A stretch of 64,000 bases of DNA from Oryzomicrobium sp. (GTDB lineage: Bacteria > Pseudomonadota > Gammaproteobacteria > Burkholderiales > Rhodocyclaceae), in NCBI RefSeq assembly GCF_021287045.1, contig NZ_JAJTBG010000015.1:29010-93009 (forward strand), given 5' to 3'. The position numbers and the translations under genes are program-made. The notes below the pieces were generated by a model, which was not told the origin of the DNA, ran no database searches, and saw nothing but the letters and a program-made list of their open reading frames with translations. Of this stretch, positions 1 through 64,000 are shown in pieces. Numbering within the stretch: the stretch's first letter is position 1; each line of letters begins with the position of its first letter.

Positions 1-971
1 CCGGCCATGATTGCCATGATGCCGGCGTAGAAGGGGAATTGCAGGATGATGCCGGAGATGGTCTTGACCCCCTCGTTGAGGCGCGCCATGTAGGCGGCGG
101 GGGTGCCCAGCAGCAGGATGCCGACGAACAGGATCGTGAAGTTGATCATGTTCAGGTCCAGGTTGCCGCCCTTGCTGAAGTGCAGGCCGATGTAGCCCAG
201 GCCGAACAGGCCGATCAAGAGGCTGAGCAGGCGGCTGTTGTTGAGCTTGCTCGCCAGGGTGTTCTCGGCCAGCAGGCCGTCGCCGCTGCCCTCATGGCTT
301 TCCTGGGCCTTGTCGATGTCCGGATTGACCTCCACCACGGCGTCGCCGGCCTTGGGGTGCAGCCAGGCGTTGAGCAGGGGCAGGGTGACGATCACGGCCA
401 GGCTGGTGAGCAGCATGGGCAGGGTGAAGATGGTCTGGCTGAGGGGGATCAGGCCCATCTGCTTTTCCATCGGGTGGCCGGCGGTGGAGATCAGCACCGG
501 GATGCTGGCGGACAGGCCCAGGCCGTACAGGGTGAAGCCGCTGTAGGCCGAGGCGATGATCAGGGGGTAATGCACGCCCTTGACCTTGAGGGCCAGCTTC
601 TTGGCGACGATGCCGCCGATGACCAGGCCGAAGCCCCAGTTCAGGTAGCTGCCGATGCCCCCCACCAGGGTGGCGACGATGATGGCGGTGCGCGGGTTGT
701 GCACCTTGCCGACGATGCGGTTGAGCAGGCGGTCGGTGAGCGGAGCGGTGGCCAGCACATAGCCCATGGCCAGGATCACCGCCATCTGGGTGGTGAAGGC
801 GAGCAGGCTCCAGAAGCCCTTGCCCCAGGCGACGGTGAGGGCTTCCAGGCCCTGGCCCTCGATGGTCATGGCCATCACCGCGGTGAGCAGGGTGAGGCCG
901 ATGGCGAAGACGAAGGGGTCGGGCAGGTACTTGCGCATCAGCTCGGTGAAAAACGAGGCCAGCTTGTTCAT
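1..971 (-). CDS. atoE: Short-chain fatty acid / 2-oxo acid transporter, AtoE family (3' end outside window)
   Basis: Translation from the ATG at 971 (MNKLASFFTELMRKYLPDPF) gives a strongly hydrophobic protein with many membrane segments. Stretches such as LNWGFGLVIGGIVAKKL and SAYSGFTLYGLGLS are typical of the AtoE/TIGR00366 short-chain fatty acid permease family. About 323 codons are visible; the C-terminus lies beyond base 1. A GGAGA ribosome site precedes the ATG closely. The gene follows pcaF on the same strand after a 139-base gap holding a hairpin, so it may be the last gene of the pcaIJF transcript. Family members import acetoacetate or short fatty acids. Here the substrate could be 3-oxoadipate or a related acid, which is inference from context. 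Confidence 0.85.
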   Translation of the reverse strand, partial: MNKLASFFTELMRKYLPDPFVFAIGLTLLTAVMAMTIEGQGLEALTVAWGKGFWSLLAFTTQMAVILAMGYVLATAPLTDRLLNRIVGKVHNPRTAIIVATLVGGIGSYLNWGFGLVIGGIVAKKLALKVKGVHYPLIIASAYSGFTLYGLGLSASIPVLISTAGHPMEKQMGLIPLSQTIFTLPMLLTSLAVIVTLPLLNAWLHPKAGDAVVEVNPDIDKAQESHEGSGDGLLAENTLASKLNNSRLLSLLIGLFGLGYIGLHFSKGGNLDLNMINFTILFVGILLLGTPAAYMARLNEGVKTISGIILQFPFYAGIMAIMA

Positions 972-1022
972 ACAGTCTCCAATTTACTTTTAACTATCCA
1001 ACCCTAGGGGTGTGATTCCACG

Positions 1023-1042
1023 GCCGGGAATTGGCTCCCGGC
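1023..1042 (-). other. Hairpin between pcaF and the atoE-like gene
   Basis: GCCGGGA (1023-1029) pairs with TCCCGGC (1036-1042) around a 6-base loop. It has no T-rich tail on the minus strand, so it is not a clear terminator. It could reduce read-through or stabilise the upstream message. Confidence 0.35.
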
Positions 1043-1110
1043 GCCGGGAAATGCGTCACCTCTGATGGGTGCTTGGCTGAAAAAAACGGTGCGTGTTCGA
1101 TCGCTGGCGG

Positions 1111-2316
<1,206 letters not shown>

Positions 2317-2359
2317 AGGTCTCCTTGTCGTTGTTCTCTGGGGGCGGGGTGGGGAAGGG

Positions 2360-3004
2360 TCAGGCGCCGGCATCCACCAGGGGCACGGGCACCAGGGCCT
2401 GCAGGTCGGCGAAGCTCAGGCCGTCCACCCGCTCGCGCACCAGCAGCCCGTCGCGGGTGATGTCGATCACCGCCACGTCGGTGTACAGGCGGTTGACGCA
2501 GCCGATGCCGGTGAGGGGGTAGGTGCAGTGCTCGACCAGCTTGCTCTGCCCGGTCTTGGTCAGCAGTTCCATCATCACGAACACCTGCTTGGCGCCGATG
2601 GCCAGGTCCATGGCTCCGCCCACGGCGGGGATGGCGTCCGGAGCGCCGGTGTGCCAGTTGGCCAGGTCGCCCATGGCCGAGACCTGGAAGGCGCCGAGGA
2701 CGCAGATGTCCAGGTGGCCGCCGCGCATCATGGCGAAGGAGTCGCCGTGGTGGAAAAAGCAGCCGCCCCGAAGCAGGGTCACCGGCTCCTTGCCGGCGTT
2801 GATCAGCTCCGGGTCTTCCTGGCCGGGGGCCGGGGCCGGCCCCATGCCGAGCAGGCCGTTCTCGCTGTGCAGGAAGATGTCCCGGTCGGCGGGCAGGTAG
2901 TTGGCCACCTTGGTGGGCAGGCCGATGCCCAGGTTGACGTAGGCCCCTTCGGGAATGTCGCGGGCCACCCGGGCGGCCATTTCGTTGCGGTTGAGTCGAT
3001 TCAT
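2360..3004 (-). CDS. pcaJ: 3-oxoadipate CoA-transferase subunit B PcaJ
   Basis: A 214-residue beta subunit of a class I CoA-transferase. The catalytic glutamate is Glu48 in the conserved SENGLLGMG motif. LRGGCFFHHGDSFAMMRGGHLD and LTKTGQSKLVEHCTYPLTG are characteristic blocks of PcaJ/CatJ-type subunits. With PcaI it transfers CoA from succinyl-CoA to 3-oxoadipate. The start is 14 bases past the pcaI stop, so the two subunits are probably translated together. AtoA (acetoacetate transferase) is the closest alternative, but the neighbouring PcaF-type thiolase and PcaR-like operators favour 3-oxoadipate. Confidence 0.92.
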   Translation of the reverse strand: MNRLNRNEMAARVARDIPEGAYVNLGIGLPTKVANYLPADRDIFLHSENGLLGMGPAPAPGQEDPELINAGKEPVTLLRGGCFFHHGDSFAMMRGGHLDICVLGAFQVSAMGDLANWHTGAPDAIPAVGGAMDLAIGAKQVFVMMELLTKTGQSKLVEHCTYPLTGIGCVNRLYTDVAVIDITRDGLLVRERVDGLSFADLQALVPVPLVDAGA

Positions 3005-3018
3005 GGCGTGGCTCCGGG

Positions 3019-3693
3019 TCAGCAGGCGGCGGTGGCGGTGGCCACTACGCGCTGGACGAAGATGCCCGGGGTGATCACGCCTTCCGGGTCCAGGTCGCCC
3101 AGCTCGGCCAGTTCGTCGACCTGGGCGATGGTGCAGGCCGCCGCGGTGGCCATGATCGGGCCGAAGTTGCGGGCCGCCTTGCGGTACACCAGGTTGCCCC
3201 AGCGGTCGCCGCGGTGGGCCTTGATCAGGGCGAAGTCGGCGCGGATCGGGTACTCCAGCACGTAGTTGCGCTCGCCGATGCGGCGGGTTTCCTTGCCCTC
3301 GGCGAGCAGGGTGCCGTAGCCGGTGGGGGTGAAGATGGCGCCCAGGCCGGCGCCGGCGGCCTGGATGCGGGCCGCCAGGTTGCCCTGGGGCACCAGTTCC
3401 AGCTCGATCTCGCCGGCTTGGTAGAGGGCGTCGAACACCTGGGAATCGGCCTGGCGGGGGAAGGAGCAGATGATCTTTTTCACCCGCTTGGCCTTGAGCA
3501 GGGCGGCCAGGCCGGTTTCGCCGTTGCCGGCGTTGTTGTTGACGATGGTCAGGTCGCGGGCGCCCTGGGCGATCAGGGCGTCGATCAGGTGGTTCGGCAT
3601 CCCGGCCGTACCGAAGCCGCCGATCATGACGGTGGCGCCGTCATGGATGCCGGCCACGGCCGCATCCAGGGATGAAACGATCTTGTCGATCAT
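3019..3693 (-). CDS. pcaI: 3-oxoadipate CoA-transferase subunit A PcaI
   Basis: A 224-residue alpha subunit of the 3-oxoadipate:succinyl-CoA transferase. VMIGGFGTAGMPNHLIDAL near the N-terminus is the CoA-binding glycine motif, and FSPRQ-like ICSFPRQADSQVFD and FTPTGYGTLLAEGKETR are conserved subunit A blocks. The ATG at 3693 (MIDKIVSSLDAAV) is chosen because homologues begin there; the frame stays open to about 3801, across the operator region, but that extension is not protein-like. It is the first gene of the pcaIJF operon, divergent from the PcaR-like regulator. Confidence 0.92.
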   Translation of the reverse strand: MIDKIVSSLDAAVAGIHDGATVMIGGFGTAGMPNHLIDALIAQGARDLTIVNNNAGNGETGLAALLKAKRVKKIICSFPRQADSQVFDALYQAGEIELELVPQGNLAARIQAAGAGLGAIFTPTGYGTLLAEGKETRRIGERNYVLEYPIRADFALIKAHRGDRWGNLVYRKAARNFGPIMATAAACTIAQVDELAELGDLDPEGVITPGIFVQRVVATATAAC

Positions 3694-3752
3694 GGTCTCG
3701 CTTGCTGGTTCTCCCCTGCGGGGAGACCTCCTATGGGTGATGAAGGACGAAC

Positions 3753-3801
3753 GTGCGACGATCTTTTGTGCGATAACCGCACGTAGATTCGTATTTCGCA
3801 C
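3753..3801. promoter_or_regulatory. Operator cluster proximal to pcaI (three PcaR/PcaU-like half or full sites)
   Basis: Three related sequences lie in a row: GTGCGACGAT (3753-3762), GTGCGATAACCGCAC (3768-3782, nearly palindromic) and, on the minus strand, GTGCGAAATACGAAT (3787-3801). They resemble the GTTCGATAATCGCAC box known for PcaR of Pseudomonas. Arrays of three ten-base elements are also known for PcaU/PobR-type IclR regulators. They lie 60-108 bases upstream of the pcaI start, where activator or operator binding is expected. Confidence 0.6.
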
Positions 3802-3833
3802 AAAGTCTAGGAGGGCGAATGCGGCAGCGTCAA

Positions 3834-3867
3834 CGGCGATAATCGAAATATTGTTCGATTATCGAAC
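3834..3867. promoter_or_regulatory. Central PcaR-like operators
   Basis: CGGCGATAATCGAAA (3834-3848) and the almost perfect palindrome GTTCGATTATCGAAC (3853-3867) lie in the middle of the pcaI-pcaR divergent region. Their 19-base start-to-start spacing is close to two helical turns. The second site differs from the Pseudomonas PcaR box at only two positions. Confidence 0.65.
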
Positions 3868-3954
3868 TAACGAAATCGATGCACTGCACCATGGGCCATG
3901 GGCTTTGGAGCCTGGAATCAGGGGGAAGGGAGGTGCACGGCACTGCGCGGGCGT

Positions 3955-3988
3955 GCGCGATAATCGTTGGCTTGTGCGATATTCGGAT
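3955..3988. promoter_or_regulatory. PcaR-like operators proximal to the regulator gene
   Basis: GCGCGATAATCGTTG (3955-3969) and GTGCGATATTCGGAT (3974-3988) again start 19 bases apart, the same spacing as the central pair. They sit about 100-130 bases before the regulator start at 4086, suggesting autoregulation. Confidence 0.6.
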
Positions 3989-4085
3989 AGTTGGTTATGC
4001 TGATCGCTTGATGGCTGCTCCGGGCGCCCGCCGGCTTCCGGCGCCGAAACCCGGGCGGCCGCGCGAGCTACTGGAACCGAGCCCC

Positions 4086-4934
4086 ATGCACAACACTCCC
4101 CCCGCCTCCGACGACCTGCCCGACGCCGCCGGCGACGAGGCTGCCGCCACGCCGGCCGACGACATCTCGGCCCAGGCCGGCGATCCCAACTTCATGGCGT
4201 CCCTGGCCCGGGGGCTGGCAGTGATCGAGGCCTTCTCGCCGCAGCGGCGGCAGATGTCGATCTCCCAGATCAGCCAGAAGACCGGCATTCCTCGGGCTGC
4301 CGTGCGCCGCTGCCTGTACACCCTGGCCAAGCTCGGCTTCGTCAGCGCCGAGGACGGGCGCAACTTCGCCCTGCGCCCGCGCATCCTGTCCCTGGGCCAT
4401 GCCTACTTGGCCTCTACCCCCCTGGCCAAGGCGGCCCAGCCGGTGCTGCGCGACGTCAGCAACCGGCTGCATGAGTCCAGCTCCATCGCCATCCTGGACG
4501 GGGACGAGATCCTCTACATCGCCCGGGCGTCCACCTCCCGGATCATGACCATCGACCTGGACATCGGCAGCCGCCTGCCGGCGGTCTATACCTCCATGGG
4601 CCGGGTACTGCTCGCCCACCTGCCCGAGGACGAGCGCGAAGCCTGCCTGGGCCGGGCCAAGCTGATCCAGTACACCGCCCACACCCTGATGACCGTGGAG
4701 GCCCTGCGTGCCGAGCTGGCTCGGGTGCGGGCCCAGGGCTACGCCGTCATCGACCAGGAACTGGAACTCGGCCTGCGCTCCATCGCCGTGCCGATCGCCG
4801 CGCCGGACGGCAAGGTGGTGGCGGCCATCAACGTGGGCCTCCAGGCGGCCCGGGTGTCGGTGGCGGAAATGGAGGCGCACATCCTGCCGGTGCTGCGCGA
4901 TGCGGCCGCCGAGTTGGCCCTCTTGCTGGCCTGA
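4086..4934 (+). CDS. pcaR: IclR-family regulator of the pca operon (PcaR-like)
   Basis: A 282-residue IclR-family protein. The N-terminal winged helix-turn-helix runs roughly over residues 40-100 (FMASLARGLAVIEAF, then ISQKTGIPRAAVRRCLYTL). The C-terminal effector domain (SSIAILDGDEILYIARAS, GSRLPAVYTSMGRVLLA) matches the PcaR/PcaU/PobR subgroup. These proteins bind beta-ketoadipate or a related aromatic intermediate and activate pca genes. Start at 4086 gives the usual family length; an in-frame ATG at 4011 would add a Pro/Arg-rich leader and cannot be excluded. Divergent to pcaIJF, with seven operator-like sites between. Confidence 0.88.
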   Translation: MHNTPPASDDLPDAAGDEAAATPADDISAQAGDPNFMASLARGLAVIEAFSPQRRQMSISQISQKTGIPRAAVRRCLYTLAKLGFVSAEDGRNFALRPRILSLGHAYLASTPLAKAAQPVLRDVSNRLHESSSIAILDGDEILYIARASTSRIMTIDLDIGSRLPAVYTSMGRVLLAHLPEDEREACLGRAKLIQYTAHTLMTVEALRAELARVRAQGYAVIDQELELGLRSIAVPIAAPDGKVVAAINVGLQAARVSVAEMEAHILPVLRDAAAELALLLA

Positions 4935-4964
4935 CAAGCACCCCGGCCTGGCGGCACGCACCAA

Positions 4965-4998
4965 GCAAAAGCGCCGGGGATTTCCCCGGCGCTTTTGC
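4965..4998. terminator. Bidirectional rho-independent terminator
   Basis: A 15-bp perfect stem (4965-4979 with 4984-4998) closes a 4-base ATTT loop. The stem carries an A run on its left arm and a T run on its right, so it can act in both directions. It separates the convergent ends of the pcaR-like gene and the ABM-domain gene. Confidence 0.85.
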
Positions 4999-5031
4999 GT
5001 TGTGGCGGCGCCGACAGCGCGCACGGGCGGA

Positions 5032-5334
5032 TCAGTCGGCCAGCCCGGCGGCGGCCAGCAGGTCGCCCTGGACGAGCCGGGGCGGAACGGCGAGCAGGGT
5101 CTCGAAGCGGGCCAGGGCCGCCTGGAGCGGCGGCGAGGCCAGGTGGGCGGAACAGGCCGCGTCGTCCCGGTACAGCTCGTAGACGATGAAGCCGTGGGGC
5201 ACGTCGCGGCGGCGGTGCACCGCGTAGGTCCGGTTGCCCGGCTCCTGGGCGGTGCTGCGCACCAGGTCGCGCAGGATGGCTTCGACGGCGGCATCGCTGT
5301 CGGGGCGGGCGGTCAGTTCGGCGAGCAGCAACAT
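5032..5334 (-). CDS. ABM-domain (putative quinol/antibiotic-biosynthesis) monooxygenase
   Basis: A 100-residue single-domain protein of the antibiotic biosynthesis monooxygenase (ABM/YgiN) fold: MLLLAELTARPDS at the first strand, EPGNRTYAVHRR in the middle, FIVYELYRDDAACSAHLASP at the dimer strand and helix. Family members are small cofactor-free ferredoxin-like dimers that oxidise quinols or aromatic compounds, or simply protect against reactive quinones. It lies 9 bases after the AraC-type regulator gene, so the two are probably cotranscribed. The substrate is unknown. Confidence 0.82.
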   Translation of the reverse strand: MLLLAELTARPDSDAAVEAILRDLVRSTAQEPGNRTYAVHRRRDVPHGFIVYELYRDDAACSAHLASPPLQAALARFETLLAVPPRLVQGDLLAAAGLAD

Positions 5335-5343
5335 GGGGGCTCC

Positions 5344-6348
5344 TTAGCGTGAGGTGGGGGAAGGAGTTGTCAGGATGCCCGCCGACGAGCCGGGCGGATT
5401 GTAGAAATGCGTCCTCCCGGCCAGCAGCGCCCGGTACTGGCCCGGCGTCAGGCGGGCCAGGGCGCGGAAGTCGCGGATGCAGTGGGCCTGGTCGTAGTAG
5501 CCCAGGGCCAGGGCCGTATCGGTGAGGGAGGCGTCGGGTGCCAGGGCCAAGCGGCGGGCGGTCTTTTGCAGCCGCACCAGACGCTTCCAGGCCACCGGGG
5601 CGAGGCCGGTTAGGGCGCCGACGCGCCGCTCCAGCTGGCGCCGCCCCAGGCCCAGGCTAGCGGCCAGGCGGTCGATGCCGGCGTCGGCCATGTCTCCATC
5701 CGGGGTCACGTCTATCGCGGACTTCCCGTTTCTTCCAGCCGCATCGCCAGCCCATGGCGCCCCGGCCGGAGACTGGCGGTAGAGCCGGTCCACGGCGGCT
5801 TCGGCCAGGGCGTCGGGGGCCTCGGGGCGCAGCCGGGCGCCCAGGAAGGCGTGCAGCAGGGCGGCCCGGGCGGGCAGGGAAGGGGTCTCGGCGAGCCGCG
5901 CCGCCAGCACCGCGCCGGCCGGCCCCCAGAGGTCCCGGGGCGTCAGCGGCGCATCGGCCAGTTCGGCGCCGGGGATGGGGGTGAAGCGGTGGATCATGCC
6001 GGCGCGAAAGCGCACGGCGATGAAATCGACCCGGGGCGCCGGCAGCAGGTGCAGGACGCGGCGGCGCAGGGCCAGCAGGTGGGCGTCGGGCAAGGCCTGA
6101 GCCGGGGGCGGGATTTCCTCCCGGGCATTGCGGGCCTCCCCATTTGCCGCTGCGGAGGCCAGGGCTTGGAAGGGGGCTTCCCGGTGGAAATAAATCTCGG
6201 CACCGGTGCCCGGTAGCAGCAGGGGCAGGGGAATGGACGCCTGGCCCGGATTCCGTGCCGACGCAGGAAACTCCGGCGATTGCCAACCCCAGAAGCGGTC
6301 GATGAAGGGCCGCAATTGCAAGGCGGGGCGTAGGTGGAAGATGCGCAT
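5344..6348 (-). CDS. AraC-family transcriptional regulator
   Basis: A 334-residue protein. The C-terminal third carries a two-motif AraC DNA-binding domain: AASLGLGRRQLERRVGALTG (first helix-turn-helix) and TDTALALGYYDQAHCIRDFRAL followed by LTPGQYRA (second). The N-terminal part, with LRPFIDRFWGWQ and RFRAGMIHRF, resembles the DUF6597-type sensor domain often fused to AraC proteins. A Gly/Asp-rich linker near residues 195-225 is unusually long. It is upstream of and probably regulates or is coexpressed with the ABM monooxygenase. The inducer is unknown. Confidence 0.85.
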   Translation of the reverse strand: MRIFHLRPALQLRPFIDRFWGWQSPEFPASARNPGQASIPLPLLLPGTGAEIYFHREAPFQALASAAANGEARNAREEIPPPAQALPDAHLLALRRRVLHLLPAPRVDFIAVRFRAGMIHRFTPIPGAELADAPLTPRDLWGPAGAVLAARLAETPSLPARAALLHAFLGARLRPEAPDALAEAAVDRLYRQSPAGAPWAGDAAGRNGKSAIDVTPDGDMADAGIDRLAASLGLGRRQLERRVGALTGLAPVAWKRLVRLQKTARRLALAPDASLTDTALALGYYDQAHCIRDFRALARLTPGQYRALLAGRTHFYNPPGSSAGILTTPSPTSR

Positions 6349-6555
6349 CGGACGTTGCGAGTCAGGGGGCGGCAGACACTGGCGAGGTCACAGTCCCCAC
6401 AGGATGAGAGTGCCGGTACCGGTCAAGCCAGAAGAGCAGGGGAGTCCATGTTGTTTTTTCATCATGGATGAAGACCAGGGGGGAGCAACGGCTCGGGCGG
6501 CTGACTCGCGCTGGGCATGGCCGATCCTATGAATGATGGCCGTTGCTGCTGGCGT

Positions 6556-8076
6556 TTAGAGGCCAAAATCCGGCAAGTCCGTTTCGGTGGGGATTTTGAC
6601 GAGGCATTTCGTCTTGTCCTGGTCGGGATAGCGTTTGATTATCTTGGTGACTATCCCCGTCTTGCCATCACCGAGTTTGACTTTGGCGCCTGGAATCGGA
6701 GATCCCTTCACCGTCATTTCCGTGTCCTCGACGTCGGAGAGAAATGGTGTCGGCGGCGGGCTCATGTAGCCCGGGTAGTCATGCCGCTTGGCATCGGTGA
6801 AGTCCTTGCCTGGCTTGTGGATGCTGGGTGTGGGATAGGGGTTGTACCTTGCAGCCGTTCTGCCCATGGTGCTCTGGTAGGCCTGTTGTCCGACATTCTT
6901 GGGACGCACCTTGTTGGTGTCGCGGTAGTTGGTGGTGCCAGTGTTGTCTGTGCTCAGGTCGTCATAGCCCGTGGGGGTCGATCTACGGTAAAAGATGGTG
7001 CTGGGGTAAGCGATTCCCATGGCGCCAACGCTGATGTCATGGTTGATCTGAGTGAATGGAAGATCGGATTTGATCGCAGCGTTCTCGATCTGGTTATATC
7101 TCCAACTCGATGTTCCGCCGTTACTCTGGGTGGAGTCGCTTTCGGCCGTGTATGTCCGAGGGTCGGTATCCATCGTGGATTCGTCATCGTCGGTACTTAT
7201 CTGGTTTTGTGCCAGTGCGAATGCATGGCCCCTGACTTGGCCTGGGACCGTTGGCAGGCCTCCATAGGTCGCTTCCGATCGTTTGATCGGTTTCTTATAT
7301 TTCTTCTTTTTCGTGGGCTGGATGTGCATGCCGAGATTCAGCCCGCCCTGGTTCATGATCAATGACGGCGCGTCGGGATTGCCGAAGGTCAGCGGGATCG
7401 TGTCTGTCGTCGGCGGATTGAACTGATGTTGATAGAGAAAATAGGAATTCCCCGAGCCTACAGGCATCTTTGCCCAATAGTGGTCCTTTCCGGAAGGCGG
7501 CATCATCTTTTCGTCGATGTTGTGAGCGCCCGGCGCCGTTTCTGAAATCTGCTGACTGCTTGGTTGGTAGAGCGTGGCGAAGCGGACGTCCTGGGCAAAC
7601 TCATGCCCCTGTTTGAGTTTGGCGGAGGATATTTTTTTCTCGGTCGGCGCTTGAATTCCGCTGGATGACTGTTGCCCGGTGGCAGCCTTGAGGTATTGGA
7701 GCAGGTGGTTGTCGTCGTTGAAGGAATAGATCGTACTGCGGTCGTCGTTGAGTCTTTTGAATTCGGCTTCCAGCCCTTCTTTCTGCAGATATTCCGTGAT
7801 TTCCTTCGTCATGTTGACGGTACGTGGAATGGGCCTATCGCCGACCTTGATCGCACGCTGAACCACGGAGTGGGCCCCTCCGCCAGTATTTCCGGGCGCA
7901 TTTTCATGGCTGTCCGCGAGGGCCTGCAACTGGGTGAGCGCCGAAACGATCCGACTCTTATCCGCGGCGCGCTGATAAACCCCCTGGGCTGGTGCGTCGC
8001 TACTCGTGCCGAGACGGCTGGCTGGCGGTTGTTGATCCGTGAATGAGGGTCTTTTTGCCAGGCGTGCCGTTGTCAT
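6556..8076 (-). CDS. Orphan effector-like protein with an injection-cargo-type N-terminal region
   Basis: A 506-residue protein of no recognised enzyme family, in DNA of visibly lower G+C than its neighbours. Residues about 30-80 contain VYQRAADKSRIVSALTQLQ, ALADSHEN and VVQRAIKVGD. The YQ-x-A-D / LQALAD / VQR pattern recurs in large polymorphic toxins and cargo proteins linked to extracellular contractile injection systems. The middle carries RGHAFALAQNQIS, then a polar linker and SWRYNQIENAAIK, loosely like a beta-beta-alpha nuclease (GH, N, W-x-x-x-x-E). The C-terminus (GAKVKLGDGKTGIVTKI) looks like a KOW/SH3-like strand. Start at 8076 follows GAGGAG; the frame extends to 8292 without a ribosome site. 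No injection-system or immunity gene is adjacent. Function is inference. Confidence 0.6.
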   Translation of the reverse strand: MTTARLAKRPSFTDQQPPASRLGTSSDAPAQGVYQRAADKSRIVSALTQLQALADSHENAPGNTGGGAHSVVQRAIKVGDRPIPRTVNMTKEITEYLQKEGLEAEFKRLNDDRSTIYSFNDDNHLLQYLKAATGQQSSSGIQAPTEKKISSAKLKQGHEFAQDVRFATLYQPSSQQISETAPGAHNIDEKMMPPSGKDHYWAKMPVGSGNSYFLYQHQFNPPTTDTIPLTFGNPDAPSLIMNQGGLNLGMHIQPTKKKKYKKPIKRSEATYGGLPTVPGQVRGHAFALAQNQISTDDDESTMDTDPRTYTAESDSTQSNGGTSSWRYNQIENAAIKSDLPFTQINHDISVGAMGIAYPSTIFYRRSTPTGYDDLSTDNTGTTNYRDTNKVRPKNVGQQAYQSTMGRTAARYNPYPTPSIHKPGKDFTDAKRHDYPGYMSPPPTPFLSDVEDTEMTVKGSPIPGAKVKLGDGKTGIVTKIIKRYPDQDKTKCLVKIPTETDLPDFGL

Positions 8077-8378
8077 CGGGAGGCTCCTCGATTCGGCGTC
8101 GGAACACGCCAGGTCAGGGGAGACCAAACGTCCATGCTTTTTTCGCCTTGCGGGTGTTGAATCGCCTGGAGCCGCCGGTGTGGCTGGGGCATAGCCAATT
8201 CGTAAGGTAGGTATTTCATTGTGTATATGCGGTACTGGATAAGAACCATTCTCGATGACAACAAGATTATCCCGACCATGGGAACGCAGCAAGAAAGGGT
8301 AACTTCAAGCCTCGCGCCAATCCCGCCGGATCGTTGTCCGTGCCTTCTGGATATGAATGGGGAATCAACCGCGCCAGC

Positions 8379-8409
8379 CTTATGTGACAGTACTTATGTG
8401 ACGGTACTG
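8379..8409. repeat. Tandem 14-base repeat with embedded inverted repeat
   Basis: CTTATGTGACAGTA (8379-8392) is followed immediately by CTTATGTGACGGTA (8393-8406). CAGTAC (8388-8393) and GTACTG (8404-8409) form a perfect inverted repeat around the second copy. It may be a regulator site or the scar of a mobile element end. Confidence 0.6.
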
Positions 8410-8440
8410 AATTGGTGCTTCGGCGCCGTGCGGTGGCAAC

Positions 8441-8463
8441 AAAAATCCCGCCGAAGCGGGATT
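8441..8463 (-). terminator. Rho-independent terminator
   Basis: AATCCCGC (8444-8451) pairs with GCGGGATT (8456-8463) across a CGAA loop. On the minus strand the stem is followed by a run of five T, correct for the gene ending at 8504. Confidence 0.8.
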
Positions 8464-8503
8464 GGGGGGATTGGGGGCAAAAGAGCCAGGAGGCTCGCTT
8501 CGG

Positions 8504-9181
8504 TCAGGGATGGTAGTTCGTACCGTAGGGGTTGCCGCCCACATCCACGCCGCCGGCCATGGGCAGGCCCGAGGCCGGGTTGATGCCGGGGGCTCCGTAG
8601 GGATTGCCCCTGGCGTCGACGCCTCCCGGGTCGCCGGTCATCGGCAGGCCGGTGGTGGGATTGATGGCGGGCGCATCGAGATAGACCGGGTTGTTGCCGC
8701 TGGCGATGACCAGGGTGCGCCGGGTCCGGGACCGGATCAGGTCGACGAAATACCAGACGAGGCCGATGGCGAAGCCGGCGATGGCGCCCAGAAGGCCCCA
8801 GGCGGCGAACGCGTTGTCGAACACGTAGCCGGCGATGCCGGCGGCCAGGCCCAGGGCGATGCTGAGGCCCAGGGTGTATTGCAGGGAGGTGAAGAACAGG
8901 ATCACTCCGGCGATGCCGGCGACCCACAGGCCGACCTTTTTGGCGCGGCTCCAGGCGTCGTTCGATTCCGCCCCGGCGGCCTTGGCGCTGTTCTGGACCG
9001 CGTTCTTCCGGTCGCCCTGGGCGGTGGCGGCGTTCTTTTTCGCGGCTTCCTTCGGCTTGGCCGTTTTCCGGGTTTCCGACGCAGCGGGGCGTCCGGACGA
9101 GTCGTCGTCGGCGGCAACGACGCCGCTGCACGAGAACAAGGCGATGAACAGGAGGCCGATGATCTTTTGACAGAGCGTCAT
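8504..9181 (-). CDS. Exported/membrane protein with C-terminal NPYG repeats, function unknown
   Basis: A 225-residue protein. Residues 1-23 form a signal peptide (IIGLLFIALFSCSGVVA). A Lys/Ala-rich, probably disordered linker covers about residues 30-75. Three hydrophobic segments follow (VGLWVAGIAGVILFF, LGLSIALGLAAGIAGYV, WGLLGAIAGFAIGLVWYFV). The C-terminal 50 residues hold two near-repeats built on INP..GLPM.G..GVD..GNPYG. The family is not recognised. The repeats could form an extracytoplasmic or cytosolic binding tail. It appears monocistronic with its own terminator. Confidence 0.72.
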   Translation of the reverse strand: MTLCQKIIGLLFIALFSCSGVVAADDDSSGRPAASETRKTAKPKEAAKKNAATAQGDRKNAVQNSAKAAGAESNDAWSRAKKVGLWVAGIAGVILFFTSLQYTLGLSIALGLAAGIAGYVFDNAFAAWGLLGAIAGFAIGLVWYFVDLIRSRTRRTLVIASGNNPVYLDAPAINPTTGLPMTGDPGGVDARGNPYGAPGINPASGLPMAGGVDVGGNPYGTNYHP

Positions 9182-9423
9182 GGGGCGCAGTCCGGAAGGT
9201 CTGGTGAAAGCGGGCCGGAATTGTAACGCAGCGCCCCGGGGCGCTGCCCGGTTGTCCCGCGACCGGGAACGGCTTGTCGACTGAGGACAGTGGCGTGGCG
9301 CGCGTGGTTCCCCATGCGGGCCGGAAGGGGCTGGAAGGGGGGCGAGGAGGGCGGTGCGGGTGGCGACCGCATCGCCCGGGCGGCCCCTCGCCGGAGAACC
9401 GGGCGAAGGGCACCGCCGCGGGG

Positions 9424-10629
9424 TTACATGAAGTTACGGGTGTGCAGGGAGGCCAGCCGCCGGGCCGATTCTCCCTGAAAGCCGAGCTTGGCTAGCCGCG
9501 CTTCCCGGCCCCGGGCCATGTCCTGCAACAGCTCTTGGACCCGGGCGTAGCCGGCGGCGATGGCCGCCGGCTCGCTGCTGCCGGCCGCCAGCAGGATCAG
9601 GGCGTCGAACACTTCCTCGTTCAGGCCGGAGGTGCCGGCCAGGTGCTCGTAGCGGGCTTCCACGGCGTTGCCCAGGCGGGCCAGCAGGGCTGGTTCCAGG
9701 GCGATGTGCTGGCCCAGATGGGCCATGCCGAAGGCCACGTGGCGCGCTTCGTCCCGGGCGGCCAGGCGGGCGATCTGCCGGGTTACCGGGTCCGGGGCGT
9801 GGTGGTGCAGAAAATTGAGCAGGCTGACGAAAGTGCCTTCGCCGAGCACCGCCAGCAGGAACTGGGCGGTGGAAAAGTCAGGCTCGTCCACCAGGGTCTT
9901 CAGCGACGCCTGCCCGCCGGCGGTGGACAGCCCGGGCTGACGGCCTTTGAGGGCGATGCGGCGGGTGAACACGTCGATGTGCCGGGCCTCGTCCGCCACC
10001 TGGATGGCCAGCAGCGCCTGCACTTCGCGGAAGTGAGGGTGGAGCTGGCCGAGAAAGCGGGCCGGCACCACCAGGGCGGCGTTTTCGTTTTCCACCATGT
10101 AGGTCATCACCTGGACCACCGCGTCCTCCACCTCGTCGGGCAGATCGCAAGGGGCCTGCCAGTCGATGGCGGTGTCGGCGTTCCACTGGGCGGCCACGGC
10201 CTCGGCGTAGAGGGTGGCGGCGCTGTCGGCCCAGACGTCCTCGCGCCGGGTGAGGCGGAAAGCGAAGGCGGGGCTGCCCGCCTCCACGGTGGCGCCCCGG
10301 GCGGCCAGGCCCCAGCGGGCATCGGCCTCCGCCCGCACGGCGCCGTCCGCGCCGGGGTCGATCGCCCCGGTGGCCGCCGCGCCGCGCCAGCGGCCGGCCT
10401 GGACCGCGCCCCGGGTGATGCGGGCGCAGGGGCGGCCGTCGCCGCCATCCTCGAAGGCCACGGGATGCCCCTGGCTGCGGCACCAGGCGGCCAGGGGGCC
10501 TTGCCAGCCCTCGCCCTGGCCGCGCACCTCCAGCACCTCGCCGACGGCTACCCGGCCCAGGGCCAGCTTGACCACCAGGTGGGCGCCGGCGTCGAAGCCG
10601 AGGGAATCAATATCGATAGTCGGCGGCAA
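9424..10629 (-). CDS. TusA-like domain fused to a ferritin-like diiron domain
   Basis: About 401 residues. The N-terminal 75 or so look like a TusA/SirA fold (IDIDSLGFDAGAHLVVKLA, VGEVLEVRGQGEG, LAAWCRSQGHPVAF), but the catalytic Cys-Pro of TusA is replaced by DAG, so sulfur transfer by that residue is unlikely. The rest has ferritin-like diiron ligands: VENENAALVV, then IQVADEARHIDVF and later LAARDEARHVAFG, the repeated E/D-E-x-x-H pattern of diiron oxygenases. The frame is open to an ATG at 10674, which would overlap the upstream gene by 68 bases. A TTG at 10629 preceded by GGGAAGA fits better. Last gene of a three-gene operon; substrate unknown. Confidence 0.75.
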   Translation of the reverse strand: MPPTIDIDSLGFDAGAHLVVKLALGRVAVGEVLEVRGQGEGWQGPLAAWCRSQGHPVAFEDGGDGRPCARITRGAVQAGRWRGAAATGAIDPGADGAVRAEADARWGLAARGATVEAGSPAFAFRLTRREDVWADSAATLYAEAVAAQWNADTAIDWQAPCDLPDEVEDAVVQVMTYMVENENAALVVPARFLGQLHPHFREVQALLAIQVADEARHIDVFTRRIALKGRQPGLSTAGGQASLKTLVDEPDFSTAQFLLAVLGEGTFVSLLNFLHHHAPDPVTRQIARLAARDEARHVAFGMAHLGQHIALEPALLARLGNAVEARYEHLAGTSGLNEEVFDALILLAAGSSEPAAIAAGYARVQELLQDMARGREARLAKLGFQGESARRLASLHTRNFM

Positions 10630-11461
10630 GGATCTTCCCTTCGGCGTCGTAAAAGGCTTCGTCGTCCACCGCACGGTCCAGGGCCGCGTAGCCGCTGGTG
10701 CGGCCGGGGCGCCAGGCGCGCAGGCCTTCCAGTTCGAGCAGGGGGCGCACCGCCGGATCGTCCCAGGACATGCCCAGCAGCAGCTCGATGAAGCGTCCGA
10801 TCAATTCACTGGGGGCGCCGGGGCTGACGGTGAAGTTGCAGTGGTCGTAGAGGCCGGTGCGGGCCAGGATGCGGGTCGCGCCGCTGGGCAGCACGCCCTC
10901 GTTGGCGAAGGCCAGGTAGTTGCCGTCGATCATCCAGGCCGCGTCGATCTCGCCGGCCATCAGGGCCTGGGCGGCATCGCGCTCGCCGCCGATGTGGTCG
11001 CCGTGCTTGCCGCCGAGCACGTCGAAGCGGCGGGCGGTGTAGTCGCGGCCGGCGACCAGGCCGGCCTGGCGCAGGTGGTCGAGGGGGATGAGGGTGGCCT
11101 GGGGCGAGTCGATGGCGCCGAAGCCCACCCGCTTGCCGACCAGGGCGGTGCGGTCGGCGGGGCCGTCCTGGCGCACCACCAGCACCGAGGACAGGTCCTG
11201 GTCCGTGTCGCGCATGGCCACGGCGGCGACCTCCAGCCCCCGGGCCCGGGCCATGCGCTCGGCGCGCACCCAGGCCAGGGGCGAGTTCCAGGCGAGGTGG
11301 AGGGTGCCGTCGAACTGGGCTTCCACCTGGCGTTCGTAGTTGGAATAGAGGACGAAATCGAACTCCAGGCCCTGGTCCCGAAACCAGGCCTTGAAGCCTT
11401 CCCAGATGGTGACGACCTTGGGGGCGTAGGCGACGGCGCCCATCACGAGGGGTTGGGTCAT
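10607..11461 (-). CDS. PhnD-like (phosphonate/phosphite-type) substrate-binding protein without signal peptide
   Basis: A 284-residue protein of the periplasmic binding protein type II superfamily, PhnD-like. VLYSNYERQVEAQF, LHLAWNSPLAWVRAERM and VGKRVGFGAIDSPQATLIPLDHL are typical of this fold. No signal peptide or lipobox is present, which is unusual for an ABC transporter component. No permease or ATPase genes accompany it, so it may be a cytoplasmic ligand sensor or enzyme-like relative (compare THI5 or MqnA types). It starts 9 bases after the acyl-CoA dehydrogenase gene and overlaps the start of the diiron gene. Confidence 0.78.
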   Translation of the reverse strand: MTQPLVMGAVAYAPKVVTIWEGFKAWFRDQGLEFDFVLYSNYERQVEAQFDGTLHLAWNSPLAWVRAERMARARGLEVAAVAMRDTDQDLSSVLVVRQDGPADRTALVGKRVGFGAIDSPQATLIPLDHLRQAGLVAGRDYTARRFDVLGGKHGDHIGGERDAAQALMAGEIDAAWMIDGNYLAFANEGVLPSGATRILARTGLYDHCNFTVSPGAPSELIGRFIELLLGMSWDDPAVRPLLELEGLRAWRPGRTSGYAALDRAVDDEAFYDAEGKILAADYRY

Positions 11462-11470
11462 GGCGCCTCC

Positions 11471-12625
11471 TCAGCCGAACACCGGCATGCTGCAGACGGC
11501 CTTGCCGATGAAGTCGTAGAGCACGTCTGCCGTGGGCGCCATGACGGTGGCGGCCCGGGCGTCGCGGAAGTGGCGTTCGACGCCGTGGTCCTTGCGGAAG
11601 GCGGCGCCGCCGCACACGCGCATGGCCAGGTCGGTGACCTCGGTGCCGGTCTCGGCAGCGGCGGCCTTCACTTCGAGCAGGCGAAGCATGGTGTCGGGGC
11701 GGCCTTGCTCGACGGCGTCCAGGGTGTCGAGGAGCAGGGTGCGCACCAGATCCACCTTGATGCGGGCGCGGCCCAGGTAGGCGCGCACCGTGGGCAGGTC
11801 GGCGATGGATTGGCCCAGGTGCTCGAAGCGGGTGGCGCTGACGTGGGCGATGGCCTTGGTCAGGGCCGCCTCCATGTTGCCCAGGGAGACGGCGGCGGTC
11901 ATCAGGTTGAAGTAGGGGACCACGGTGCCCATCATGATGTCGAAGCCGCCACCGTCGGCGCCCAGGCGGGCATCGGCGCCGAGCCGCACATTTTCGGCGG
12001 TGATCGGGGATGAGGCGTTGCCGCGCAGGCCCAGCCCTTCGAACTTGCCGACCACGGTCAGGCCCGGGGCATCGCCCGGCACCAGCCACAGGGTGCTGGC
12101 GCCTTCGGCCGCCACGGGGCGGCTCGACCAGACGTAGGAATCGGCCTCGCCGGCGGAAGTGATCATGCTCTTCTTGCCATCCAGGCGGATCGCGCCATCG
12201 GCGGCCGCGGCCGTGCCGACGGGGGCCCAGAAATGGCTGCGGGAGCCGGTTTCGGAGAAGGCCAGGGTGGAAACGTGGCGGCCGGCGGCGACGGCGCGGC
12301 GCACCTCCAGGCTGCCGTGGGCCTCGATCACCGCCGTGGCGCAGTAGTGCATGCATAGCACCATGGCGGTGGAGGTACAGCTTTGGGCCACCTTTTCCAC
12401 CGCCAGGGCGGCGGCGCGGTGGCCCTGGCCCAGGCCGCCTACCTCGGGGCTGCTGATCAGTCCGAGCAGGCCGGCCTGGCCCAGGGCGTCGAGGGCGGCG
12501 CGGGGATAGGTGCCATTGGCGTCGACGTCGGCGGCGGCGGGGGCGACGACGCGGGCCACCACGTCGTCGATCTTGGTCAGGTTGGCGGCGAGCGCATCCG
12601 CCACGGGACGGTTGTCGTGGGTCAT
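11471..12625 (-). CDS. Acyl-CoA dehydrogenase family flavoprotein
   Basis: A 384-residue protein with the acyl-CoA dehydrogenase layout. The N-terminal helical domain runs to about residue 115. The FAD-contact strand segment is LAFSETGSRSHFW followed by KKSMITSAGEADSYV. The C-terminal domain ends in MRVCGGAAFRKDHGVERHFRDARAATVM, where family members bind FAD at the dimer interface. The ATG at 12625 follows GGAGACCCC. An upstream ATG at 12640 has no site of its own. It heads the operon with the PhnD-like and TusA/diiron genes, suggesting oxidation of an unusual, perhaps sulfur-containing, substrate rather than ordinary beta-oxidation (inference). Confidence 0.85.
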   Translation of the reverse strand: MTHDNRPVADALAANLTKIDDVVARVVAPAAADVDANGTYPRAALDALGQAGLLGLISSPEVGGLGQGHRAAALAVEKVAQSCTSTAMVLCMHYCATAVIEAHGSLEVRRAVAAGRHVSTLAFSETGSRSHFWAPVGTAAAADGAIRLDGKKSMITSAGEADSYVWSSRPVAAEGASTLWLVPGDAPGLTVVGKFEGLGLRGNASSPITAENVRLGADARLGADGGGFDIMMGTVVPYFNLMTAAVSLGNMEAALTKAIAHVSATRFEHLGQSIADLPTVRAYLGRARIKVDLVRTLLLDTLDAVEQGRPDTMLRLLEVKAAAAETGTEVTDLAMRVCGGAAFRKDHGVERHFRDARAATVMAPTADVLYDFIGKAVCSMPVFG

Positions 12626-12646
12626 GGGGTCTCCATTCACATAGCC

Positions 12647-12670
12647 GCCCGGGCACGGAGTTGCCCGGGC
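12647..12670 (-). promoter_or_regulatory. Leader hairpin of the acyl-CoA dehydrogenase operon
   Basis: A perfect 9-bp stem, GCCCGGGCA (12647-12655) with TGCCCGGGC (12662-12670) and a 6-base loop, ends 22 bases before the start codon. It is too close to be a terminator and could gate ribosome access or be a protein-binding palindrome. Confidence 0.4.
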
Positions 12671-12846
12671 TTAATCGCGGCCTGGGGCCACGGCAAAATC
12701 GGCAGGCGGTACGCAGACCGCCGTTGCTGAACGGGATTCAAGGATTCAGGCCAGGGGGGATTTTGCCGCAACGGGCGCTATCCCGAGCGGGTTTCGTGCG
12801 TCCGCGCCGCGGGATGCAGCCCCTGCATCGAGCGCGGCCGGGGCGC

Positions 12847-12882
12847 GAAAACGGACACGCCCCGCACAGGGCGGGGCGTGTC
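12847..12882 (-). terminator. Rho-independent terminator after the MBL-fold gene
   Basis: A 12-bp perfect stem (12854-12865 with 12871-12882) around a 5-base loop. On the minus strand it is followed by CGTTTTCGC, a short T run. Confidence 0.75.
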
Positions 12883-12910
12883 GAAGCGGAGAGGGGACCG
12901 GGACTGGAAG

Positions 12911-13918
12911 TCAGCGCAGCGGGCCGAATTCCACCGCCACCCAGCTGTAGCGCTTGCCGTCCTGGCGGACGTGGCCGATGCCGGGGAAGGGCAGGTGCAT
13001 GCCGGCCACCAGCAGCTTTTCCTTGGCGGCGTAGGCGAAGATCTTCTGCCGGGTGCGCACCGCCTGGGTCTTGTCGGTATCGAACTCGATGGCCACCGTC
13101 GGGCGGGCGAACTGCACCGCGGCGTTGTGCACCAAATCGCCCCAGATCAGCAGCTTTTCACCGTTGGAGGTGAACAGGTAGCCGCCGTGGCCCGGGGTGT
13201 GGCCCCGGGCGGCCACGGCACGCACGCCGGGCAGCAGCTCGGTTTCGCCGGCGAAGGGCTTCCACTTGCCGGCGGCCTGGTAGGGGGCGGCGGCATCCCG
13301 GGCCATCTTGAAGAAGGGCTTGAAGTCCTCCGGCGCCTTGTCGGCGTTGGCCTGGCTCAGCCAGAAGTCGCTTTCCTCCTGGGCCAGGCGCACCTCGGCG
13401 TTGGGGAACACAGCCTTGCCGTCGGGGCCGACCAGGCCGTTGGCGTGGTCGCCGTGCAGGTGGGTGAGCAGCACCACGTCCACCTGGGCCGGGGTGTAAC
13501 CGGCGGCCCGCAGGTTGTCCACGATGAAGCCCAGGGTCGGGCCGAACAGTTTGGCGGCGCCGGCATCCACCAGCACCAGCTTGCTGCCGGTGTTGACCAG
13601 GTAGGCGTTCACCGCGGTCTGCATCTTCGGCGCGGCGAGGAATTCCCGGGCCAGCAGGCGCTGGATCTCGGCCTGGCTGGTGTTCTTGAGCAGGGTCGGG
13701 TCCAGGTCGATGAAGCCGTCGTAGAGGGCGGTGACTTCGAAGGCGCCGTGCTGGTAGCGGTAGAAACCGGGGACCTGGGTCTTCACCTGGGGCGCCTCGG
13801 CATGGGCAGGAACGGCCAGGGGAGCGGCGATGGCGGCGGCCAGGCACAGGGCGGCGCCGCGCAGCAGGCGCCGGGTGCGGGCGAGACGGGGGAGGAGAGC
13901 GGAGTGGCGTGGGGTCAT
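12911..13918 (-). CDS. Exported MBL-fold metallo-hydrolase
   Basis: A 335-residue protein. The N-terminus has an Arg-rich start (TRRLLRGAALCLAAA) and signal peptide ending at VPAHA; the paired arginines make Tat export possible. The metallo-beta-lactamase metal site is seen in LTHLHGDHANG, with a later His in RGHTPGHGGYLF and Asp in WGDLVHN. Such proteins are zinc-dependent hydrolases with broad substrates (quorum lactones, nitro- or thioesters). A start at 14098 is open in frame but adds a non-homologous leader; the ATG at 13918 directly precedes the signal peptide. Monocistronic, with its own terminator. Confidence 0.86.
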   Translation of the reverse strand: MTPRHSALLPRLARTRRLLRGAALCLAAAIAAPLAVPAHAEAPQVKTQVPGFYRYQHGAFEVTALYDGFIDLDPTLLKNTSQAEIQRLLAREFLAAPKMQTAVNAYLVNTGSKLVLVDAGAAKLFGPTLGFIVDNLRAAGYTPAQVDVVLLTHLHGDHANGLVGPDGKAVFPNAEVRLAQEESDFWLSQANADKAPEDFKPFFKMARDAAAPYQAAGKWKPFAGETELLPGVRAVAARGHTPGHGGYLFTSNGEKLLIWGDLVHNAAVQFARPTVAIEFDTDKTQAVRTRQKIFAYAAKEKLLVAGMHLPFPGIGHVRQDGKRYSWVAVEFGPLR

Positions 13919-14094
13919 GGACTGGCCTCGCGTTGGATCGTTGCACGGGGAGGGCCGCGCCGGGCGCGGCGTGGGGCCATAGTGTGGCACATTCCGGTGG
14001 GATTTCGGACCGGAGGCTGACGTAAAACCGGCGGCAGAGCCGGACCGGGCTGAAACCGGCGGGCCCTGCCTGAGTCGGCCTTGATCAGTCCGGA

Positions 14095-15492
14095 TCAAGC
14101 CGCCGCAGCGGCTGCAACGGCAGCGGCGGCGCGGAAGCGCAGGGCGATGCGGGTGCCCTGGCCCTTGCTGCCGGCCTCGACGTGCACCGTGGCGTTATGC
14201 AGGCGGGCGATCTCGGCGACGATGGCCAGGCCCAGGCCGCAGCCGCCGCTGGGGCTGCCGGCCAGCCGGTAGAAGCGTTGCAGCACCTTGTCGCGCTCCT
14301 CGGGGGGAATGCCCGGGCCGTTGTCCTCCACTTCGAGGAAGGGGGCGCCCCGGTACAGGCCGCAGCGCACCGTGACCCACCCGCCGGGTTCGGCGTAGGC
14401 GATGGCGTTGTCCACCAGATTGGCCAGGGCCTCGTGCAGCAGCCAGGAAACGCCGTCCACCTGGACCGGCTTCAGCTCGAAGCCCAGGTCGATGTTGCGG
14501 GTGATGGCCCGGTCCAGGTGGGACGAGGCGATCTGCTCGGCGATCTGGGACAGGTCCACCCGTTGCAGGGACACGGCGCCGGCGGCGGCGGGCTCGGAGC
14601 GGGCCAGGGCGAGGAGCTGGTGGACCAGGTGGGTGACGCGGCGGGTGGCTTCCTCGATCTGTTGCAGGCGGGCGCGGCGCTGGGCGTCGTCCTGGTCCAG
14701 GATGGCCAGTTCGAGTTGGGTTTGCAGGGCGGACAGGGGGGTGCGCAACTGGTGGGCGGCATCGGCGAGAAAACGCTGCTGGGCCGCCGAGGATTCGCTC
14801 AACACCGAGAACAGCCGGTTCAGGGCTTCCACCAGGGGGCGCACTTCGCCGGGCACGTTGGCCAGGTCGATGGGCCGCAGGTCCTGGGGGCTGCGCTGTT
14901 CCACCTCCTCGCGCAGGCGGGTGAGGGGGCCCAGGCCGGCCCGCACCGCCAGCAGCACCAGGGTGACGATGGCCAGGCTGAGCAGCACCGCCGGTCCGAT
15001 CAGGGCGGTGAGCACCCGGCGGCGCAGCCGTTCCCGCTTCTTGGTGGTCTCGGCCACCTGCACGGTGACGTCGCCGGCGGCGGAAGGGGCCACGTACACC
15101 ACCCCCCGGATCGGCTCGCCGTGCACCACGCCGTCGTAGAAGAGGGGGCCCTGGTGGTCCGGCTCTACCGGCTCCAGGTTGGGGTCGCCGGCGATCAGCC
15201 CGCCGTCCTTGGTGTGGACGGCGTAATAGATCTGGTCGAAGCCGTCGGTGCGGATGATCGAGTCGGCCTGGGGCGAAAGTTGCAGGCTGAAGCGCCCTTC
15301 CTCCAGGCGCAGGTGGCCGGACACCGCCAGGGCCGCGTCGAGCAGGGCCTGGTCGTAGGCGTCGGTGGCGGGGGAGAGGATGAAGCGGTAGTCGCTGGCG
15401 ACGCTGACCAGGAAGATGGCGGTGAGGGGCGGCATCAGCCACAGCAGCAGGCGTTGCCGGATGCCGTGGGAGGGATCGAAAAAGAGCTTCAT
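14095..15492 (-). CDS. Sensor histidine kinase, TctE/QseC-like
   Basis: A 465-residue membrane kinase. A first membrane segment (LLLWLMPPLTAIFLVSVAS) and a second near residues 168-190 (LTALIGPAVLLSLAIVTLVLLAV) bracket a periplasmic TctE-type N-terminal domain. A HAMP region follows. The phosphoacceptor is His247 in DAAHQLRTPLSAL, and the ATPase domain shows N (LVDNAIAYA), G1 (DNGPGIP) and G2 (GGCGLGLAIV). The C-terminus ends in an odd Ala tail (AAAAVAAAAAA). It starts 4 bases after the response regulator gene. The pair is divergent from czcCBA, suggesting metal-responsive control (inference). Confidence 0.88.
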   Translation of the reverse strand: MKLFFDPSHGIRQRLLLWLMPPLTAIFLVSVASDYRFILSPATDAYDQALLDAALAVSGHLRLEEGRFSLQLSPQADSIIRTDGFDQIYYAVHTKDGGLIAGDPNLEPVEPDHQGPLFYDGVVHGEPIRGVVYVAPSAAGDVTVQVAETTKKRERLRRRVLTALIGPAVLLSLAIVTLVLLAVRAGLGPLTRLREEVEQRSPQDLRPIDLANVPGEVRPLVEALNRLFSVLSESSAAQQRFLADAAHQLRTPLSALQTQLELAILDQDDAQRRARLQQIEEATRRVTHLVHQLLALARSEPAAAGAVSLQRVDLSQIAEQIASSHLDRAITRNIDLGFELKPVQVDGVSWLLHEALANLVDNAIAYAEPGGWVTVRCGLYRGAPFLEVEDNGPGIPPEERDKVLQRFYRLAGSPSGGCGLGLAIVAEIARLHNATVHVEAGSKGQGTRIALRFRAAAAVAAAAAA

Positions 15493-15496
15493 CCGG

Positions 15497-16171
15497 TCAG
15501 CCGAGGGCGGGTTCGTCGAGGCGGTAGCCGATGCCGCGCACGGTGCGGATCTGGAGGTTGCCCGGGGCGAGCTTGGTGCGCAGCCGAGAGATGTAGACCT
15601 CGATGGCGTTGGGCGTCAGGTCCCCCTCCCAGCCACCGATGGACTGGATCAGCCGGTCCTTGCTGACCACGTTGGGGGCTTGCAGCAGCAAGGCTTCGAG
15701 GATCGACCATTCGCGCCCGGGCAGGTCCAGGGGGGCACCCAGGAGCAGGGCGGTGTGCCGCGCCGTGTCGAGCTGGAGCCCGCCCCAGGCGAGCACGGCG
15801 CTGGACAGGGAATGGCTGCGCCGCACCAGGGCGCGCACCCGGGCGATCAGCTCGGGCAGGCGGAAGGGCTTGGTCATGTAGTCGTCGGCGCCCACGTCCA
15901 GGCCGTCCACGCAGTCGGTCAGGGTATCCCGGGCGGTGAGGATCAGCAGGGGCAGGCCGAGGCCGCGCTGGCGCAGGCGGCGGATCAGGGTCAGGCCATC
16001 CATGCGCGGCAGGCCCAGGTCCACGATGGCCAGGTCGAAGGCTTCCTCGGCCAGGGACAGCTCGGCCTGTTCGCCCGTCGTCACGTGATCCACCGTCATG
16101 TTGATGTGGGACAGGCCCTGCCGGATGCCCTCGGCCACCAGGGGGTCGTCTTCCACCACCAGAACGCGCAT
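15497..16171 (-). CDS. OmpR-family response regulator, TctD-like
   Basis: A 224-residue two-domain regulator. The receiver domain has the acidic pair EDD at 7-9, phospho-acceptor Asp51 (AIVDLGLPRMDG), Thr in LTARD and Lys in MTKPF. The C-terminal winged helix ends VYISRLRTKLAPGNLQIRTVRGIGYRLD, typical of OmpR/PhoB proteins. The ATG at 16171 starts MRVLVVEDDP; the longer frame upstream runs through the direct-repeat operator. It is divergent from the first czcCBA operon with three 11-base direct repeats between, which fits OmpR-type binding. Confidence 0.9.
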   Translation of the reverse strand: MRVLVVEDDPLVAEGIRQGLSHINMTVDHVTTGEQAELSLAEEAFDLAIVDLGLPRMDGLTLIRRLRQRGLGLPLLILTARDTLTDCVDGLDVGADDYMTKPFRLPELIARVRALVRRSHSLSSAVLAWGGLQLDTARHTALLLGAPLDLPGREWSILEALLLQAPNVVSKDRLIQSIGGWEGDLTPNAIEVYISRLRTKLAPGNLQIRTVRGIGYRLDEPALG

Positions 16172-16230
16172 CGCTCGATTTCCTTCTTGTTGGCGGGGGG
16201 ACATTAGACCACGCCATTTTCCATTAACCT

Positions 16231-16263
16231 GACGATTGACTGACGTTTCGCCGACGTTTGCCG
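16231..16263. promoter_or_regulatory. Three tandem 11-base direct repeats, candidate response-regulator operator
   Basis: GACGATTGACT (16231-16241), GACGTTTCGCC (16242-16252) and GACGTTTGCCG (16253-16263) lie head to tail. OmpR/PhoB-type regulators bind direct repeats with 10-11-base periodicity. The array lies between the regulator gene and the first czcC. Confidence 0.6.
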
Positions 16264-16370
16264 CGCAATTATGGAAAAACAGCACCATCGTGGTGCGTTT
16301 TTGGCCAGGCGACAGGTTTCCGCAAGGTTCCCCTACCTAGAATGCAGGTCGTTTCCGTTTCGAGGTCGCC

Positions 16371-17693
16371 ATGCCCTCCCTCGCATCCCTGTTCGCTTCT
16401 CCCGCCCTGGCTGCGGCGGGGCGCTTCTCGCGGCGCTTCGCCCTGCTTGCCCTGGCGGCGGGCCCGGCCCTGGCGGCCGCCCCCGCCCCGGTCACCCTGG
16501 ACGACCTGATCGACGTCCTGCGCCAGCAGAACCCCCAGATCGAGCAACTGCGCCAGCTCCAAGTGGCCGCCCAGGCCGCCGTGCCCCAGGCCCTGGCCAG
16601 CGCCAACCCGCAGGTCGGCTTCATCCAGAACCCCATTCCCTCCAGCCCGTTCCGCTTCGGTGCCTCGGAAGGCTTCAGCTACACCCTGACCCAGCCCTTC
16701 CAGTTTCCGGGCAAGAAGCGTCTGGCCGCCGACATCGCCCAGGACCAGGCGGACATCGCCGGCACCCAGGTGGATGCCCTGCGCGTCCAGCTGATCGGCC
16801 AGCTGCGCGCCACCTTCTATCAATTGCTCGCCCTGCGCCACCAGGAACGCATCAACGCCGAGAACATCCAGCGCCTGGAGCAGATCAAGAAGATCAGCAA
16901 GATCCGCTACGCCAACAACGCGGCAGCCTACGTCGATTATTTGAACGCCCAGGTGGCCCAGAGCAGCGCCGAGAACGACCTGTTCGCCCTGCGCCGCCAG
17001 ATCGAGACCACCCGCCAGACCCTCAACGCCCTGGTGGGCCGCGACCCGGCCACGCCCCTGGAAGTGCGCGGCGAGATTCCCGCCCTGGCTTCCAGCATCC
17101 GGACCCTGGGTGAGTTCAACGACCTGGCCTTGCGCCTCAATCCCCAATTGCGCGGTTCCGAACTACAGATCAAGGCGGCGGAGAAGGGCGTGGAATACGC
17201 CAAGAAGGCCTACCTGCCCGACTTCCAGATCATTGCCACGGCGATCAGCAACAAGCCGCCCTGGGGGGCTTCCACCGATACCTACGGCATGGAATTCGAC
17301 GTGATCCTGCCCACCTGGTTCTTCCAGAAGGAAAAGGCCGGGGTGGACCAGGCCCGGGCCAACCTGATCGCCTCCCGCGCCAACGACACCGCCAACCGCC
17401 AGCAGATCCTGCTCGGCGTGGCTTCGGCCTACAACACCCTGGAGCAGGCGCGCCAGCAGGTGGCGTTCCTGCGCGACCGCCAACTACCCCAGGCTCAGGC
17501 GGCCTGGCGCCTGGCCATCCAGAACTACGCCAACAACGGCCAGGCCTTTTCCGACCTGCTGCTCGCCCAGGTGAACCTGCGCAGCGCCGAACTCGGCCTG
17601 CTCCAGGCCGAGAGCGCCGCCGTGCAATCCTGGGCCAGCCTGGTGGCGGCCGTGGGCGCCGAAGCCGACAGTTTCGAGCTTGTCTCGCACTAA
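16371..17693 (+). CDS. czcC: Outer-membrane efflux protein, CzcC/TolC family (system 1)
   Basis: A 440-residue TolC-like outer membrane factor. The N-terminal signal sequence ends near ALAAAPAPVTL. Two repeated alpha-helical halves are visible (IEQLRQLQVAAQAAVPQAL... and GVDQARANLIASRANDTANRQQILL). With CzcB and CzcA it forms a trans-envelope channel for divalent metal export. ATG at 16371 follows GAGG. First gene of czcCBA, 23 bases before czcB, and divergent to the two-component genes. Confidence 0.87.
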   Translation: MPSLASLFASPALAAAGRFSRRFALLALAAGPALAAAPAPVTLDDLIDVLRQQNPQIEQLRQLQVAAQAAVPQALASANPQVGFIQNPIPSSPFRFGASEGFSYTLTQPFQFPGKKRLAADIAQDQADIAGTQVDALRVQLIGQLRATFYQLLALRHQERINAENIQRLEQIKKISKIRYANNAAAYVDYLNAQVAQSSAENDLFALRRQIETTRQTLNALVGRDPATPLEVRGEIPALASSIRTLGEFNDLALRLNPQLRGSELQIKAAEKGVEYAKKAYLPDFQIIATAISNKPPWGASTDTYGMEFDVILPTWFFQKEKAGVDQARANLIASRANDTANRQQILLGVASAYNTLEQARQQVAFLRDRQLPQAQAAWRLAIQNYANNGQAFSDLLLAQVNLRSAELGLLQAESAAVQSWASLVAAVGAEADSFELVSH

Positions 17694-17716
17694 AAAACCT
17701 GATTAGGACGAATCCC

Positions 17717-18871
17717 GTGAAACCCGCTCAGATCCTGGTTCCCCTCGTATTCCTCGGCGTCGGCTCCGCCGCCGGCTGGATGCTGGCCCAGCGCGACGAG
17801 GCCCCCGCCGCTCCTGCCGCCGGCGCCCCGGCTGCCGCCGCCAACACCGCGAAGGCCGCCAATCCGGCCGGCGCCCGCCCCGCTGCATCCCGCGACATCG
17901 TCGAAGCGCCCAAGGGCGGCTTCGACCCGGCTTTCGTCAAGGTGGCCGCCGCGACGAAGGCCCGGGTGCCGGACGGCACCCCCATCTCCGGCAAGCTGGC
18001 CTTCGACGCCGAGCACCTGCACCTGGTGTCGTCCCGCGTGGCGGGCCGGCTCGATCGCATCCTGGTGTTCGAAGGCGCCAAGGTGGGGGCCGGCCAGCCC
18101 TTGGCCGAGCTGTACAGCCCGGACTGGATTTCGGCCCAGAACGAGTTGCTGCTCGCCCGCAACACCCTGCGCACCCTGGCCTCCGCCGGCCAGCCCGACC
18201 TGCTGGAAGACGCCAAGGCCACCGAGCAGTCGGCGCGCAACCGCATGAAGGTGCTGGGGGCTTCCGACGGCGACATCGCCCAGGTGGCCAAGACCGGGGT
18301 GGTGAGCAACTACCTGACCCTGCGGGCGCCGATCGCCGGCACCGTGACCAAGCGCAACATGGACCCGGGCGCCTTCCTCAACGTGGGCGACAACTTCATG
18401 ACCGTTTCCGACACCAGCCACGTCTGGTTCGTCGGCAACATCTACGAGCAGGACTACGCCCGCATCAAGATCGGCCAGACCCTGGAATTGCAGGCGCCGG
18501 CGCTGCCGGGCCGCACCTTCCGCGGCACGGTCAACTTCATCGGCACCAACCTGGACCCGGTGACCCACACCTTGCCGATCCGCTGCACCGTGCCCAACGG
18601 GGACGGCACCCTGCGGCCCGAGCTGTTCGTCTCGGCCACCCTGGTGACCGGCGAGAAGGACGTGGTGGTGGTGCCCAAGGCGGCGGTGGTGACCGCCCGC
18701 CAGGCGTCCTACGTGTTCGTCGAGGAAACCCAGGGGCGCTTCCGCCGCGTGGCGGTGACCGCCTCGCCCTTGCCGGACGGCCGCATGGCCGTCGCCAGCG
18801 GCCTCAAGGGCGACGAGCAGGTGGTGGTGGAAGGGGCGACCCTGATCAACGAAATCATGGCGCGCCAGTGA
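17717..18871 (+). CDS. czcB: Periplasmic adaptor subunit, CzcB/CusB-like (system 1)
   Basis: A 384-residue membrane-fusion protein. A hydrophobic N-terminal anchor (ILVPLVFLGVGSAAGWML) is followed by an Ala/Pro-rich linker. The barrel-sandwich and hairpin region contains SSRVAGRLDRILVFEGAKV and LTLRAPIAGTVTKRNMDPGAFLNVGD, the lipoyl-like motif of HlyD/CusB adaptors. No clear Cys/Met-rich metal site is present. It bridges CzcA and CzcC, and is spaced 22 bases before czcA. Confidence 0.88.
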   Translation: MKPAQILVPLVFLGVGSAAGWMLAQRDEAPAAPAAGAPAAAANTAKAANPAGARPAASRDIVEAPKGGFDPAFVKVAAATKARVPDGTPISGKLAFDAEHLHLVSSRVAGRLDRILVFEGAKVGAGQPLAELYSPDWISAQNELLLARNTLRTLASAGQPDLLEDAKATEQSARNRMKVLGASDGDIAQVAKTGVVSNYLTLRAPIAGTVTKRNMDPGAFLNVGDNFMTVSDTSHVWFVGNIYEQDYARIKIGQTLELQAPALPGRTFRGTVNFIGTNLDPVTHTLPIRCTVPNGDGTLRPELFVSATLVTGEKDVVVVPKAAVVTARQASYVFVEETQGRFRRVAVTASPLPDGRMAVASGLKGDEQVVVEGATLINEIMARQ

Positions 18872-18893
18872 GCGCCGCAACGGAACCCGTCCG

Positions 18894-21800
18894 ATGAGTT
18901 CTGCCAGCTCCTTCATCCACGGCGTCCTCAAGCGCCGTGCGATCATCCTCGCCCTTTCCCTGGGCCTATTGCTGCTGGGCGCCTTCTCGTTCAAGCAGCT
19001 GCCGATCGAACCCTACCCGAACATCTCGCCCCTCAACGTCCAGATCATTTCCCAGTGGGCCGGGCGCAGCACCCTGGAGGTGGAGCGCCAGCTGACCATC
19101 CCCATCGAAACGGCCCTGGCCGGGGTGCCGGAGGTCAAGTCGTTCCGCTCCGTATCCCTGTTCGGCCTGTCGGTGGTGACCTTGCAGTTCCGCGAGGGGG
19201 CCGACGCCTTCAAGGCGCGCCACGACGTCCAGCTCTACCTGACCAACGCCAACCTGCCGCAGAACGTGCAGCCGTCCCTGAGCCCGGACGCCGACGCCCT
19301 GGGCGAGGTGATGCGCTACCGGGTGGAGAGCGACCGGCACGACCTGATCACCATCAAGGCCTACCAGGACTGGGAAATCTACAAGCTGCTCAAGACCGTG
19401 CCCGGCGTGGCCGACATCACCGGCTTCGGCGGCATGGTCAAGCAGTACCAGGTCCAGCCGATTCCGGCCAAGCTGCTGGCCTACGATGTGTCCCTGCCCC
19501 AGCTGGTGACCGCCCTGACCAACGCCAACGCCAACGTGGGCGGCGACACCCTGGCCGCCGGCGAGCAGCGCTACGTGGTGCGCGGCGTCGGCCTGATCCG
19601 CTCCCTGGAGGACATCCGCAACATCGTGGTGGCGGTGAACCAGGGGGTGCCGGTGCGGGTCGGCGATGTGTCCAACGTCACCCTGGGCTACGCCCCCCGC
19701 CTCGGCCAGGTGCAGTACAACGACCGGGACGAGACGGTGGAAGGCATCGTCCTGATGCGCCGCGGCGGCAACGCCACCGAGATGCTCGACAAGGTGCGCA
19801 CCCGCATCAGCGAGATCAACCAGAGCGGCCAGTTGCCCGAAGGCATGAAGATGGTGCCGTTCTACGACCGGCAGAACCTGCTCGACCTGACCACCCACAC
19901 GGTCAAGCACGCCCTGTTCTTCGGCATCACCCTGGTGCTGGTGGTGCTGTACACCTTCCTCGGCAACTTCCGCGCGGCGATCCTGGTGGCGGCGGTGATT
20001 CCCCTGGCCCTGTGCGTGTCCTTCGTCGGCATGCACCTGTTCAAGGTACCGGCCAACCTGATCTCCCTGGGAGCCATCGACTTCGGCCTGATCGTGGATG
20101 CGGCGGTGATCGTCATCGAGAACATCATGCGCAAGCTGGAGGAGGGCGAGACCCACCTGTGGCCGGCGATCATCACCGCCACCGCCGAAGTGCAGCGGGC
20201 CATGATCTTCTCCACCGGCATCATCATCACCGCCTACTCGCCCCTGTTCATCATGGGGGGGGTGGAAGGCAAGATCTTCCATCCCATGGCCATGACCATG
20301 GGCCTGGCGCTGATGGCCTCCATCGTGCTGTCCCTGACCTTCATTCCGGCGGCCGGCTCGTTCATGTTCAAGGGCGGGGTCAAGCCCCATGCCCCCCGCT
20401 TCGTCGGCTGGATTCTCAAGGTCTACGAACCGCTCCTGGTGAAGCTGCTCGACCGGCCCAAGACCGTCCTGTCGGTGGCCCTGGTGGCCTTCGCCCTGGC
20501 GGTGCTGAGCGCCATCAAGCTGGGTACCAGCTTCCTGCCGACCCTGGAAGAGAACAACCTGTGGATCCGGGTGACCCTGCCCAACACGGTGGACCTGAGC
20601 TACTCGTCCCAGGTGGCCAAGAACATCCGTTCGTTCATCTACCAGCAGCCCGAGGTGCAGAACGTCACCGTGCAGATCGGCCGGCCCGACGACGGCACCG
20701 ATTCCACCGGCGTGTTCAACCTGGAGTTCGCCACCTTCTTCAAGCATCCGGACACCTGGCCCGCCGGCGAAACCCGGGAGGACATCATCAAGCGCCTGGA
20801 AAGCGAGTTGAAGCGCATCCCGGGCATCGAATACAACTTCTCCCAGTACATCCAGGACAACGTGGCCGAGGCCATTTCCGGGGTGAAGGGCGAGAACTCG
20901 GTGAAGATCTTCGGCGACGACCTGGTGCAACTGGAGCAGAAGGCCATCCAGGTCCAGGGCATCCTGCGCAGCATCCAGGGCGTGGCCGACGTGGGCATCT
21001 TCCGCGAGCTGGGCCAGCCCACCCTGAACGTGGCGGTGGACCGGGCGGCGGCAGCCCGCTTCGGCCTCAACGTGGCCGACATCGAGTCCCTGGTGACCAA
21101 CGCCATCGGCGGGGCGCCCGCCACCTCCATCCTGGAAGGTGAGCGCAGCTTCGACCTGGCGGTGCGCTTCCCCGAAGTGAACCGGAACACGGTGGACAAG
21201 ATCGGCAACATGCTGGTGGATACCCCGGACAGCCAGCGCATTCCCCTGTCCATGGTGGCCAAGGTGGAGATCGCCGACGGCCCCTTCTTCATCTACCGTG
21301 AAGGCGCCCTACGCTACATCGCCATCAAGTTCGGCGTGCGCGAGCGCGACCTGGGCTCGGCGGTGGCGGAGGCCCAGCAGCGGGTGAACGCCGAGGTCGA
21401 GCTGCCCCGAGGCTACCGGGTCAAATGGGACGGCCAGTTCAACCAGATGAAGGAAGCCCAGCAGAAGCTGGCGGTGATCATCCCGCTCACCCTGCTGACC
21501 ATCTTCCTGCTGCTCTACACCACCTTCGGCAATGCCCGGGACGCCGGCCTGGTGCTGCTCAACGTGCCGTTCGCGGCCATCGGCGGCATCGCCGCCCTGC
21601 ATCTGGCCGGGGAGGACCTGTCGATCTCGGCCGGCATCGGCTTCCTGTCCCTGTTCGGTATCGCTATCCAGGACGGGGTGATCCTCATCTCCTACGTCAA
21701 GAAGCTCTACGACGAGAAGGCCGGCACCTTGCGCGACGCGGTGATCCAGGGCGCCTCCCTGCGGCTGCGGCCGGTGCTGATGACGGCGCTGCTGGCGGGC

Positions 21801-21968
21801 CTGGGCCTGCTGCCGGCGGCCCTGTCCCACGCCATCGGCTCCCAGGCCCAGCGGCCCCTGGCCCTGGTCATCGTCGGCGGCATGATCACCACCACCCTGC
21901 TTACCCTGCTGGTGCTGCCGGTGGTGTTCTACCGCACCCACGAACGGCGCGCCAAACCCCGGGATTGA
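18894..21968 (+). CDS. czcA: Heavy-metal RND pump, CzcA family (system 1)
   Basis: A 1024-residue heavy-metal-efflux RND transporter with 12 predicted membrane segments and two large periplasmic loops. The proton-relay motif in the fourth segment is DFGLIVDAAVIVIEN: Asp396, Asp402 and Glu409, the same 6/7 spacing as D402/D408/E415 of Cupriavidus CzcA. This places it with divalent (Zn/Co/Cd/Ni) rather than Cu/Ag pumps, by family knowledge. An alanine replaces the usual glycine after the second Asp. Last gene of czcCBA, followed by a terminator. Confidence 0.9.
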   Translation: MSSASSFIHGVLKRRAIILALSLGLLLLGAFSFKQLPIEPYPNISPLNVQIISQWAGRSTLEVERQLTIPIETALAGVPEVKSFRSVSLFGLSVVTLQFREGADAFKARHDVQLYLTNANLPQNVQPSLSPDADALGEVMRYRVESDRHDLITIKAYQDWEIYKLLKTVPGVADITGFGGMVKQYQVQPIPAKLLAYDVSLPQLVTALTNANANVGGDTLAAGEQRYVVRGVGLIRSLEDIRNIVVAVNQGVPVRVGDVSNVTLGYAPRLGQVQYNDRDETVEGIVLMRRGGNATEMLDKVRTRISEINQSGQLPEGMKMVPFYDRQNLLDLTTHTVKHALFFGITLVLVVLYTFLGNFRAAILVAAVIPLALCVSFVGMHLFKVPANLISLGAIDFGLIVDAAVIVIENIMRKLEEGETHLWPAIITATAEVQRAMIFSTGIIITAYSPLFIMGGVEGKIFHPMAMTMGLALMASIVLSLTFIPAAGSFMFKGGVKPHAPRFVGWILKVYEPLLVKLLDRPKTVLSVALVAFALAVLSAIKLGTSFLPTLEENNLWIRVTLPNTVDLSYSSQVAKNIRSFIYQQPEVQNVTVQIGRPDDGTDSTGVFNLEFATFFKHPDTWPAGETREDIIKRLESELKRIPGIEYNFSQYIQDNVAEAISGVKGENSVKIFGDDLVQLEQKAIQVQGILRSIQGVADVGIFRELGQPTLNVAVDRAAAARFGLNVADIESLVTNAIGGAPATSILEGERSFDLAVRFPEVNRNTVDKIGNMLVDTPDSQRIPLSMVAKVEIADGPFFIYREGALRYIAIKFGVRERDLGSAVAEAQQRVNAEVELPRGYRVKWDGQFNQMKEAQQKLAVIIPLTLLTIFLLLYTTFGNARDAGLVLLNVPFAAIGGIAALHLAGEDLSISAGIGFLSLFGIAIQDGVILISYVKKLYDEKAGTLRDAVIQGASLRLRPVLMTALLAGLGLLPAALSHAIGSQAQRPLALVIVGGMITTTLLTLLVLPVVFYRTHERRAKPRD

Positions 21969-22005
21969 TCCCGGCGGGCTGCGGCCCGGACTCTGCCCGA
22001 GCAGA

Positions 22006-22034
22006 CGAAACGCCCTCTTCGGAGGGCGTTTTCG
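22006..22034 (+). terminator. Terminator of czcCBA system 1
   Basis: AACGCCCTC (22009-22017) pairs with GAGGGCGTT (22022-22030) around a TTCG tetraloop, followed by TTCGTTT. Confidence 0.85.
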
Positions 22035-22107
22035 TTTGCTGCTTTCGTTTCGTCGTGGCCGGGAGACTGGAAGGTTGGGGCGGGAGCGTTGCGGGGCTCT
22101 GCAAAGG

Positions 22108-22137
22108 CCGACGCCCTCCGGCAGGGGAGGGCGTCGG
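22108..22137 (-). terminator. Terminator after mgtA
   Basis: CCGACGCCCTCC (22108-22119) pairs with GGAGGGCGTCGG (22126-22137). On the minus strand the stem is followed by only a short T run, so it is moderately strong. Confidence 0.6.
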
Positions 22138-22184
22138 GGGTGGGGCGGTGGAGGCGGCGGGCCGCCGTGGGATCGCCTACCAGG

Positions 22185-24950
22185 TCACTGCCAGCCGTAG
22201 CGGCGGGTGTAGAAGCCCTTCATGGCCTGGGTCAGCACCATGTAGCCGAGCAGGATCGCCAGCAGGAAGGGGAAGTAGCCGGCGGGCAGGGGCTGGAACT
22301 TGAAGTAGTCGGCCAGGGGCCCCATCGGAATGAACAGGCCGACGGCCATGATGAGGATCGTGGCGCTCATCAGGGGCCAGGAGGCGCGGCTTTGCAGGAA
22401 GGGGATGCGCGGGGTGCGGATCATGTGCACGATCAGGGTCTGGGTGAGCAGGCCGACTACGAACCAGCCGGACTGGAACAGGCTCTGGGCGGCCACCGTG
22501 TCGGCCTTGAAGACGTACCACATGACGGCGAAGGTGGTGATGTCGAAGATCGAGCTGATCGGGCCGAAGAACAGCATGAAGCGGCCCAGTTCCCCAGCCT
22601 GCCAGCGCTGGGGCGAGCGCAGCATGTCGTCGTCCACGTTGTCGAAGGGGATGGCGATCTGGGAGATGTCGTAGAGCAGGTTCTGCACCAGCAGCTGCAT
22701 CGGCAGCATGGGCAAAAAGGGCAGGAAAGCGCTCGCCACCAGCACCGAGAAGACGTTGCCGAAGTTGGAGCTGGCGGTCATCTTGATGTACTTGAGCATG
22801 TTGGCGAAGGTGCGCCGCCCTTCCTGCACTCCCTCTTCAAGCACCATCAGGCTCTTTTCCAGCAGGATGATGTCGGCGGCTTCCTTGGCGATGTCCACCG
22901 CCGTGTCCACCGAGATGCCGATGTCGGCGGAGCGCAGCGCCGCCGCGTCGTTGATGCCGTCGCCCATGAAGCCCACCACGTGGCCGTTGGCCTTGAGCTG
23001 ACGGACGATGCGGTCCTTGTGGGCCGGGGTCAGCTTGGCGAAGACATTGTTGCGCTCCACCGTCTCGGCCAGGGTAGCGTCGCTCATGGTCTCGATCTGG
23101 GTGCCCAGCACCACGCCGCTCATGTCCAGGCCCACCTCGCGGCAGATCTTGGTGGTGACCAGCTCGTTGTCGCCGGTGAGGATCTTCACCGCCACGCCGT
23201 GGTCGTTGAGGGCCTGGATGGCCGGGGCCGAGGTTTCCTTGGGGGGGTCCAGGAAGGCCACGTAGCCCACCAGGGTCAGTTCCTTCTCGTCGGCCACGCC
23301 GTAGGTGTCCTGGGTCGGCGGCAGCTCGCGGCAGGCCACCGCCACCACGCGCAGGCCTTCCCGGTTGAGGGCTGCGGTCACGTCGCGGATTTCGGCCAGC
23401 AGGGCGTCCCCCAAGGGCGCCTCGGTCTCGCCCTGGCGCACGTGGCTGCACACCGAAAGGATTTCCTCCACGGCACCCTTGCAGATCAGCAGGTGGTGCT
23501 GCTCCTGTTCGGCCACCACCACCGACATGCGCCGCCGGGTGAAATCGAAGGGAATCTCGTCCACCTTGCGGAAGGCGGTGGCCACCTGCAGGTTCCGGTG
23601 CACCTCGGCGTGCTCCAGTACCGCCACGTCGAGCAGGTTCTTCAGGCCGGTCTGGTAGTAGCTGTTCAGGTAGGCCAGCTCCAGCACGTCGTCGGAGGGC
23701 TCGCCGAAGACGTCGGTGTGGCGTTCGAGGAAGATCTTGTCCTGGGTCAGGGTGCCCGTCTTGTCGGTGCACAGCACGTCCATGGCGCCGAAGTTCTGGA
23801 TGGCGTCGAGGCGCTTGACGATCACCTTCTTGCGCGACAGCACCACCGCCCCCTTGGCCAGGGTCGAGGTGACGATCATCGGCAGCATTTCCGGGGTCAG
23901 CCCCACGGCGATGGACAGGGCGAAGAGGAAGGCTTCCAGCCAGTCGCCCTTGGTCAGGCCGTTGATGAACAGCACCAGGGGCGCCATCACGAACATGAAG
24001 CGGATCAGCAGCCAGCTCACCTTGTTGACCCCGGCCTGGAAGGCGGTGGTCACCCGGTCGCCGCCGGTGACCCGCTGGGCCAGGGCGCCGAAATAGGTCT
24101 TGCCGCCGGTGGACACCACCACGGCGGTGGCCACCCCGCTCACCACGTTGGTGCCCATGAACAGGATGTTGTCCAGCTCCAGGGGGTTGGCCTGGCTTTC
24201 ATCGCGCAGCTGAGCGAACTTTTCCACCGGCAGGGATTCGCCGGTCATGGCCGACTGGCTGACGAACAGGTCCTTGGCGGTGAGAATGCGCAGGTCGGCG
24301 GGGATCATGTCGCCGGCCGAGAGCAGCACCAGGTCGCCGGGCACCAGCTCGCTCAGGGGAATCTCCCGGCGCCAGGCCGGGCGGGTGTGGATTTCCACCC
24401 CGTAGTAGCGGCGGAAGAGGGGAGCGGCCTCCTCGCTGATGTCGCGGCGAATCACCGTGGCCGTGTTGCTCACCATCTCCTTGAGCTTGTCGGCGGCCCG
24501 GTTGGACTTGCCTTCCTGCCAGAAGCGGATGAGGGTGGAGAGGGCCACCATGGCGGCGATCACCACCGCCGCCTTCATGTCCTCGGTGACGTAGGAAATG
24601 CCGGCCAGCAGGGTGAGCAGCAGGTTGAAGGGGTTCTTGTAGCAGTGCCACAGGTGGTGCCACCAGGGCAGGGGCTTTTCGTGCTCGACCTCGTTGGGGC
24701 CGACCCGCTCGCGGATCGCTTCGGCCTGGCTCTCGGTCAGGCCGTCGGTGTGGGAATCGAGCTGGGCCAGCAACTCGGGCACCGCCTTGCGGGCGGCGGC
24801 CACCAGGTCCTGGGCCAGGGACGGGGGCATTTCCCGGCTGATGCCGGTGCCGGTGAGCCCCTCCAGCAGCGCCTGGCGGCGGAAGTGGCGGGTGATGGCG
24901 CGGGTGCGCACGAAGCCGGCGAAGAATTCTTTGACGATGGAGAGATTCAT
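22185..24950 (-). CDS. mgtA: Magnesium-translocating P-type ATPase
   Basis: A 921-residue P3B-type ATPase. Phosphorylated Asp396 lies in CTDKTGTLTQDK. Other marks are the actuator motif SAMTGESLPVEKF, hinge GFMGDGINDAAALRSADIG, and C-terminal membrane segments ending near MLTQAMKGFYTRRYGWQ. Length and layout match MgtA/MgtB, which import Mg2+ across the inner membrane when Mg2+ is low. The ATG at 24950 follows AGGAGATCCCCC. A 36-base hairpin sits just upstream in the leader. Same strand as czcBAC system 2 but 164 bases after it, so separate transcription is likely. Confidence 0.92.
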   Translation of the reverse strand: MNLSIVKEFFAGFVRTRAITRHFRRQALLEGLTGTGISREMPPSLAQDLVAAARKAVPELLAQLDSHTDGLTESQAEAIRERVGPNEVEHEKPLPWWHHLWHCYKNPFNLLLTLLAGISYVTEDMKAAVVIAAMVALSTLIRFWQEGKSNRAADKLKEMVSNTATVIRRDISEEAAPLFRRYYGVEIHTRPAWRREIPLSELVPGDLVLLSAGDMIPADLRILTAKDLFVSQSAMTGESLPVEKFAQLRDESQANPLELDNILFMGTNVVSGVATAVVVSTGGKTYFGALAQRVTGGDRVTTAFQAGVNKVSWLLIRFMFVMAPLVLFINGLTKGDWLEAFLFALSIAVGLTPEMLPMIVTSTLAKGAVVLSRKKVIVKRLDAIQNFGAMDVLCTDKTGTLTQDKIFLERHTDVFGEPSDDVLELAYLNSYYQTGLKNLLDVAVLEHAEVHRNLQVATAFRKVDEIPFDFTRRRMSVVVAEQEQHHLLICKGAVEEILSVCSHVRQGETEAPLGDALLAEIRDVTAALNREGLRVVAVACRELPPTQDTYGVADEKELTLVGYVAFLDPPKETSAPAIQALNDHGVAVKILTGDNELVTTKICREVGLDMSGVVLGTQIETMSDATLAETVERNNVFAKLTPAHKDRIVRQLKANGHVVGFMGDGINDAAALRSADIGISVDTAVDIAKEAADIILLEKSLMVLEEGVQEGRRTFANMLKYIKMTASSNFGNVFSVLVASAFLPFLPMLPMQLLVQNLLYDISQIAIPFDNVDDDMLRSPQRWQAGELGRFMLFFGPISSIFDITTFAVMWYVFKADTVAAQSLFQSGWFVVGLLTQTLIVHMIRTPRIPFLQSRASWPLMSATILIMAVGLFIPMGPLADYFKFQPLPAGYFPFLLAILLGYMVLTQAMKGFYTRRYGWQ

Positions 24951-24969
24951 CGGGGGATCTCCTGGGCCA

Positions 24970-25005
24970 GCCCCCGGCGCCGGCGGGATGTGCTACGCCG
25001 GGGGC
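24970..25005 (-). promoter_or_regulatory. GC-rich hairpin in the mgtA leader
   Basis: GCCCCCGGCG (24970-24979) pairs with CGCCGGGGGC (24996-25005) over a 16-base loop, ending about 20 bases before the mgtA start. It may terminate the upstream czc message or act as an attenuator-like leader structure. It lacks a T run, and I see no recognised Mg2+ riboswitch motif. Confidence 0.35.
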
Positions 25006-25114
25006 ATGGATAGCGATGGATTGTCGGGCATAAAGCGGAAACGGGTGAATCCGGTGCGGATGGAGCGAACGGTTGGCCGGGGACGGGACCGGTGGGCCCT
25101 GCCCCCGGCGGGGC

Positions 25115-26461
25115 TTACAGCGTCGGGCGCAGGCCCAGGCTAAGTTGCAGTTGCACCGTGGCGGTGGCCAGGTCGGCGTTGGCTTGCAGGTAGGCCAGGT
25201 AGGTGTCGTCGGCGTCGCGCTGGGCGTTCAGCAGTTCGAGCAGGGAGGCGGCACCGCGCCGGTAGGCCTGGCGCATGCCGTCCAGCACCCGGTCCGCGTC
25301 CAGCAGCACCGATTCCCGGTAGCGGCGCACGTTTTCCCGGGCAGCGACGAACTGGCCGTAGGTGGCACGCACGTCGCTCTCGGCCTTGAGTTCCACCGAG
25401 CGCAAGGTGAGCATGGCCTGGGTCACCGCCGATTCGGCCTGGATCAGCTCGCCCTTTTGCAGACGCGACACCGGGATGGGCAGCGTGACGGTCAGGGACA
25501 GGGTCTTGGACTTTTCCGCCGGCGAGTTGATCACGTCGCCCTCGGGACCGTAGATGGGATTGACCCGGGGCGTCTGCGAAATGCCGACGTTGAAGGTCGG
25601 GTCCACCCAGCGGTTGGCGTGGGCCAGCTGGGCCTGGTCCCGGGCGTTCTCCAGGGCGGCCTGGGCCACCAGCACGTCGTCGCGCTGCTTGAGGGCCTGG
25701 GCCACCAGGGCTTCCGGGTCGCCGGCAGGCGTGTAGGCCTTGAATTCGCAGTCCAGGGACGCCTCGGGGAAGAGATCGGAGTAGCGCCGGCCCAGGGGTA
25801 CCGACAGGTTGATCAGGGCCGTCTGGGCGGCAGCCCGGGCCGAGGTCACGTCGGCGGTGAAGCGGTCCCGTTCGACCCGGGACTGGGCCAGTTCCAGCCC
25901 GCCGATGTCGCCGGCCTTCTTGCGCCGCTCGTTCATGCGCACCACGTCGGACAGGGCCTGAAGCGAATCCTCCTGCCGGACCAGGGCCTGGTTGGCACGG
26001 CAGGCCTCGGCGAAGGATGAGGCGGCGTCGTTGAACAGCTGGCGGCGGAAGCTTTCCACCGTGGCCTCGGTGAGCCGCACGTTGCTCTGGGCGGCGCGGA
26101 TGCGCCGGTCGCGCTTGCCGCCGGTCTCGATGGTCAGGGCCAGGCCCGCGGTCATGGAGTTGGCGGCGTTGGGCTTGTTTGGGGTGTACAGCTCCTTGGA
26201 GGCCAGGCCGTAGGTGAGCTGGGGGTCCGGACGCACGCCGGCGATGGATACGCCGGCCTGGGCGCTGGTGATGGTTTCGCGCTGGGCCGCCAGGTCCAGG
26301 CTATGGTTTTCCACCGCTTCCAGATAGCGGGCGAAGGGGGTGCGGGCAGCGGCGGTGGCGGTCTGGGCGCCGGCCGTCCCCGGCCCGAAGGCCAGGGGGA
26401 GCAGCAGCGCCAGGGCGGTCAGGCGGGGGGCGGCGCCCGCGATGTCGTACAGCATCTTCAT
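25115..26461 (-). CDS. czcC: Outer-membrane efflux protein, CzcC/TolC family (system 2)
   Basis: A 448-residue TolC-like protein with signal sequence (LTALALLLPLAFGPGTAGAQ). Two duplicated coiled-coil halves are seen (AQRETITSAQAGVSIAGVR; ELIQAESAVTQAMLTLRSVELKAESDVRATYGQF). It is distinct in sequence from system 1 CzcC. It is the last gene of the czcB-czcA-czcC order, 12 bases after czcA. Probable role: outer membrane channel of a second metal RND pump. Confidence 0.86.
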   Translation of the reverse strand: MKMLYDIAGAAPRLTALALLLPLAFGPGTAGAQTATAAARTPFARYLEAVENHSLDLAAQRETITSAQAGVSIAGVRPDPQLTYGLASKELYTPNKPNAANSMTAGLALTIETGGKRDRRIRAAQSNVRLTEATVESFRRQLFNDAASSFAEACRANQALVRQEDSLQALSDVVRMNERRKKAGDIGGLELAQSRVERDRFTADVTSARAAAQTALINLSVPLGRRYSDLFPEASLDCEFKAYTPAGDPEALVAQALKQRDDVLVAQAALENARDQAQLAHANRWVDPTFNVGISQTPRVNPIYGPEGDVINSPAEKSKTLSLTVTLPIPVSRLQKGELIQAESAVTQAMLTLRSVELKAESDVRATYGQFVAARENVRRYRESVLLDADRVLDGMRQAYRRGAASLLELLNAQRDADDTYLAYLQANADLATATVQLQLSLGLRPTL

Positions 26462-26473
26462 GTTGTTGTTCTC

Positions 26474-29400
26474 CTATAGCGCCATGTCCGGGGCGGCCTG
26501 CTTGGCGGCAAGGCGCTGGGCGCGGCGTTCGGCGAATTCTTCGATGACCCGGTAGAGGGCGGGTAGCAGCAGCAGGGTCAGGGCGGTGGCGGTGACCAGG
26601 CCGCCCACCACCACGGTGGCCAGGGGGCGCTGCACGTCGCTGCCCAGGCCGGTGGCGAGCATGGCCGGGGTGAGGCCCAGGGCGGCCACGGTGGCGGTCA
26701 TCAGCACCGGCCGCATCCGGCTGCGGGCGCCTTCGAGCACGGCTTCACGCAGGGGCTTGCCTTCTTCCGAGCGCAGCCGGTTGATCTGGGCCAGCATCAG
26801 CACGCCGTTGAGCACCGCCACGCCGAACAGGGCGATGAAGCCCACGGCGCTGGACACCGACAGGGTCATGCCGCGCAGGTGCAGGGCGGCCAGGCCCCCC
26901 AGGGTGGCCAGGGGCACTACCAGCAGCACCAGGGCGGGCTGGCGCATGTTGCGGAACTCGGCGAAGAGCAGCACGAACATGATGGCCAGGGTCATGGGCA
27001 GGATCACCGCCAGGCGCGCCTCGGCCCGTTCCAGGTTCTCGAACTGGCCGCCCCAGCTGATCTGGTAGCGCAGGTGGTCGTACTTCACGTCCCGTTCGAT
27101 GGCCTTCTGGGCGTCCGCCAGGAAGGAGGCCAGGTCCCGGCCCCGGGTGTTGAGCTTGACCGTCAGGTGGCGCCGGGCGCTTTCCCGGGTGATGGTGCTC
27201 TCGCCGCTGCTGGTCTGGACCCGGGCCACCTCGGAGAGGGGGATCTTGGCGCCGGTGGGGCTGGTGAGCATCAATCCGGCCACCGCTTCCGGGCTGTTGC
27301 GTACGGATTCGGGGAAGCGGATGGCGAGGTCGTAGCTCTTCTCGCCGACGAACACCTGGCCGATGGGGGTGCCGCCAATGCCGGTGGAGATCAGGTCGGC
27401 CACGTCGCCGGCGTTGAGGCCGTAGCGGGCGGCGGCGGCCCGGTCCAGGTCCACGCGCAGGTTGGGCAGGGGCGGTTCCTGGTCGATGGCCACGTCGGCG
27501 GAACCCGGGACCTTGCCCAGGGTGGCCACCACGTCGCCGGCGATGCGCCGCATTTCGTTGAAGTCGTCGCCGAAGATCTTCACCACCAGGTCGCTGTGGG
27601 CCCCCGAGAGCTTGTCCTGCACCCCGTCGATCATGGGCTGCATGAAGCCCACCATGAAGCCGGGCAACTGGCGGTAGCGGGCGTCGAGCTTGGCGATCAG
27701 CTCCTGCTTGGTCATGCCCGATTTCCAGGTGCGGTAGGGGTGGAGCCCGACGCTGACCTCGATGTGGGAAGGCGTCCACGGGTCGGTGCCGTCGTCGTTG
27801 CGGCCGAGCTGGGTGACGATGTAGGCGACCTCGGGGAACTCCCGGGTGGCGGCGCGCAGCTCGCTGGCCATTTCGCTGGCCTTGTTCAGGGTGATGCCCG
27901 GGGGCAGGGTCACCTGGAGCCAGATCGAGCCTTCATCCAGATAGGGCAGGAAGTCGCGGCCGATGGTCGCCCCCAGTCCCACCACCCCCGCCAGGGCCAC
28001 CAGGGCCACGGCGATGGCCAGCCGGGCGTGGGTGACCATGTGGTTGAGCCAGTGGCTGTAGCGGACGGCCAGCCATTCCAGGGCCTTGTTATGGAAGATG
28101 CGCCGGGGCTTGCGGAAGGCCAGGTAGGCCAGGCCCGGGATCAGGGTCAGGGCGGTGATCAGGGCGCCGATCAGGGCCGCGCCGACGGCGTAAGCCATGG
28201 GCGAGAACAGCTTGTACTCGATGCGCTGGAAGGCGAACAGGGGCAGGTAGGCGGCGATGATCACCAGCATGCCGAAGAAGATCGGCCGGGCTACCTGGAG
28301 GGTGGCGTCGATGGCGTCCCGGGGCGTTAGCGCCCGGTTTTCCTCCTCCTCGCGCCGGCGCAGGATGTTTTCCACCAGCACCACGGCCCCGTCCACCAGG
28401 ATGCCGAAGTCGATGGCCCCCAGGGACAGCAGGTTCGCCGGAATCTTGAAATGGTGCATGAAGATGAAGGCGATCAGCAGCGACAGGGGGATGGTCAGCG
28501 CCACGATCAGGGCCGCCCGGGGGCTGCCGAGGAACAGCAGCAGCACCACGGTCACCAGGATCATGCCCTCGGTGAGGGTCATGCTCACGGTGTGCATGGT
28601 GGCGTCGATCAGAGTGGTGCGGTCCAGGTAGGGGACCAGCTTCACGTCCTTGGGCAGCAGGTTGTCGTTGAGGTCGCGCACCGCCTCGTGGATGCCGTCC
28701 AGGGCCATGGAGGCGTTGGTGTCCTTGAGCAGCAGGACGATGCCAGAGAGGGTGTCGGGCACATCGTCCTTGCCCAGGATGCCGCGCCGCTCCACGTTGC
28801 CGTAGCGCACCGTGCCCAGGTCCTTGACCAGCACCGGGGTGCCGTTCTTGGCGGTGACCACCACGTTGCCCATGTCGTCCAGGGAGCGGATCAGGCCCAC
28901 GCCACGGATCACGTAGCCCTGTTCGCCCCGGTTCATCAGGCTGCCGCCGGCGTTGGCGTTGTTGGCGTTGATGGCGTCCTTCACCTGGCCCAGGGTCAGG
29001 TTGTACTGCACCAGGCGGGCCGGGTTGAGTTCGAGCATGAACTGGGTGGTGAGACCGCCGAAGTTGGTGACGTCGACAATGCCGTTCACCTTCTTGAGCC
29101 GCGGGATCACGGTCCAGAATTGAAGCTCGGACAGCTCGCGCAGATCGCGGGTGGGGGATTCCAGGGTGTAGCGGAAAATCTCGCCGATGGGCGAGGTGTA
29201 GGGGTCCAGGCCGGGCTGGGCGCCGTAGGGCAGGGCCACCTCCTGCATGCGTTCCTGAAGGCGCTGGCGGGACCAGTAGCCTTCGACGCCGTCCTGGAAC
29301 ACCACGGTGATGATCGACAGGCCGAAGGTGCTGCGGGAGCGCAGCACGTGCATCCCGGGAGTGCCGAGCAGGGCGCGCTCCAGGGGGATGGTGATCTGCT

Positions 29401-29587
29401 GCTCCACCTCTTCGGCGGCCAGGCCGGGCACCTGGGTGATGATCTGGGAGGTGACGTCGGCGATGTCCGGATAGGCTTCCACCGGCAGGCTCTTCCAGCT
29501 GTGCCAGCCGTACAGGGCCACCAGCACGAACACCAGCCAGAGGATGCCGCGGCGCTGGAAGCAGAGGGAAACGAGGCGCTCAATCAT
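26474..29587 (-). CDS. czcA: Heavy-metal RND pump, CzcA family (system 2)
   Basis: A 1037-residue HME-RND transporter. The fourth-segment motif DFGILVDGAVVLVEN places Asp393, Asp399 and Glu406 at CzcA spacing, and here the canonical Gly is present. Twelve membrane segments and the NKASEMASELRAATREFPEVAYIVTQLGR docking-domain block fit the family. The start overlaps the end of czcB by 8 bases, implying translational coupling. Likely exports Zn2+, Co2+ or Cd2+, with CnrA/NccA-like nickel specificity also possible. Confidence 0.9.
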   Translation of the reverse strand: MIERLVSLCFQRRGILWLVFVLVALYGWHSWKSLPVEAYPDIADVTSQIITQVPGLAAEEVEQQITIPLERALLGTPGMHVLRSRSTFGLSIITVVFQDGVEGYWSRQRLQERMQEVALPYGAQPGLDPYTSPIGEIFRYTLESPTRDLRELSELQFWTVIPRLKKVNGIVDVTNFGGLTTQFMLELNPARLVQYNLTLGQVKDAINANNANAGGSLMNRGEQGYVIRGVGLIRSLDDMGNVVVTAKNGTPVLVKDLGTVRYGNVERRGILGKDDVPDTLSGIVLLLKDTNASMALDGIHEAVRDLNDNLLPKDVKLVPYLDRTTLIDATMHTVSMTLTEGMILVTVVLLLFLGSPRAALIVALTIPLSLLIAFIFMHHFKIPANLLSLGAIDFGILVDGAVVLVENILRRREEEENRALTPRDAIDATLQVARPIFFGMLVIIAAYLPLFAFQRIEYKLFSPMAYAVGAALIGALITALTLIPGLAYLAFRKPRRIFHNKALEWLAVRYSHWLNHMVTHARLAIAVALVALAGVVGLGATIGRDFLPYLDEGSIWLQVTLPPGITLNKASEMASELRAATREFPEVAYIVTQLGRNDDGTDPWTPSHIEVSVGLHPYRTWKSGMTKQELIAKLDARYRQLPGFMVGFMQPMIDGVQDKLSGAHSDLVVKIFGDDFNEMRRIAGDVVATLGKVPGSADVAIDQEPPLPNLRVDLDRAAAARYGLNAGDVADLISTGIGGTPIGQVFVGEKSYDLAIRFPESVRNSPEAVAGLMLTSPTGAKIPLSEVARVQTSSGESTITRESARRHLTVKLNTRGRDLASFLADAQKAIERDVKYDHLRYQISWGGQFENLERAEARLAVILPMTLAIMFVLLFAEFRNMRQPALVLLVVPLATLGGLAALHLRGMTLSVSSAVGFIALFGVAVLNGVLMLAQINRLRSEEGKPLREAVLEGARSRMRPVLMTATVAALGLTPAMLATGLGSDVQRPLATVVVGGLVTATALTLLLLPALYRVIEEFAERRAQRLAAKQAAPDMAL

Positions 29588-30698
29588 TGAGAAGCACTCC
29601 TTCCTTCACGACGATGCGCTCGCCGGCCTTGAGGCCGCCGGTCACTTCCACCTGGTCGCCCAGGGTGGCGCCCACGGTGACGTTGCGGGCCCGGTAGACG
29701 AAGGGGGCGGTTTCCACGAACACCCGGGTGTACAGGCCGCTCTGCACCAGGGCGGTGGCTGGAATGACGGTGGCGCGGCGCTTCTCGCCGGACAGGGTGA
29801 CCTTGGCGAACATGCCCGGACGCAGTCGGCCGTCCTGGTTGTCGATGGCGACGCGGACCTTCACGGTGCGGGTGTCCGGGTCGAGCAGCTCGCCCACGTA
29901 ACGCACCCGGCCGCGCAGGGTCAGCTCGTCGAAGGCGTTGAGGCGGATCTCCACCGGCTGGCCGACGAACACGCCGCCCAGGTCGCGCTCGGAGACGTTG
30001 GCCACCAGCCACACCGTGGACAGGTCGGCCACGGTCATGATCGAGGCGTTGGTGTCGTTCCAGTAACCGCCCTGGGCGCCGTTCAGTTCCACCACCCGAC
30101 CGGCGATGGGCGAGCGCATGGCGTATTCGCGGCCGGCGGGGGAGGAGGCCACGGCCCCCAGCTGGGTCAGGCGGGCGTGGGTGGCCTGGGCGTCGCTCTC
30201 GGCCTGGCGCAGGCCGGTTTCGGCCGTCTCGTAGTCCTTGCGCGAGATGATGTCGGCGTCGAACAGTTCCTTCTGGCGCTCAAAGTCGCGGCGGGCCTGG
30301 ATCAAGGCCAGCTGGGCCTTGCTGGCGTCGTTGCGGGCCGAGCTGAGGTCGGACGAATCCAGGGTGAACAGCACGTCGCCCACCTTGACGCCGTCGCCCA
30401 GCACCTTGTTCAGGCGGGTGATGCGGCCGGCCAGGGGCGGCACGACCTTGATGAACTTGGCCGGATCGGCCTCGATGGTGCCGGGGGCAGCGATGGGACG
30501 TTCCACGTCCCGGTCTTCCACGGCGGCCACCTTGATGGTGGTGCGCAGGGGGGAGCTTTCGGGGACCTTCACCTGGGGGCCGTCATGCTGGACGGCGGCG
30601 GGGGGCTGGGCGGGGGCATCGGCCTTGCCGCAGCCGCTCAGGGCGACACAACTGGAGGCGGCCAGGGCCAGGGCCAGGGGAAGAGTGGCGGTACGCAA
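29580..30698 (-). CDS. czcB: Periplasmic adaptor lipoprotein, CzcB family (system 2)
   Basis: About 372 residues. A lipobox (VALSGC then GKADAPA) near residue 22 marks a lipoprotein. The adaptor core shows EVPPLAGRITRLNKVLGDGVKVGDVLFTL-like segments and a long helical hairpin (SSARNDASKAQLALIQARRDFERQKELF). No ATG fits: a TTG at 30698 is preceded by AGGAGAAAACA and directly begins the lipoprotein signal, so it is the preferred start. The stop overlaps czcA. The gene heads the czcB-A-C operon; no metal regulator is adjacent. Confidence 0.86.
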   Translation of the reverse strand: MRTATLPLALALAASSCVALSGCGKADAPAQPPAAVQHDGPQVKVPESSPLRTTIKVAAVEDRDVERPIAAPGTIEADPAKFIKVVPPLAGRITRLNKVLGDGVKVGDVLFTLDSSDLSSARNDASKAQLALIQARRDFERQKELFDADIISRKDYETAETGLRQAESDAQATHARLTQLGAVASSPAGREYAMRSPIAGRVVELNGAQGGYWNDTNASIMTVADLSTVWLVANVSERDLGGVFVGQPVEIRLNAFDELTLRGRVRYVGELLDPDTRTVKVRVAIDNQDGRLRPGMFAKVTLSGEKRRATVIPATALVQSGLYTRVFVETAPFVYRARNVTVGATLGDQVEVTGGLKAGERIVVKEGVLLND

Positions 30699-30903
30699 TG
30701 TTTTCTCCTGAGTTCTTATCGGTGTTGCCGGTCGTGGATCGTTTATGACGCGATTGTTGCAGCTGTACGTTACGAACGCTCGACGACCTGCCAAGCGGGA
30801 AAAAAGGTGCGCCGGTCCGACATCGGTCGGGCGGCGGTCCGACGCACCCGTCGAGGGCTAGGGTCGGGGTCCATGGCGGGTCCTTTGTCGTGACGCCGGC
30901 CGG

Positions 30904-31263
30904 TCAGTGGCAGCGGCAGGCGAAAGTGGCGGAAGGCACGGTTTCCCAACGCACCGAGCGCACCGGGGGAATCAGGCCGATTTCCTGCACCAGGCGCACC
31001 AGGATGCCGCGGCGCTCCACGGGACAGGACACCAGCACGCGCATCAGGCGGGCGTCCATGCCGGCGTTGGCGTTGTGGGTGGCGATCTCGGCCGGGGGCA
31101 GCCCGGTGTCGTCCAGGGTCAGGCGCACCAGCTGTTCCACCCGATCCTGGACGGATTCGGGGCAGAGCACGGTGATCACGTAGGGCCGGGCGGGAGGCAC
31201 GGCGGGCAGGGTGCGGGCGGCGGCGCGGCCGCCGGCGAAGGGGATCCAGGAAGCGAAAGCCAT
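30904..31263 (-). CDS. Stand-alone MgtC C-terminal-like (ACT-type) domain protein
   Basis: A 119-residue soluble protein. From YVITVLCPESVQDRVEQLV to SVRWET it follows the pattern of the C-terminal domain of the neighbouring MgtC (YRIVATCDATEEVHVRSLM to AIRWAT). It therefore looks like a duplicated, free-standing copy of that regulatory domain. It begins 12 bases after mgtC and is probably cotranslated. Cys and His residues at the extreme C-terminus (ATFACRCH) could bind metal. Function unknown; modulation of MgtC or MgtA is an inference. Confidence 0.68.
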   Translation of the reverse strand: MAFASWIPFAGGRAAARTLPAVPPARPYVITVLCPESVQDRVEQLVRLTLDDTGLPPAEIATHNANAGMDARLMRVLVSCPVERRGILVRLVQEIGLIPPVRSVRWETVPSATFACRCH

Positions 31264-31275
31264 GGCGTGTCCTCC

Positions 31276-31980
31276 TTATTCCGGAGTGCCGTTGAGGGTG
31301 GCCCAGCGGATGGCCGAGACGCTCTTTTCCAGGCTGACCCGGCTGACGATCTGCTCCAGCAGGCCGTGGTTGCCCGAGGTGGCGAGCAGGTCCGCCTGGA
31401 CGTCGATCTTGCCGATGCGGCTGGAATCCTCGCTGTGCAGCGACTGGAGCACCAGAGCGGGCATGGCCCCGAGCATGTGCAGCATCAGGCTGCGCACATG
31501 CACTTCCTCGGTGGCGTCGCAGGTGGCGACGATGCGATAGGGCTGTTCGACCTCGATGCCGGCGGCGGCCGCCTGGCGGTTGAGGCGCTGGCCCATGCCG
31601 CGCAGCAGGTAGTTGGCACCGATGATGAAGGCGGTGCCGATGGCCGCCTCCAGGGCATGGCCGATGCCCGCCAGCAGGCCCACGGCGGCTGAGCACCACA
31701 GGGTCGCGGCGGTGTTGAGGCCGCGCACGTTCATGCCTTCGCGCATGATCACCCCGGCGCCGAGGAAGCCGATGCCGGACACCACCTGGGCGGCGATGCG
31801 CTCTTTGTCCTGAGCTTCGGGGGAAAGGATGGACACCGCCACGAACAGGGCGGAACCGGCGGAAACCAGGGCATTCGTGCGCAGTCCCGCCATGCGTTGG
31901 CGCAGCTGCCGCTCGGTGCCGATGAGGGCGCCCAGGGCCAGCGCGACCAGCACGCGCATTGCAAAATCAAACCAGATCAT
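31276..31980 (-). CDS. mgtC: MgtC/SapB family membrane protein
   Basis: A 234-residue protein. The N-terminal half has about four membrane segments with the MgtC signature LGALIGTERQLRQRMAGLRT, SGIGFLGAGVIM and NVRGLNTAATLWCSAAVGLLAG. The C-terminal half is a soluble ACT-like domain. MgtC proteins act in low-Mg2+ adaptation and can modulate ATP synthase or transporters. The ATG at 31980 lies 6 bases after GGGAG; a GTG at 31983 is the alternative. It is in one operon with the stand-alone domain gene and in the same metal region as mgtA. Confidence 0.87.
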   Translation of the reverse strand: MIWFDFAMRVLVALALGALIGTERQLRQRMAGLRTNALVSAGSALFVAVSILSPEAQDKERIAAQVVSGIGFLGAGVIMREGMNVRGLNTAATLWCSAAVGLLAGIGHALEAAIGTAFIIGANYLLRGMGQRLNRQAAAAGIEVEQPYRIVATCDATEEVHVRSLMLHMLGAMPALVLQSLHSEDSSRIGKIDVQADLLATSGNHGLLEQIVSRVSLEKSVSAIRWATLNGTPE

Positions 31981-32367
31981 CACCGTCTCCCGTGGGTACG
32001 AGGAACAACGGTGAGCCTTGAACGAAGCCGTGAACGGGCGCGCCGCGCCAATTCAAGCGGATTCAGGACTGCAGAAGGATCGGGGTGGCGGAGGGGAACT
32101 GCATTTCCGCCCAATGACGCCGCGTCGGGAGACGCGACAAGGGAATGGAATTCGCGCGTCTCTTAGCGGTGGTCGTCGTTGCACGATCGACTACTGTCAC
32201 TAGAACAAGAGCCCACGTCGAAACTCCATGAAGTTGAAAACGGCGCGATTTTCGGCGTCGCTTCAGGCCTTGTCAAGACGGAAAGTATTAAACAAATGTG
32301 ACATTTTGATGATGTCGGTTTGTGCGCTGCCGCAAGACCCCGGGGGGCCTGGGAAAATTCCCGAAAG

Positions 32368-32398
32368 TGGCTTGAAAAGCCAGGGTTTTATTGTTTTT
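32368..32398 (+). terminator. Weak terminator-like hairpin
   Basis: TGGCTT, a GAA loop and AAGCCA (32368-32382) are followed by GGG and a T-rich run to 32398. No upstream plus-strand gene is visible, so it could end a small RNA or be chance. Confidence 0.35.
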
Positions 32399-32435
32399 CA
32401 GGCTTGCGGAAGAAGTCTGACGCGAGACTGATTGT

Positions 32436-32489
32436 GCGGTGCGGTGCGGTGCGGTGCGGTGCGGTGCGGTGCGGTGCGGTGCGGTGCGG
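32436..32489. repeat. Pentanucleotide tandem repeat (GCGGT)10
   Basis: Ten exact copies of GCGGT run from 32436 to 32485, plus a partial eleventh (GCGG). The unit is not a multiple of three, so frames crossing it shift with copy number. It lies 95-150 bases downstream of the pilin-like gene and no convincing gene spans it. Confidence 0.95.
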
Positions 32490-32584
32490 CGTCGCGAGCG
32501 GCACCGACAAGGCGCGCTTTCCCGAGCGCGGGGGCGCCACCCGGCCAAGGCCGGCGGTTGGCCGGGGCGAACGATCGTGCGGCG

Positions 32585-33106
32585 CTAGCAGCCGCTGGTG
32601 TTGACCGTCACCACCGGCGTGCCCGATCCGTTATATGTGTATTGGACGGAGCACTGGGCGGGATCGGGAGCGCTTTCGATCCGCCAGCCGGCATCGCCGC
32701 CGGGAATTTGGCCGTTTCCGTAGCCATAGAAAGTGAAGTTCCCGTAGGGCACTGCCGCCGCCGAGAGGTAGCAGCCGCCTCCTGGCGCCGTGAACCCCTG
32801 CTGGCTGACGCCGATGCCATCGCACCATCGGTCCGGATAACCGTTCCAGATGCGCATTGGCGTTCCGCCGATGGTGATCCAGGTGATATCAATTTGTTCG
32901 CCCGGCGTGCCGGTACCGCTGACGCCGGTCATGGCGGCGACCAGGTTCAAGGCGCTGCTCACCGAGCCCCCCAGGCCCTGGATCGCCGCCGTCCGCGCCG
33001 ATGAGCCGAGGTTGATGAAGCGGGGAAGGGCGGTGGCCGCCAGGATTCCGAGGATGACCACGACGACGATAAGCTCAACCAGTGTGAATCCGCGGTTTCT
33101 GCGCAT
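32585..33106 (-). CDS. Type IV pilin-like / pseudopilin protein
   Basis: A 173-residue protein with a class III leader: RRNRG is cut before FTLVELIVVVVILGILAATALP, with Glu5 of the mature protein present. The following ALPRFINLGSSARTAAIQGLGGSVSSA resembles MshA-type pilins. Four or more C-terminal Cys residues (GCYLSAA, AQCSVQY, NTSGC) probably form disulfides. No other pilus assembly genes are nearby, so it is an orphan relying on a system elsewhere. Followed downstream by the pentanucleotide repeat. Confidence 0.85.
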   Translation of the reverse strand: MRRNRGFTLVELIVVVVILGILAATALPRFINLGSSARTAAIQGLGGSVSSALNLVAAMTGVSGTGTPGEQIDITWITIGGTPMRIWNGYPDRWCDGIGVSQQGFTAPGGGCYLSAAAVPYGNFTFYGYGNGQIPGGDAGWRIESAPDPAQCSVQYTYNGSGTPVVTVNTSGC

Positions 33107-33251
33107 GGGGGACCTTCAGGGGCGACGCGGGAGATCTCGATGACGGGTGGCAATTTTAACTGCAATGCCCCACGGAAACTTCATGTTGAATTTTCATGTC
33201 ATGAAAACGTGCCCTTCCTGTACCGGGCGAAACCCTTGGCGGGCCCGAAAA

Positions 33252-33289
33252 CGCAACAGCCGCGGAAGTTTCCTTCTGCGGCTGTTGCG
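33252..33289 (-). terminator. Terminator of nrdJ
   Basis: CGCAACAGCCGC (33252-33263) pairs with GCGGCTGTTGCG (33278-33289); on the minus strand a GTTTTC run follows. Positioned 46 bases after the nrdJ stop. Confidence 0.75.
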
Positions 33290-33334
33290 CCGTCGGCCCC
33301 GAGGGGCCGACCGGGATGGTCGGGGGCTGGGCGT

Positions 33335-36229
33335 TTAGCCGCAGGAACCCACGGCGCCGCAGGCGGTGCAGAAGTCGCAGCCGTCCTTGCGGATCACGGT
33401 GTAGTTGCCGCAGTCGCCGCACAGCTTGCCCTGCATGGTCCGGGGCGAGGTGCCGTCCTCGGCGCTTTCCAGGATGCCCATCTGCTGCAGCGGCAGACCG
33501 TTCTCGTCCAGGATGCCGAGCATGGCGTAGCGGTGGATCACCAGCTGGGCCAGGTAGGCGACGGTGGAAGGGTAGGTCTGTTGCTTGCGTGAGCCGGGCA
33601 CGAAGGCCATGAAGTCGCCCAGGGGCTCCGGGTAGTCGAGCAGCTTGCGCAGCTTCATGCCGATCCAGGCCGGGTCGAGGACGCGCATATCCAGGGACAG
33701 CATCTTGCACAGGCCGTCCAGGGAGCGCGGGTAGTTGCCCGACAGCCACATGGAGTAGGGGCGGGTGACGCCGTCGGGCAGGGTGATTTCCTTCAGACCC
33801 AGGACGAAGTCCTCGCCGGTGGCCGGGTTGAACACGTCCACGGTCCAGGACAGGGTGCCGTCGGTGCCGGTCTTGGGCTCCTTCAGGCTGAACATGGCGT
33901 CCAGCACCGGGGACGGGCCGTCCTGGCCGAGCCAGCCGAGTTGCTCGATGCGGTAGCGCATCAGCTGGGCCATAGCGGACACCACCGAGGGCATGCGCTT
34001 CTGTTCGCCGTGGGGCGGGAAGGGCATGTCGAAGGATTCGCCGGAGGGCGTCTTGGCCAGGGTGTCGAGCTTGAGTTGCAGCCAGGCCCGGTCGTTGGCG
34101 CGCATGTCCATCGACAAGGTCTTGGCCACGGCGCCCAGACCGCGGGGCTGGGCCGGACCGTTGACCCACACCTCGAAGGGCCAGGCCTTGCCTTCCTGCT
34201 CGACGTGGCCGATGAACAGGGCGAACTTGCCCAGGGGCGATTCGAGCATGTAGGTCCAGGCCAGGTTACCTTCCGGAATGCTCGGACGGCTCGGCCATTG
34301 CAGGCTGGACAGCACCGGGGCGGGCAGGGACTTGATCGAGAGGCGGCGGTTGGCGTCGGAGACGAAGTCCTGGGGATTGGCCTTGTCGTCGCCGGGCTGG
34401 GCTGTGGGGGTGGAGGGCTCCACCGACAGCACCGAGCCGAGCACGCTGTTCGGGCGGTAGGTGGCCAGACCCTTCAGGCCGGACTTCCAGGCATCCATGT
34501 AGAGGTTCTGGAATTCGGCGTAGGGGTAGTCGGCCGGCACGTTCACCGTCTTGGAGATGGCGGTGTCGATGTAGGGGGCGACGGCGGCGACCATGTCCTT
34601 GTGCGCCTGGGCGGACAGTTCCAGGGCGGTGACGAAGTACTCGGGCAGCTTCTCCACGTTGCCGCCCAGGTGCTTGTACAGGCGCCAGGCGTAGTCCTCG
34701 ACCGCGTACTCCTTGAGGGTGCCGTCGGGCATGCGCTTCTTGCGGTTGTAGGTCCAGGAGAAGGGCGGCTCGATGCCGTTCGAGGCGTTGTCGGCGAAGG
34801 CCAGGGAGATGGTGCCGGTGGGGGCGATCGACAGCAGGTGCGAATTACGCAGGCCGTGCTTGCGGATGGCCGCCTTGATGTCGTTGGGCAGGCGCGAGGC
34901 GAAGTTGCCGCCGGACAGGTATAGCTCGGCGTTGAACAGGGGGAAGGCGCCCCGTTCCTGGGCCATGTCCACCGAGGTCAGGTAGGCGGTGTCGCGCATG
35001 AACTCGGAGATGCGCGAGGCCATGGCCCGGGCTTCGGGCCGGTCGTAGCGCAGGCGCAGCATGGCCAGGGTGTCGCCCAGGCCGGTGAAGCCGAGGCCGA
35101 TGCGGCGCTTGTTCATGGCTTCTTCGTGCTGGCGGGGCAGGGGCCAGTGGGTCACGTCGAGCACGTTGTCGAGCATGCGGGTGGACACCTTGACCACTTC
35201 GGCGAAGGCGTCGAAATCGAACTCGGCCTGCTCGGAGAAGGGGTGGCGCACGAACAGGGTCAGGTTGATCGAACCCAGGCAGCAGCAGCCGTAGGGGGGC
35301 AGGGGCTGTTCGGCGCAGGGGTTGGTGGCCTCAATCACTTCGCAGTAATTGAGGTTGTTGTCCCGGTTGATGCGGTCGAGGAACAAGATGCCCGGCTCGG
35401 CGTGGTCGTAGGTGGACTTCATCACCTGGTCCCACAGGTCCCGGGCGCGCACCTTGCGGTACACCCACAGACCGTCTTCGCGCTGGAAGGCGCCGGCGCG
35501 CTTCATGTCGGCGTTGGGTTCGGCGCGGTGGGTCAGCTCCACGTCCTTGTCTTCTTCCACCGCCTTCATGAACACGTCGGTGACGCCCACCGAAATGTTG
35601 AAATTGGTCAGGTCGCCGTGGTCCTTGGCGTGGATGAAGTCCTCGATGTCCGGATGGTCGCAGCGCAGCACGCCCATCTGGGCGCCGCGGCGGGCGCCGG
35701 CGGATTCGACGGTCTCGCAGGAGCGGTCGAACACGCGCATGTAGGAGACGGGGCCGGAGGCGCGGGACTGGGTGCCCTTCACCAGGGCGCCCACCGGGCG
35801 GATGCTGGAGAAGTCGTAGCCGACGCCGCCGCCGCGGCGCATGGTCTCGGCGGCCTGGGCCAGGGCGGTGTAGATGCCGGGACGGCCGTCAACGGTCTCG
35901 ACGATGGAATCGCCCACGGGCTGGACGAAGCAGTTGATCAGGGTCGCTTGCAGGTCGGTACCGGCGGCGGAGTTGATGCGGCCGGCGGGGACGAAGCCGT
36001 TTTCCTGGGCCCAGAGGAATTTTTCCTCCCACTTGGCCCGTTCCTTTTCGGTCTCGACGGCGGCCAGTGCCCGGGCTACCCGGCGGCGCACGTCGTGGAC
36101 GCTGATTTCCTTGCCCTTGGCGTATTTTTCGACCAGGACTTCGACGGAAATCTCCTGCTCGGGCAGGGGGCCCACTTCGGGGGCGTCGGGGATGGCGGTA
36201 AGCGACAGCTGTTCGGCAACCTTGCTCAT
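33335..36229 (-). CDS. nrdJ: Adenosylcobalamin-dependent (class II) ribonucleotide reductase
   Basis: A 964-residue NrdJ. Active-site features are the N-terminal Cys in [12 protein letters not shown], the [21 protein letters not shown] block, and [20 protein letters not shown]. The C-terminus has a zinc-finger-like CGDCGNY...[14 protein letters not shown] tail. It makes deoxyribonucleotides without oxygen, using B12. No intein is seen. ATG at 36229. Divergent region to bdhA contains two NrdR-box-like sites about 100-140 bases upstream. Two internal repeats of an LSMD(M)R... domain near the C-terminal third (residues about 660-910) look duplicated. Confidence 0.93.
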
Positions 36230-36326
36230 GATTCGGCCTGTCTCCAGAAGGAATTGCGTAGATATTGAAGCTGTGAAAACTCAAAAAGCATGGACCCGCT
36301 GGGGGTCCGATTCGGCGCAAAATCTA

Positions 36327-36367
36327 CTACATGTAGTGGTCAGCGGCAACGACTTGACTAAATATAG
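36327..36367 (-). promoter_or_regulatory. Paired NrdR-box-like operators of nrdJ
   Basis: CTACATGTAG (36327-36336, within a perfect 12-base palindrome) and CTAAATATAG (36358-36367) match the NrdR consensus CWATATATWG at 8 and 9 of 10 positions. Their centres are 31 bases apart, three helical turns, as is typical for tandem NrdR boxes. The rest of the 36230-36616 spacer shows no gene. Confidence 0.7.
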
Positions 36368-36616
36368 GTTTTTCTGGGCCAGGGGGCAAAGATTATTTGC
36401 AGCCTTGCAACGGCCGGCTTCTGCCCCGTATTGGCAGGGAAAATGCGGGCAACGCGCCTGTCATCGTCAGCGCGCCGGCAGGGAAAAATACCCGGGACGA
36501 ATAGGTTCGGGAGGGAACCATCGGCCCCCGCTTCCATCAGACCGTTTCCGGGAGCGTTCGTGCCGCCCGGGGGGCGGCAAGGGTGGGCTCCGGACGGAAT
36601 GAAAAGGAGCAACACC

Positions 36617-37399
36617 ATGCAACTGAACGGAAAAGTCGCCCTCATCACCGGGGCCGCAAGCGGCATCGGCAAGCGCATCGCCGAGGTCTATGCCCAGGCC
36701 GGCGCCGCCGTGGCCATCGCCGACATCAACCTGGACGCCGCCCGCAAGGCGGCGGACGAGATCGCCGCCGCCGGCGGCAAGGCCATCGGCGTGGCCATGG
36801 ACGTGACCAGCGAGGCGGCGGTGGACGCCGGCACCCAGGCCGTGGTCGATGCCTTCGGCCAGCTTGACATCCTGGTGTCCAACGCCGGCATCCAGATCGT
36901 CGCCCCCCTGGTGGACTACAGCTACGCCGACTGGAAGAAGATGCAGGCCATCCATGTGGACGGGGCTTTCCTCACCACCCGGGCGGCGTTGCGCCACATG
37001 TACCCGGGGGACCGGGGCGGCACGGTGATCTATATGGGCTCGGTCCATTCCCACGAAGCCTCGCCGCTCAAGTCGGCCTACGTGGCCGCCAAGCATGCCC
37101 TGCTCGGCCTGGCCCGGGTGCTGGCCAAGGAAGGGGCGGCCCACAACGTGCGCGCCCACGTGATCTGCCCGGGCTTCGTGCGCACGCCCCTGGTGGACAA
37201 GCAGATTCCCGAACAGGCCCAGGAACTGGGCATCAGCGAAGAGGAAGTGGTGCGCCGGGTGATGCTCGGCGGCACGGTGGACGGGGTGTTCACCACCGTG
37301 GATGATGTGGCCCAGACGGCCCTGTTCCTGGCCGCTTTTCCCAGCGCGGCCCTGACCGGTCAGTCGTTCGTGGTCAGCCACGGCTGGTACATGCAATAA
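36617..37399 (+). CDS. bdhA: 3-hydroxybutyrate dehydrogenase (SDR family)
   Basis: A 260-residue short-chain dehydrogenase. The NAD site is [10 protein letters not shown], then NAG (LVSNAGIQ), catalytic Ser in [11 protein letters not shown] and Tyr-x-x-x-Lys in [35 protein letters not shown] and [16 protein letters not shown] are typical of D-3-hydroxybutyrate dehydrogenases, which convert 3-hydroxybutyrate to acetoacetate in PHB turnover. ATG at 36617 follows AAAAGGAGC. It lies 10 bases before the patatin-like gene, in one likely operon. Confidence 0.9.
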
Positions 37400-37409
37400 G
37401 GGAGGCGGC

Positions 37410-38615
37410 ATGGACGCCTGCAGCGACGGCGAACGCTACTACGACAGCCCGGCCCTGCCGGCCGGGCACAGCTACCAGACCGTGGCCCTGGTGCTCCAGG
37501 GCGGCGGCGCCCTGGGGGCCTACCAGGCCGGGGTGTTCGAGGGACTGGCGGCGGCCGGGCTGCAACCGAACTGGGTGGCCGGCATCTCCATCGGCGCCCT
37601 CAATGCGGCGATCATCGCCGGCAACCCGCCGTCCCGGCGGGTCGAACGGTTGCAGGAATTCTGGCAGACCATCTGCCGCCCCCCTTTCTTTCCGCCCACC
37701 CCCCTGGGGCCCCTGGACGTGAAGGATTGGCCGGCCTCCCTGGCAGAGCTGATGAACGGCTGGGAAGCCTGGCGGGCGGTGACCGAGGGGCAGAACGGCT
37801 TCTTCTTGCCGCGCCCGCCCTTCACCGGCGGGCGGGCGCCGGGGCCGGACACGGCCAGTTACTACGACACGGCGCCCCTCAAGGCCACCCTGGAATTCCT
37901 GGTGGATTTCGAGCGCATCAACGATCCCGGCGCCATGCGGGTCTCGGTGGGGGCGGTGAACGTGCGCACCGGCAACTTCGTCTATTTCGACAACACCCGG
38001 GAACGGTTGCGCCCCGAGCATTTCATGGCCTCCGGCGCCCTGCCGCCGGGCTTTCCGGCGGTGGAGATCGACGGCGAGTTCTACTGGGACGGCGGGGTGG
38101 TGTCCAACACCCCCCTCCAGTACGTGCTTGCCACCCCGCCGCGGCGCCATTCCCTGGTGTTCCAGGTGGACCTGTGGAGCGCCCGGGGCGACCTGCCCGC
38201 CGACCTGCCCGAGGTGATGCTGCGCCAGAAGGACATCCAGTATTCGAGCCGCACCCGCACCATCACCGACGCCATGGCGCACATGCAGCGGCAGCGCCGC
38301 CTGCTGCGGGAGCTGATGGAGCTGGTGCCGGAAACCGAGCACCGCAACCCCTGGTACCGGCGCGCCGCGGAAGAAGCCTGCGACCGCTTGTTCAACGTGA
38401 TCCACCTGATCTACCGGGACAAGGCCTGCGAGGGCCACTACAAGGACTACCAGTTCGGCGCCCTCACCATGCGCGAGCACTGGAAGAGCGGCCTGGCCGA
38501 CATCGGCCACACCCTGGACCATCCGGAATGGCTGGAAATGCCCACCCCGGAACAGCCCTTCGTCACCCACGACGTGCATCGGGCCGGGCTACGGCACGAG
38601 GAGCATGGGGGGTGA
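37410..38615 (+). CDS. Patatin-like phospholipase
   Basis: A 401-residue patatin-family protein. The oxyanion loop GGGALGAYQAG, nucleophile elbow GISIGALNAA (G-x-S-x-G) and catalytic Asp in WDGGVVSNTP are all present, so it should be active. The C-terminal third (DUF3734-like; SRTRTITDAMAHMQRQRRLL) is helical. It follows bdhA; this pairing recurs in PHB-producing proteobacteria, suggesting a role in lipid or PHB granule turnover. Its stop overlaps the next start as GTGA. Confidence 0.88.
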   Translation: MDACSDGERYYDSPALPAGHSYQTVALVLQGGGALGAYQAGVFEGLAAAGLQPNWVAGISIGALNAAIIAGNPPSRRVERLQEFWQTICRPPFFPPTPLGPLDVKDWPASLAELMNGWEAWRAVTEGQNGFFLPRPPFTGGRAPGPDTASYYDTAPLKATLEFLVDFERINDPGAMRVSVGAVNVRTGNFVYFDNTRERLRPEHFMASGALPPGFPAVEIDGEFYWDGGVVSNTPLQYVLATPPRRHSLVFQVDLWSARGDLPADLPEVMLRQKDIQYSSRTRTITDAMAHMQRQRRLLRELMELVPETEHRNPWYRRAAEEACDRLFNVIHLIYRDKACEGHYKDYQFGALTMREHWKSGLADIGHTLDHPEWLEMPTPEQPFVTHDVHRAGLRHEEHGG

Positions 38616-39289
38616 AGGGTTGGGGGGCGGGCGGGCCAACAGGGCTGTCGTTCCTGTCGTTCAGGCGGCGGCTTGAGCGGCGGTCCAGGTCGGTGGCCGG
38701 CCCCCGCTTGATTTCCCTGGTTCTCTCCATCTTCTTGGCGGGGGCGGCCTTGCCGTGGCCCGGGCCGGCCCAGGCTCAGGTGCTCTACGAAAAACGAGGG
38801 TCGGGGGGCGCCGTGTTCTCCGACACGCCCCTGCCGGGCGGCCGGCCGGCCCGGGTGCCGCCGGACAACGCGGTCCCGGCCCCGGCACCCCCCGCTCCGG
38901 CGCCGCTCCCGCCCGCCGCGCCGGGGAAAGACGCCGATGCGCCCCGGCCCTTCGCCTACAGCGCCTTCGCCATCGTCTATCCGGAAAACGCCGGCAGCGC
39001 CTCGGCCAACACCGCCGCCTTCGCCGTGCGGCTGCGCATCGAGCCGCCCCTGCGCTTGGACCTGGGCCACACCGTGGCGCTGCGCCTGGATGGGCAGCCG
39101 GTGCCGGGGCGCTATACCCAGGAGGAATTGGTGCTGCCGCCGGAAGCCTTCGGCGATACGGTGGCCCTCAACCGCCGCTATCGGCTGGAGGCGAGCATCC
39201 TGGACCGGGACGGCCGGGTGCTGATCAGCGCCAGCCCGGTGGATTTCTACCTGCGCCTGCCGCCGCCGCTCCGGCAACCCCGCCGCTAG
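38612..39289 (+). CDS. DUF4124-domain secreted protein
   Basis: About 225 residues from the GTG at 38612, which overlaps the patatin stop and has AGGAG 8 bases upstream. A GTG at 38693 is the alternative and lies directly before the hydrophobic signal (LISLVLSIFLAGAAL ending GPAQAQ). The mature part begins with a DUF4124-like strand set (VLYEKRGSGGAVFSDTPLPG), then a Pro/Ala-rich linker and a beta-rich C-terminal domain (VALRLDGQPVPGRYTQ, SPVDFYLRLPPP). Probably periplasmic. Function unknown. Confidence 0.7.
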   Translation: MKGWGAGGPTGLSFLSFRRRLERRSRSVAGPRLISLVLSIFLAGAALPWPGPAQAQVLYEKRGSGGAVFSDTPLPGGRPARVPPDNAVPAPAPPAPAPLPPAAPGKDADAPRPFAYSAFAIVYPENAGSASANTAAFAVRLRIEPPLRLDLGHTVALRLDGQPVPGRYTQEELVLPPEAFGDTVALNRRYRLEASILDRDGRVLISASPVDFYLRLPPPLRQPRR

Positions 39290-39651
39290 CCGGGGGGCGC
39301 AAGCCACCCGGGGTAGCGCGATAAGACGGCCAGGCGCCCGACCGACGGGGAGGCGGGGCCGTAGGGGCGTTGGGCGGCTGTCGCGCCGCCCCTGCTGTCG
39401 TGACGCCACCCCGCGATGTATTAATTTTATTCATGTATTCCGGTGACGGAAACGTGAAACTCGGCGACTGGCGCGGACCTTCGTTTTTCCGTCAGCCGGT
39501 TACTTGAATATTTTTAATATATTGCCCGGTGCGTGTGGCTGGCGCGGCTCGCCTTCGCCGACGGCCGGTAACGCCCGGGTCGGCCTTCGGGTGCGAGGCG
39601 GGGGATCAGGCGGAGGGTCAGGAGATGCCCGAGGCGGGGCGCGACCGGGCG
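39290..39651. other. Gene-free convergent spacer
   Basis: Separates the ends of the DUF4124 gene and hpnE. It holds one GC-rich hairpin (GGGCGGC 39372-39378 with GCCGCCC 39385-39391, no T tail) and an AT-rich stretch around 39418-39525. No gene seen. Confidence 0.5.
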
Positions 39652-41004
39652 TCAGCCGTTTTCCCGCGCCGTTCCCAGCACCGCCGCGGCGGCGCGCCGG
39701 CCGGAGCGCACCGCGCCTTCCAGGGTGGCGGGCCAGGGCGCCCAGGTCCAGTCCCCGGCCAGGTGCAGGCCCGGCGCCAGGGTGATGGCCGCCGGGCGGC
39801 CCAGGCCGGCGCTGGCGGCGAAGGTGGCCCGGGCCTCGACGATGCGCTTGTGCCAGGCGAGGGGCGGCGCGTCGCGCAGCGGCGCCTTTTGGCCGGCAGC
39901 GCGCAGGTAGGGGCGAACGTGGGCCAGCAGGCGCTGGGCCAGTTCCGCCTCGGGCAGGGCCTGCCAGGGGCCCCGGGCGGAAATGACGCAGGCCAGCACG
40001 CCCGGGTTGCCCGCCGCGCCCCGGTCGAACACCCAGGCCGGGCTGTCGCCCGGGGCCGGGCCGTCGATCTGGACGATGGGGCGGGCTAGCCCGATGCCGG
40101 GGGGCAGCCCCAGGTACACCGTGGCGATGGGCTCGTAGCGGTAGCCGGCGAGCAGGTCCCGGGTGGCCTGGGCGGCGGGGATGTCGGGCAGCAGGGCCGA
40201 CGCGTGCTGGGGGGCCACCGCCAGCACCACCTGGCGGGCCTCGATGGTTTCTTGGGCGGCGCCGTCCAGTTCGATGCTCCAGCCGGCCACGGCCGGCACC
40301 AGGCTTTTCACCCGGGCCGAGGTGCGCACCGCGCCGCCTCGGGCGGCGATCCAGGCGGCGGCGGGGCCGGGGAAGACGGCGGAGAGATCGGCGGCGGCCA
40401 CCAGGTAGTCGGTGGCGCCGGGGATGCGGGCGCCGGCCCCCAGGGAATCCCCCAGCACCCGGGCGAAGACGGCCATGGAGGCGGCCTCCAGGGGGGTGTT
40501 GAGGGCGGCCAGGCACAGGGGGGCGTAGAGGCGCCGGGCCAGTACGCCGCCGGCCAGGCCGGTGGCGGCGAGCCAGTCGGCCACGGTCTGTTCCGGCGGG
40601 GCGCTCCAGCCGGCGGCCTCCAGGGCTTTCATGGCGCGCACGGCGCGGAATTTTTCGCCCCAGCCGGCGCCCCGGGCCAGCAGCAGGCCGGCGGCCACGT
40701 CCAGGGGCGGCGGCAGGGGAGGGAGGGCGAGGCGCAGTTCCGGCGATGCGACGAACAGCCGGTGGCGGGTGAGCAGGGCGTCCGGATCGGCGCCGACCCG
40801 GCGCATCAGCGCCAGGGTATCGGTGTAGGCGCCGATCAACAGGTGCTGGCCGTTGTCCAGGCGCTGGCCGTCCACGGCCACGCCCCGGGCCCTGCCGCCC
40901 GGCTGGCGGGCCGCTTCGAGCACCAGGGGGCGCTCCCCGGCAGCGGCCAAATCCACCGCGCAGGCCAGGCCGGCCCAGCCGGCACCGATGACGGCGACGC
41001 TCAT
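39652..41004 (-). CDS. hpnE: Hydroxysqualene dehydroxylase HpnE
   Basis: A 450-residue FAD-dependent amine-oxidase/desaturase-type protein. The dinucleotide motif is VIGAGWAGLACAVDLAAAG, followed by GGRARG. The C-terminal FAD contact is LHLAGDWTWAPWPATLEGAVRSG. It removes the hydroxyl of hydroxysqualene to give squalene, third step of the HpnCDE route. Located 49 bases after hpnD in the hpnCDE operon. Confidence 0.92.
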   Translation of the reverse strand: MSVAVIGAGWAGLACAVDLAAAGERPLVLEAARQPGGRARGVAVDGQRLDNGQHLLIGAYTDTLALMRRVGADPDALLTRHRLFVASPELRLALPPLPPPLDVAAGLLLARGAGWGEKFRAVRAMKALEAAGWSAPPEQTVADWLAATGLAGGVLARRLYAPLCLAALNTPLEAASMAVFARVLGDSLGAGARIPGATDYLVAAADLSAVFPGPAAAWIAARGGAVRTSARVKSLVPAVAGWSIELDGAAQETIEARQVVLAVAPQHASALLPDIPAAQATRDLLAGYRYEPIATVYLGLPPGIGLARPIVQIDGPAPGDSPAWVFDRGAAGNPGVLACVISARGPWQALPEAELAQRLLAHVRPYLRAAGQKAPLRDAPPLAWHKRIVEARATFAASAGLGRPAAITLAPGLHLAGDWTWAPWPATLEGAVRSGRRAAAAVLGTARENG

Positions 41005-41053
41005 GCGAACAACGGGGAAGATGATCGGGAAAGGGCGCGGGCCATGGCCGGCC

Positions 41054-41887
41054 TCAGCTGCGCAGCCAGACCTTGAAGGCCAGCCACAGCTTGCGGGTGG
41101 GGGGCAGGGAGGTCCGGTGGGTGAGCACCCGGCAGCCGTCCCGCTCGATCTCGGTGAGCAGGGTCTGGTAGATCTCGGCCATCATCAGCCCGGGGCGCTG
41201 GGACTTGCGGTCGGCCGCCGGCAGGTGGGCCAGGGCCTGGGCGTAGTACTGGCGGGCGCGCTCGATCTGGAAGCGCATCAGGGCCTGGAAGTTGTCGCTC
41301 TGGCGCGATTCCAGGATGTCCTTGGCCGGCACGTTGAAGCGTTGCAGCTCGTCGATGGGCAGGTAGATGCGGCCGCGCCGGGCGTCCTCGCCCACGTCGC
41401 GGATGATGTTGGTGAGCTGGAAGGCCATGCCCAGATCGTGGGCGTACTTTTGCGTGCGCGGGTCGGTGCTGCCGAAGATTTCGGCGGCGAGCAGGCCGAC
41501 CACGCTGGCGACCCGGTAGCAGTACAGGGACAGGCCCTTGAAATCCAGGTAGCGGGTCTGGGTCAGGTCCATCTCCATGCCGTCGATGATCTCCAGCAGC
41601 TGCTCCTGGGGCAGGTTGAAGCGCGGCAGCACGTCCTTGAGGGCCTGGGTCACCGGATGGGTGGGCTGGCCGGCGTAGAGGGCGGCCACCTCGCGGCGCC
41701 ACCAGGCGAGCTTGGTGGCGGCCAGGGCGCTGTCGTGGCACTCGTCCACCACGTCGTCCACCTCGCGGCAGAAGGCGTAGAGGGCCATGATCGCCTGGCG
41801 CTTCTCCAGCGGCAGGAAGAGGAAGCTGTAATAGAAGGACGAGCCGCTCTTGGCGGTTTTATCGCGGCAGTAGTCGTGGGGATTCAT
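41054..41887 (-). CDS. hpnD: Presqualene diphosphate synthase HpnD
   Basis: A 277-residue trans-isoprenyl diphosphate synthase-like protein. The two Asp-rich Mg2+ motifs are REVDDVVDE near residue 42 and RDVGEDARRGR near 165. SGSSFYYSFLFLP at the N-terminus and YCYRVASVVGLLA are squalene/phytoene synthase blocks. It condenses two farnesyl diphosphates to presqualene diphosphate. It overlaps the end of hpnC by 4 bases (ATGA). Confidence 0.92.
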   Translation of the reverse strand: MNPHDYCRDKTAKSGSSFYYSFLFLPLEKRQAIMALYAFCREVDDVVDECHDSALAATKLAWWRREVAALYAGQPTHPVTQALKDVLPRFNLPQEQLLEIIDGMEMDLTQTRYLDFKGLSLYCYRVASVVGLLAAEIFGSTDPRTQKYAHDLGMAFQLTNIIRDVGEDARRGRIYLPIDELQRFNVPAKDILESRQSDNFQALMRFQIERARQYYAQALAHLPAADRKSQRPGLMMAEIYQTLLTEIERDGCRVLTHRTSLPPTRKLWLAFKVWLRS

Positions 41888-42723
41888 CGCAGCAGAGCGG
41901 TGGTGATGAGGCGGAGCCAGTCGCCGGCCCCGAGGGTGGGGCGGCGGGCGAACACGTCGTAGGAACGGGCCTGGATTTTATCGAGAATGCGCTCGCCCCC
42001 GGCCACCGTCAGGGCGATTTCCCACTTGAGCCGGCCGGAAAGGGCGCCGAGCAGGGGGCGGCCGGCGTCGAACAGGGCTCGGGTGCGCTCGACCTGGAAG
42101 GCGAGCAGGGCGCAAAAGCGCTCGTCGGCCACGCCCCGGGCCAGGTCGGCCTCGGCGACGCCGAAGCGGGCCATGTCTTCCTGGGGCAGGTAGATGCGGC
42201 CAGTGGTCTCGCCGTAGCGGTTCTTCTGCCAGTCGATGCCAACGTCCTGCCAGAAATTGGTCAGTTGCAAGGCGGTGCAGATGGCGTCGGACTGGGCCAG
42301 GTGCTCGGGCTCGGTGCGGCCGGACAGGTGCAGCACCAGCCGGCCCACCGGGTTGGCGGAGCGGCGGCAGTAATCGAGCAGGCTGGCGTAGTCGGCGTAG
42401 CGGGGCGTCACCACGTCCTGGGCGAAGGCCGAAAGCAGGTCGCGCAGGGGCTGGAGCGGCAGGCCGTGGGCGGCGACGGCCTCGGCCAGGGGGACGAAGA
42501 TCGGCGCCAGATCGGCGGGCGCCGCCTCGCCTCGTTCCAGTTGGGTGAGGGCGGCATCGAGCCGGGCCAGCTCGGCCAGACGCGGCGCCGCCGGGGCGTC
42601 GCCCTCGTCGGCCACGTCGTCGGCGTAGCGGGCGAAGCGGTAGATGGCCTCGATGGGCCGGCGCAGACGGCGCGGCACCAGCAGGGAGGCGACGGGAAAG
42701 TTTTCGTAGTGGTCGACCGGCAT
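41884..42723 (-). CDS. hpnC: Hydroxysqualene synthase HpnC
   Basis: A 279-residue squalene/phytoene-synthase family protein with DDVADE (residues about 35-40) and WQDVGIDWQKNRYGE as its second metal-binding region. ENFPVASLLVPRRLRRPIEAIYRFAR at the N-terminus is typical for HpnC. It converts presqualene diphosphate to hydroxysqualene. The ATG at 42723 is preferred on homology; the open frame continues upstream without a convincing ribosome site. First gene of hpnCDE; squalene-hopene cyclase is not in the window. Confidence 0.9.
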   Translation of the reverse strand: MPVDHYENFPVASLLVPRRLRRPIEAIYRFARYADDVADEGDAPAAPRLAELARLDAALTQLERGEAAPADLAPIFVPLAEAVAAHGLPLQPLRDLLSAFAQDVVTPRYADYASLLDYCRRSANPVGRLVLHLSGRTEPEHLAQSDAICTALQLTNFWQDVGIDWQKNRYGETTGRIYLPQEDMARFGVAEADLARGVADERFCALLAFQVERTRALFDAGRPLLGALSGRLKWEIALTVAGGERILDKIQARSYDVFARRPTLGAGDWLRLITTALLR

Positions 42724-42921
42724 GGAGGCGGGTGCCGGATACGGCCGGCGCACTGGGAGTGCGGCGGCTCCGGCGCCATGTCTTCTTTTATGGTTTCGTG
42801 GCGGCGGCTGACAGTATAGGGGGCAGTCGGTTAAAATGGCAGGCTTGCTCCCGCGAACGGCCCATGGCCGGCGGCGGGCAAGCGCGCCGCGTGCAACGCG
42901 CGGCGCAGGCCGTTCGGCCAT

Positions 42922-43006
42922 GCCCGGTTGGTGAAATTGGTAGACACGCGGGATTTAGGTTCCCGTGCCGAAAGGCGTGAGGGTTCGAGTCCCTTGCCGG
43001 GCACCA
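42922..43006 (+). tRNA. tRNA-Leu (UAG)
   Basis: An 85-base class II tRNA. The acceptor GCCCGGT pairs with GCCGGGC, and the anticodon stem-loop is CGGGA-TTTAGGT-TCCCG, giving anticodon TAG. A variable arm (GCCGAAAGGC) and T-loop GTTCGAGTC follow, and CCA is encoded at 43004-43006. Confidence 0.97.
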
Positions 43007-43235
43007 TCTGCAACGCTTCCTCAAGACCCCGATTGTTCGGCTGCTGCCGGCGCTTCGCTCCCGGTCCGCTCGTGGGCGCCATGGCTTTCCCGGAATGCGT
43101 CAAATTGCGGATTTTGCCGCCGCTGGCGGCATCCTGGCGCTGCTGCGCCGTTTTCCCCTGTTTGGGTCAATATTTACGGTCGATACGCTATCCGCGTGCC
43201 GTACTGCAACGCTCTCTCAGCAGCTTGTAAGCGCA

Positions 43236-43718
43236 TCAACTCGAAGCATGATCCAAGCGTGACTTAATGTATTTCAGCATGTCTTCGGCAGACACGTTTG
43301 AATTGGCCGGAAGAAGTATCCAGAACGGATTAAGGAACGTTGCTTGCCTTGGAAGTAGCCTTATTGCGGGCTCTGCCGTGCTATTTCGCCTCCCCAGTGG
43401 GCGAGATAACGGTGCGAAATCAAATAACTCAGCATTTTTCACCGCTGACCAAGGAATAGTCTTTGGTTTGAAAAGTCCAGGCAATTCCAACCCTCGTTCG
43501 TTGATTATGTAAGCCGGCTTTCTTGTGATACACCTAAATATCACCTTGGCAGCACCGAAAATCGTTACAGCGGCCAGAAAAAACGCCGGGACACGGACTA
43601 AGAGAGGAAAGGCATTAGTCCATCCGATAAATGCAAAAAATGGAGCCAAGGTCGTCGCCGCAACCAGATGTTTTATGGTGGTCAAACCCGACAGACGAAC
43701 CTCGACACGATTTGTCAT
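43236..43718 (-). CDS. Small membrane protein, STM3941-like, in low-G+C DNA
   Basis: A 160-residue protein. Two hydrophobic segments (VAATTLAPFFAFIGW; LLVRVPAFFLAAVTIFGAA) are followed by a soluble part with KPAYIINERGLELPGLFKPKTIPWSAV, resembling the STM3941 family of uncharacterised membrane proteins. The DNA is much richer in A and T than the surroundings and lies next to tRNA-Leu, so horizontal acquisition is plausible. Function unknown. Confidence 0.7.
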   Translation of the reverse strand: MTNRVEVRLSGLTTIKHLVAATTLAPFFAFIGWTNAFPLLVRVPAFFLAAVTIFGAAKVIFRCITRKPAYIINERGLELPGLFKPKTIPWSAVKNAELFDFAPLSRPLGRRNSTAEPAIRLLPRQATFLNPFWILLPANSNVSAEDMLKYIKSRLDHASS

Positions 43719-43880
43719 TTATTTACGCAAGCTGGGATGGTTGATTTGCTATGCATCGTGCTGAATTTCAAAGTACGAGGCAATCTTGGAGGCTCGCTTC
43801 AGCCCTGATTCACAAGGATTCGGCCTTTCTGCAATGCTGCGGCGCGCAGAAAGAAACCAACCGCAAATTGCGGATACCCC

Positions 43881-44864
43881 CTATTTCTCCCCATCTTCCA
43901 GATTGTCCGCCGCGCGCGCCGCCGGGCTTCCCGGGCGGGCGCCGATGTGGCGGCCGCAGTCGCTCAGCAGGCGGCGGATCCAGCGGTGGCCGGGGGAGTG
44001 GTGGTTGCGGTCGTGCCACAGTTGGTAGAAGCGCATCGGTGGGAAGTCGATGGGGGAGGGCAGGATGGTCAGGGGCAGCAGGTCGGCGTAGAAGCGGGCG
44101 AAGTGGCGGGTGGTGGTGAACACCAGGTCGGTGTTCTGTAGCAGGTAGGGGGCGGCGGTGAACGACTGGACCACTACCCGCTCGTCCCGGGCGATGCGCA
44201 TCGAGGCCAGCACGCTGTCGATCACGCCGCGCTGGCTGAGGGAGTAGGGCAGGGGCACCACGTGGGCGGCCCGGTGGTAGTCCTCCTTGGTCATGCCCTT
44301 GCGCGCCAGGGGGTGGGTGGCGGCGACCAGGCAGACGATCTCGTCTTCGAGCAGCATGGACAGGTGCATGCGCTCGGGGGGCTCGGGCCAGTTGCCGATC
44401 ACCAGGTCCAGGGTGCCTTCGGCCAGGGAACGTTCGAAGTCGAAATCGGGCCCCAGGGAGTGGAGGGTCAGCCGGGCCTGGGGCGCCTCCCGGCGAAAGC
44501 GCTCGGCCACCGAGGCGACGAATACCGGGGCCAGGTAGTCCGGGGCGCCGATGCGGAAATCCTGGCGGCTGACGTGGGGATCGAAGGATTCGGGAGCGCC
44601 GGTCATGCGCTCGATTTCGGCCAGGGCGCTCTTGGCGTGGGAGAACAGGGTCAGGGCCCGCTCGGTGGGAACCATGCCGCCTTTGTCGCGCACCAGCAGG
44701 GGGTCGCCGAGGATTTCGCGCAGGCGCTTCAGGGAGGCGCTGATGGCGGGCTGGGACTGGTTCATGCGCAGGGCCGTGCGCGACACGCTGCGTTCGGTGA
44801 CGAGCAGGCAGAACACCCGCAGCAGGTAGGTGTCGAGCGGGTCGTCGCTGCGCCGGAGCGTCAT
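43881..44864 (-). CDS. LysR-family regulator of the urate pathway
   Basis: A 327-residue LysR protein. The N-terminal helix-turn-helix is VTERSVSRTALRMNQSQPAISASLKRLREIL; the C-terminal effector domain starts near FRIGAPDYLAPVF. It is divergent from uraH with a perfect inverted repeat between, so it probably senses a purine intermediate and controls uraH-puuD onward. ATG at 44864. The C-terminus ends in a 20-residue tail (ARPGSPAARAADNLEDGEK) beyond the usual LysR end. Confidence 0.85.
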   Translation of the reverse strand: MTLRRSDDPLDTYLLRVFCLLVTERSVSRTALRMNQSQPAISASLKRLREILGDPLLVRDKGGMVPTERALTLFSHAKSALAEIERMTGAPESFDPHVSRQDFRIGAPDYLAPVFVASVAERFRREAPQARLTLHSLGPDFDFERSLAEGTLDLVIGNWPEPPERMHLSMLLEDEIVCLVAATHPLARKGMTKEDYHRAAHVVPLPYSLSQRGVIDSVLASMRIARDERVVVQSFTAAPYLLQNTDLVFTTTRHFARFYADLLPLTILPSPIDFPPMRFYQLWHDRNHHSPGHRWIRRLLSDCGRHIGARPGSPAARAADNLEDGEK

Positions 44865-44934
44865 CGTGTCTGCCTCTGTCCAAGGGCGTGGGCGCCTGGG
44901 TGGGCCCCGTTCAAAGATAAGGTAAATCGTATAC

Positions 44935-44998
44935 CGCTTATAAGGATATAAGCGTTCCGATAAGAGCGATCGATCTTACACTGGATTCGTTCCGATAA
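44935..44998. promoter_or_regulatory. LysR-type operator and direct repeats between the regulator and uraH
   Basis: CGCTTATA (44935-44942) and TATAAGCG (44947-44954) form a perfect inverted repeat around AGGA. An 11-base direct repeat CGTTCCGATAA occurs at 44953-44963 and 44988-44998. The set lies in the LysR-uraH divergent spacer. Confidence 0.6.
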
Positions 44999-45020
44999 CT
45001 TCAATACAGAGGAGACAGCC

Positions 45021-45371
45021 ATGGGACGACTGACCACCCATGTTCTCGACACCGCGTCCGGCAAGCCCGGCGCCGGCATCGCCGTGTCCGTGTTCCGCCT
45101 GGACGGCGGGCGCCGCCAGGTGGCCGAGACCGTGACCAACGCCGACGGCCGCTGCGACCGGCCCCTGCTCGAAGGCGAAGCCCTGGAACGGGGCCGCTAC
45201 GAGATCGTCTTTGCCGTGGAGGACTACTTCCGCGCCCAGGGCACGGCCCTGCCCGAGCCGGCCTTTGTCGGCGAGGTGGTGCTGCGCTTCGGCGTGGCCG
45301 AACCCGGCCAGCACTACCACGTGCCCCTCCTGGTGTCCCCCTGGAGCTACTCCACCTACCGCGGCAGCTGA
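45021..45371 (+). CDS. uraH: 5-hydroxyisourate hydrolase
   Basis: A 116-residue transthyretin-related protein. The signatures are LTTHVLDTASGKPG at the N-terminus (catalytic His), HYHVPLLVSPWSYSTYRGS at the C-terminus (the YRGS tetrapeptide). It hydrolyses 5-hydroxyisourate to OHCU. No signal peptide. First gene of the urate operon. Confidence 0.94.
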   Translation: MGRLTTHVLDTASGKPGAGIAVSVFRLDGGRRQVAETVTNADGRCDRPLLEGEALERGRYEIVFAVEDYFRAQGTALPEPAFVGEVVLRFGVAEPGQHYHVPLLVSPWSYSTYRGS

Positions 45372-45414
45372 CCCGGCCCCGTCGCCTTCCTTTTCCGAAC
45401 CGGATTACTGAATC

Positions 45415-46608
45415 ATGGAAGCCTATCTGCTTGACTGGGCCAATCTGCTGCTGCGCTGGCTCCACCTGATCGCGGGCATTGCCTGGATCGGCGCGTCCTT
45501 CTACTTCGTCATGCTCGACAACTCGCTCCGGCCGCCGAAAAAGCCGGAGGACGCCAAGCGCGGCGTCTTCGGCGAGCTGTGGGCGGTGCACGGCGGCGGG
45601 TTCTACTGCAGCCAGAAGTTCCTCACCGGCCCCAAGGGTGAACCCCTCACCGACGACCTGCACTGGTCGAAATGGGAAGCCTACACCACCTGGATGTCCG
45701 GCATGGGCCTGATGGCGGTGATCTATTGGGTCGGCGCCTCCAGCTACCTGATCGACCCGAAGGTGATGGCCCTGGCCCCCGCCACCGCGGTGGGCATCTC
45801 GATCGCCTTCCTGGTGGGGGGCTGGGTGGTCTACGACCTGCTGTGCCGCCTGCTGGTGGGCCGCGACAATCTGCTGGGCGCCCTGGTGTTCGCCTTCGTC
45901 GTCCTGTGCGATTGGCTGCTGCACCAGGTGTTCTCGGCCCGGGGCGCCTACATCCACGTCGGCGCCATGATGGCGACGATGATGGTGGCCAACGTGTTCT
46001 TCCACATCATTCCGGGCCAGAAGCGCATGGTCGAGCAGATCCGCGCCGGCCAGGAGGTGGATACCCGGCCCGGCCTCATCGGCAAGCAGCGCTCGGTGCA
46101 CAACACCTACTTCACCCTGCCGGTGCTGTTCATCATGATCAGCAACCACTACCCGATGACCTACGCCAACGCCAACGGCTGGCTGATCCTGGTGGTGATG
46201 ATGTTGGCCGGCGTGCTCATCCGCCAGTTCTTCGTGCTGCGCCACCGGGGTCAGGTCAAGTGGTGGCTGCCCGCCTCCGGCGTGGCCCTGATCGCCGTAC
46301 TGGCCGCGCTGATGGCGCCCCGTCCCGTCGATGCCGGCGGCGCCCCGGTGGCCTTCAACGCCGTGCATGAGGTGGTGGAGCAGCGCTGCATCGCCTGCCA
46401 CTCGGCCCACCCCAGCCAGCCGGGCTTCGCCCAGCCGCCCAAGGGCGTGACCTTCGACACCTCGGCCCAGATCGGCCAACACGCCGCCAAGATGGCCGAG
46501 ACCGTGGCCAGCGGCTACATGCCCCTGGGCAACCTGACCCACATCACCGACGACGAGCGCAAGCTGATCGCCACCTGGTACGCCCAGGGCGCCAAGCTGG
46601 CCAACTGA
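45415..46608 (+). CDS. puuD: Membrane urate hydroxylase PuuD with cytochrome c domain
   Basis: A 397-residue integral membrane protein with about eight hydrophobic segments in the first 300 residues. A C-terminal cytochrome c-like domain has heme motif Cys325-x-x-Cys328-His329 (CIACHSAH). GIAWIGASFYFVMLDNSL and VHGGGFYCSQKF are PuuD/DUF989 marks. It oxidises urate to 5-hydroxyisourate and passes electrons to the respiratory chain rather than O2. Between uraH and uraD. Confidence 0.93.
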   Translation: MEAYLLDWANLLLRWLHLIAGIAWIGASFYFVMLDNSLRPPKKPEDAKRGVFGELWAVHGGGFYCSQKFLTGPKGEPLTDDLHWSKWEAYTTWMSGMGLMAVIYWVGASSYLIDPKVMALAPATAVGISIAFLVGGWVVYDLLCRLLVGRDNLLGALVFAFVVLCDWLLHQVFSARGAYIHVGAMMATMMVANVFFHIIPGQKRMVEQIRAGQEVDTRPGLIGKQRSVHNTYFTLPVLFIMISNHYPMTYANANGWLILVVMMLAGVLIRQFFVLRHRGQVKWWLPASGVALIAVLAALMAPRPVDAGGAPVAFNAVHEVVEQRCIACHSAHPSQPGFAQPPKGVTFDTSAQIGQHAAKMAETVASGYMPLGNLTHITDDERKLIATWYAQGAKLAN

Positions 46609-46626
46609 GCCGGAAAAGACCCCGAC

Positions 46627-47193
46627 ATGAACAGTCCCCACAACAGCATCCCGGGCGCCGCCGCGGCCCCGTCCTCCCTTGACGCCCTGTCGTCCCTATC
46701 GACCCTATCGTCCCTTTCCCAGGCCGATTTCGCCGCCCGCCTCGGCGACATCTTCGAGCACTCGCCCTGGATTCCCGAGCGGGCCTGGCAGCGCCGCCCC
46801 TTCGCCAGCGTCGACGCCCTGCACGCCGCCATGGTGGCGGCGGTGGACGCCGCCAGCCGGGACGAGCAGCTCGGCCTGATCCAGGCCCACCCGGAACTGG
46901 CCGGCAAGGAAGCCGCCGCCGGCACCCTGACCAGCGCCTCCACCGGCGAGCAGCGCGGCGCCGGCCTGGACCAGTGCAGCGCCGAGGAACTGGCGCGCCT
47001 GCGCCGCCTCAACGCCGCCTACCGGGAGCGCTTCGGCTTTCCCTTCGTCATTGCGGTGAAGGGCCTGTCCCGCTACCAGATCATGGACGCGGTGGAGGCC
47101 CGGCTGAACAACGACGCCGCCACCGAGTTCCGCGCCTGCCTGTCGGAGATCGGCAAGATCGCCCGGTTCCGCCTCGACGCCCTGTTTTCCTGA
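46627..47193 (+). CDS. uraD: OHCU decarboxylase
   Basis: A 188-residue decarboxylase that turns OHCU into S-allantoin. Conserved core: FEHSPWIPERAWQRRPF, LIQAHPELAGKEA (catalytic His), and FPFVIAVKGLSRYQIM. The N-terminal 35 residues include a low-complexity Ser/Leu run (SLDALSSLSTLSSLSQ) encoded by imperfect repeats, absent in most UraD proteins; translation might begin later. Confidence 0.92.
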   Translation: MNSPHNSIPGAAAAPSSLDALSSLSTLSSLSQADFAARLGDIFEHSPWIPERAWQRRPFASVDALHAAMVAAVDAASRDEQLGLIQAHPELAGKEAAAGTLTSASTGEQRGAGLDQCSAEELARLRRLNAAYRERFGFPFVIAVKGLSRYQIMDAVEARLNNDAATEFRACLSEIGKIARFRLDALFS

Positions 47194-47214
47194 ATCCGCC
47201 GCAAGGAGCGCCAG

Positions 47215-48150
47215 ATGCCCCTCGATCCCTCCTACCCCCGCGACCTGGTCGGCTACGGCCGTAATCCGCCCCACGCCGCCTGGCCGGGCAACGCCCGGGT
47301 GGCGGTGCAGTTCGTCCTCAACTACGAGGAGGGCGGCGAGAACTGCGTGCTGCACGGCGATGCCGGGTCCGAGCAGTTCCTCTCGGAACTGTTCAACCCG
47401 GCCAGCTACCCGGCCCGCCACCTGTCCATGGAGTCGGTCTACGAGTACGGCTCCCGGGTCGGGGTGTGGCGCTTCCTGCGCGAGTTCGAGCGGCGCGGCC
47501 TGCCCATGACCGTCTTCGGCGTGGCCATGGCCCTGGAGCGCCACCCGGAGGCCACCGCCGCCTTCCGCGAACTGGGCCACGAGATCGCCTGCCACGGCTG
47601 GCGCTGGATTCATTACCAGGGGGTCGATGAGGCGACCGAGCGCGAACACATGCGCATCGGCATGGAAATCATCGAGCGACTCACCGGCGAGCGCCCCCTC
47701 GGCTGGTACACCGGCCGCGACTCGCCGAACACCCGCCGCCTGGTGGCCGACTACGGCGGCTTTCTCTACGACTCGGACTACTACGGCGACGACCTGCCGT
47801 TCTGGACCGAGGTGCAAAAGAGCGACGGGAGCACGGCGCCCCACCTGGTGGTGCCATACACCCTCGACACCAACGACATGCGTTTTTCCCTCCCCCAGGG
47901 GTTTTCCCACGGGGATGAGTTCTTCGAATACCTGCGCGACGCCTTCGACCTGATGTACGCCGAGGGCGAGGAGCGCCCGGCCATGATGAGCGTCGGCATG
48001 CACTGCCGGCTGCTCGGCCGCCCGGGACGCTTCAAGGCGCTGCAACGCTTCCTCGACCACATCGAGAAGCACGACCGGGTCTGGGTGTGCCGGCGCGTCG
48101 ATATCGCCCGCCACTGGATCCGGCACCACCCCTACCTCCCGAAGGCCTAA
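47215..48150 (+). CDS. puuE: Allantoinase PuuE
   Basis: A 311-residue protein of the NodB/polysaccharide-deacetylase fold, PuuE subgroup. It starts [19 protein letters not shown] and carries [13 protein letters not shown], the [17 protein letters not shown] block, and [16 protein letters not shown]. It opens allantoin to allantoate and is unrelated to AllB-type allantoinases. 21 bases after uraD. Confidence 0.92.
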
Positions 48151-48170
48151 GACACAACAAGGAGACCACC

Positions 48171-49214
48171 ATGGCCAGCCACACCTCCGGCCCCACCGTC
48201 ATCGCCCCTCCCGCCGACCTGCCCGACTGGGCCCGCCGCTCGGTGGACCTGGCGAACCCGCGCCTGGGCGCCAAGGCCCTCCATGCGTCCGACGATTTCT
48301 TCGCCGAAGTCGCGCGCATGCTCAACCCCGAACCGGCCCAGTTCGTGCCGGGCAAGTTCGACACCAACGGCAAGTGGATGGACGGCTGGGAATCCCGCCG
48401 CAAGCGCGTCGCCGGCCACGACTGGGCCCTGGTCAAGCTCGGGGTGAAGGGCCGCATCCGCGGCTTCGACGTGGATACCAGCCACTTCGTCGGCAACTAC
48501 CCCCCGGCGGTGTCCATCGAGGCCACCGTCTCCGACAGCGACGCGGTGGATGCCCTCCAGGGCGCCGCCTGGACCGAAATCCTGCCCGCCACCCCCCTGG
48601 GGCCGAGCAGCCACCACCTGCTCGAAATCGCCAACGACGGCGTGTGGACCCACCTGCGGGTGAACATCTACCCCGACGGCGGCATCGCCCGCCTGCGCGT
48701 CTACGGCCAGCCCGTGGGCGGCCTGGAAGGCGCCGGCCCGGATCAGCTGGTGGACCTGGTGGCCCTGGAGAACGGCGGCCGCCCCGTGTCCTGGAACGAC
48801 GCCAGCTTCGGCTCCTCGGCCACCAGCCTGCTGCTGCCGGGTCGGGGCGTGAACATGGGTGACGGCTGGGAGACCCGCCGCCGCCGCGAGCCCGGCAACG
48901 ACTGGTGCGTGCTGGAACTGGGCGCCCCGGGGATCATCGAGAAGGTCGAGGTGGATACCGCCTTCTTCAAGGGCAACTACCCGGACCGCTGCTCGATTCA
49001 GGCGGCCTACGTGCAGGGCGGCACCGACCAGTCGGCCACCACCCAGAGCATGTTCTGGCCGGTGCTGTTGCCGGAACAGAAGCTGTCCATGGACGCGGTG
49101 CACACCTTCGCCGAGCAGCTCGCCGCCCTGGGGCCGGTGACCCACGTGCGCTTCAACATCTTCCCCGACGGCGGCGTCTCGCGCCTGCGCCTGTGGGGCA
49201 AGGTGGCCAAGTAA
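48171..49214 (+). CDS. alc: Allantoicase
   Basis: A 347-residue protein built of two related beta-sandwich halves, visible as repeated [11 protein letters not shown] / [11 protein letters not shown] and [15 protein letters not shown] / [14 protein letters not shown] motifs. It hydrolyses allantoate to ureidoglycolate and urea. ATG at 48171 follows AAGGAGACCACC. Located between puuE and allA. Confidence 0.95.
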
Positions 49215-49230
49215 TCGAGGAGCCTCTGCC

Positions 49231-49731
49231 ATGACGACGATCACCCTGGTGCCCGAACCGCTGACCCGGGAAGGCTTCGCCCCCTTCGGCGACGTCATCG
49301 AAGCCAGCGACGCGGTGCGCCACTTCACCATCAACGCCGGCAACACCGAGCGCTACCACGACCTGGCCGCCGTCGAGCCCGGGCCCGACGGGCGGGTGAT
49401 CGTCTCGATCTTCCGCGGCCAGCCCCGCCAGCTCCCCTTCAAGGTGGAGATGATGGAGCGCCACCCCCTGGGCAGCCAGGCCTTCGTCCCCATGGCCGAC
49501 TGGTCCTACCTGGTAGTGGTGGCCCCGGCCGGGGAATCCCCCCGGGTGGAGGACCTGCGGGTCTTTCTCGCCCGGGGCGACCAGGGGGTGAACTACGCCC
49601 CCGGGGTCTGGCACCACCCCCTGCTGGCCCTCGATGCGGTGTCCGATTTCCTGGTCATCGACCGCGGCGGCCCGGGGAACAACTGCGACGAAGTCAGCCT
49701 CGAAACTCCCGGGTGGATTCCCGCCCCCTAG
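49231..49731 (+). CDS. allA: Ureidoglycolate lyase
   Basis: A 166-residue cupin-like protein. EGFAPFGDVIEASD, FKVEMMERHPLGSQAFVPM and PGVWHHPLLAL match AllA. It cleaves ureidoglycolate to glyoxylate and urea, linking to the gcl genes downstream. 16 bases after alc. Confidence 0.94.
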   Translation: MTTITLVPEPLTREGFAPFGDVIEASDAVRHFTINAGNTERYHDLAAVEPGPDGRVIVSIFRGQPRQLPFKVEMMERHPLGSQAFVPMADWSYLVVVAPAGESPRVEDLRVFLARGDQGVNYAPGVWHHPLLALDAVSDFLVIDRGGPGNNCDEVSLETPGWIPAP

Positions 49732-49741
49732 GAGAAACGCC

Positions 49742-50542
49742 ATGGATGACGCGGCCCGCCCGGACGACGGCACGGCCCCGGCCTACGCCGCCCGCCCGGC
49801 CCACATCGGCGAGGCCGAATGGCGGGCCCGGGTGGATTTGGCGGCCTGCTACCGCCTGGCCGGCCGGCATGGCTGGGACGACCTGATCTATACCCACGTC
49901 TCCCTGCGCCTGCCGGGGCGGGGCGACGCCTTTCTGATCAATCCCTTCGGCCTGGCCTTCGCCGAGATCAGCGCCTCCAACCTGCTGGTGGTGGATACCC
50001 GTGGGCAGGTGATCGACGGCAGCGGCCGCCGCGCCAACCCCAGCGGCTTCGCCATCCACGGGGCGGTGCACCGGGCCCGGGCCGACGCCCATTGCGTCAT
50101 CCACCTGCACACCACCGCCGGCATCGCCGTCTCGGCCCTGGCCGAGGGGCTGCTGCCCCTGTCCCAGCACGCGTTGCGCTTCTGGCACGACATCGCCTAC
50201 CACGACTACCAGGGCCTGGCCCTGGGGGCCCAGGAGCAGGCGCAACTGGTGGCGGAACTGGGCGGCCACCGAGCCATGATCCTGCGCAACCACGGCACCC
50301 TGACCTGCGGCCGCACTGTGGCCGAGGCCTACGTGCTGATGCACACCCTGGAGAAGGCTTGCGCCATCCAGCTGGCGGCCCTGGCCGCCGCCCACGGCGG
50401 AGGGGGCCTGCATGTGCCGCCCGCCGAGGTGCTCGAACGCAGCCACGCCCAGCTCACCGCCGACAGCGAGCCCGAGGGTGCCCTGGAGTGGCCGGCCCTG
50501 CTGCGTGGCTTGCTGCGGGAAGCCCCGGGCTTTGCCCGCTGA
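49742..50542 (+). CDS. Class II aldolase/adducin family protein
   Basis: A 266-residue protein of the class II aldolase family (fuculose aldolase-like zinc site): THVSLRLPG, SGFAIHGAVHRARADAHCVIHLHTTAG with paired His ligands (HLHT), and HRAMILRNHGTLTCG with a third His. It is embedded between allA and a tautomerase gene, but no step of the known pathway needs it. It might act on ureidoglycolate, hydroxypyruvate or tartronate-type compounds (inference). ATG at 49742 follows GGAGAAACGC. Confidence 0.84.
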   Translation: MDDAARPDDGTAPAYAARPAHIGEAEWRARVDLAACYRLAGRHGWDDLIYTHVSLRLPGRGDAFLINPFGLAFAEISASNLLVVDTRGQVIDGSGRRANPSGFAIHGAVHRARADAHCVIHLHTTAGIAVSALAEGLLPLSQHALRFWHDIAYHDYQGLALGAQEQAQLVAELGGHRAMILRNHGTLTCGRTVAEAYVLMHTLEKACAIQLAALAAAHGGGGLHVPPAEVLERSHAQLTADSEPEGALEWPALLRGLLREAPGFAR

Positions 50543-50598
50543 ACGTTCCGGTGCCGGCATTTCCCTTCGGGGCCGGCGCCTAGTGTCTGGAGATTGCC

Positions 50599-50790
50599 AT
50601 GCCCACGTTGCACATCGAACTCTTCGAGGGGCGCAGCCCCGAGCAAAAACGCGAACTGGTGAGCGCCCTGACCCGGGAGACCTGCCGGGTCCTGGGCTGC
50701 GACCCCGGGGCGGTGGACATCGTGCTGATCGACGTGCGCCGCGACAACTGGGCCACCGGCGGCGTGCTGTGGTCCGATCGGCCGGCCTGA
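50599..50790 (+). CDS. 4-oxalocrotonate tautomerase-like protein
   Basis: A 63-residue protein with Pro after the start Met (MPTLHIELFEGRSPEQKREL), the catalytic proline of the tautomerase superfamily, and VDIVLIDVRRDNWATGG with conserved Arg. Small hexameric isomerases of this type shuttle enol/keto forms. Follows the class II aldolase gene by 56 bases and may work with it (inference). Confidence 0.85.
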   Translation: MPTLHIELFEGRSPEQKRELVSALTRETCRVLGCDPGAVDIVLIDVRRDNWATGGVLWSDRPA

Positions 50791-51125
50791 TTTCCCGCAG
50801 GGGAGGGCGGGGCGGCCGAGCGGGGCGCCCGCCGCATTTTCCCCTGGCATCGGGGCGGCCCTGCCGGCGCCGCCCGTCCTTGTTTTTTCCCGCTTTTTCC
50901 GCTTCTACCTCCCTTGTTCCCGCGTCCTGTCCGCACGGCGTTGCCGCCGCGGCAGGCGCGGGCTTTTTTTGTCCGTGAAAACAGGGGGCTAGGACTATAT
51001 GAATTTCCTTATGTGACGTATCAGGGCTACCCCGTTTCGGCGCGGCAGCCGATCCCTAAACTAGGTTTGCAGTCAACGACGTCCGCAGAGACGCATCAAC
51101 TCATAACTACTGGATGGAGACAACG
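50791..51125 (+). other. Leader region of the permease gene
   Basis: A 335-base spacer without a gene. The second half (from about 50980) is AT-richer and contains the candidate regulatory RNA described separately. Confidence 0.5.
50981..51090 (+). promoter_or_regulatory. Candidate purine-sensing leader RNA (xanthine/urate riboswitch-like)
   Basis: An AT-rich block (50990-51030) includes ATATGAATTTCC and CTTATGTGACGTATCAGG and is followed by a stable stem (CAGGGCT near 51022 with AGCCGATCCCT near 51047-51057). Position just upstream of an NCS2 purine permease is where the NMT1/xanthine riboswitch class is known to occur in proteobacteria. Class membership is an inference; I could not test a covariance model. 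Confidence 0.35.
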
Positions 51126-52538
51126 ATGTCCAACTGTGTCACGGAAACCGTTCCGCAACAGCCGGATGCGGTCGACGAGCGCCTGCCCGCCGGCCGCCTG
51201 GCCACGCTGGGATTGCAGCATGTGATGGTGATGTACGCGGGGGCGGTGGCCGTGCCCCTGATCATCGGGGCCGCCCTCAAGATGCCCAAGGAGCAGATCA
51301 CCCTGCTGATCAACGCCGACCTGCTGTGCAGCGGTCTGATCACCCTGATCCAATCCCTCGGCGCCGGCATGTTCGGCATCCGCCTGCCGGTGATGATGGG
51401 GGTGACCTTCGCCGCGGTGACGCCGATGATCGTCATCGGCACCGACCCCAGCCTGGGCATTACCGGCATTTTCGGCGCCAGCATCGTCGCCGGCCTGTTC
51501 AGCATCCTCATCGCCCCGATGTTCAGCCGGCTGATGGGGCTGTTTCCGCCGGTGGTCACCGGCACCATCATCACCGTCATCGGCGTTTCCCTGATGCGGG
51601 TCGGGGTCAACTGGGTCGGCGGCGGCCAGCCCATGATCAAGAATCCGGCCACCGGCCTGATGGTGCCCAACCCCAGCTACGGCTCCCCGGAGAACCTGGG
51701 CATCGCCCTGCTGGTGCTGGTGGTGATCCTGCTCATCTCCAAGTACGGCAAGGGCTTCGTCGCCAACGTGGCCGTACTGGTGGGCCTGGTGGTGGGCTTC
51801 TTCGTCTCCCTGGGGATGGGCCGCATCAATTTCTCGGGCCTTGACCAGGCCAGCTGGTTCGCCGTGATCACCCCCTTCGAGTTCGGCATGCCCACCTTCG
51901 ACCTGGGGGCCTCCACCGTGCTCTGCCTGATCATGATGGTGGTGATGGTCGAATCCCTGGGCATGTTCCTGGCGATCGGCGAGATCACCGGGCGCAAGCT
52001 GACCCGGGAGGACCTGGTGCGGGGGCTGCGCACCGACGGCCTGGGCACCCTGGTGGGGGGCATCCTCAACACTTTCCCCCATACCTCCTTCTCCCAGAAC
52101 GTGGGCCTGGTCAGCGTCACCGGCGTCAAGAGCCGCTGGGTGTGCGTGGTGGGGGGCGCCATGCTGATCGCCCTGGGCCTCTTCCCCAAGATGGCCTTCG
52201 TGGTGGCCTCGGTGCCCCAGTACGTGCTGGGCGGCGCCGGGATCGTGATGTTCGGCATGGTCGCTTCCACCGGCATCAAGATTCTCATGTCGGCCAACCT
52301 GGGCAGCAACCGCTATAACTCCTACATCGTCGCCATCAGCCTGGGCTTTGGCATGATCCCCGTGGTGGCCGACCACCTCTTCGAACAGATGCCCAAGGCC
52401 CTGGCGCCCCTGCTCCATAGCGGCATCCTGCTCGCCGCCCTCTCGGCGGTGCTGCTCAACCTGTTCTTCAACGGCACCGGCCGCAAGCAGGCCGACTGCA
52501 TCGGCGAAGTCGGCGCCCACCAGGCGACCGCCCACTAA
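51126..52538 (+). CDS. Purine (xanthine/urate) permease, NCS2/NAT family
   Basis: A 470-residue nucleobase:cation symporter-2 with about 12-14 hydrophobic segments. It carries the TM1 QH motif (LGLQHVMVMYAG) and the NAT signature QNVGLVSVTGVKSR. Within the urate operon, it most likely imports urate or xanthine (inference from context). ATG at 51126 is preceded by GGAG; the upstream ATG at 51114 has a worse site. Confidence 0.88.
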   Translation: MSNCVTETVPQQPDAVDERLPAGRLATLGLQHVMVMYAGAVAVPLIIGAALKMPKEQITLLINADLLCSGLITLIQSLGAGMFGIRLPVMMGVTFAAVTPMIVIGTDPSLGITGIFGASIVAGLFSILIAPMFSRLMGLFPPVVTGTIITVIGVSLMRVGVNWVGGGQPMIKNPATGLMVPNPSYGSPENLGIALLVLVVILLISKYGKGFVANVAVLVGLVVGFFVSLGMGRINFSGLDQASWFAVITPFEFGMPTFDLGASTVLCLIMMVVMVESLGMFLAIGEITGRKLTREDLVRGLRTDGLGTLVGGILNTFPHTSFSQNVGLVSVTGVKSRWVCVVGGAMLIALGLFPKMAFVVASVPQYVLGGAGIVMFGMVASTGIKILMSANLGSNRYNSYIVAISLGFGMIPVVADHLFEQMPKALAPLLHSGILLAALSAVLLNLFFNGTGRKQADCIGEVGAHQATAH

Positions 52539-52695
52539 GCCGCTCCACGCTGCACCCGCCAGGCCGTGACCGCCACGGCCTGGCCAACCCCTCCCCGAAC
52601 ACTCCCGAGTCTTTCCGGCATCGCCGGGGCGCGTCCGCGCCCGGCGCCGGCTTCGGCCGCCCGTGACTCACGACCACGATTTCGAGACGACACCC

Positions 52696-53568
52696 ATGAA
52701 AACCACCTCCGCCGCCACTGTTTTCGCCCTGTCCGCCGCCGGCCTGGCCCTGTCCGCCGCCACCGCCCAGGCCCAGAGCTGGAGCGACACCTACATCGGC
52801 TATCGCTACGGCACCGCCTTCACCGAGCCGACCAACCGCAACGACATCACCAAGAACGTCATCCAGTTCACCCACGCCAGCGGCTATTCCCTGGGGCAGA
52901 ACTTCTTCAACCTGGACATCCTCAAGTCCGACAGCAAGGACCCGGCCAACGGCGGCTCCAGCGGCGCCACCGAGTTCTACGCCACCTACCGCCACCTGCT
53001 GTCCTTCGGCAAGGTGCTCGACAAGAACCTGTCCTTCGGCCCGGTGAAAGACGTGGGCTTCACCGCCGGCTTCGACCTCAATTCCAAGAACACCGCCTTC
53101 GCCCCGCAAAAGCGCCTGCTGGTGGCCGGCCCCACCCTGCGCTTCGACGTGCCCGGCTACCTGGACGTGAGCGTGCTGGCGGCCCGGGAATGGAACCACT
53201 GCGGCCTGGGTGCCCCGGCCTGTCCCAAGAGCGACATCGTCTTCGATCCCCAGCTGATGCTTAGCGCCGCCTGGGGCATCCCCTTCCAGGCCGGCCCGCT
53301 GCCCCTCAAGTTCCAGGGCTTCATCAACTACCTGACCGCCAAGGGCCGGGACTACGCCAACGTGGAAACCAAGCCCGAGACCCTGATGCGTACCTCCCTG
53401 ATGGTGGACGTGGGCCAGCTGACCGGCGGCAAGAAGAACACCTTCCTGATGGGGGTGGGCTACGAGCTGTGGCGCAACAAGTTCGGCAACCACGCTTACG
53501 CCAACGGCGTCACCAAGCCGGGCATCGACACCAATGCCCCGACCTTCCAGGCCGAGTGGCACTTCTGA
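52696..53568 (+). CDS. Outer-membrane nucleoside-channel (Tsx/OmpK-like) porin
   Basis: A 290-residue protein. Signal peptide ends near ATAQAQ|SWSDTYIG. SDTYIGYRYGTAFTEPTNRNDITKNV-type segments, then beta-strand-rich GATEFYATYRHLLS and a terminal aromatic (EWHF) indicate a Tsx-type beta barrel. It could provide outer-membrane passage for purines. ATG at 52696 begins the signal sequence. Confidence 0.82.
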   Translation: MKTTSAATVFALSAAGLALSAATAQAQSWSDTYIGYRYGTAFTEPTNRNDITKNVIQFTHASGYSLGQNFFNLDILKSDSKDPANGGSSGATEFYATYRHLLSFGKVLDKNLSFGPVKDVGFTAGFDLNSKNTAFAPQKRLLVAGPTLRFDVPGYLDVSVLAAREWNHCGLGAPACPKSDIVFDPQLMLSAAWGIPFQAGPLPLKFQGFINYLTAKGRDYANVETKPETLMRTSLMVDVGQLTGGKKNTFLMGVGYELWRNKFGNHAYANGVTKPGIDTNAPTFQAEWHF

Positions 53569-53675
53569 TCCGGGACGCCCCGTAACCGACCCGTCCCTCC
53601 GGGGCGGCGGCGCGGACCCGGTCCGCATCGCCGCCCGCCTTTCATTGCGGCTGACACCTAATACCTGATACCACC

Positions 53676-54959
53676 ATGCACGAAATCACCCACATCGAGG
53701 CCCTGGAAATTCTCGATTCCCGTGGCAATCCCACCCTGGCGGCCACCGTCACCCTGCGCTCCGGCGCCCGGGGCCGGGCCGCCGTGCCCTCCGGCGCCTC
53801 CACCGGCGCCCGGGAGGCCCTGGAACTGCGCGACGGCGACCCGGCCCGCTACGGCGGCAAGGGCGTGCTGCGCGCCCTGGCCCACGTCGAAGGCCCCATC
53901 GCCGAGGCCCTGCGCGGCCGGGACGCGAGCCGCCAGGACGAGATCGACCGCCTCCTGATCGACCTGGACGGCAGCCCGGGCAAGTCGCGCCTGGGCGCCA
54001 ACGCCCTGCTGGCCGTGTCCCTGGCCTGCGCCCACGCGGCGGCGGCGGACCGGGGGCTGCCCCTCTACCGCAGCCTGGCGGCGGAGGGCCGGGCGCCCGT
54101 GCTGCCGGTGCCCCTGATGAACGTCCTCAACGGCGGGGCCCATGCCAACAACAGCCTGGACATCCAGGAATGCATGATCGTGCCCCACGGCTTCGAACGC
54201 TTTTCCGACGCCCTGCGCGCCGGGGCCGGGGTGTTCCACGCCCTGCGCGGGCTGCTCGACGCCCAGGGCTTTTCCACCGCCGTGGGCGACGAGGGGGGCT
54301 TCGCCCCCAACGTGCTCGGTACCCGCCACGCCCTGGACCTGATCGTCGAGGCCATCGAGAAGGCGGGCTACGCGCCGGGGACGGAAGTGGCCCTGGCCCT
54401 GGATTGCGCCTCGTCCGAGTTCTACCGGGGCGGGCGCTACGTCCTGCAAGGCGAGGGGCTGGACCTGGGCGCCGCCGGCTTTGCCGCCTACCTGGAAGCC
54501 CTGGCGGCCGACTACCCCATCGTCAGCATCGAGGACGGCATGGCCGAGGACGACTGGGCGGGCTGGAAGCTCCTCACCGAGCGCCTCGGCGGCCGGGTCC
54601 AGCTGGTGGGGGACGACCTGTTCGTCACCGACGCCGCGACCCTGGCCGAGGGCGTGGCCCAGGGGGCGGCCAACGCCATCCTGATCAAGCCCAACCAGAT
54701 CGGCACCCTGAGCGAAACCGTGGCGGCCATGGAGCTGGCGCGCCGCCACGGCTACGCCGCCATCGTCTCCCACCGCTCCGGCGAAACCGGCGACACCACC
54801 ATCGCCGATCTGGCGGTGGCCAGCGCCTGCGGCCAGATCAAGACCGGATCGGCGAGCCGTTCGGACCGGGTGGAAAAGTACAACCGGCTGCTCGCCATCG
54901 AGCGCCAGCTCGGCGCCGCCGCCCGCTTCGCCGGCAGCGCGGCCCTGGCCCGGGCGTAG
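53676..54959 (+). CDS. eno: Enolase (pathway paralogue)
   Basis: A 427-residue enolase with [59 protein letters not shown] (catalytic Lys) and [17 protein letters not shown]. Phosphoglycerate to PEP. It sits in the urate/glyoxylate region next to a urea channel rather than with pyrG/kdsA, as housekeeping eno usually is. That suggests a dedicated second copy. It fits the glycerate 2-kinase and pyruvate kinase genes downstream. Confidence 0.92.
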
Positions 54960-54967
54960 GAGGCGGC

Positions 54968-55489
54968 ATGTACCAGGGCCTCGTGCTGCTCTACGTGGGG
55001 GCCGTGCTGATCCTCAACGGGCTGTGGATGCTGGGCCGCATCGACGACCGGGAGATCGGGGCGATCAACGTGCTCGTTGGCGGGGTCAGCCTGGCGGTGG
55101 CCCTGCGCCTGGCCTTCGGCCCCGACGCCGACCCGGCCTCGGTGAAGGCGGCGGCCCTCTCGCTGCTGTTCGCCTTCACCTACCTGTGGGTGGCCTACAA
55201 CCGCTACAGCGGCGCCGACGGCCGGGGCCTGGGCTGGTTCAGCCTGTTCGTGGCCCTCACCGCCGTGGCGGTGGCGGCCGAGACCCTGGCGGGCGCCGCC
55301 ACGCCGTGGCAGCTCTGGTCGGGCCTTTCCTGGGCGGCCTGGGCCGTCCTGTGGTGGGTGTTCTTCCTGGTGCTCGCCCGGGGCCGGCCCCTGGCCCGTA
55401 CGGCGGCCTGGCTGGCCATTGCCGAGGGGGTGACCACCGGCTGGATACCGGGCTACCTGCTTCTCACCGGCGCCATTCCCCAGCCATGA
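54968..55489 (+). CDS. AmiS/UreI family urea/amide channel
   Basis: A 173-residue membrane protein with six hydrophobic segments: LVLLYVGAVLILNGLWMLG, INVLVGGVSLAVALRLAF, AAALSLLFAFTYLWVAYN and EGVTTGWIPGYLLLTGAIP. This is the AmiS/UreI pattern. Urea is released twice in this pathway (Alc and AllA), so it may move urea across the membrane (inference). It lies 8 bases after eno. Confidence 0.85.
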   Translation: MYQGLVLLYVGAVLILNGLWMLGRIDDREIGAINVLVGGVSLAVALRLAFGPDADPASVKAAALSLLFAFTYLWVAYNRYSGADGRGLGWFSLFVALTAVAVAAETLAGAATPWQLWSGLSWAAWAVLWWVFFLVLARGRPLARTAAWLAIAEGVTTGWIPGYLLLTGAIPQP

Positions 55490-55521
55490 AGCGCGCCGCC
55501 CGTTCCGTGCCGCCGGGGCGT

Positions 55522-56436
55522 CTAGCCCCGTTCCCCTTCCCAGTAGCCGGGGGAGTTGTAGATGCCCTTCAGGTAGTCGATGAAGTGGCGCACCTTGGCC
55601 GGCAGGTAGCGTTGCTGCGGATAGACGGCCTGGATCGGGTAGCCGGGCACGGCGAACTCGTCGAGCACCGTCACCAGCTCGCCGCGCTTCAGTTCGGCCT
55701 GGATCTCCCAGGTGGAGCGCCAGCCGATGCCCAGGCCCTGCTTGACCCAGTTGAACAGCAATTCCCCGTCGTTGCAGGCCAGGTCGCCGTCCACCCGCAC
55801 GGCGATCAACCGGCCGTCCCGGGCGAAGCTCCAGCCGCGCTGCTGCCCCCCTTGCAGGTTGAAGGCCAGGCAGTTGTGCCCGGCCAGGTCGTCCGGGGTG
55901 CGGGGCACGCCGTGGCGGGCGAAATAGGCCGGGGTGCCGCACACCACCCGGCGGTTGGGGAAGAGAGGCACCGCCACGTAGTTCGGGTCGGTCACCTCGC
56001 CGATGCGGATGGCCATGTCGTAGCCCTCGCGCACCAGGTCCACCACGCTGTCGGTGAAGTTGAAGGACAGTTTGAGGGCCTCGTAGCGCGCCTTGAAGGC
56101 GGGGGCGTGGGGCGCCACGTGGCGCCGCCCGAAGGCCGCCGGAGCCGACACCACCAGATGGCCGCGCACCACGTCGCGGCCGGCGCTGATGCTGCTCTCG
56201 GCGGCGTCGAAGTCGCGCAGCAATTGACGGCACTGGTCGAGGAACTGCTCCCCCAGGGCGGTGAGGGTCAGGCCCCGGGTGGAACGATGCATCAGCCGCA
56301 CCCCCAGGCGAGCCTCCAGGGCGTCCAGGCGGCGCCCCATCACCACCGGGGTGACGTTCTCCGCCAGGGCGGCGGCGGCGAAGCTGCCCTTTTCGGCCAC
56401 CAGGGCGAAGCTGCGGATTTCGGTATAGCGGTCCAT
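55522..56436 (-). CDS. LysR-family regulator of the glyoxylate genes
   Basis: A 304-residue LysR protein. Helix-turn-helix VAEKGSFAAAALAENVTPVVMGRRLDALEARLGVRL; effector domain begins near HLVVSAPAAFG. It is divergent from gcl, so likely controls the gcl-hyi-glxR-kinase operon in response to a glyoxylate or glycerate signal. ATG at 56436 follows GGAG; the frame remains open to 56553 across the promoter. Confidence 0.88.
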   Translation of the reverse strand: MDRYTEIRSFALVAEKGSFAAAALAENVTPVVMGRRLDALEARLGVRLMHRSTRGLTLTALGEQFLDQCRQLLRDFDAAESSISAGRDVVRGHLVVSAPAAFGRRHVAPHAPAFKARYEALKLSFNFTDSVVDLVREGYDMAIRIGEVTDPNYVAVPLFPNRRVVCGTPAYFARHGVPRTPDDLAGHNCLAFNLQGGQQRGWSFARDGRLIAVRVDGDLACNDGELLFNWVKQGLGIGWRSTWEIQAELKRGELVTVLDEFAVPGYPIQAVYPQQRYLPAKVRHFIDYLKGIYNSPGYWEGERG

Positions 56437-56452
56437 TCGGTACTCCAAGTAT

Positions 56453-56470
56453 CTACAGAAGCAATGGTAG
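56453..56470. promoter_or_regulatory. Candidate LysR site between the regulator and gcl
   Basis: CTAC (56453-56456) and GTAG (56467-56470) form an inverted repeat around 10 bases, with the T...A ends typical of LysR boxes. The match is short. Confidence 0.3.
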
Positions 56471-56546
56471 CAGCAATTCAACAGCCCGCCCGTTCTCTTT
56501 ATTCTGGTCCCATCGACCTGATTAACGCATGGCAATGGAGAAGACA

Positions 56547-58315
<1,769 letters not shown>

Positions 58316-58322
<7 letters not shown>

Positions 58323-58342
58323 CCCGACTGACCCGACTGACC
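58316..58342 (+). repeat. Three 9-base tandem repeats spanning the gcl stop
   Basis: CGACTGACC occurs three times in a row (58316-58342). The unit preserves the frame, so the gcl stop TGA is followed by two further in-frame TGA codons. Confidence 0.9.
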
Positions 58343-58367
58343 CCGGCCTCACCAGGAGACACCAGAG

Positions 58368-59156
58368 ATGCCCAAGTTCGCCGCCAACCTGACCATGCTG
58401 TTCAATGAGGTGCCCTTCCTCGACCGCTTCCAGGCCGCCGCCCAGGCCGGATTCAAGGGGGTCGAGTACCTCTTCCCCTACGACTTCGCCAAGGAGGAAC
58501 TGGCCGAGCGGCTGGCGCGCCACGGCCTGGTCCAGGTGCTGCACAACCTGCCGGCCGGCGACTGGGCCGGCGGCGAGCGGGGCATCGCCTGCCTGCCCGA
58601 GCGGGTCGGCGAGTTCCAGGACGGGGTGGGGCGCGCCATCGAGTACGCCCGGGCCCTGGGCTGCGCCCAGGTCAATTGCCTGGCCGGCATCGTCCCCGCC
58701 GGGGGCTGCCAGAACACGGCGCGCCGCACTTTCGTGGACAACCTGCGCTTTGCCGCCGGCCAGCTCAAGGAGGCGGGCATCCGCCTCCTGATCGAGCCGA
58801 TCAACACCTACGACATCCCGGGCTTCTTCCTCAGCCGCACCGACCAGGCCCTGGCCATCATCGACGAGGTGGGCTCGGACAACCTGTTCCTCCAGTACGA
58901 CATCTACCACGCCCAGCGCATGGAGGGCGAACTGGCCAACACCATCGCCCGCCACCTGCCGCGCATCGCCCACATCCAGCTCGCCGACAACCCGGGCCGC
59001 CACGAGCCGGGCAGCGGCGAGATCAACTACCCCTGGCTGTTCCGCCACATCGACGGCCTGGGCTACGCCGGCTGGATCGGCTGCGAGTACAAGCCCGCCG
59101 CCGGCACCCGCGAGGGCCTGGGCTGGATCGCCGCCCTGACCGGCCAGGCCGGCTGA
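58368..59156 (+). CDS. hyi: Hydroxypyruvate isomerase
   Basis: A 262-residue TIM-barrel protein of the AP-endonuclease-2 family. NLTMLFNEVPFLDRFQAAAQAGFKGVEYLFPYDF, LIEPINTYDIPGFFLSRTDQAL and QYDIYHAQRMEGELA match Hyi. It interconverts hydroxypyruvate and tartronate semialdehyde. 45 bases after gcl. Confidence 0.94.
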   Translation: MPKFAANLTMLFNEVPFLDRFQAAAQAGFKGVEYLFPYDFAKEELAERLARHGLVQVLHNLPAGDWAGGERGIACLPERVGEFQDGVGRAIEYARALGCAQVNCLAGIVPAGGCQNTARRTFVDNLRFAAGQLKEAGIRLLIEPINTYDIPGFFLSRTDQALAIIDEVGSDNLFLQYDIYHAQRMEGELANTIARHLPRIAHIQLADNPGRHEPGSGEINYPWLFRHIDGLGYAGWIGCEYKPAAGTREGLGWIAALTGQAG

Positions 59157-59198
59157 ACGGCGCACGGCACCATTCATCACACCGAAGGAGACAACGAC

Positions 59199-60089
59199 AT
59201 GGCAAAAATCGGCTTCATCGGCCTCGGCATCATGGGCGCCCCCATGGCCGGCCACCTCATCGGCGGCGGCCACGCCGTCTTCACCTACACCCACGGCGAG
59301 ACGCCCCAATTCCTCCTCGACCAGGGCGCCCAGCCCTGCGCCAGTGGCGCCGAGGTGGCGCGCAACGCCGAGGTGATCATCACCATGGTGCCCGACACCC
59401 CCCATGTGGAGGACGCCCTGTTCAACCCCACCGGGGTCGCCGCCGGCCTGGCGCCGGGCAAGATCGTGGTGGACATGAGCTCCATCTCCCCGGTGGCCAC
59501 CAAGGACTTCGCCAAGCGCATCAACGCCCTGGGCTGCGACTACCTGGACGCCCCGGTGTCCGGCGGCGAGGTGGGGGCCAAGGCCGCCTCCCTGACCATC
59601 ATGGTGGGCGGTCCGGAAGCCGCCTTCGCCAAGGTCAAGCCCCTGTTCGAGCTGATGGGCAAGAACATCACCCTGGTGGGGGGCAACGGCGACGGCCAGA
59701 TCACCAAGGTGGCCAACCAGATCATCGTCGCCCTGACTATCGAGGCGGTGGGCGAGGCCCTGCTGCTCGCCGCCAAGGCCGGCGCCGACCCGGCCAAGGT
59801 GCGCCAGGCCCTGATGGGGGGCTTCGCCAACTCGCGCATCCTCGAAGTGCACGGCGAGCGCATGGTCAAGCGCACCTTCGATCCGGGCTTCCGCATCGAG
59901 CTGCACCAGAAGGACCTCAACCTGGCCCTGACCACCGGCCGCCAACTGGGCGTCTCCCTGCCCAACACGGCCACCGCCCAGGAGCTGTTCAACGCCTGCG
60001 CCGCCCACGGCGGCTCGGCCTGGGACCACTCCGCCATGGTCCGGGCCCTGGAGAAGATGGCCAACTTCGAGATCGGCAGCGGGCGCTAG
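59199..60089 (+). CDS. glxR: Tartronate semialdehyde reductase
   Basis: A 296-residue beta-hydroxyacid dehydrogenase with the Rossmann motif GFIGLGIMGAPMAGHL, substrate loop DAPVSGGEVGAKAASLTIMVGG, and catalytic Lys in KVANQIIVALTIEA. It reduces tartronate semialdehyde to glycerate. ATG at 59199 follows GAAGGAG. Confidence 0.93.
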   Translation: MAKIGFIGLGIMGAPMAGHLIGGGHAVFTYTHGETPQFLLDQGAQPCASGAEVARNAEVIITMVPDTPHVEDALFNPTGVAAGLAPGKIVVDMSSISPVATKDFAKRINALGCDYLDAPVSGGEVGAKAASLTIMVGGPEAAFAKVKPLFELMGKNITLVGGNGDGQITKVANQIIVALTIEAVGEALLLAAKAGADPAKVRQALMGGFANSRILEVHGERMVKRTFDPGFRIELHQKDLNLALTTGRQLGVSLPNTATAQELFNACAAHGGSAWDHSAMVRALEKMANFEIGSGR

Positions 60090-60220
60090 GCCCCGCCGCC
60101 AGGGCGGTTCCGGCGCCGCCGCGCGCCGCGCCGGGACCGCTTCACCGTTTGCCATCGCCCACGAGCCCGCCGGCCGGGACGCCGTCGCAGCCCGGTCCGG
60201 CCCCCATTCCGAGGACCCCC

Positions 60221-60643
60221 ATGCGTCATCTCGCCATCGATGTCGGCACCCACCGTTTCATCGCCCGCCTGGAAGAAGAGGCCGCCCCGCGCACCTGCGC
60301 CGCCTTCCTGGAGATGCTGCCCTTTTCCAACCAGGCCATCCATTCCCGCTGGAGCGGCGAAGCGGTCTGGGTGCCCCTGGGCGACTTCCAGACCGGCCTG
60401 GACTACGAGAACCACACCAGCCACCCCTCCCGGGGCGACGTGCTGCTCCACCCTGGCGGCCTGTCGGAAACCGAGATCCTGTTCGCCTACGGCAGCAGCC
60501 GCTTCGCCAGCAAGGTGGGCCAGCTCGCCGGCAACCACTTCCTGACGGTGGTGGAAGGCGCCGACAAGCTCATGGACATGGGCCGCACCGTGCTGTGGAA
60601 GGGGGCCCAGTGGATTCGCTTCACCGACCTGGGCGAGCGCTGA
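60221..60643 (+). CDS. DUF3830 family protein (cyclophilin-like fold)
   Basis: A 140-residue protein. HRFIARLEEEAAPRTCAAFLEMLPF and SRWSGEAVWVPLGDF resemble DUF3830, a cyclophilin-like domain often found with amidase, allantoin or aldolase genes. Function unknown. Between glxR and the glycerate kinase; it may act on an intermediate or a small ligand here. Confidence 0.8.
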   Translation: MRHLAIDVGTHRFIARLEEEAAPRTCAAFLEMLPFSNQAIHSRWSGEAVWVPLGDFQTGLDYENHTSHPSRGDVLLHPGGLSETEILFAYGSSRFASKVGQLAGNHFLTVVEGADKLMDMGRTVLWKGAQWIRFTDLGER

Positions 60644-60680
60644 GGCCCGGGCCAGCACAACGACAGAACGGGATACGACC

Positions 60681-61961
60681 ATGACCTCCGCTCCCCTTGC
60701 ATCCCTGGCGCCCCGCGAACTGCTCGGCCGCATGTTCGCCGCCGCGGTGAACGCGGCCCAGCCCGAGCATTGCATTCCCCCCCACCTGCCCGAGCCGCCC
60801 CGGGGCCGCACCCTGGTGATCGGCGCCGGCAAGGCCTCGGCGGCCATGGCCCAGGCCCTGGAGCGGCACTGGCCCGGCCCCCTGTCGGGCCTGGTGGTGA
60901 CCCGCTACGGTTACGCCGTGCCCTGCGAGCGCATCGAGATCGTCGAGGCCGCCCATCCGGTGCCCGACGCCGCCGGCCAGGCCGCCGCCGCGCGCCTGCT
61001 GGAGCTGGTGCGGGGCCTGAGCGCCGACGACCTGGTGATCTGCCTCGTTTCCGGCGGCGGCTCGGCCCTGCTGCCCCTGCCCGGCGACGGGGTGACCCTG
61101 GCGGACAAGCAGGCCATCAACCGGGCCCTGCTGGCCTCCGGCGCCACCATCGCCGAAATGAACTGCGTGCGCCGCCACCTGTCCGCCATCAAGGGCGGGC
61201 GCCTGGCCGCCGCCTGCCACCCGGCCCGGGTGGTGAACCTGCTCATTTCCGACGTTCCGGGGGACAACCCGATGGACATCGCTTCCGGCCCCACCGTGGC
61301 CGACCCCACCACCTGTGCCGACGCCCTGGAAATCGTGCGCCGCTACGGCATCGAACTGCCCGAGGGCGCTCGCCGCCTGCTCGAAAGCGGCGCTGGCGAG
61401 ACGGTCAAGCCCGGCGATCCGCGCCTGGCCGGCGTCACCACCCGCCTGGTGGCCACGCCCCAGATGGCCCTGGAAGCCGCCGCCGCCGTGGCCCGGGACG
61501 CCGGGGTGACGCCCCTGGTGCTGGGCGACAGCATCGAGGGCGAGGCCCGGGACGTGGGCAAGGTCCTGGCCGGCATCGCCCTCCAGGTGCGCCGCCACGG
61601 CCAGCCGCTGCCGGCGCCCTGTGTGTTGCTGTCCGGCGGCGAGACCACGGTGACGGTGCGCGGCCGGGGCAGGGGAGGGCGCAACGTCGAATTCCTGCTC
61701 GCCCTGGCGGTGGCCCTGGACGGCGCGCCGGGCATCCACGCCGTGGCCGGGGATACGGACGGGGTGGACGGGCAGGAGGAAATCGCCGGTGCCTTCGCCA
61801 CCCCCTGCACCCTGAAGCGGGCCTGGGAACGGGGCATCCGCCCCCGGGACCGGCTCGACGACAACGACGGCCACGGCTTCTTCGAGGCCCTGGGGGATTC
61901 CCTGGTGACCGGCCCGACCCTGACCAACGTCAACGATTTCCGCGCCATCCTGATCACCTGA
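60681..61961 (+). CDS. ttuD: Glycerate 2-kinase (MOFRL family)
   Basis: A 426-residue kinase: N-terminal glycerate kinase domain (VIGAGKASAAMAQALE, LVICLVSGGGSALLPLP, HLSAIKGGRLAAAC, LISDVPGD) and C-terminal MOFRL domain with LSGGETTVTVRGRGRGGRNVEF. It makes 2-phosphoglycerate, which feeds the nearby enolase directly. Confidence 0.92.
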   Translation: MTSAPLASLAPRELLGRMFAAAVNAAQPEHCIPPHLPEPPRGRTLVIGAGKASAAMAQALERHWPGPLSGLVVTRYGYAVPCERIEIVEAAHPVPDAAGQAAAARLLELVRGLSADDLVICLVSGGGSALLPLPGDGVTLADKQAINRALLASGATIAEMNCVRRHLSAIKGGRLAAACHPARVVNLLISDVPGDNPMDIASGPTVADPTTCADALEIVRRYGIELPEGARRLLESGAGETVKPGDPRLAGVTTRLVATPQMALEAAAAVARDAGVTPLVLGDSIEGEARDVGKVLAGIALQVRRHGQPLPAPCVLLSGGETTVTVRGRGRGGRNVEFLLALAVALDGAPGIHAVAGDTDGVDGQEEIAGAFATPCTLKRAWERGIRPRDRLDDNDGHGFFEALGDSLVTGPTLTNVNDFRAILIT

Positions 61962-62009
61962 ACACCAGGGGCGCCGGGACCACCGCGAGAGCGAAAGAGG
62001 AGACAGCAA

Positions 62010-62420
62010 ATGAAAACGATCAAGGCCCTGACCCTGGACGACGCCCGGCGCATCGCCGCCGCCGCCGAAAGCGAAGCCCTGGCCAACGGCTGGGCGGTGA
62101 GCATCGCCGTGTGCGACGGCGGCGGCCACGCCCTGTGGTTGCAGCGCATGGACGGCGCCCCCCCGATGAGCGCCGTCGTGGCCCCGGAAAAAGCCCGCAC
62201 CTGCATCATGAGCGGCAAGCCCAGCAAGGCGTACGAGGACATGGTCAACAATGGCCGCTTCGCCGCCCTGGCCATGCCGGTGGTGCCCCTGGAAGGGGGC
62301 GAGCCGATCGTGGCCGGCGGCGCCATCGTCGGTGCCGTGGGCGTCTCCGGCGTCAAGGCCGGGGAAGACGCCCAGGTGGCCCGGGCCGGGGTCGCCGCCC
62401 TGGCGGGAGAATGCGCATGA
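62010..62420 (+). CDS. HbpS/GlcG-family heme-binding-like protein
   Basis: A 136-residue protein of the GlcG/HbpS (DUF336) family: ALTLDDARRIAAAAESEALANGWAVSIAVCDGGGHALWLQRMDGAP, and VVPLEGGEPIVAGGAIVGAVGVSG. GlcG-type genes recur in glycolate/glyoxylate operons. No signal peptide. Its stop overlaps the pyruvate kinase start (ATGA). Confidence 0.88.
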   Translation: MKTIKALTLDDARRIAAAAESEALANGWAVSIAVCDGGGHALWLQRMDGAPPMSAVVAPEKARTCIMSGKPSKAYEDMVNNGRFAALAMPVVPLEGGEPIVAGGAIVGAVGVSGVKAGEDAQVARAGVAALAGECA

Positions 62421-63850
62421 GACGCCATCGCCGCTCGCGCATCCTCGCCACCCTGGGGCCGGCCAGTTCCAGCCGGGAGCGCATCCGCGCCCTGGTGGAC
62501 GCCGGGGCCGACGTCTTCCGCCTCAACTTCAGCCACGGCAGCCACGCCGACCATGCCGAACGCTACCGCCTGATCCGCGACGTGGAACGGGACGTGGGGC
62601 GCCCCATCGGCGTGCTGATGGACTTGCAGGGGCCCAAGCTGCGGGTCGGCCGTTTCGCCGGGGGCAAGGCCGTCCTGGCGACCGGAGCCGCCTTCCGCCT
62701 CGACCTGGACCCGGCCGAGGGGGACGCCGGCCGGGTCTGCCTGCCCCACAAGGAAATCTTCGCCGCCCTGGAAGCCGGTACCGAGCTGTTGCTCGACGAC
62801 GGCAAGCTGCGCCTGCGGGTGGAGCGCTTCGGCCCGGACCACGCCGAGACCACGGTGCTGGTGGGGGGAGTGCTGTCCGACCGCAAGGGTGTGAACGTGC
62901 CGGGCGTGGTGCTGCCCATCTCGCCCCTGACCGAAAAGGACCGGGACGACCTGGCCTTCGGCCTGGAGCTGGGGGTGGACTGGGTGGCCCTGTCCTTCGT
63001 GCAGCGCCCCGAGGACATCGCCGAGGCCCGCCGCCTGGTGGGCGAGCGGGCCTGGATCATGGCCAAGCTGGAAAAGCCCTCGGCCATCGAGCACCTGGAC
63101 GAGATCGTCGCCCGGGCCGACGGGATCATGGTCGCCCGGGGCGACCTGGGGGTGGAGCTGCCGCCCCAGCGGGTGCCGGTGCTGCAACGGCGCATCGTCG
63201 AGGCGGCCCGGGCCGCCGGCAAGCCGGTGGTGGTGGCTACCCAGATGCTCGAATCCATGATCACCGCCCCGGTGCCCACCCGGGCCGAGGCCTCGGATGT
63301 GGCCACGGCCATCTACGAAGGGGCCGACGCCGTGATGCTCTCGGCCGAATCCGCCTCGGGCCAGTACCCGGTGGAGGCGGTGGGCATCATGGACCGCATC
63401 ATCGCCGAGGTGGAGCAGGACCCGGCCTGGCGCATCGGCCTGGAGGCCAGCCACACCCCGGCCGCCGCCACCACGCCGGACGCCATCTGCTGCGCCCTGC
63501 GGCGCATCGCCGGGCTGCTCGCCCCGGCGGCCACCGTGGCCTACACCGTCAGCGGCTTCAGCTGCCTGCGGGCCAGCCGCGAGCGGCCCGCCACGCCGAT
63601 CCTGGCCCTCACCCCCAAGCTGGCGGTGGCCCGCCGGCTGGCCCTGGTCTGGGGCGTCCATCCGGTGCCCTTCGAAGAGGCCGCCAACCTCGAGGCCATG
63701 GTGGACGACGCCGCCGCCGCCGCCGTGCGTTTCGGCCTGGCCGGCCCGGGCGACGACCTGGTGGTGATCGCCGGCCTGCCCTCGGGACGGGCCGGCAGCA
63801 CCAACCTGCTGCACGTGCTGCGCATTCCCGACGCCCCGCCGGCGCGCTAG
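62417..63850 (+). CDS. pyk: Pyruvate kinase (pathway paralogue)
   Basis: A 477-residue pyruvate kinase. RRSRILATLGPASSSRERIR, FRLNFSHGSHADH, MDLQGPKLRVG, IMVARGDLGVELPP and VATQMLESMI then PTRAEASDVA are the standard motifs. Converts PEP to pyruvate with ATP formation. Starting ATG overlaps the HbpS-like stop, so it is part of the glyoxylate operon. This positioning suggests a dedicated copy. Confidence 0.93.
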   Translation: MRRHRRSRILATLGPASSSRERIRALVDAGADVFRLNFSHGSHADHAERYRLIRDVERDVGRPIGVLMDLQGPKLRVGRFAGGKAVLATGAAFRLDLDPAEGDAGRVCLPHKEIFAALEAGTELLLDDGKLRLRVERFGPDHAETTVLVGGVLSDRKGVNVPGVVLPISPLTEKDRDDLAFGLELGVDWVALSFVQRPEDIAEARRLVGERAWIMAKLEKPSAIEHLDEIVARADGIMVARGDLGVELPPQRVPVLQRRIVEAARAAGKPVVVATQMLESMITAPVPTRAEASDVATAIYEGADAVMLSAESASGQYPVEAVGIMDRIIAEVEQDPAWRIGLEASHTPAAATTPDAICCALRRIAGLLAPAATVAYTVSGFSCLRASRERPATPILALTPKLAVARRLALVWGVHPVPFEEAANLEAMVDDAAAAAVRFGLAGPGDDLVVIAGLPSGRAGSTNLLHVLRIPDAPPAR

Positions 63851-63900
63851 ACGCCGCCCCGGCGCCGGCCGTTGCTGCTTCCCGCAGGGCGGCCGGTGCC

Positions 63901-63918
63901 GGAGGCCGAGCGGCCTCC
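63901..63918 (+). other. Hairpin after pyruvate kinase
   Basis: GGAGGCC (63901-63907) pairs with GGCCTCC (63912-63918) across GAGC. No T tail follows, so termination is uncertain. Confidence 0.4.
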
Positions 63919-63950
63919 GCCCCACCCCGACGCCGAGAATTTTGATCCCC

Positions 63951-64000
63951 ATGAACGCCAAAGCCCCCTTCACCGCCGCCCAGGCCCACGTCGACAGTGC
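63951..64000 (+). CDS. Start of a further gene (truncated by the window)
   Basis: Sixteen codons are seen after the ATG at 63951 (MNAKAPFTAAQAHVDS). The frame is open to the edge and codon use is typical of this DNA. Too short to identify; same strand and 100 bases after pyk. Confidence 0.5.
   Translation, partial: MNAKAPFTAAQAHVDS

Follow-up and report, generated by a model that had tools for sequence, protein, structure and literature searches.

A second enolase gene within a probable purine-carbon assimilation cluster of Oryzomicrobium sp.

Enolase is a textbook single-copy glycolytic enzyme, and a bacterium is usually credited with one housekeeping gene for it. In the stretch of DNA analyzed here (the "window", 64,000 nucleotides of Oryzomicrobium sp., contig NZ_JAJTBG010000015.1), an enolase gene stands among genes for the breakdown of urate. 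Does this enolase serve the purine pathway, or is it a spare copy that happens to lie there? The original prediction held that positions 44935..63850 carry a complete gene set from urate to pyruvate, with an enolase and a pyruvate kinase of its own. The gene set was borne out: all of the named enzyme genes (Table 1) were found intact on the forward strand, with no internal stops. The end of the region was exact, and its start lay 86 bases 5' of the first gene. Also located, and absent from that prediction, were LysRg, LysRp, the class II aldolase, the tautomerase, the DUF3830 protein, and the HbpS/GlcG-like protein.

Table 1. Features of the urate-to-pyruvate region and its borders (window coordinates)
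Feature	Coordinates	Strand	Basis or remark
LysRp, LysR-type regulator	43881..44864	-	Pfam HTH_1 and LysR_substrate; divergent from urate genes
UraH, 5-hydroxyisourate hydrolase	45021..45371	+	Pfam Transthyretin, 126.6 bits
PuuD, membrane urate oxidase, cytochrome-c-like tail	45415..46608	+	Pfam Urate_ox_N, 439.6 bits
UraD, OHCU decarboxylase	46627..47193	+	TIGR03164, 223 bits (cut-off 96)
PuuE, allantoinase	47215..48150	+	TIGR03212, 514 bits (cut-off 425)
Alc, allantoicase	48171..49214	+	TIGR02961, 452 bits (cut-off 278); start is ATG
AllA, ureidoglycolate lyase	49231..49731	+	NF009932, 221 bits (cut-off 160)
Class II aldolase/adducin family protein	49742..50542	+	Pfam Aldolase_II; NF005451, 336 bits (cut-off 207)
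Small tautomerase-family protein	50599..50790	+	Pfam Tautomerase
Xanthine/urate permease, NCS2 family	51114..52538	+	TIGR03173, 524 bits (cut-off 414)
Tsx-like outer-membrane protein	52696..53568	+	Name from the original prediction (look and position)
Eno, second enolase of the genome	53676..54959	+	TIGR01060, 608 bits (cut-off 300)
AmiS/UreI urea/amide channel	54968..55489	+	Pfam AmiS_UreI, 199 bits; 8 bases 3' of eno
LysRg, LysR-type regulator	55522..56436	-	Pfam HTH_1 and LysR_substrate; divergent from gcl
Putative 43-bp operator upstream of gcl	56438..56480	+	Resembles sites 5' of gcl in family members
Gcl, glyoxylate carboligase	56529..58322	+	TIGR01504, 1198 bits (cut-off 711)
Hyi, hydroxypyruvate isomerase	58368..59156	+	TIGR03234, 396 bits (cut-off 353)
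GlxR, tartronate semialdehyde reductase	59199..60089	+	TIGR01505, 399 bits (cut-off 341)
DUF3830 protein	60221..60643	+	Pfam DUF3830, 144 bits
Glycerate kinase, class II (DUF4147/MOFRL)	60681..61961	+	Both Pfam domains over cut-off
HbpS/GlcG-like protein	62010..62420	+	Pfam HbpS-like, 119 bits
Pyk, PykF-type second pyruvate kinase	62417..63850	+	Pfam PK and PK_C; 4-base overlap with preceding gene

The tail of PuuD was recognized by eye from a CxxCH motif; the Pfam cytochrome match at that location fell below its cut-off. The Alc score was taken on a longer frame (48087-49214). Searches of the Tsx-like protein against Pfam and NCBIfam returned no match, and the gene is also found between the permease gene and eno in relatives L090, L216, and L220 (designations beginning with L or G are our own). 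Neighbor tables, from which tblastn matches covering less than 35% of the query were dropped (30% for later-fetched loci, 40% in one table) and, in the later tables, LysR matches below 40% identity as well, gave the same LysRp-uraH divergence in L148, L149, L150, L225, and L226. Hyi also passed NF043033 (2-oxo-tetronate isomerase; 400 bits, cut-off 325). The glycerate kinase scored 302 bits for DUF4147 and 124.5 bits for MOFRL; its scores on two NCBIfam glycerate 2-kinase models were below the cut-offs (220 of 550 bits and 161 of 670 bits), but these models, judging by their names, look to be built on particular archaeal enzymes, so its activity is not decided thereby. The product expected of this class II enzyme is 2-phosphoglycerate. 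LysRg, on the reverse strand, divides the urate-to-pyruvate region in two. The genes gcl, hyi, glxR, the class II glycerate kinase gene, and pyk form a single run in which those for DUF3830 and HbpS are interspersed (successive gaps of 45, 42, 131, 37, 48, and -4 bases).

The region is probably a purine-carbon assimilation cluster with a pathway-dedicated enolase paralogue that drains 2-phosphoglycerate to phosphoenolpyruvate (PEP). We infer the activity, the induction, and the purpose of the cluster enolase as follows. Urate would be imported, oxidized, and split to glyoxylate and urea, the latter passing through the AmiS/UreI channel. Gcl, Hyi, and GlxR would convert two glyoxylates to D-glycerate, which the class II kinase would phosphorylate to 2-phosphoglycerate; the cluster Eno and the PykF-type Pyk would then yield PEP and pyruvate, respectively. 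The enolase would be made when glyoxylate or purine carbon arrives, adding capacity for the step from 2-phosphoglycerate to PEP.

The window's eno and pyk were predicted to be extra copies, and the genome indeed has one further eno and one further pyk; that the window holds the sole copies is thus ruled out. The other eno lies in a pyrG-kdsA-eno-ftsB setting, which marks it as the ordinary (housekeeping) enolase, and its product is 63% identical to the window Eno. The window Eno retains 119 of 123 near-invariant enolase columns. At 14 positions, all eight clade members compared agreed on a residue that no more than 5 of 102 other enolases have, and the stem of the clade is long (0.86 changes per column in a quick tree, 0.59 in a careful one); together these features indicate accelerated change. 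Such acceleration would be compatible with drift to another job, for instance moonlighting, a structural function, or action on an altered substrate, yet we regard this explanation as very improbable: on alignment to the solved enolase 3tqp, what we take to be the catalytic Glu, Lys, and His and the metal-ligand residues are identical, the enolase equivalog model is matched at 608 bits, and the neighboring kinase gene is expected to supply exactly the substrate of enolase.

The pyruvate kinase half of the cluster is already known from Pseudomonas. The best PDB match of the window Pyk was 7oo1 (P. aeruginosa PykF; 571 bits, versus 311 bits for PykA, 6qxl), and its identity to the other pyk product of the genome was 43%. 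According to the available part of PMC12694930, the P. aeruginosa gcl cluster PA1498-PA1502 has the order pykF-glxK-glxR-hyi-gcl and is allantoin-inducible. The window resembles it in having gcl, hyi, glxR, a TM1585-type glycerate kinase gene, and a PykF-type pyk in one run near purine genes; unlike it, the window adds the enolase, AmiS/UreI, DUF3830, HbpS, and a LysR gene in between. The same five enzymes as in the window are given for P. fluorescens PFL1594-1598 and for P. putida gcl clusters in the portion of PMC2063504 that was accessible. We collected 94 other gcl loci (Gcl identity at least 60%, ca. 9 kb on each side, with 17 having less than 5 kb and 26 less than 8 kb on one side), and 29 of them had pyk. 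The view that eno and pyk beside purine genes are unusual held for eno and failed for pyk, the latter being refuted by these loci and by PMC12694930, PMC8637920, and PMC2063504.

The enolase appears to be the new part of the region. The word "enolase" does not occur in the main text of either P. aeruginosa paper (PMC12694930 and PMC8637920), and in the available part of the work on P. umsongensis GO16 (PMC13357446) Eno is found only as a figure-legend abbreviation of the pathway, unlike the cluster eno of the window. A cluster enolase was present in just 4 of the 94 loci, all four from the window's own family; five further gcl-linked enolases, found via their enolase, lie outside those 94. To our knowledge, the E. 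coli allantoin regulon has neither eno nor pyk. Like the window, that regulon takes glyoxylate to glycerate and has a glycerate kinase following allantoin breakdown, the kinase being of class I versus class II in the window (PMC2063504, available part).

The window Eno is one of 18 sequences that form a clade (support 100/100), the others being 76-81% identical to it. Clade enolases occur in 16 of 314 family genomes, including that of the window, and, among the sequences examined here, were met in one betaproteobacterial family only. Within gcl/purine clusters they are found in ten genomes of six genera, and eight further copies lie in Entner-Doudoroff loci. In a protein scan of named genome contigs, the enolases of the best 80 loci were at most 65% identical (best segment) and none had Gcl in the stretch, a set that may lack both the window's genome and genomes very near to it and so carries little weight on absence; in a plasmid search, the closest enolase among the 15 matches listed of 1120 was ca. 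63% identical. No cluster enolase was detected in the fetched stretches of 15 of 19 gcl-bearing family genomes (some stretches end at contig ends), and 13 of those 15 gave no clade enolase anywhere in the genome; the cluster enolase is thus not required. G001, of the same genus as the window, lacks a true gcl.

The Entner-Doudoroff locus of the same family reads edd-eda-(aldose-epimerase-like)-pyk-aldehyde dehydrogenase-eno-ppc. It was complete in L092, L093, L094, L221, and L222, lacked pyk in L219, and was partial in L215 and L223. Like the window, it pairs an enolase of this clade, mostly, with an adjacent pyruvate kinase; unlike the window, it serves a sugar-acid route, and its pyk is 57-60% identical to that of the window. 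The extra enolase could therefore be read as mainly a dosage or expression backup, a chance neighbor that works in general glycolysis or gluconeogenesis and has no separate part in the pathway, for the clade is not tied to purines alone and most gcl clusters do without it. We consider this unlikely. Retention in the gcl/purine cluster in six genera, with a gcl-type operator (see below) in 6 of 10 genomes, is not expected of chance neighbors, and in both the gcl and the Entner-Doudoroff settings the enolase stands with pathway genes.

Trees, from which rows with internal stops, less than 80% length, or identical sequences were omitted, grouped the housekeeping enolase of the window's genome with those of Comamonas, Alcaligenes, and Thiomonas, a betaproteobacterial position, and nested the Entner-Doudoroff enolases inside the gcl-linked ones. 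The careful tree kept 22 reference rows and omitted L165 and L172; its AU test also omitted L077 and L083. When the paralogue and the family's housekeeping enolases were held together, the likelihood was 61 lnL better than that of the quick 110-row tree (p 0.9) and 23 lnL worse than that of the careful 59-row tree (p 0.156). An origin of the paralogue in a distant lineage, hinted at by the quick tree, was dropped, since both AU tests are compatible with a grouping of the paralogue with the enolase of the family itself.

Comparison of synteny in relatives, as proposed originally, showed that gene order is kept and that gcl and eno have a putative operator in common in six of nine relatives. A matrix for the 43-bp site was constructed from five gcl sites, that of the window among them, and no eno sites. 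The window's gcl operator is the only such match in its genome at up to three mismatches. Six of the ten genomes with gcl-linked enolase also have a site of this type 5' of eno. Those of G557, G442, and G476 were first noticed by eye and kept out of the matrix (scores of 50.4, 45.1, and 36.9); those of G954, G1060, and G982, in loci fetched afterwards, scored 52.0, 24.7, and 24.7. The highest chance score was 22.4 in ten block-shuffles of 3.38 Mb, which preserve base composition in 300-base blocks, not dinucleotides. No such operator was found 5' of eno in G484 or G1037, or in the eight Entner-Doudoroff enolase loci. LysRg is a candidate for, rather than an established, binder of the 43-bp operator because it is not beside several gcl operators: no LysRg turned up in the fetched stretches of G484, G982, and G1037 or in L138 and L139, though gcl has the site there, and the LysRg gene of G1060 is at the distal end of the cluster. 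A constant pairing of LysRg with the gcl operator is thereby ruled out.

A direct operator on the window's own eno was sought with the matrix and not found (best score -4.4 across 50800-53700). Most likely, this eno is carried on the permease/Tsx-like transcript together with AmiS. The gaps of 107 bases before eno and 157 bases before the Tsx-like gene leave such an operon unproven; no promoter-like site was found, and of the 5 terminator-like sites (2.0 expected) none was informatively placed. The start of eno and the stop of the Tsx-like gene overlap in G484 (by eye), another mode of linkage. Given its retention alongside gcl in several genera and its gcl-type operator in 6 of 10 genomes, the cluster eno would be expected to respond to glyoxylate or purine carbon.

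The division of the region by LysRg into halves with separate LysR genes raises the possibility that the gcl-eno-pyk half mainly handles glyoxylate from ethylene glycol, glycolate, or oxalate, the purine genes being merely adjacent. P. umsongensis GO16 also has a LysR gene, ttdR, 5' of gcl, which activates ethylene glycol use and is needed for growth on it (PMC13357446, available part). This explanation is compatible with a purine-carbon cluster, and we hold it to be possible but doubtful: in G484 the urate genes lie next to the gcl half with their order preserved, in G476, G442, G982, and G1037 they share a stretch with it, and the P. aeruginosa gcl cluster responds to allantoin, as noted above.

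In an anaerobe whose use of dichloroacetate involves Gcl, enolase did not change significantly (PMC8092247, available part), which was counted against a dedicated enolase. The Pseudomonas papers, which describe the same route without an enolase, were counted likewise. The prediction that urate carbon would enter pyruvate independently of glycolytic control is supported only in part and was overstated: the Pseudomonas PykF is itself allosterically regulated (PMC8637920, available part). In the accessible text of PMC12694930, a pykA pykF double mutant of Pseudomonas still grew on allantoin, albeit more slowly.

A pathway-linked enolase that bears the pathway's own control sequence in several genera offers a clean test of why a central enzyme is duplicated: for capacity at the 2-phosphoglycerate step, or for avoidance of conflict with gluconeogenic control. 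The published account of allantoin and pykF gains the reaction that links glycerate kinase to pyruvate kinase; engineering of ethylene glycol and glycolate assimilation, which uses the same gcl route, may benefit. Tentatively, and with somewhat less than even confidence, we propose a "glycerate-route" enolase lineage in one betaproteobacterial family, which may have specialized for draining kinase-made 2-phosphoglycerate, been placed in several genera under control of the gcl switch, and subsequently been borrowed into an Entner-Doudoroff operon. If true, this lineage would represent a single-copy glycolytic enzyme split into pathway-specific isozymes in bacteria.

The urate-to-pyruvate region was located at 45021-63850 of the window (G000:C25:29010-93009, i.e. 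contig 25 of its own genome, G000; the window end coincides with the contig end). It comprises 19 intact plus-strand genes and one minus-strand LysR gene, hereafter LysRg. Family matches were obtained for UraH, PuuD, UraD, PuuE, Alc, AllA, the NCS2 permease, Eno and AmiS/UreI and, in the gcl half, for Gcl, Hyi, GlxR, the MOFRL glycerate kinase, an HbpS-like protein and Pyk. The glycerate kinase scored over the Pfam cut-offs and below the thresholds of two NCBIfam models for glycerate 2-kinase, and the Tsx-like protein had no match in Pfam or NCBIfam. Intergenic gaps were 10 to 56 bases from uraH to the tautomerase gene and -4 to 131 from gcl to pyk, with wider gaps before the permease gene (323), the Tsx-like gene (157) and eno (107). 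Eno and AmiS are 8 bases apart; AmiS and gcl are separated by 1039 bases, within which LysRg lies. Because gap sizes differ along the region, it probably comprises several transcription units rather than one.

Selected features of the window
Feature	Position	Strand	Remark
Second LysR gene	43881-44864	-	divergent from uraH
Class II aldolase and small tautomerase genes	49742-50790	+	after allA
eno	53676-54959	+
LysRg	55522-56436	-	divergent from gcl
Putative operator	56438-56480		upstream of gcl
DUF3830 gene	60221-60643	+	between glxR and glycerate kinase gene
pyk	62417-63850	+	PykF-type

The aldolase, tautomerase and DUF3830 genes were absent from the original gene list. Among loci fetched from other genomes (L numbers), the first two are placed likewise in L090, L135, L216 and L225, and DUF3830 is flanked by glxR on one side and the glycerate kinase (or HbpS) gene on the other in L089, L090, L095, L135, L136, L137, L140, L214, L216, L218 and L220. 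The gcl clusters of genus g201 (L136, L137, L140) have DUF3830, HbpS and pyk, and no class II glycerate kinase was found between these genes. Allantoicase and ureidoglycolate lyase genes are duplicated in the purine regions of genomes G442 (L095 with L150), G476 (L148) and G982 (L218 with L225).

In the window genome, enolase and pyruvate kinase each gave exactly two matches above the Pfam cut-off. The other eno sits in the order pyrG-kdsA-eno-ftsB (63% identity to the window enolase), and the other pyk lies near a BluB gene (43% identity to the window Pyk). With the genes intact and family-matched, and a second eno and pyk elsewhere, the predicted enzyme set with its own eno and pyk among purine genes was confirmed. 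No phosphogluconate dehydratase was found over the cut-off in this genome; one match fell below it. In G020, another genome of the same betaproteobacterial family, two near-identical ordinary enolase matches (L162 and L163, at G020:C1:1434563 and 1430782) start ca. 3.8 kb apart, the second without the first 30 query residues.

The best solved-structure match of the window Pyk was 7oo1 (571 bits; 6qxl, 311 bits). These are P. aeruginosa PykF and PykA, respectively (available text of PMC8637920). In that species, PA1498-PA1502 (pykF-glxK-glxR-hyi-gcl) is allantoin-inducible, transposon mutants in it do not grow on allantoin, and a pykA pykF double mutant retains slow growth (available text of PMC12694930). 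The same five genes are noted as a cluster in P. fluorescens and P. putida, a class II kinase and pyk are co-organised in M. extorquens and A. vitis too, and 2-phosphoglycerate is tabulated as the product of class II kinases (available text of PMC2063504). A pyk of the PykF type (identity to the window Pyk 55% or more) was also present in 29 of 94 gcl loci outside the window. A pyruvate kinase in a gcl cluster is thus already known, and the idea that a pyk paralogue beside purine genes is unusual was not borne out. The enolase differs: the word “enolase” is absent from the main texts of PMC12694930 and PMC8637920 on the P. aeruginosa cluster, whereas the window cluster has one.

The 94 gcl loci comprised 36 from 399 genomes of the order, one from G010, 13 further family loci, 40 from 398 genomes of the phylum, and four first picked by their enolase. 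A class II kinase was found in 46 and at least one urate/allantoin gene in 22. Any enolase was found in four of the 94 fetched stretches (17 of which extended less than 5 kb on one side), each from a genome of the window's family; a gcl search of the family also recovered three of them. Gcl was present in 19/199 family genomes, four of which (G000, G442, G476, G484) had the cluster enolase. The enolase is an uncommon part of the cluster, and no description of one in a gcl-type cluster was found in the available text of the open-licence literature searched.

In a careful tree, all 18 copies of this enolase type formed one clade (100/100), with the Entner-Doudoroff copies nested inside (96/100) and deeper splits weak (80/91) or open. 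The 18 copies came from 16/314 family genomes; at E 1e-176, one of 398 phylum genomes, a sample holding few family members, had a clade enolase, namely the window's own. Two settings were occupied. The gcl cluster was the setting in G000, G476, G484, G557, G442, G954, G1060, G964, G982 and G1037 (genera g1, g45, g191, g202, g218 and g201). A complete Entner-Doudoroff locus (edd, eda, epimerase-like gene, pyk, aldehyde dehydrogenase, eno, ppc) was found in G476, G578, G554, G1049 and G963; that of G1013 is without pyk, and G1012 showed eno and ppc alone on a fetched contig end. Both settings are present in G476 and G954, the latter having its Entner-Doudoroff eno beside an aldehyde dehydrogenase gene, a pyk and a divergent edd. 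The epimerase-like gene is aldose-epimerase-like, ppc encodes PEP carboxylase, and the aldehyde dehydrogenase is possibly GapN. The Entner-Doudoroff locus of L092, L093, L094, L221 and L222 is a second pathway operon that carries an eno and a pyk of its own. The layout recurs in L030 (MAG SZAS-76, another lineage), where the enolase falls outside the clade.

When upstream regions were read, gcl and, in three genomes, eno were found to be preceded by an ungapped sequence of 43 bases whose core is an inverted ATAC-N4-GTAT. A matrix built from five gcl sites alone was used to scan 3.38 Mb of fetched DNA. There were 24 matches at 18 or above: 18 before gcl (five being the seeds), three before eno (G557, 50.4; G442, 45.1; G476, 36.9) and three unassigned by the script. 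The last were L101:9312, between LysRg and a gcl cut off by the contig end; the weaker L148:64-106 (G476, 28.0), which falls between AmiS and the Tsx-like gene, with eno not next to AmiS in this genome; and one in L204 (18.6, chance level). Eight of ten shuffled controls had no match at 18, and the other two gave one and two (best 22.4). In later-fetched loci, eno sites scored 52.0 (G954) and 24.7 (G1060 and G982, just above the best chance score and ca. 96 bases before eno in both); further matches elsewhere (15.7 and 16.3) were at chance level. The putative operator precedes eno in six of the ten gcl-linked cases. None was found before eno in the window, G1037 or G484 (where the eno start overlaps the Tsx-like gene stop), in the 217 bases available before eno in G964, or, as a gcl-type site, in eight Entner-Doudoroff loci (three scanned at threshold 10, five at 15). 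The window genome has a single site at up to three mismatches, before gcl. Eno and gcl are co-directional in G476 and G954, pointing away from LysRg, with one site each.

LysRg is the candidate binder of this operator because the site adjoins it in the window, G476, G954, G557 and G442. In G964, LysRg lies on the same contig, ca. 5 kb from the gcl site, and in G1060 at the far end of the cluster. No LysRg was found in the DNA fetched for G484, G982 and G1037. The gcl operator is strong in three g191 genomes with no LysRg located in the fetched stretches (L090, 67.9; L218, 64.9; L220, 57.6).

In the most likely scheme, urate would yield glyoxylate and urea, glyoxylate would be converted to glycerate and, by the kinase, to 2-phosphoglycerate, and the dedicated enolase and PykF would complete the route to pyruvate. 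With the class II kinase delivering carbon straight to 2-phosphoglycerate, all kinase-derived carbon bound for PEP would pass through the enolase step. The original prediction that urate carbon enters pyruvate independently of glycolytic control stood in part. Independence from allosteric control is unsupported, since regulation of PykF itself has been published; at the level of expression, independence is likely. A purine-induced enolase would provide more capacity at the 2-phosphoglycerate step with the housekeeping gene not raised. The cluster is of a known kind, with an enolase added and re-wired in several genera, and that enolase is the new element.
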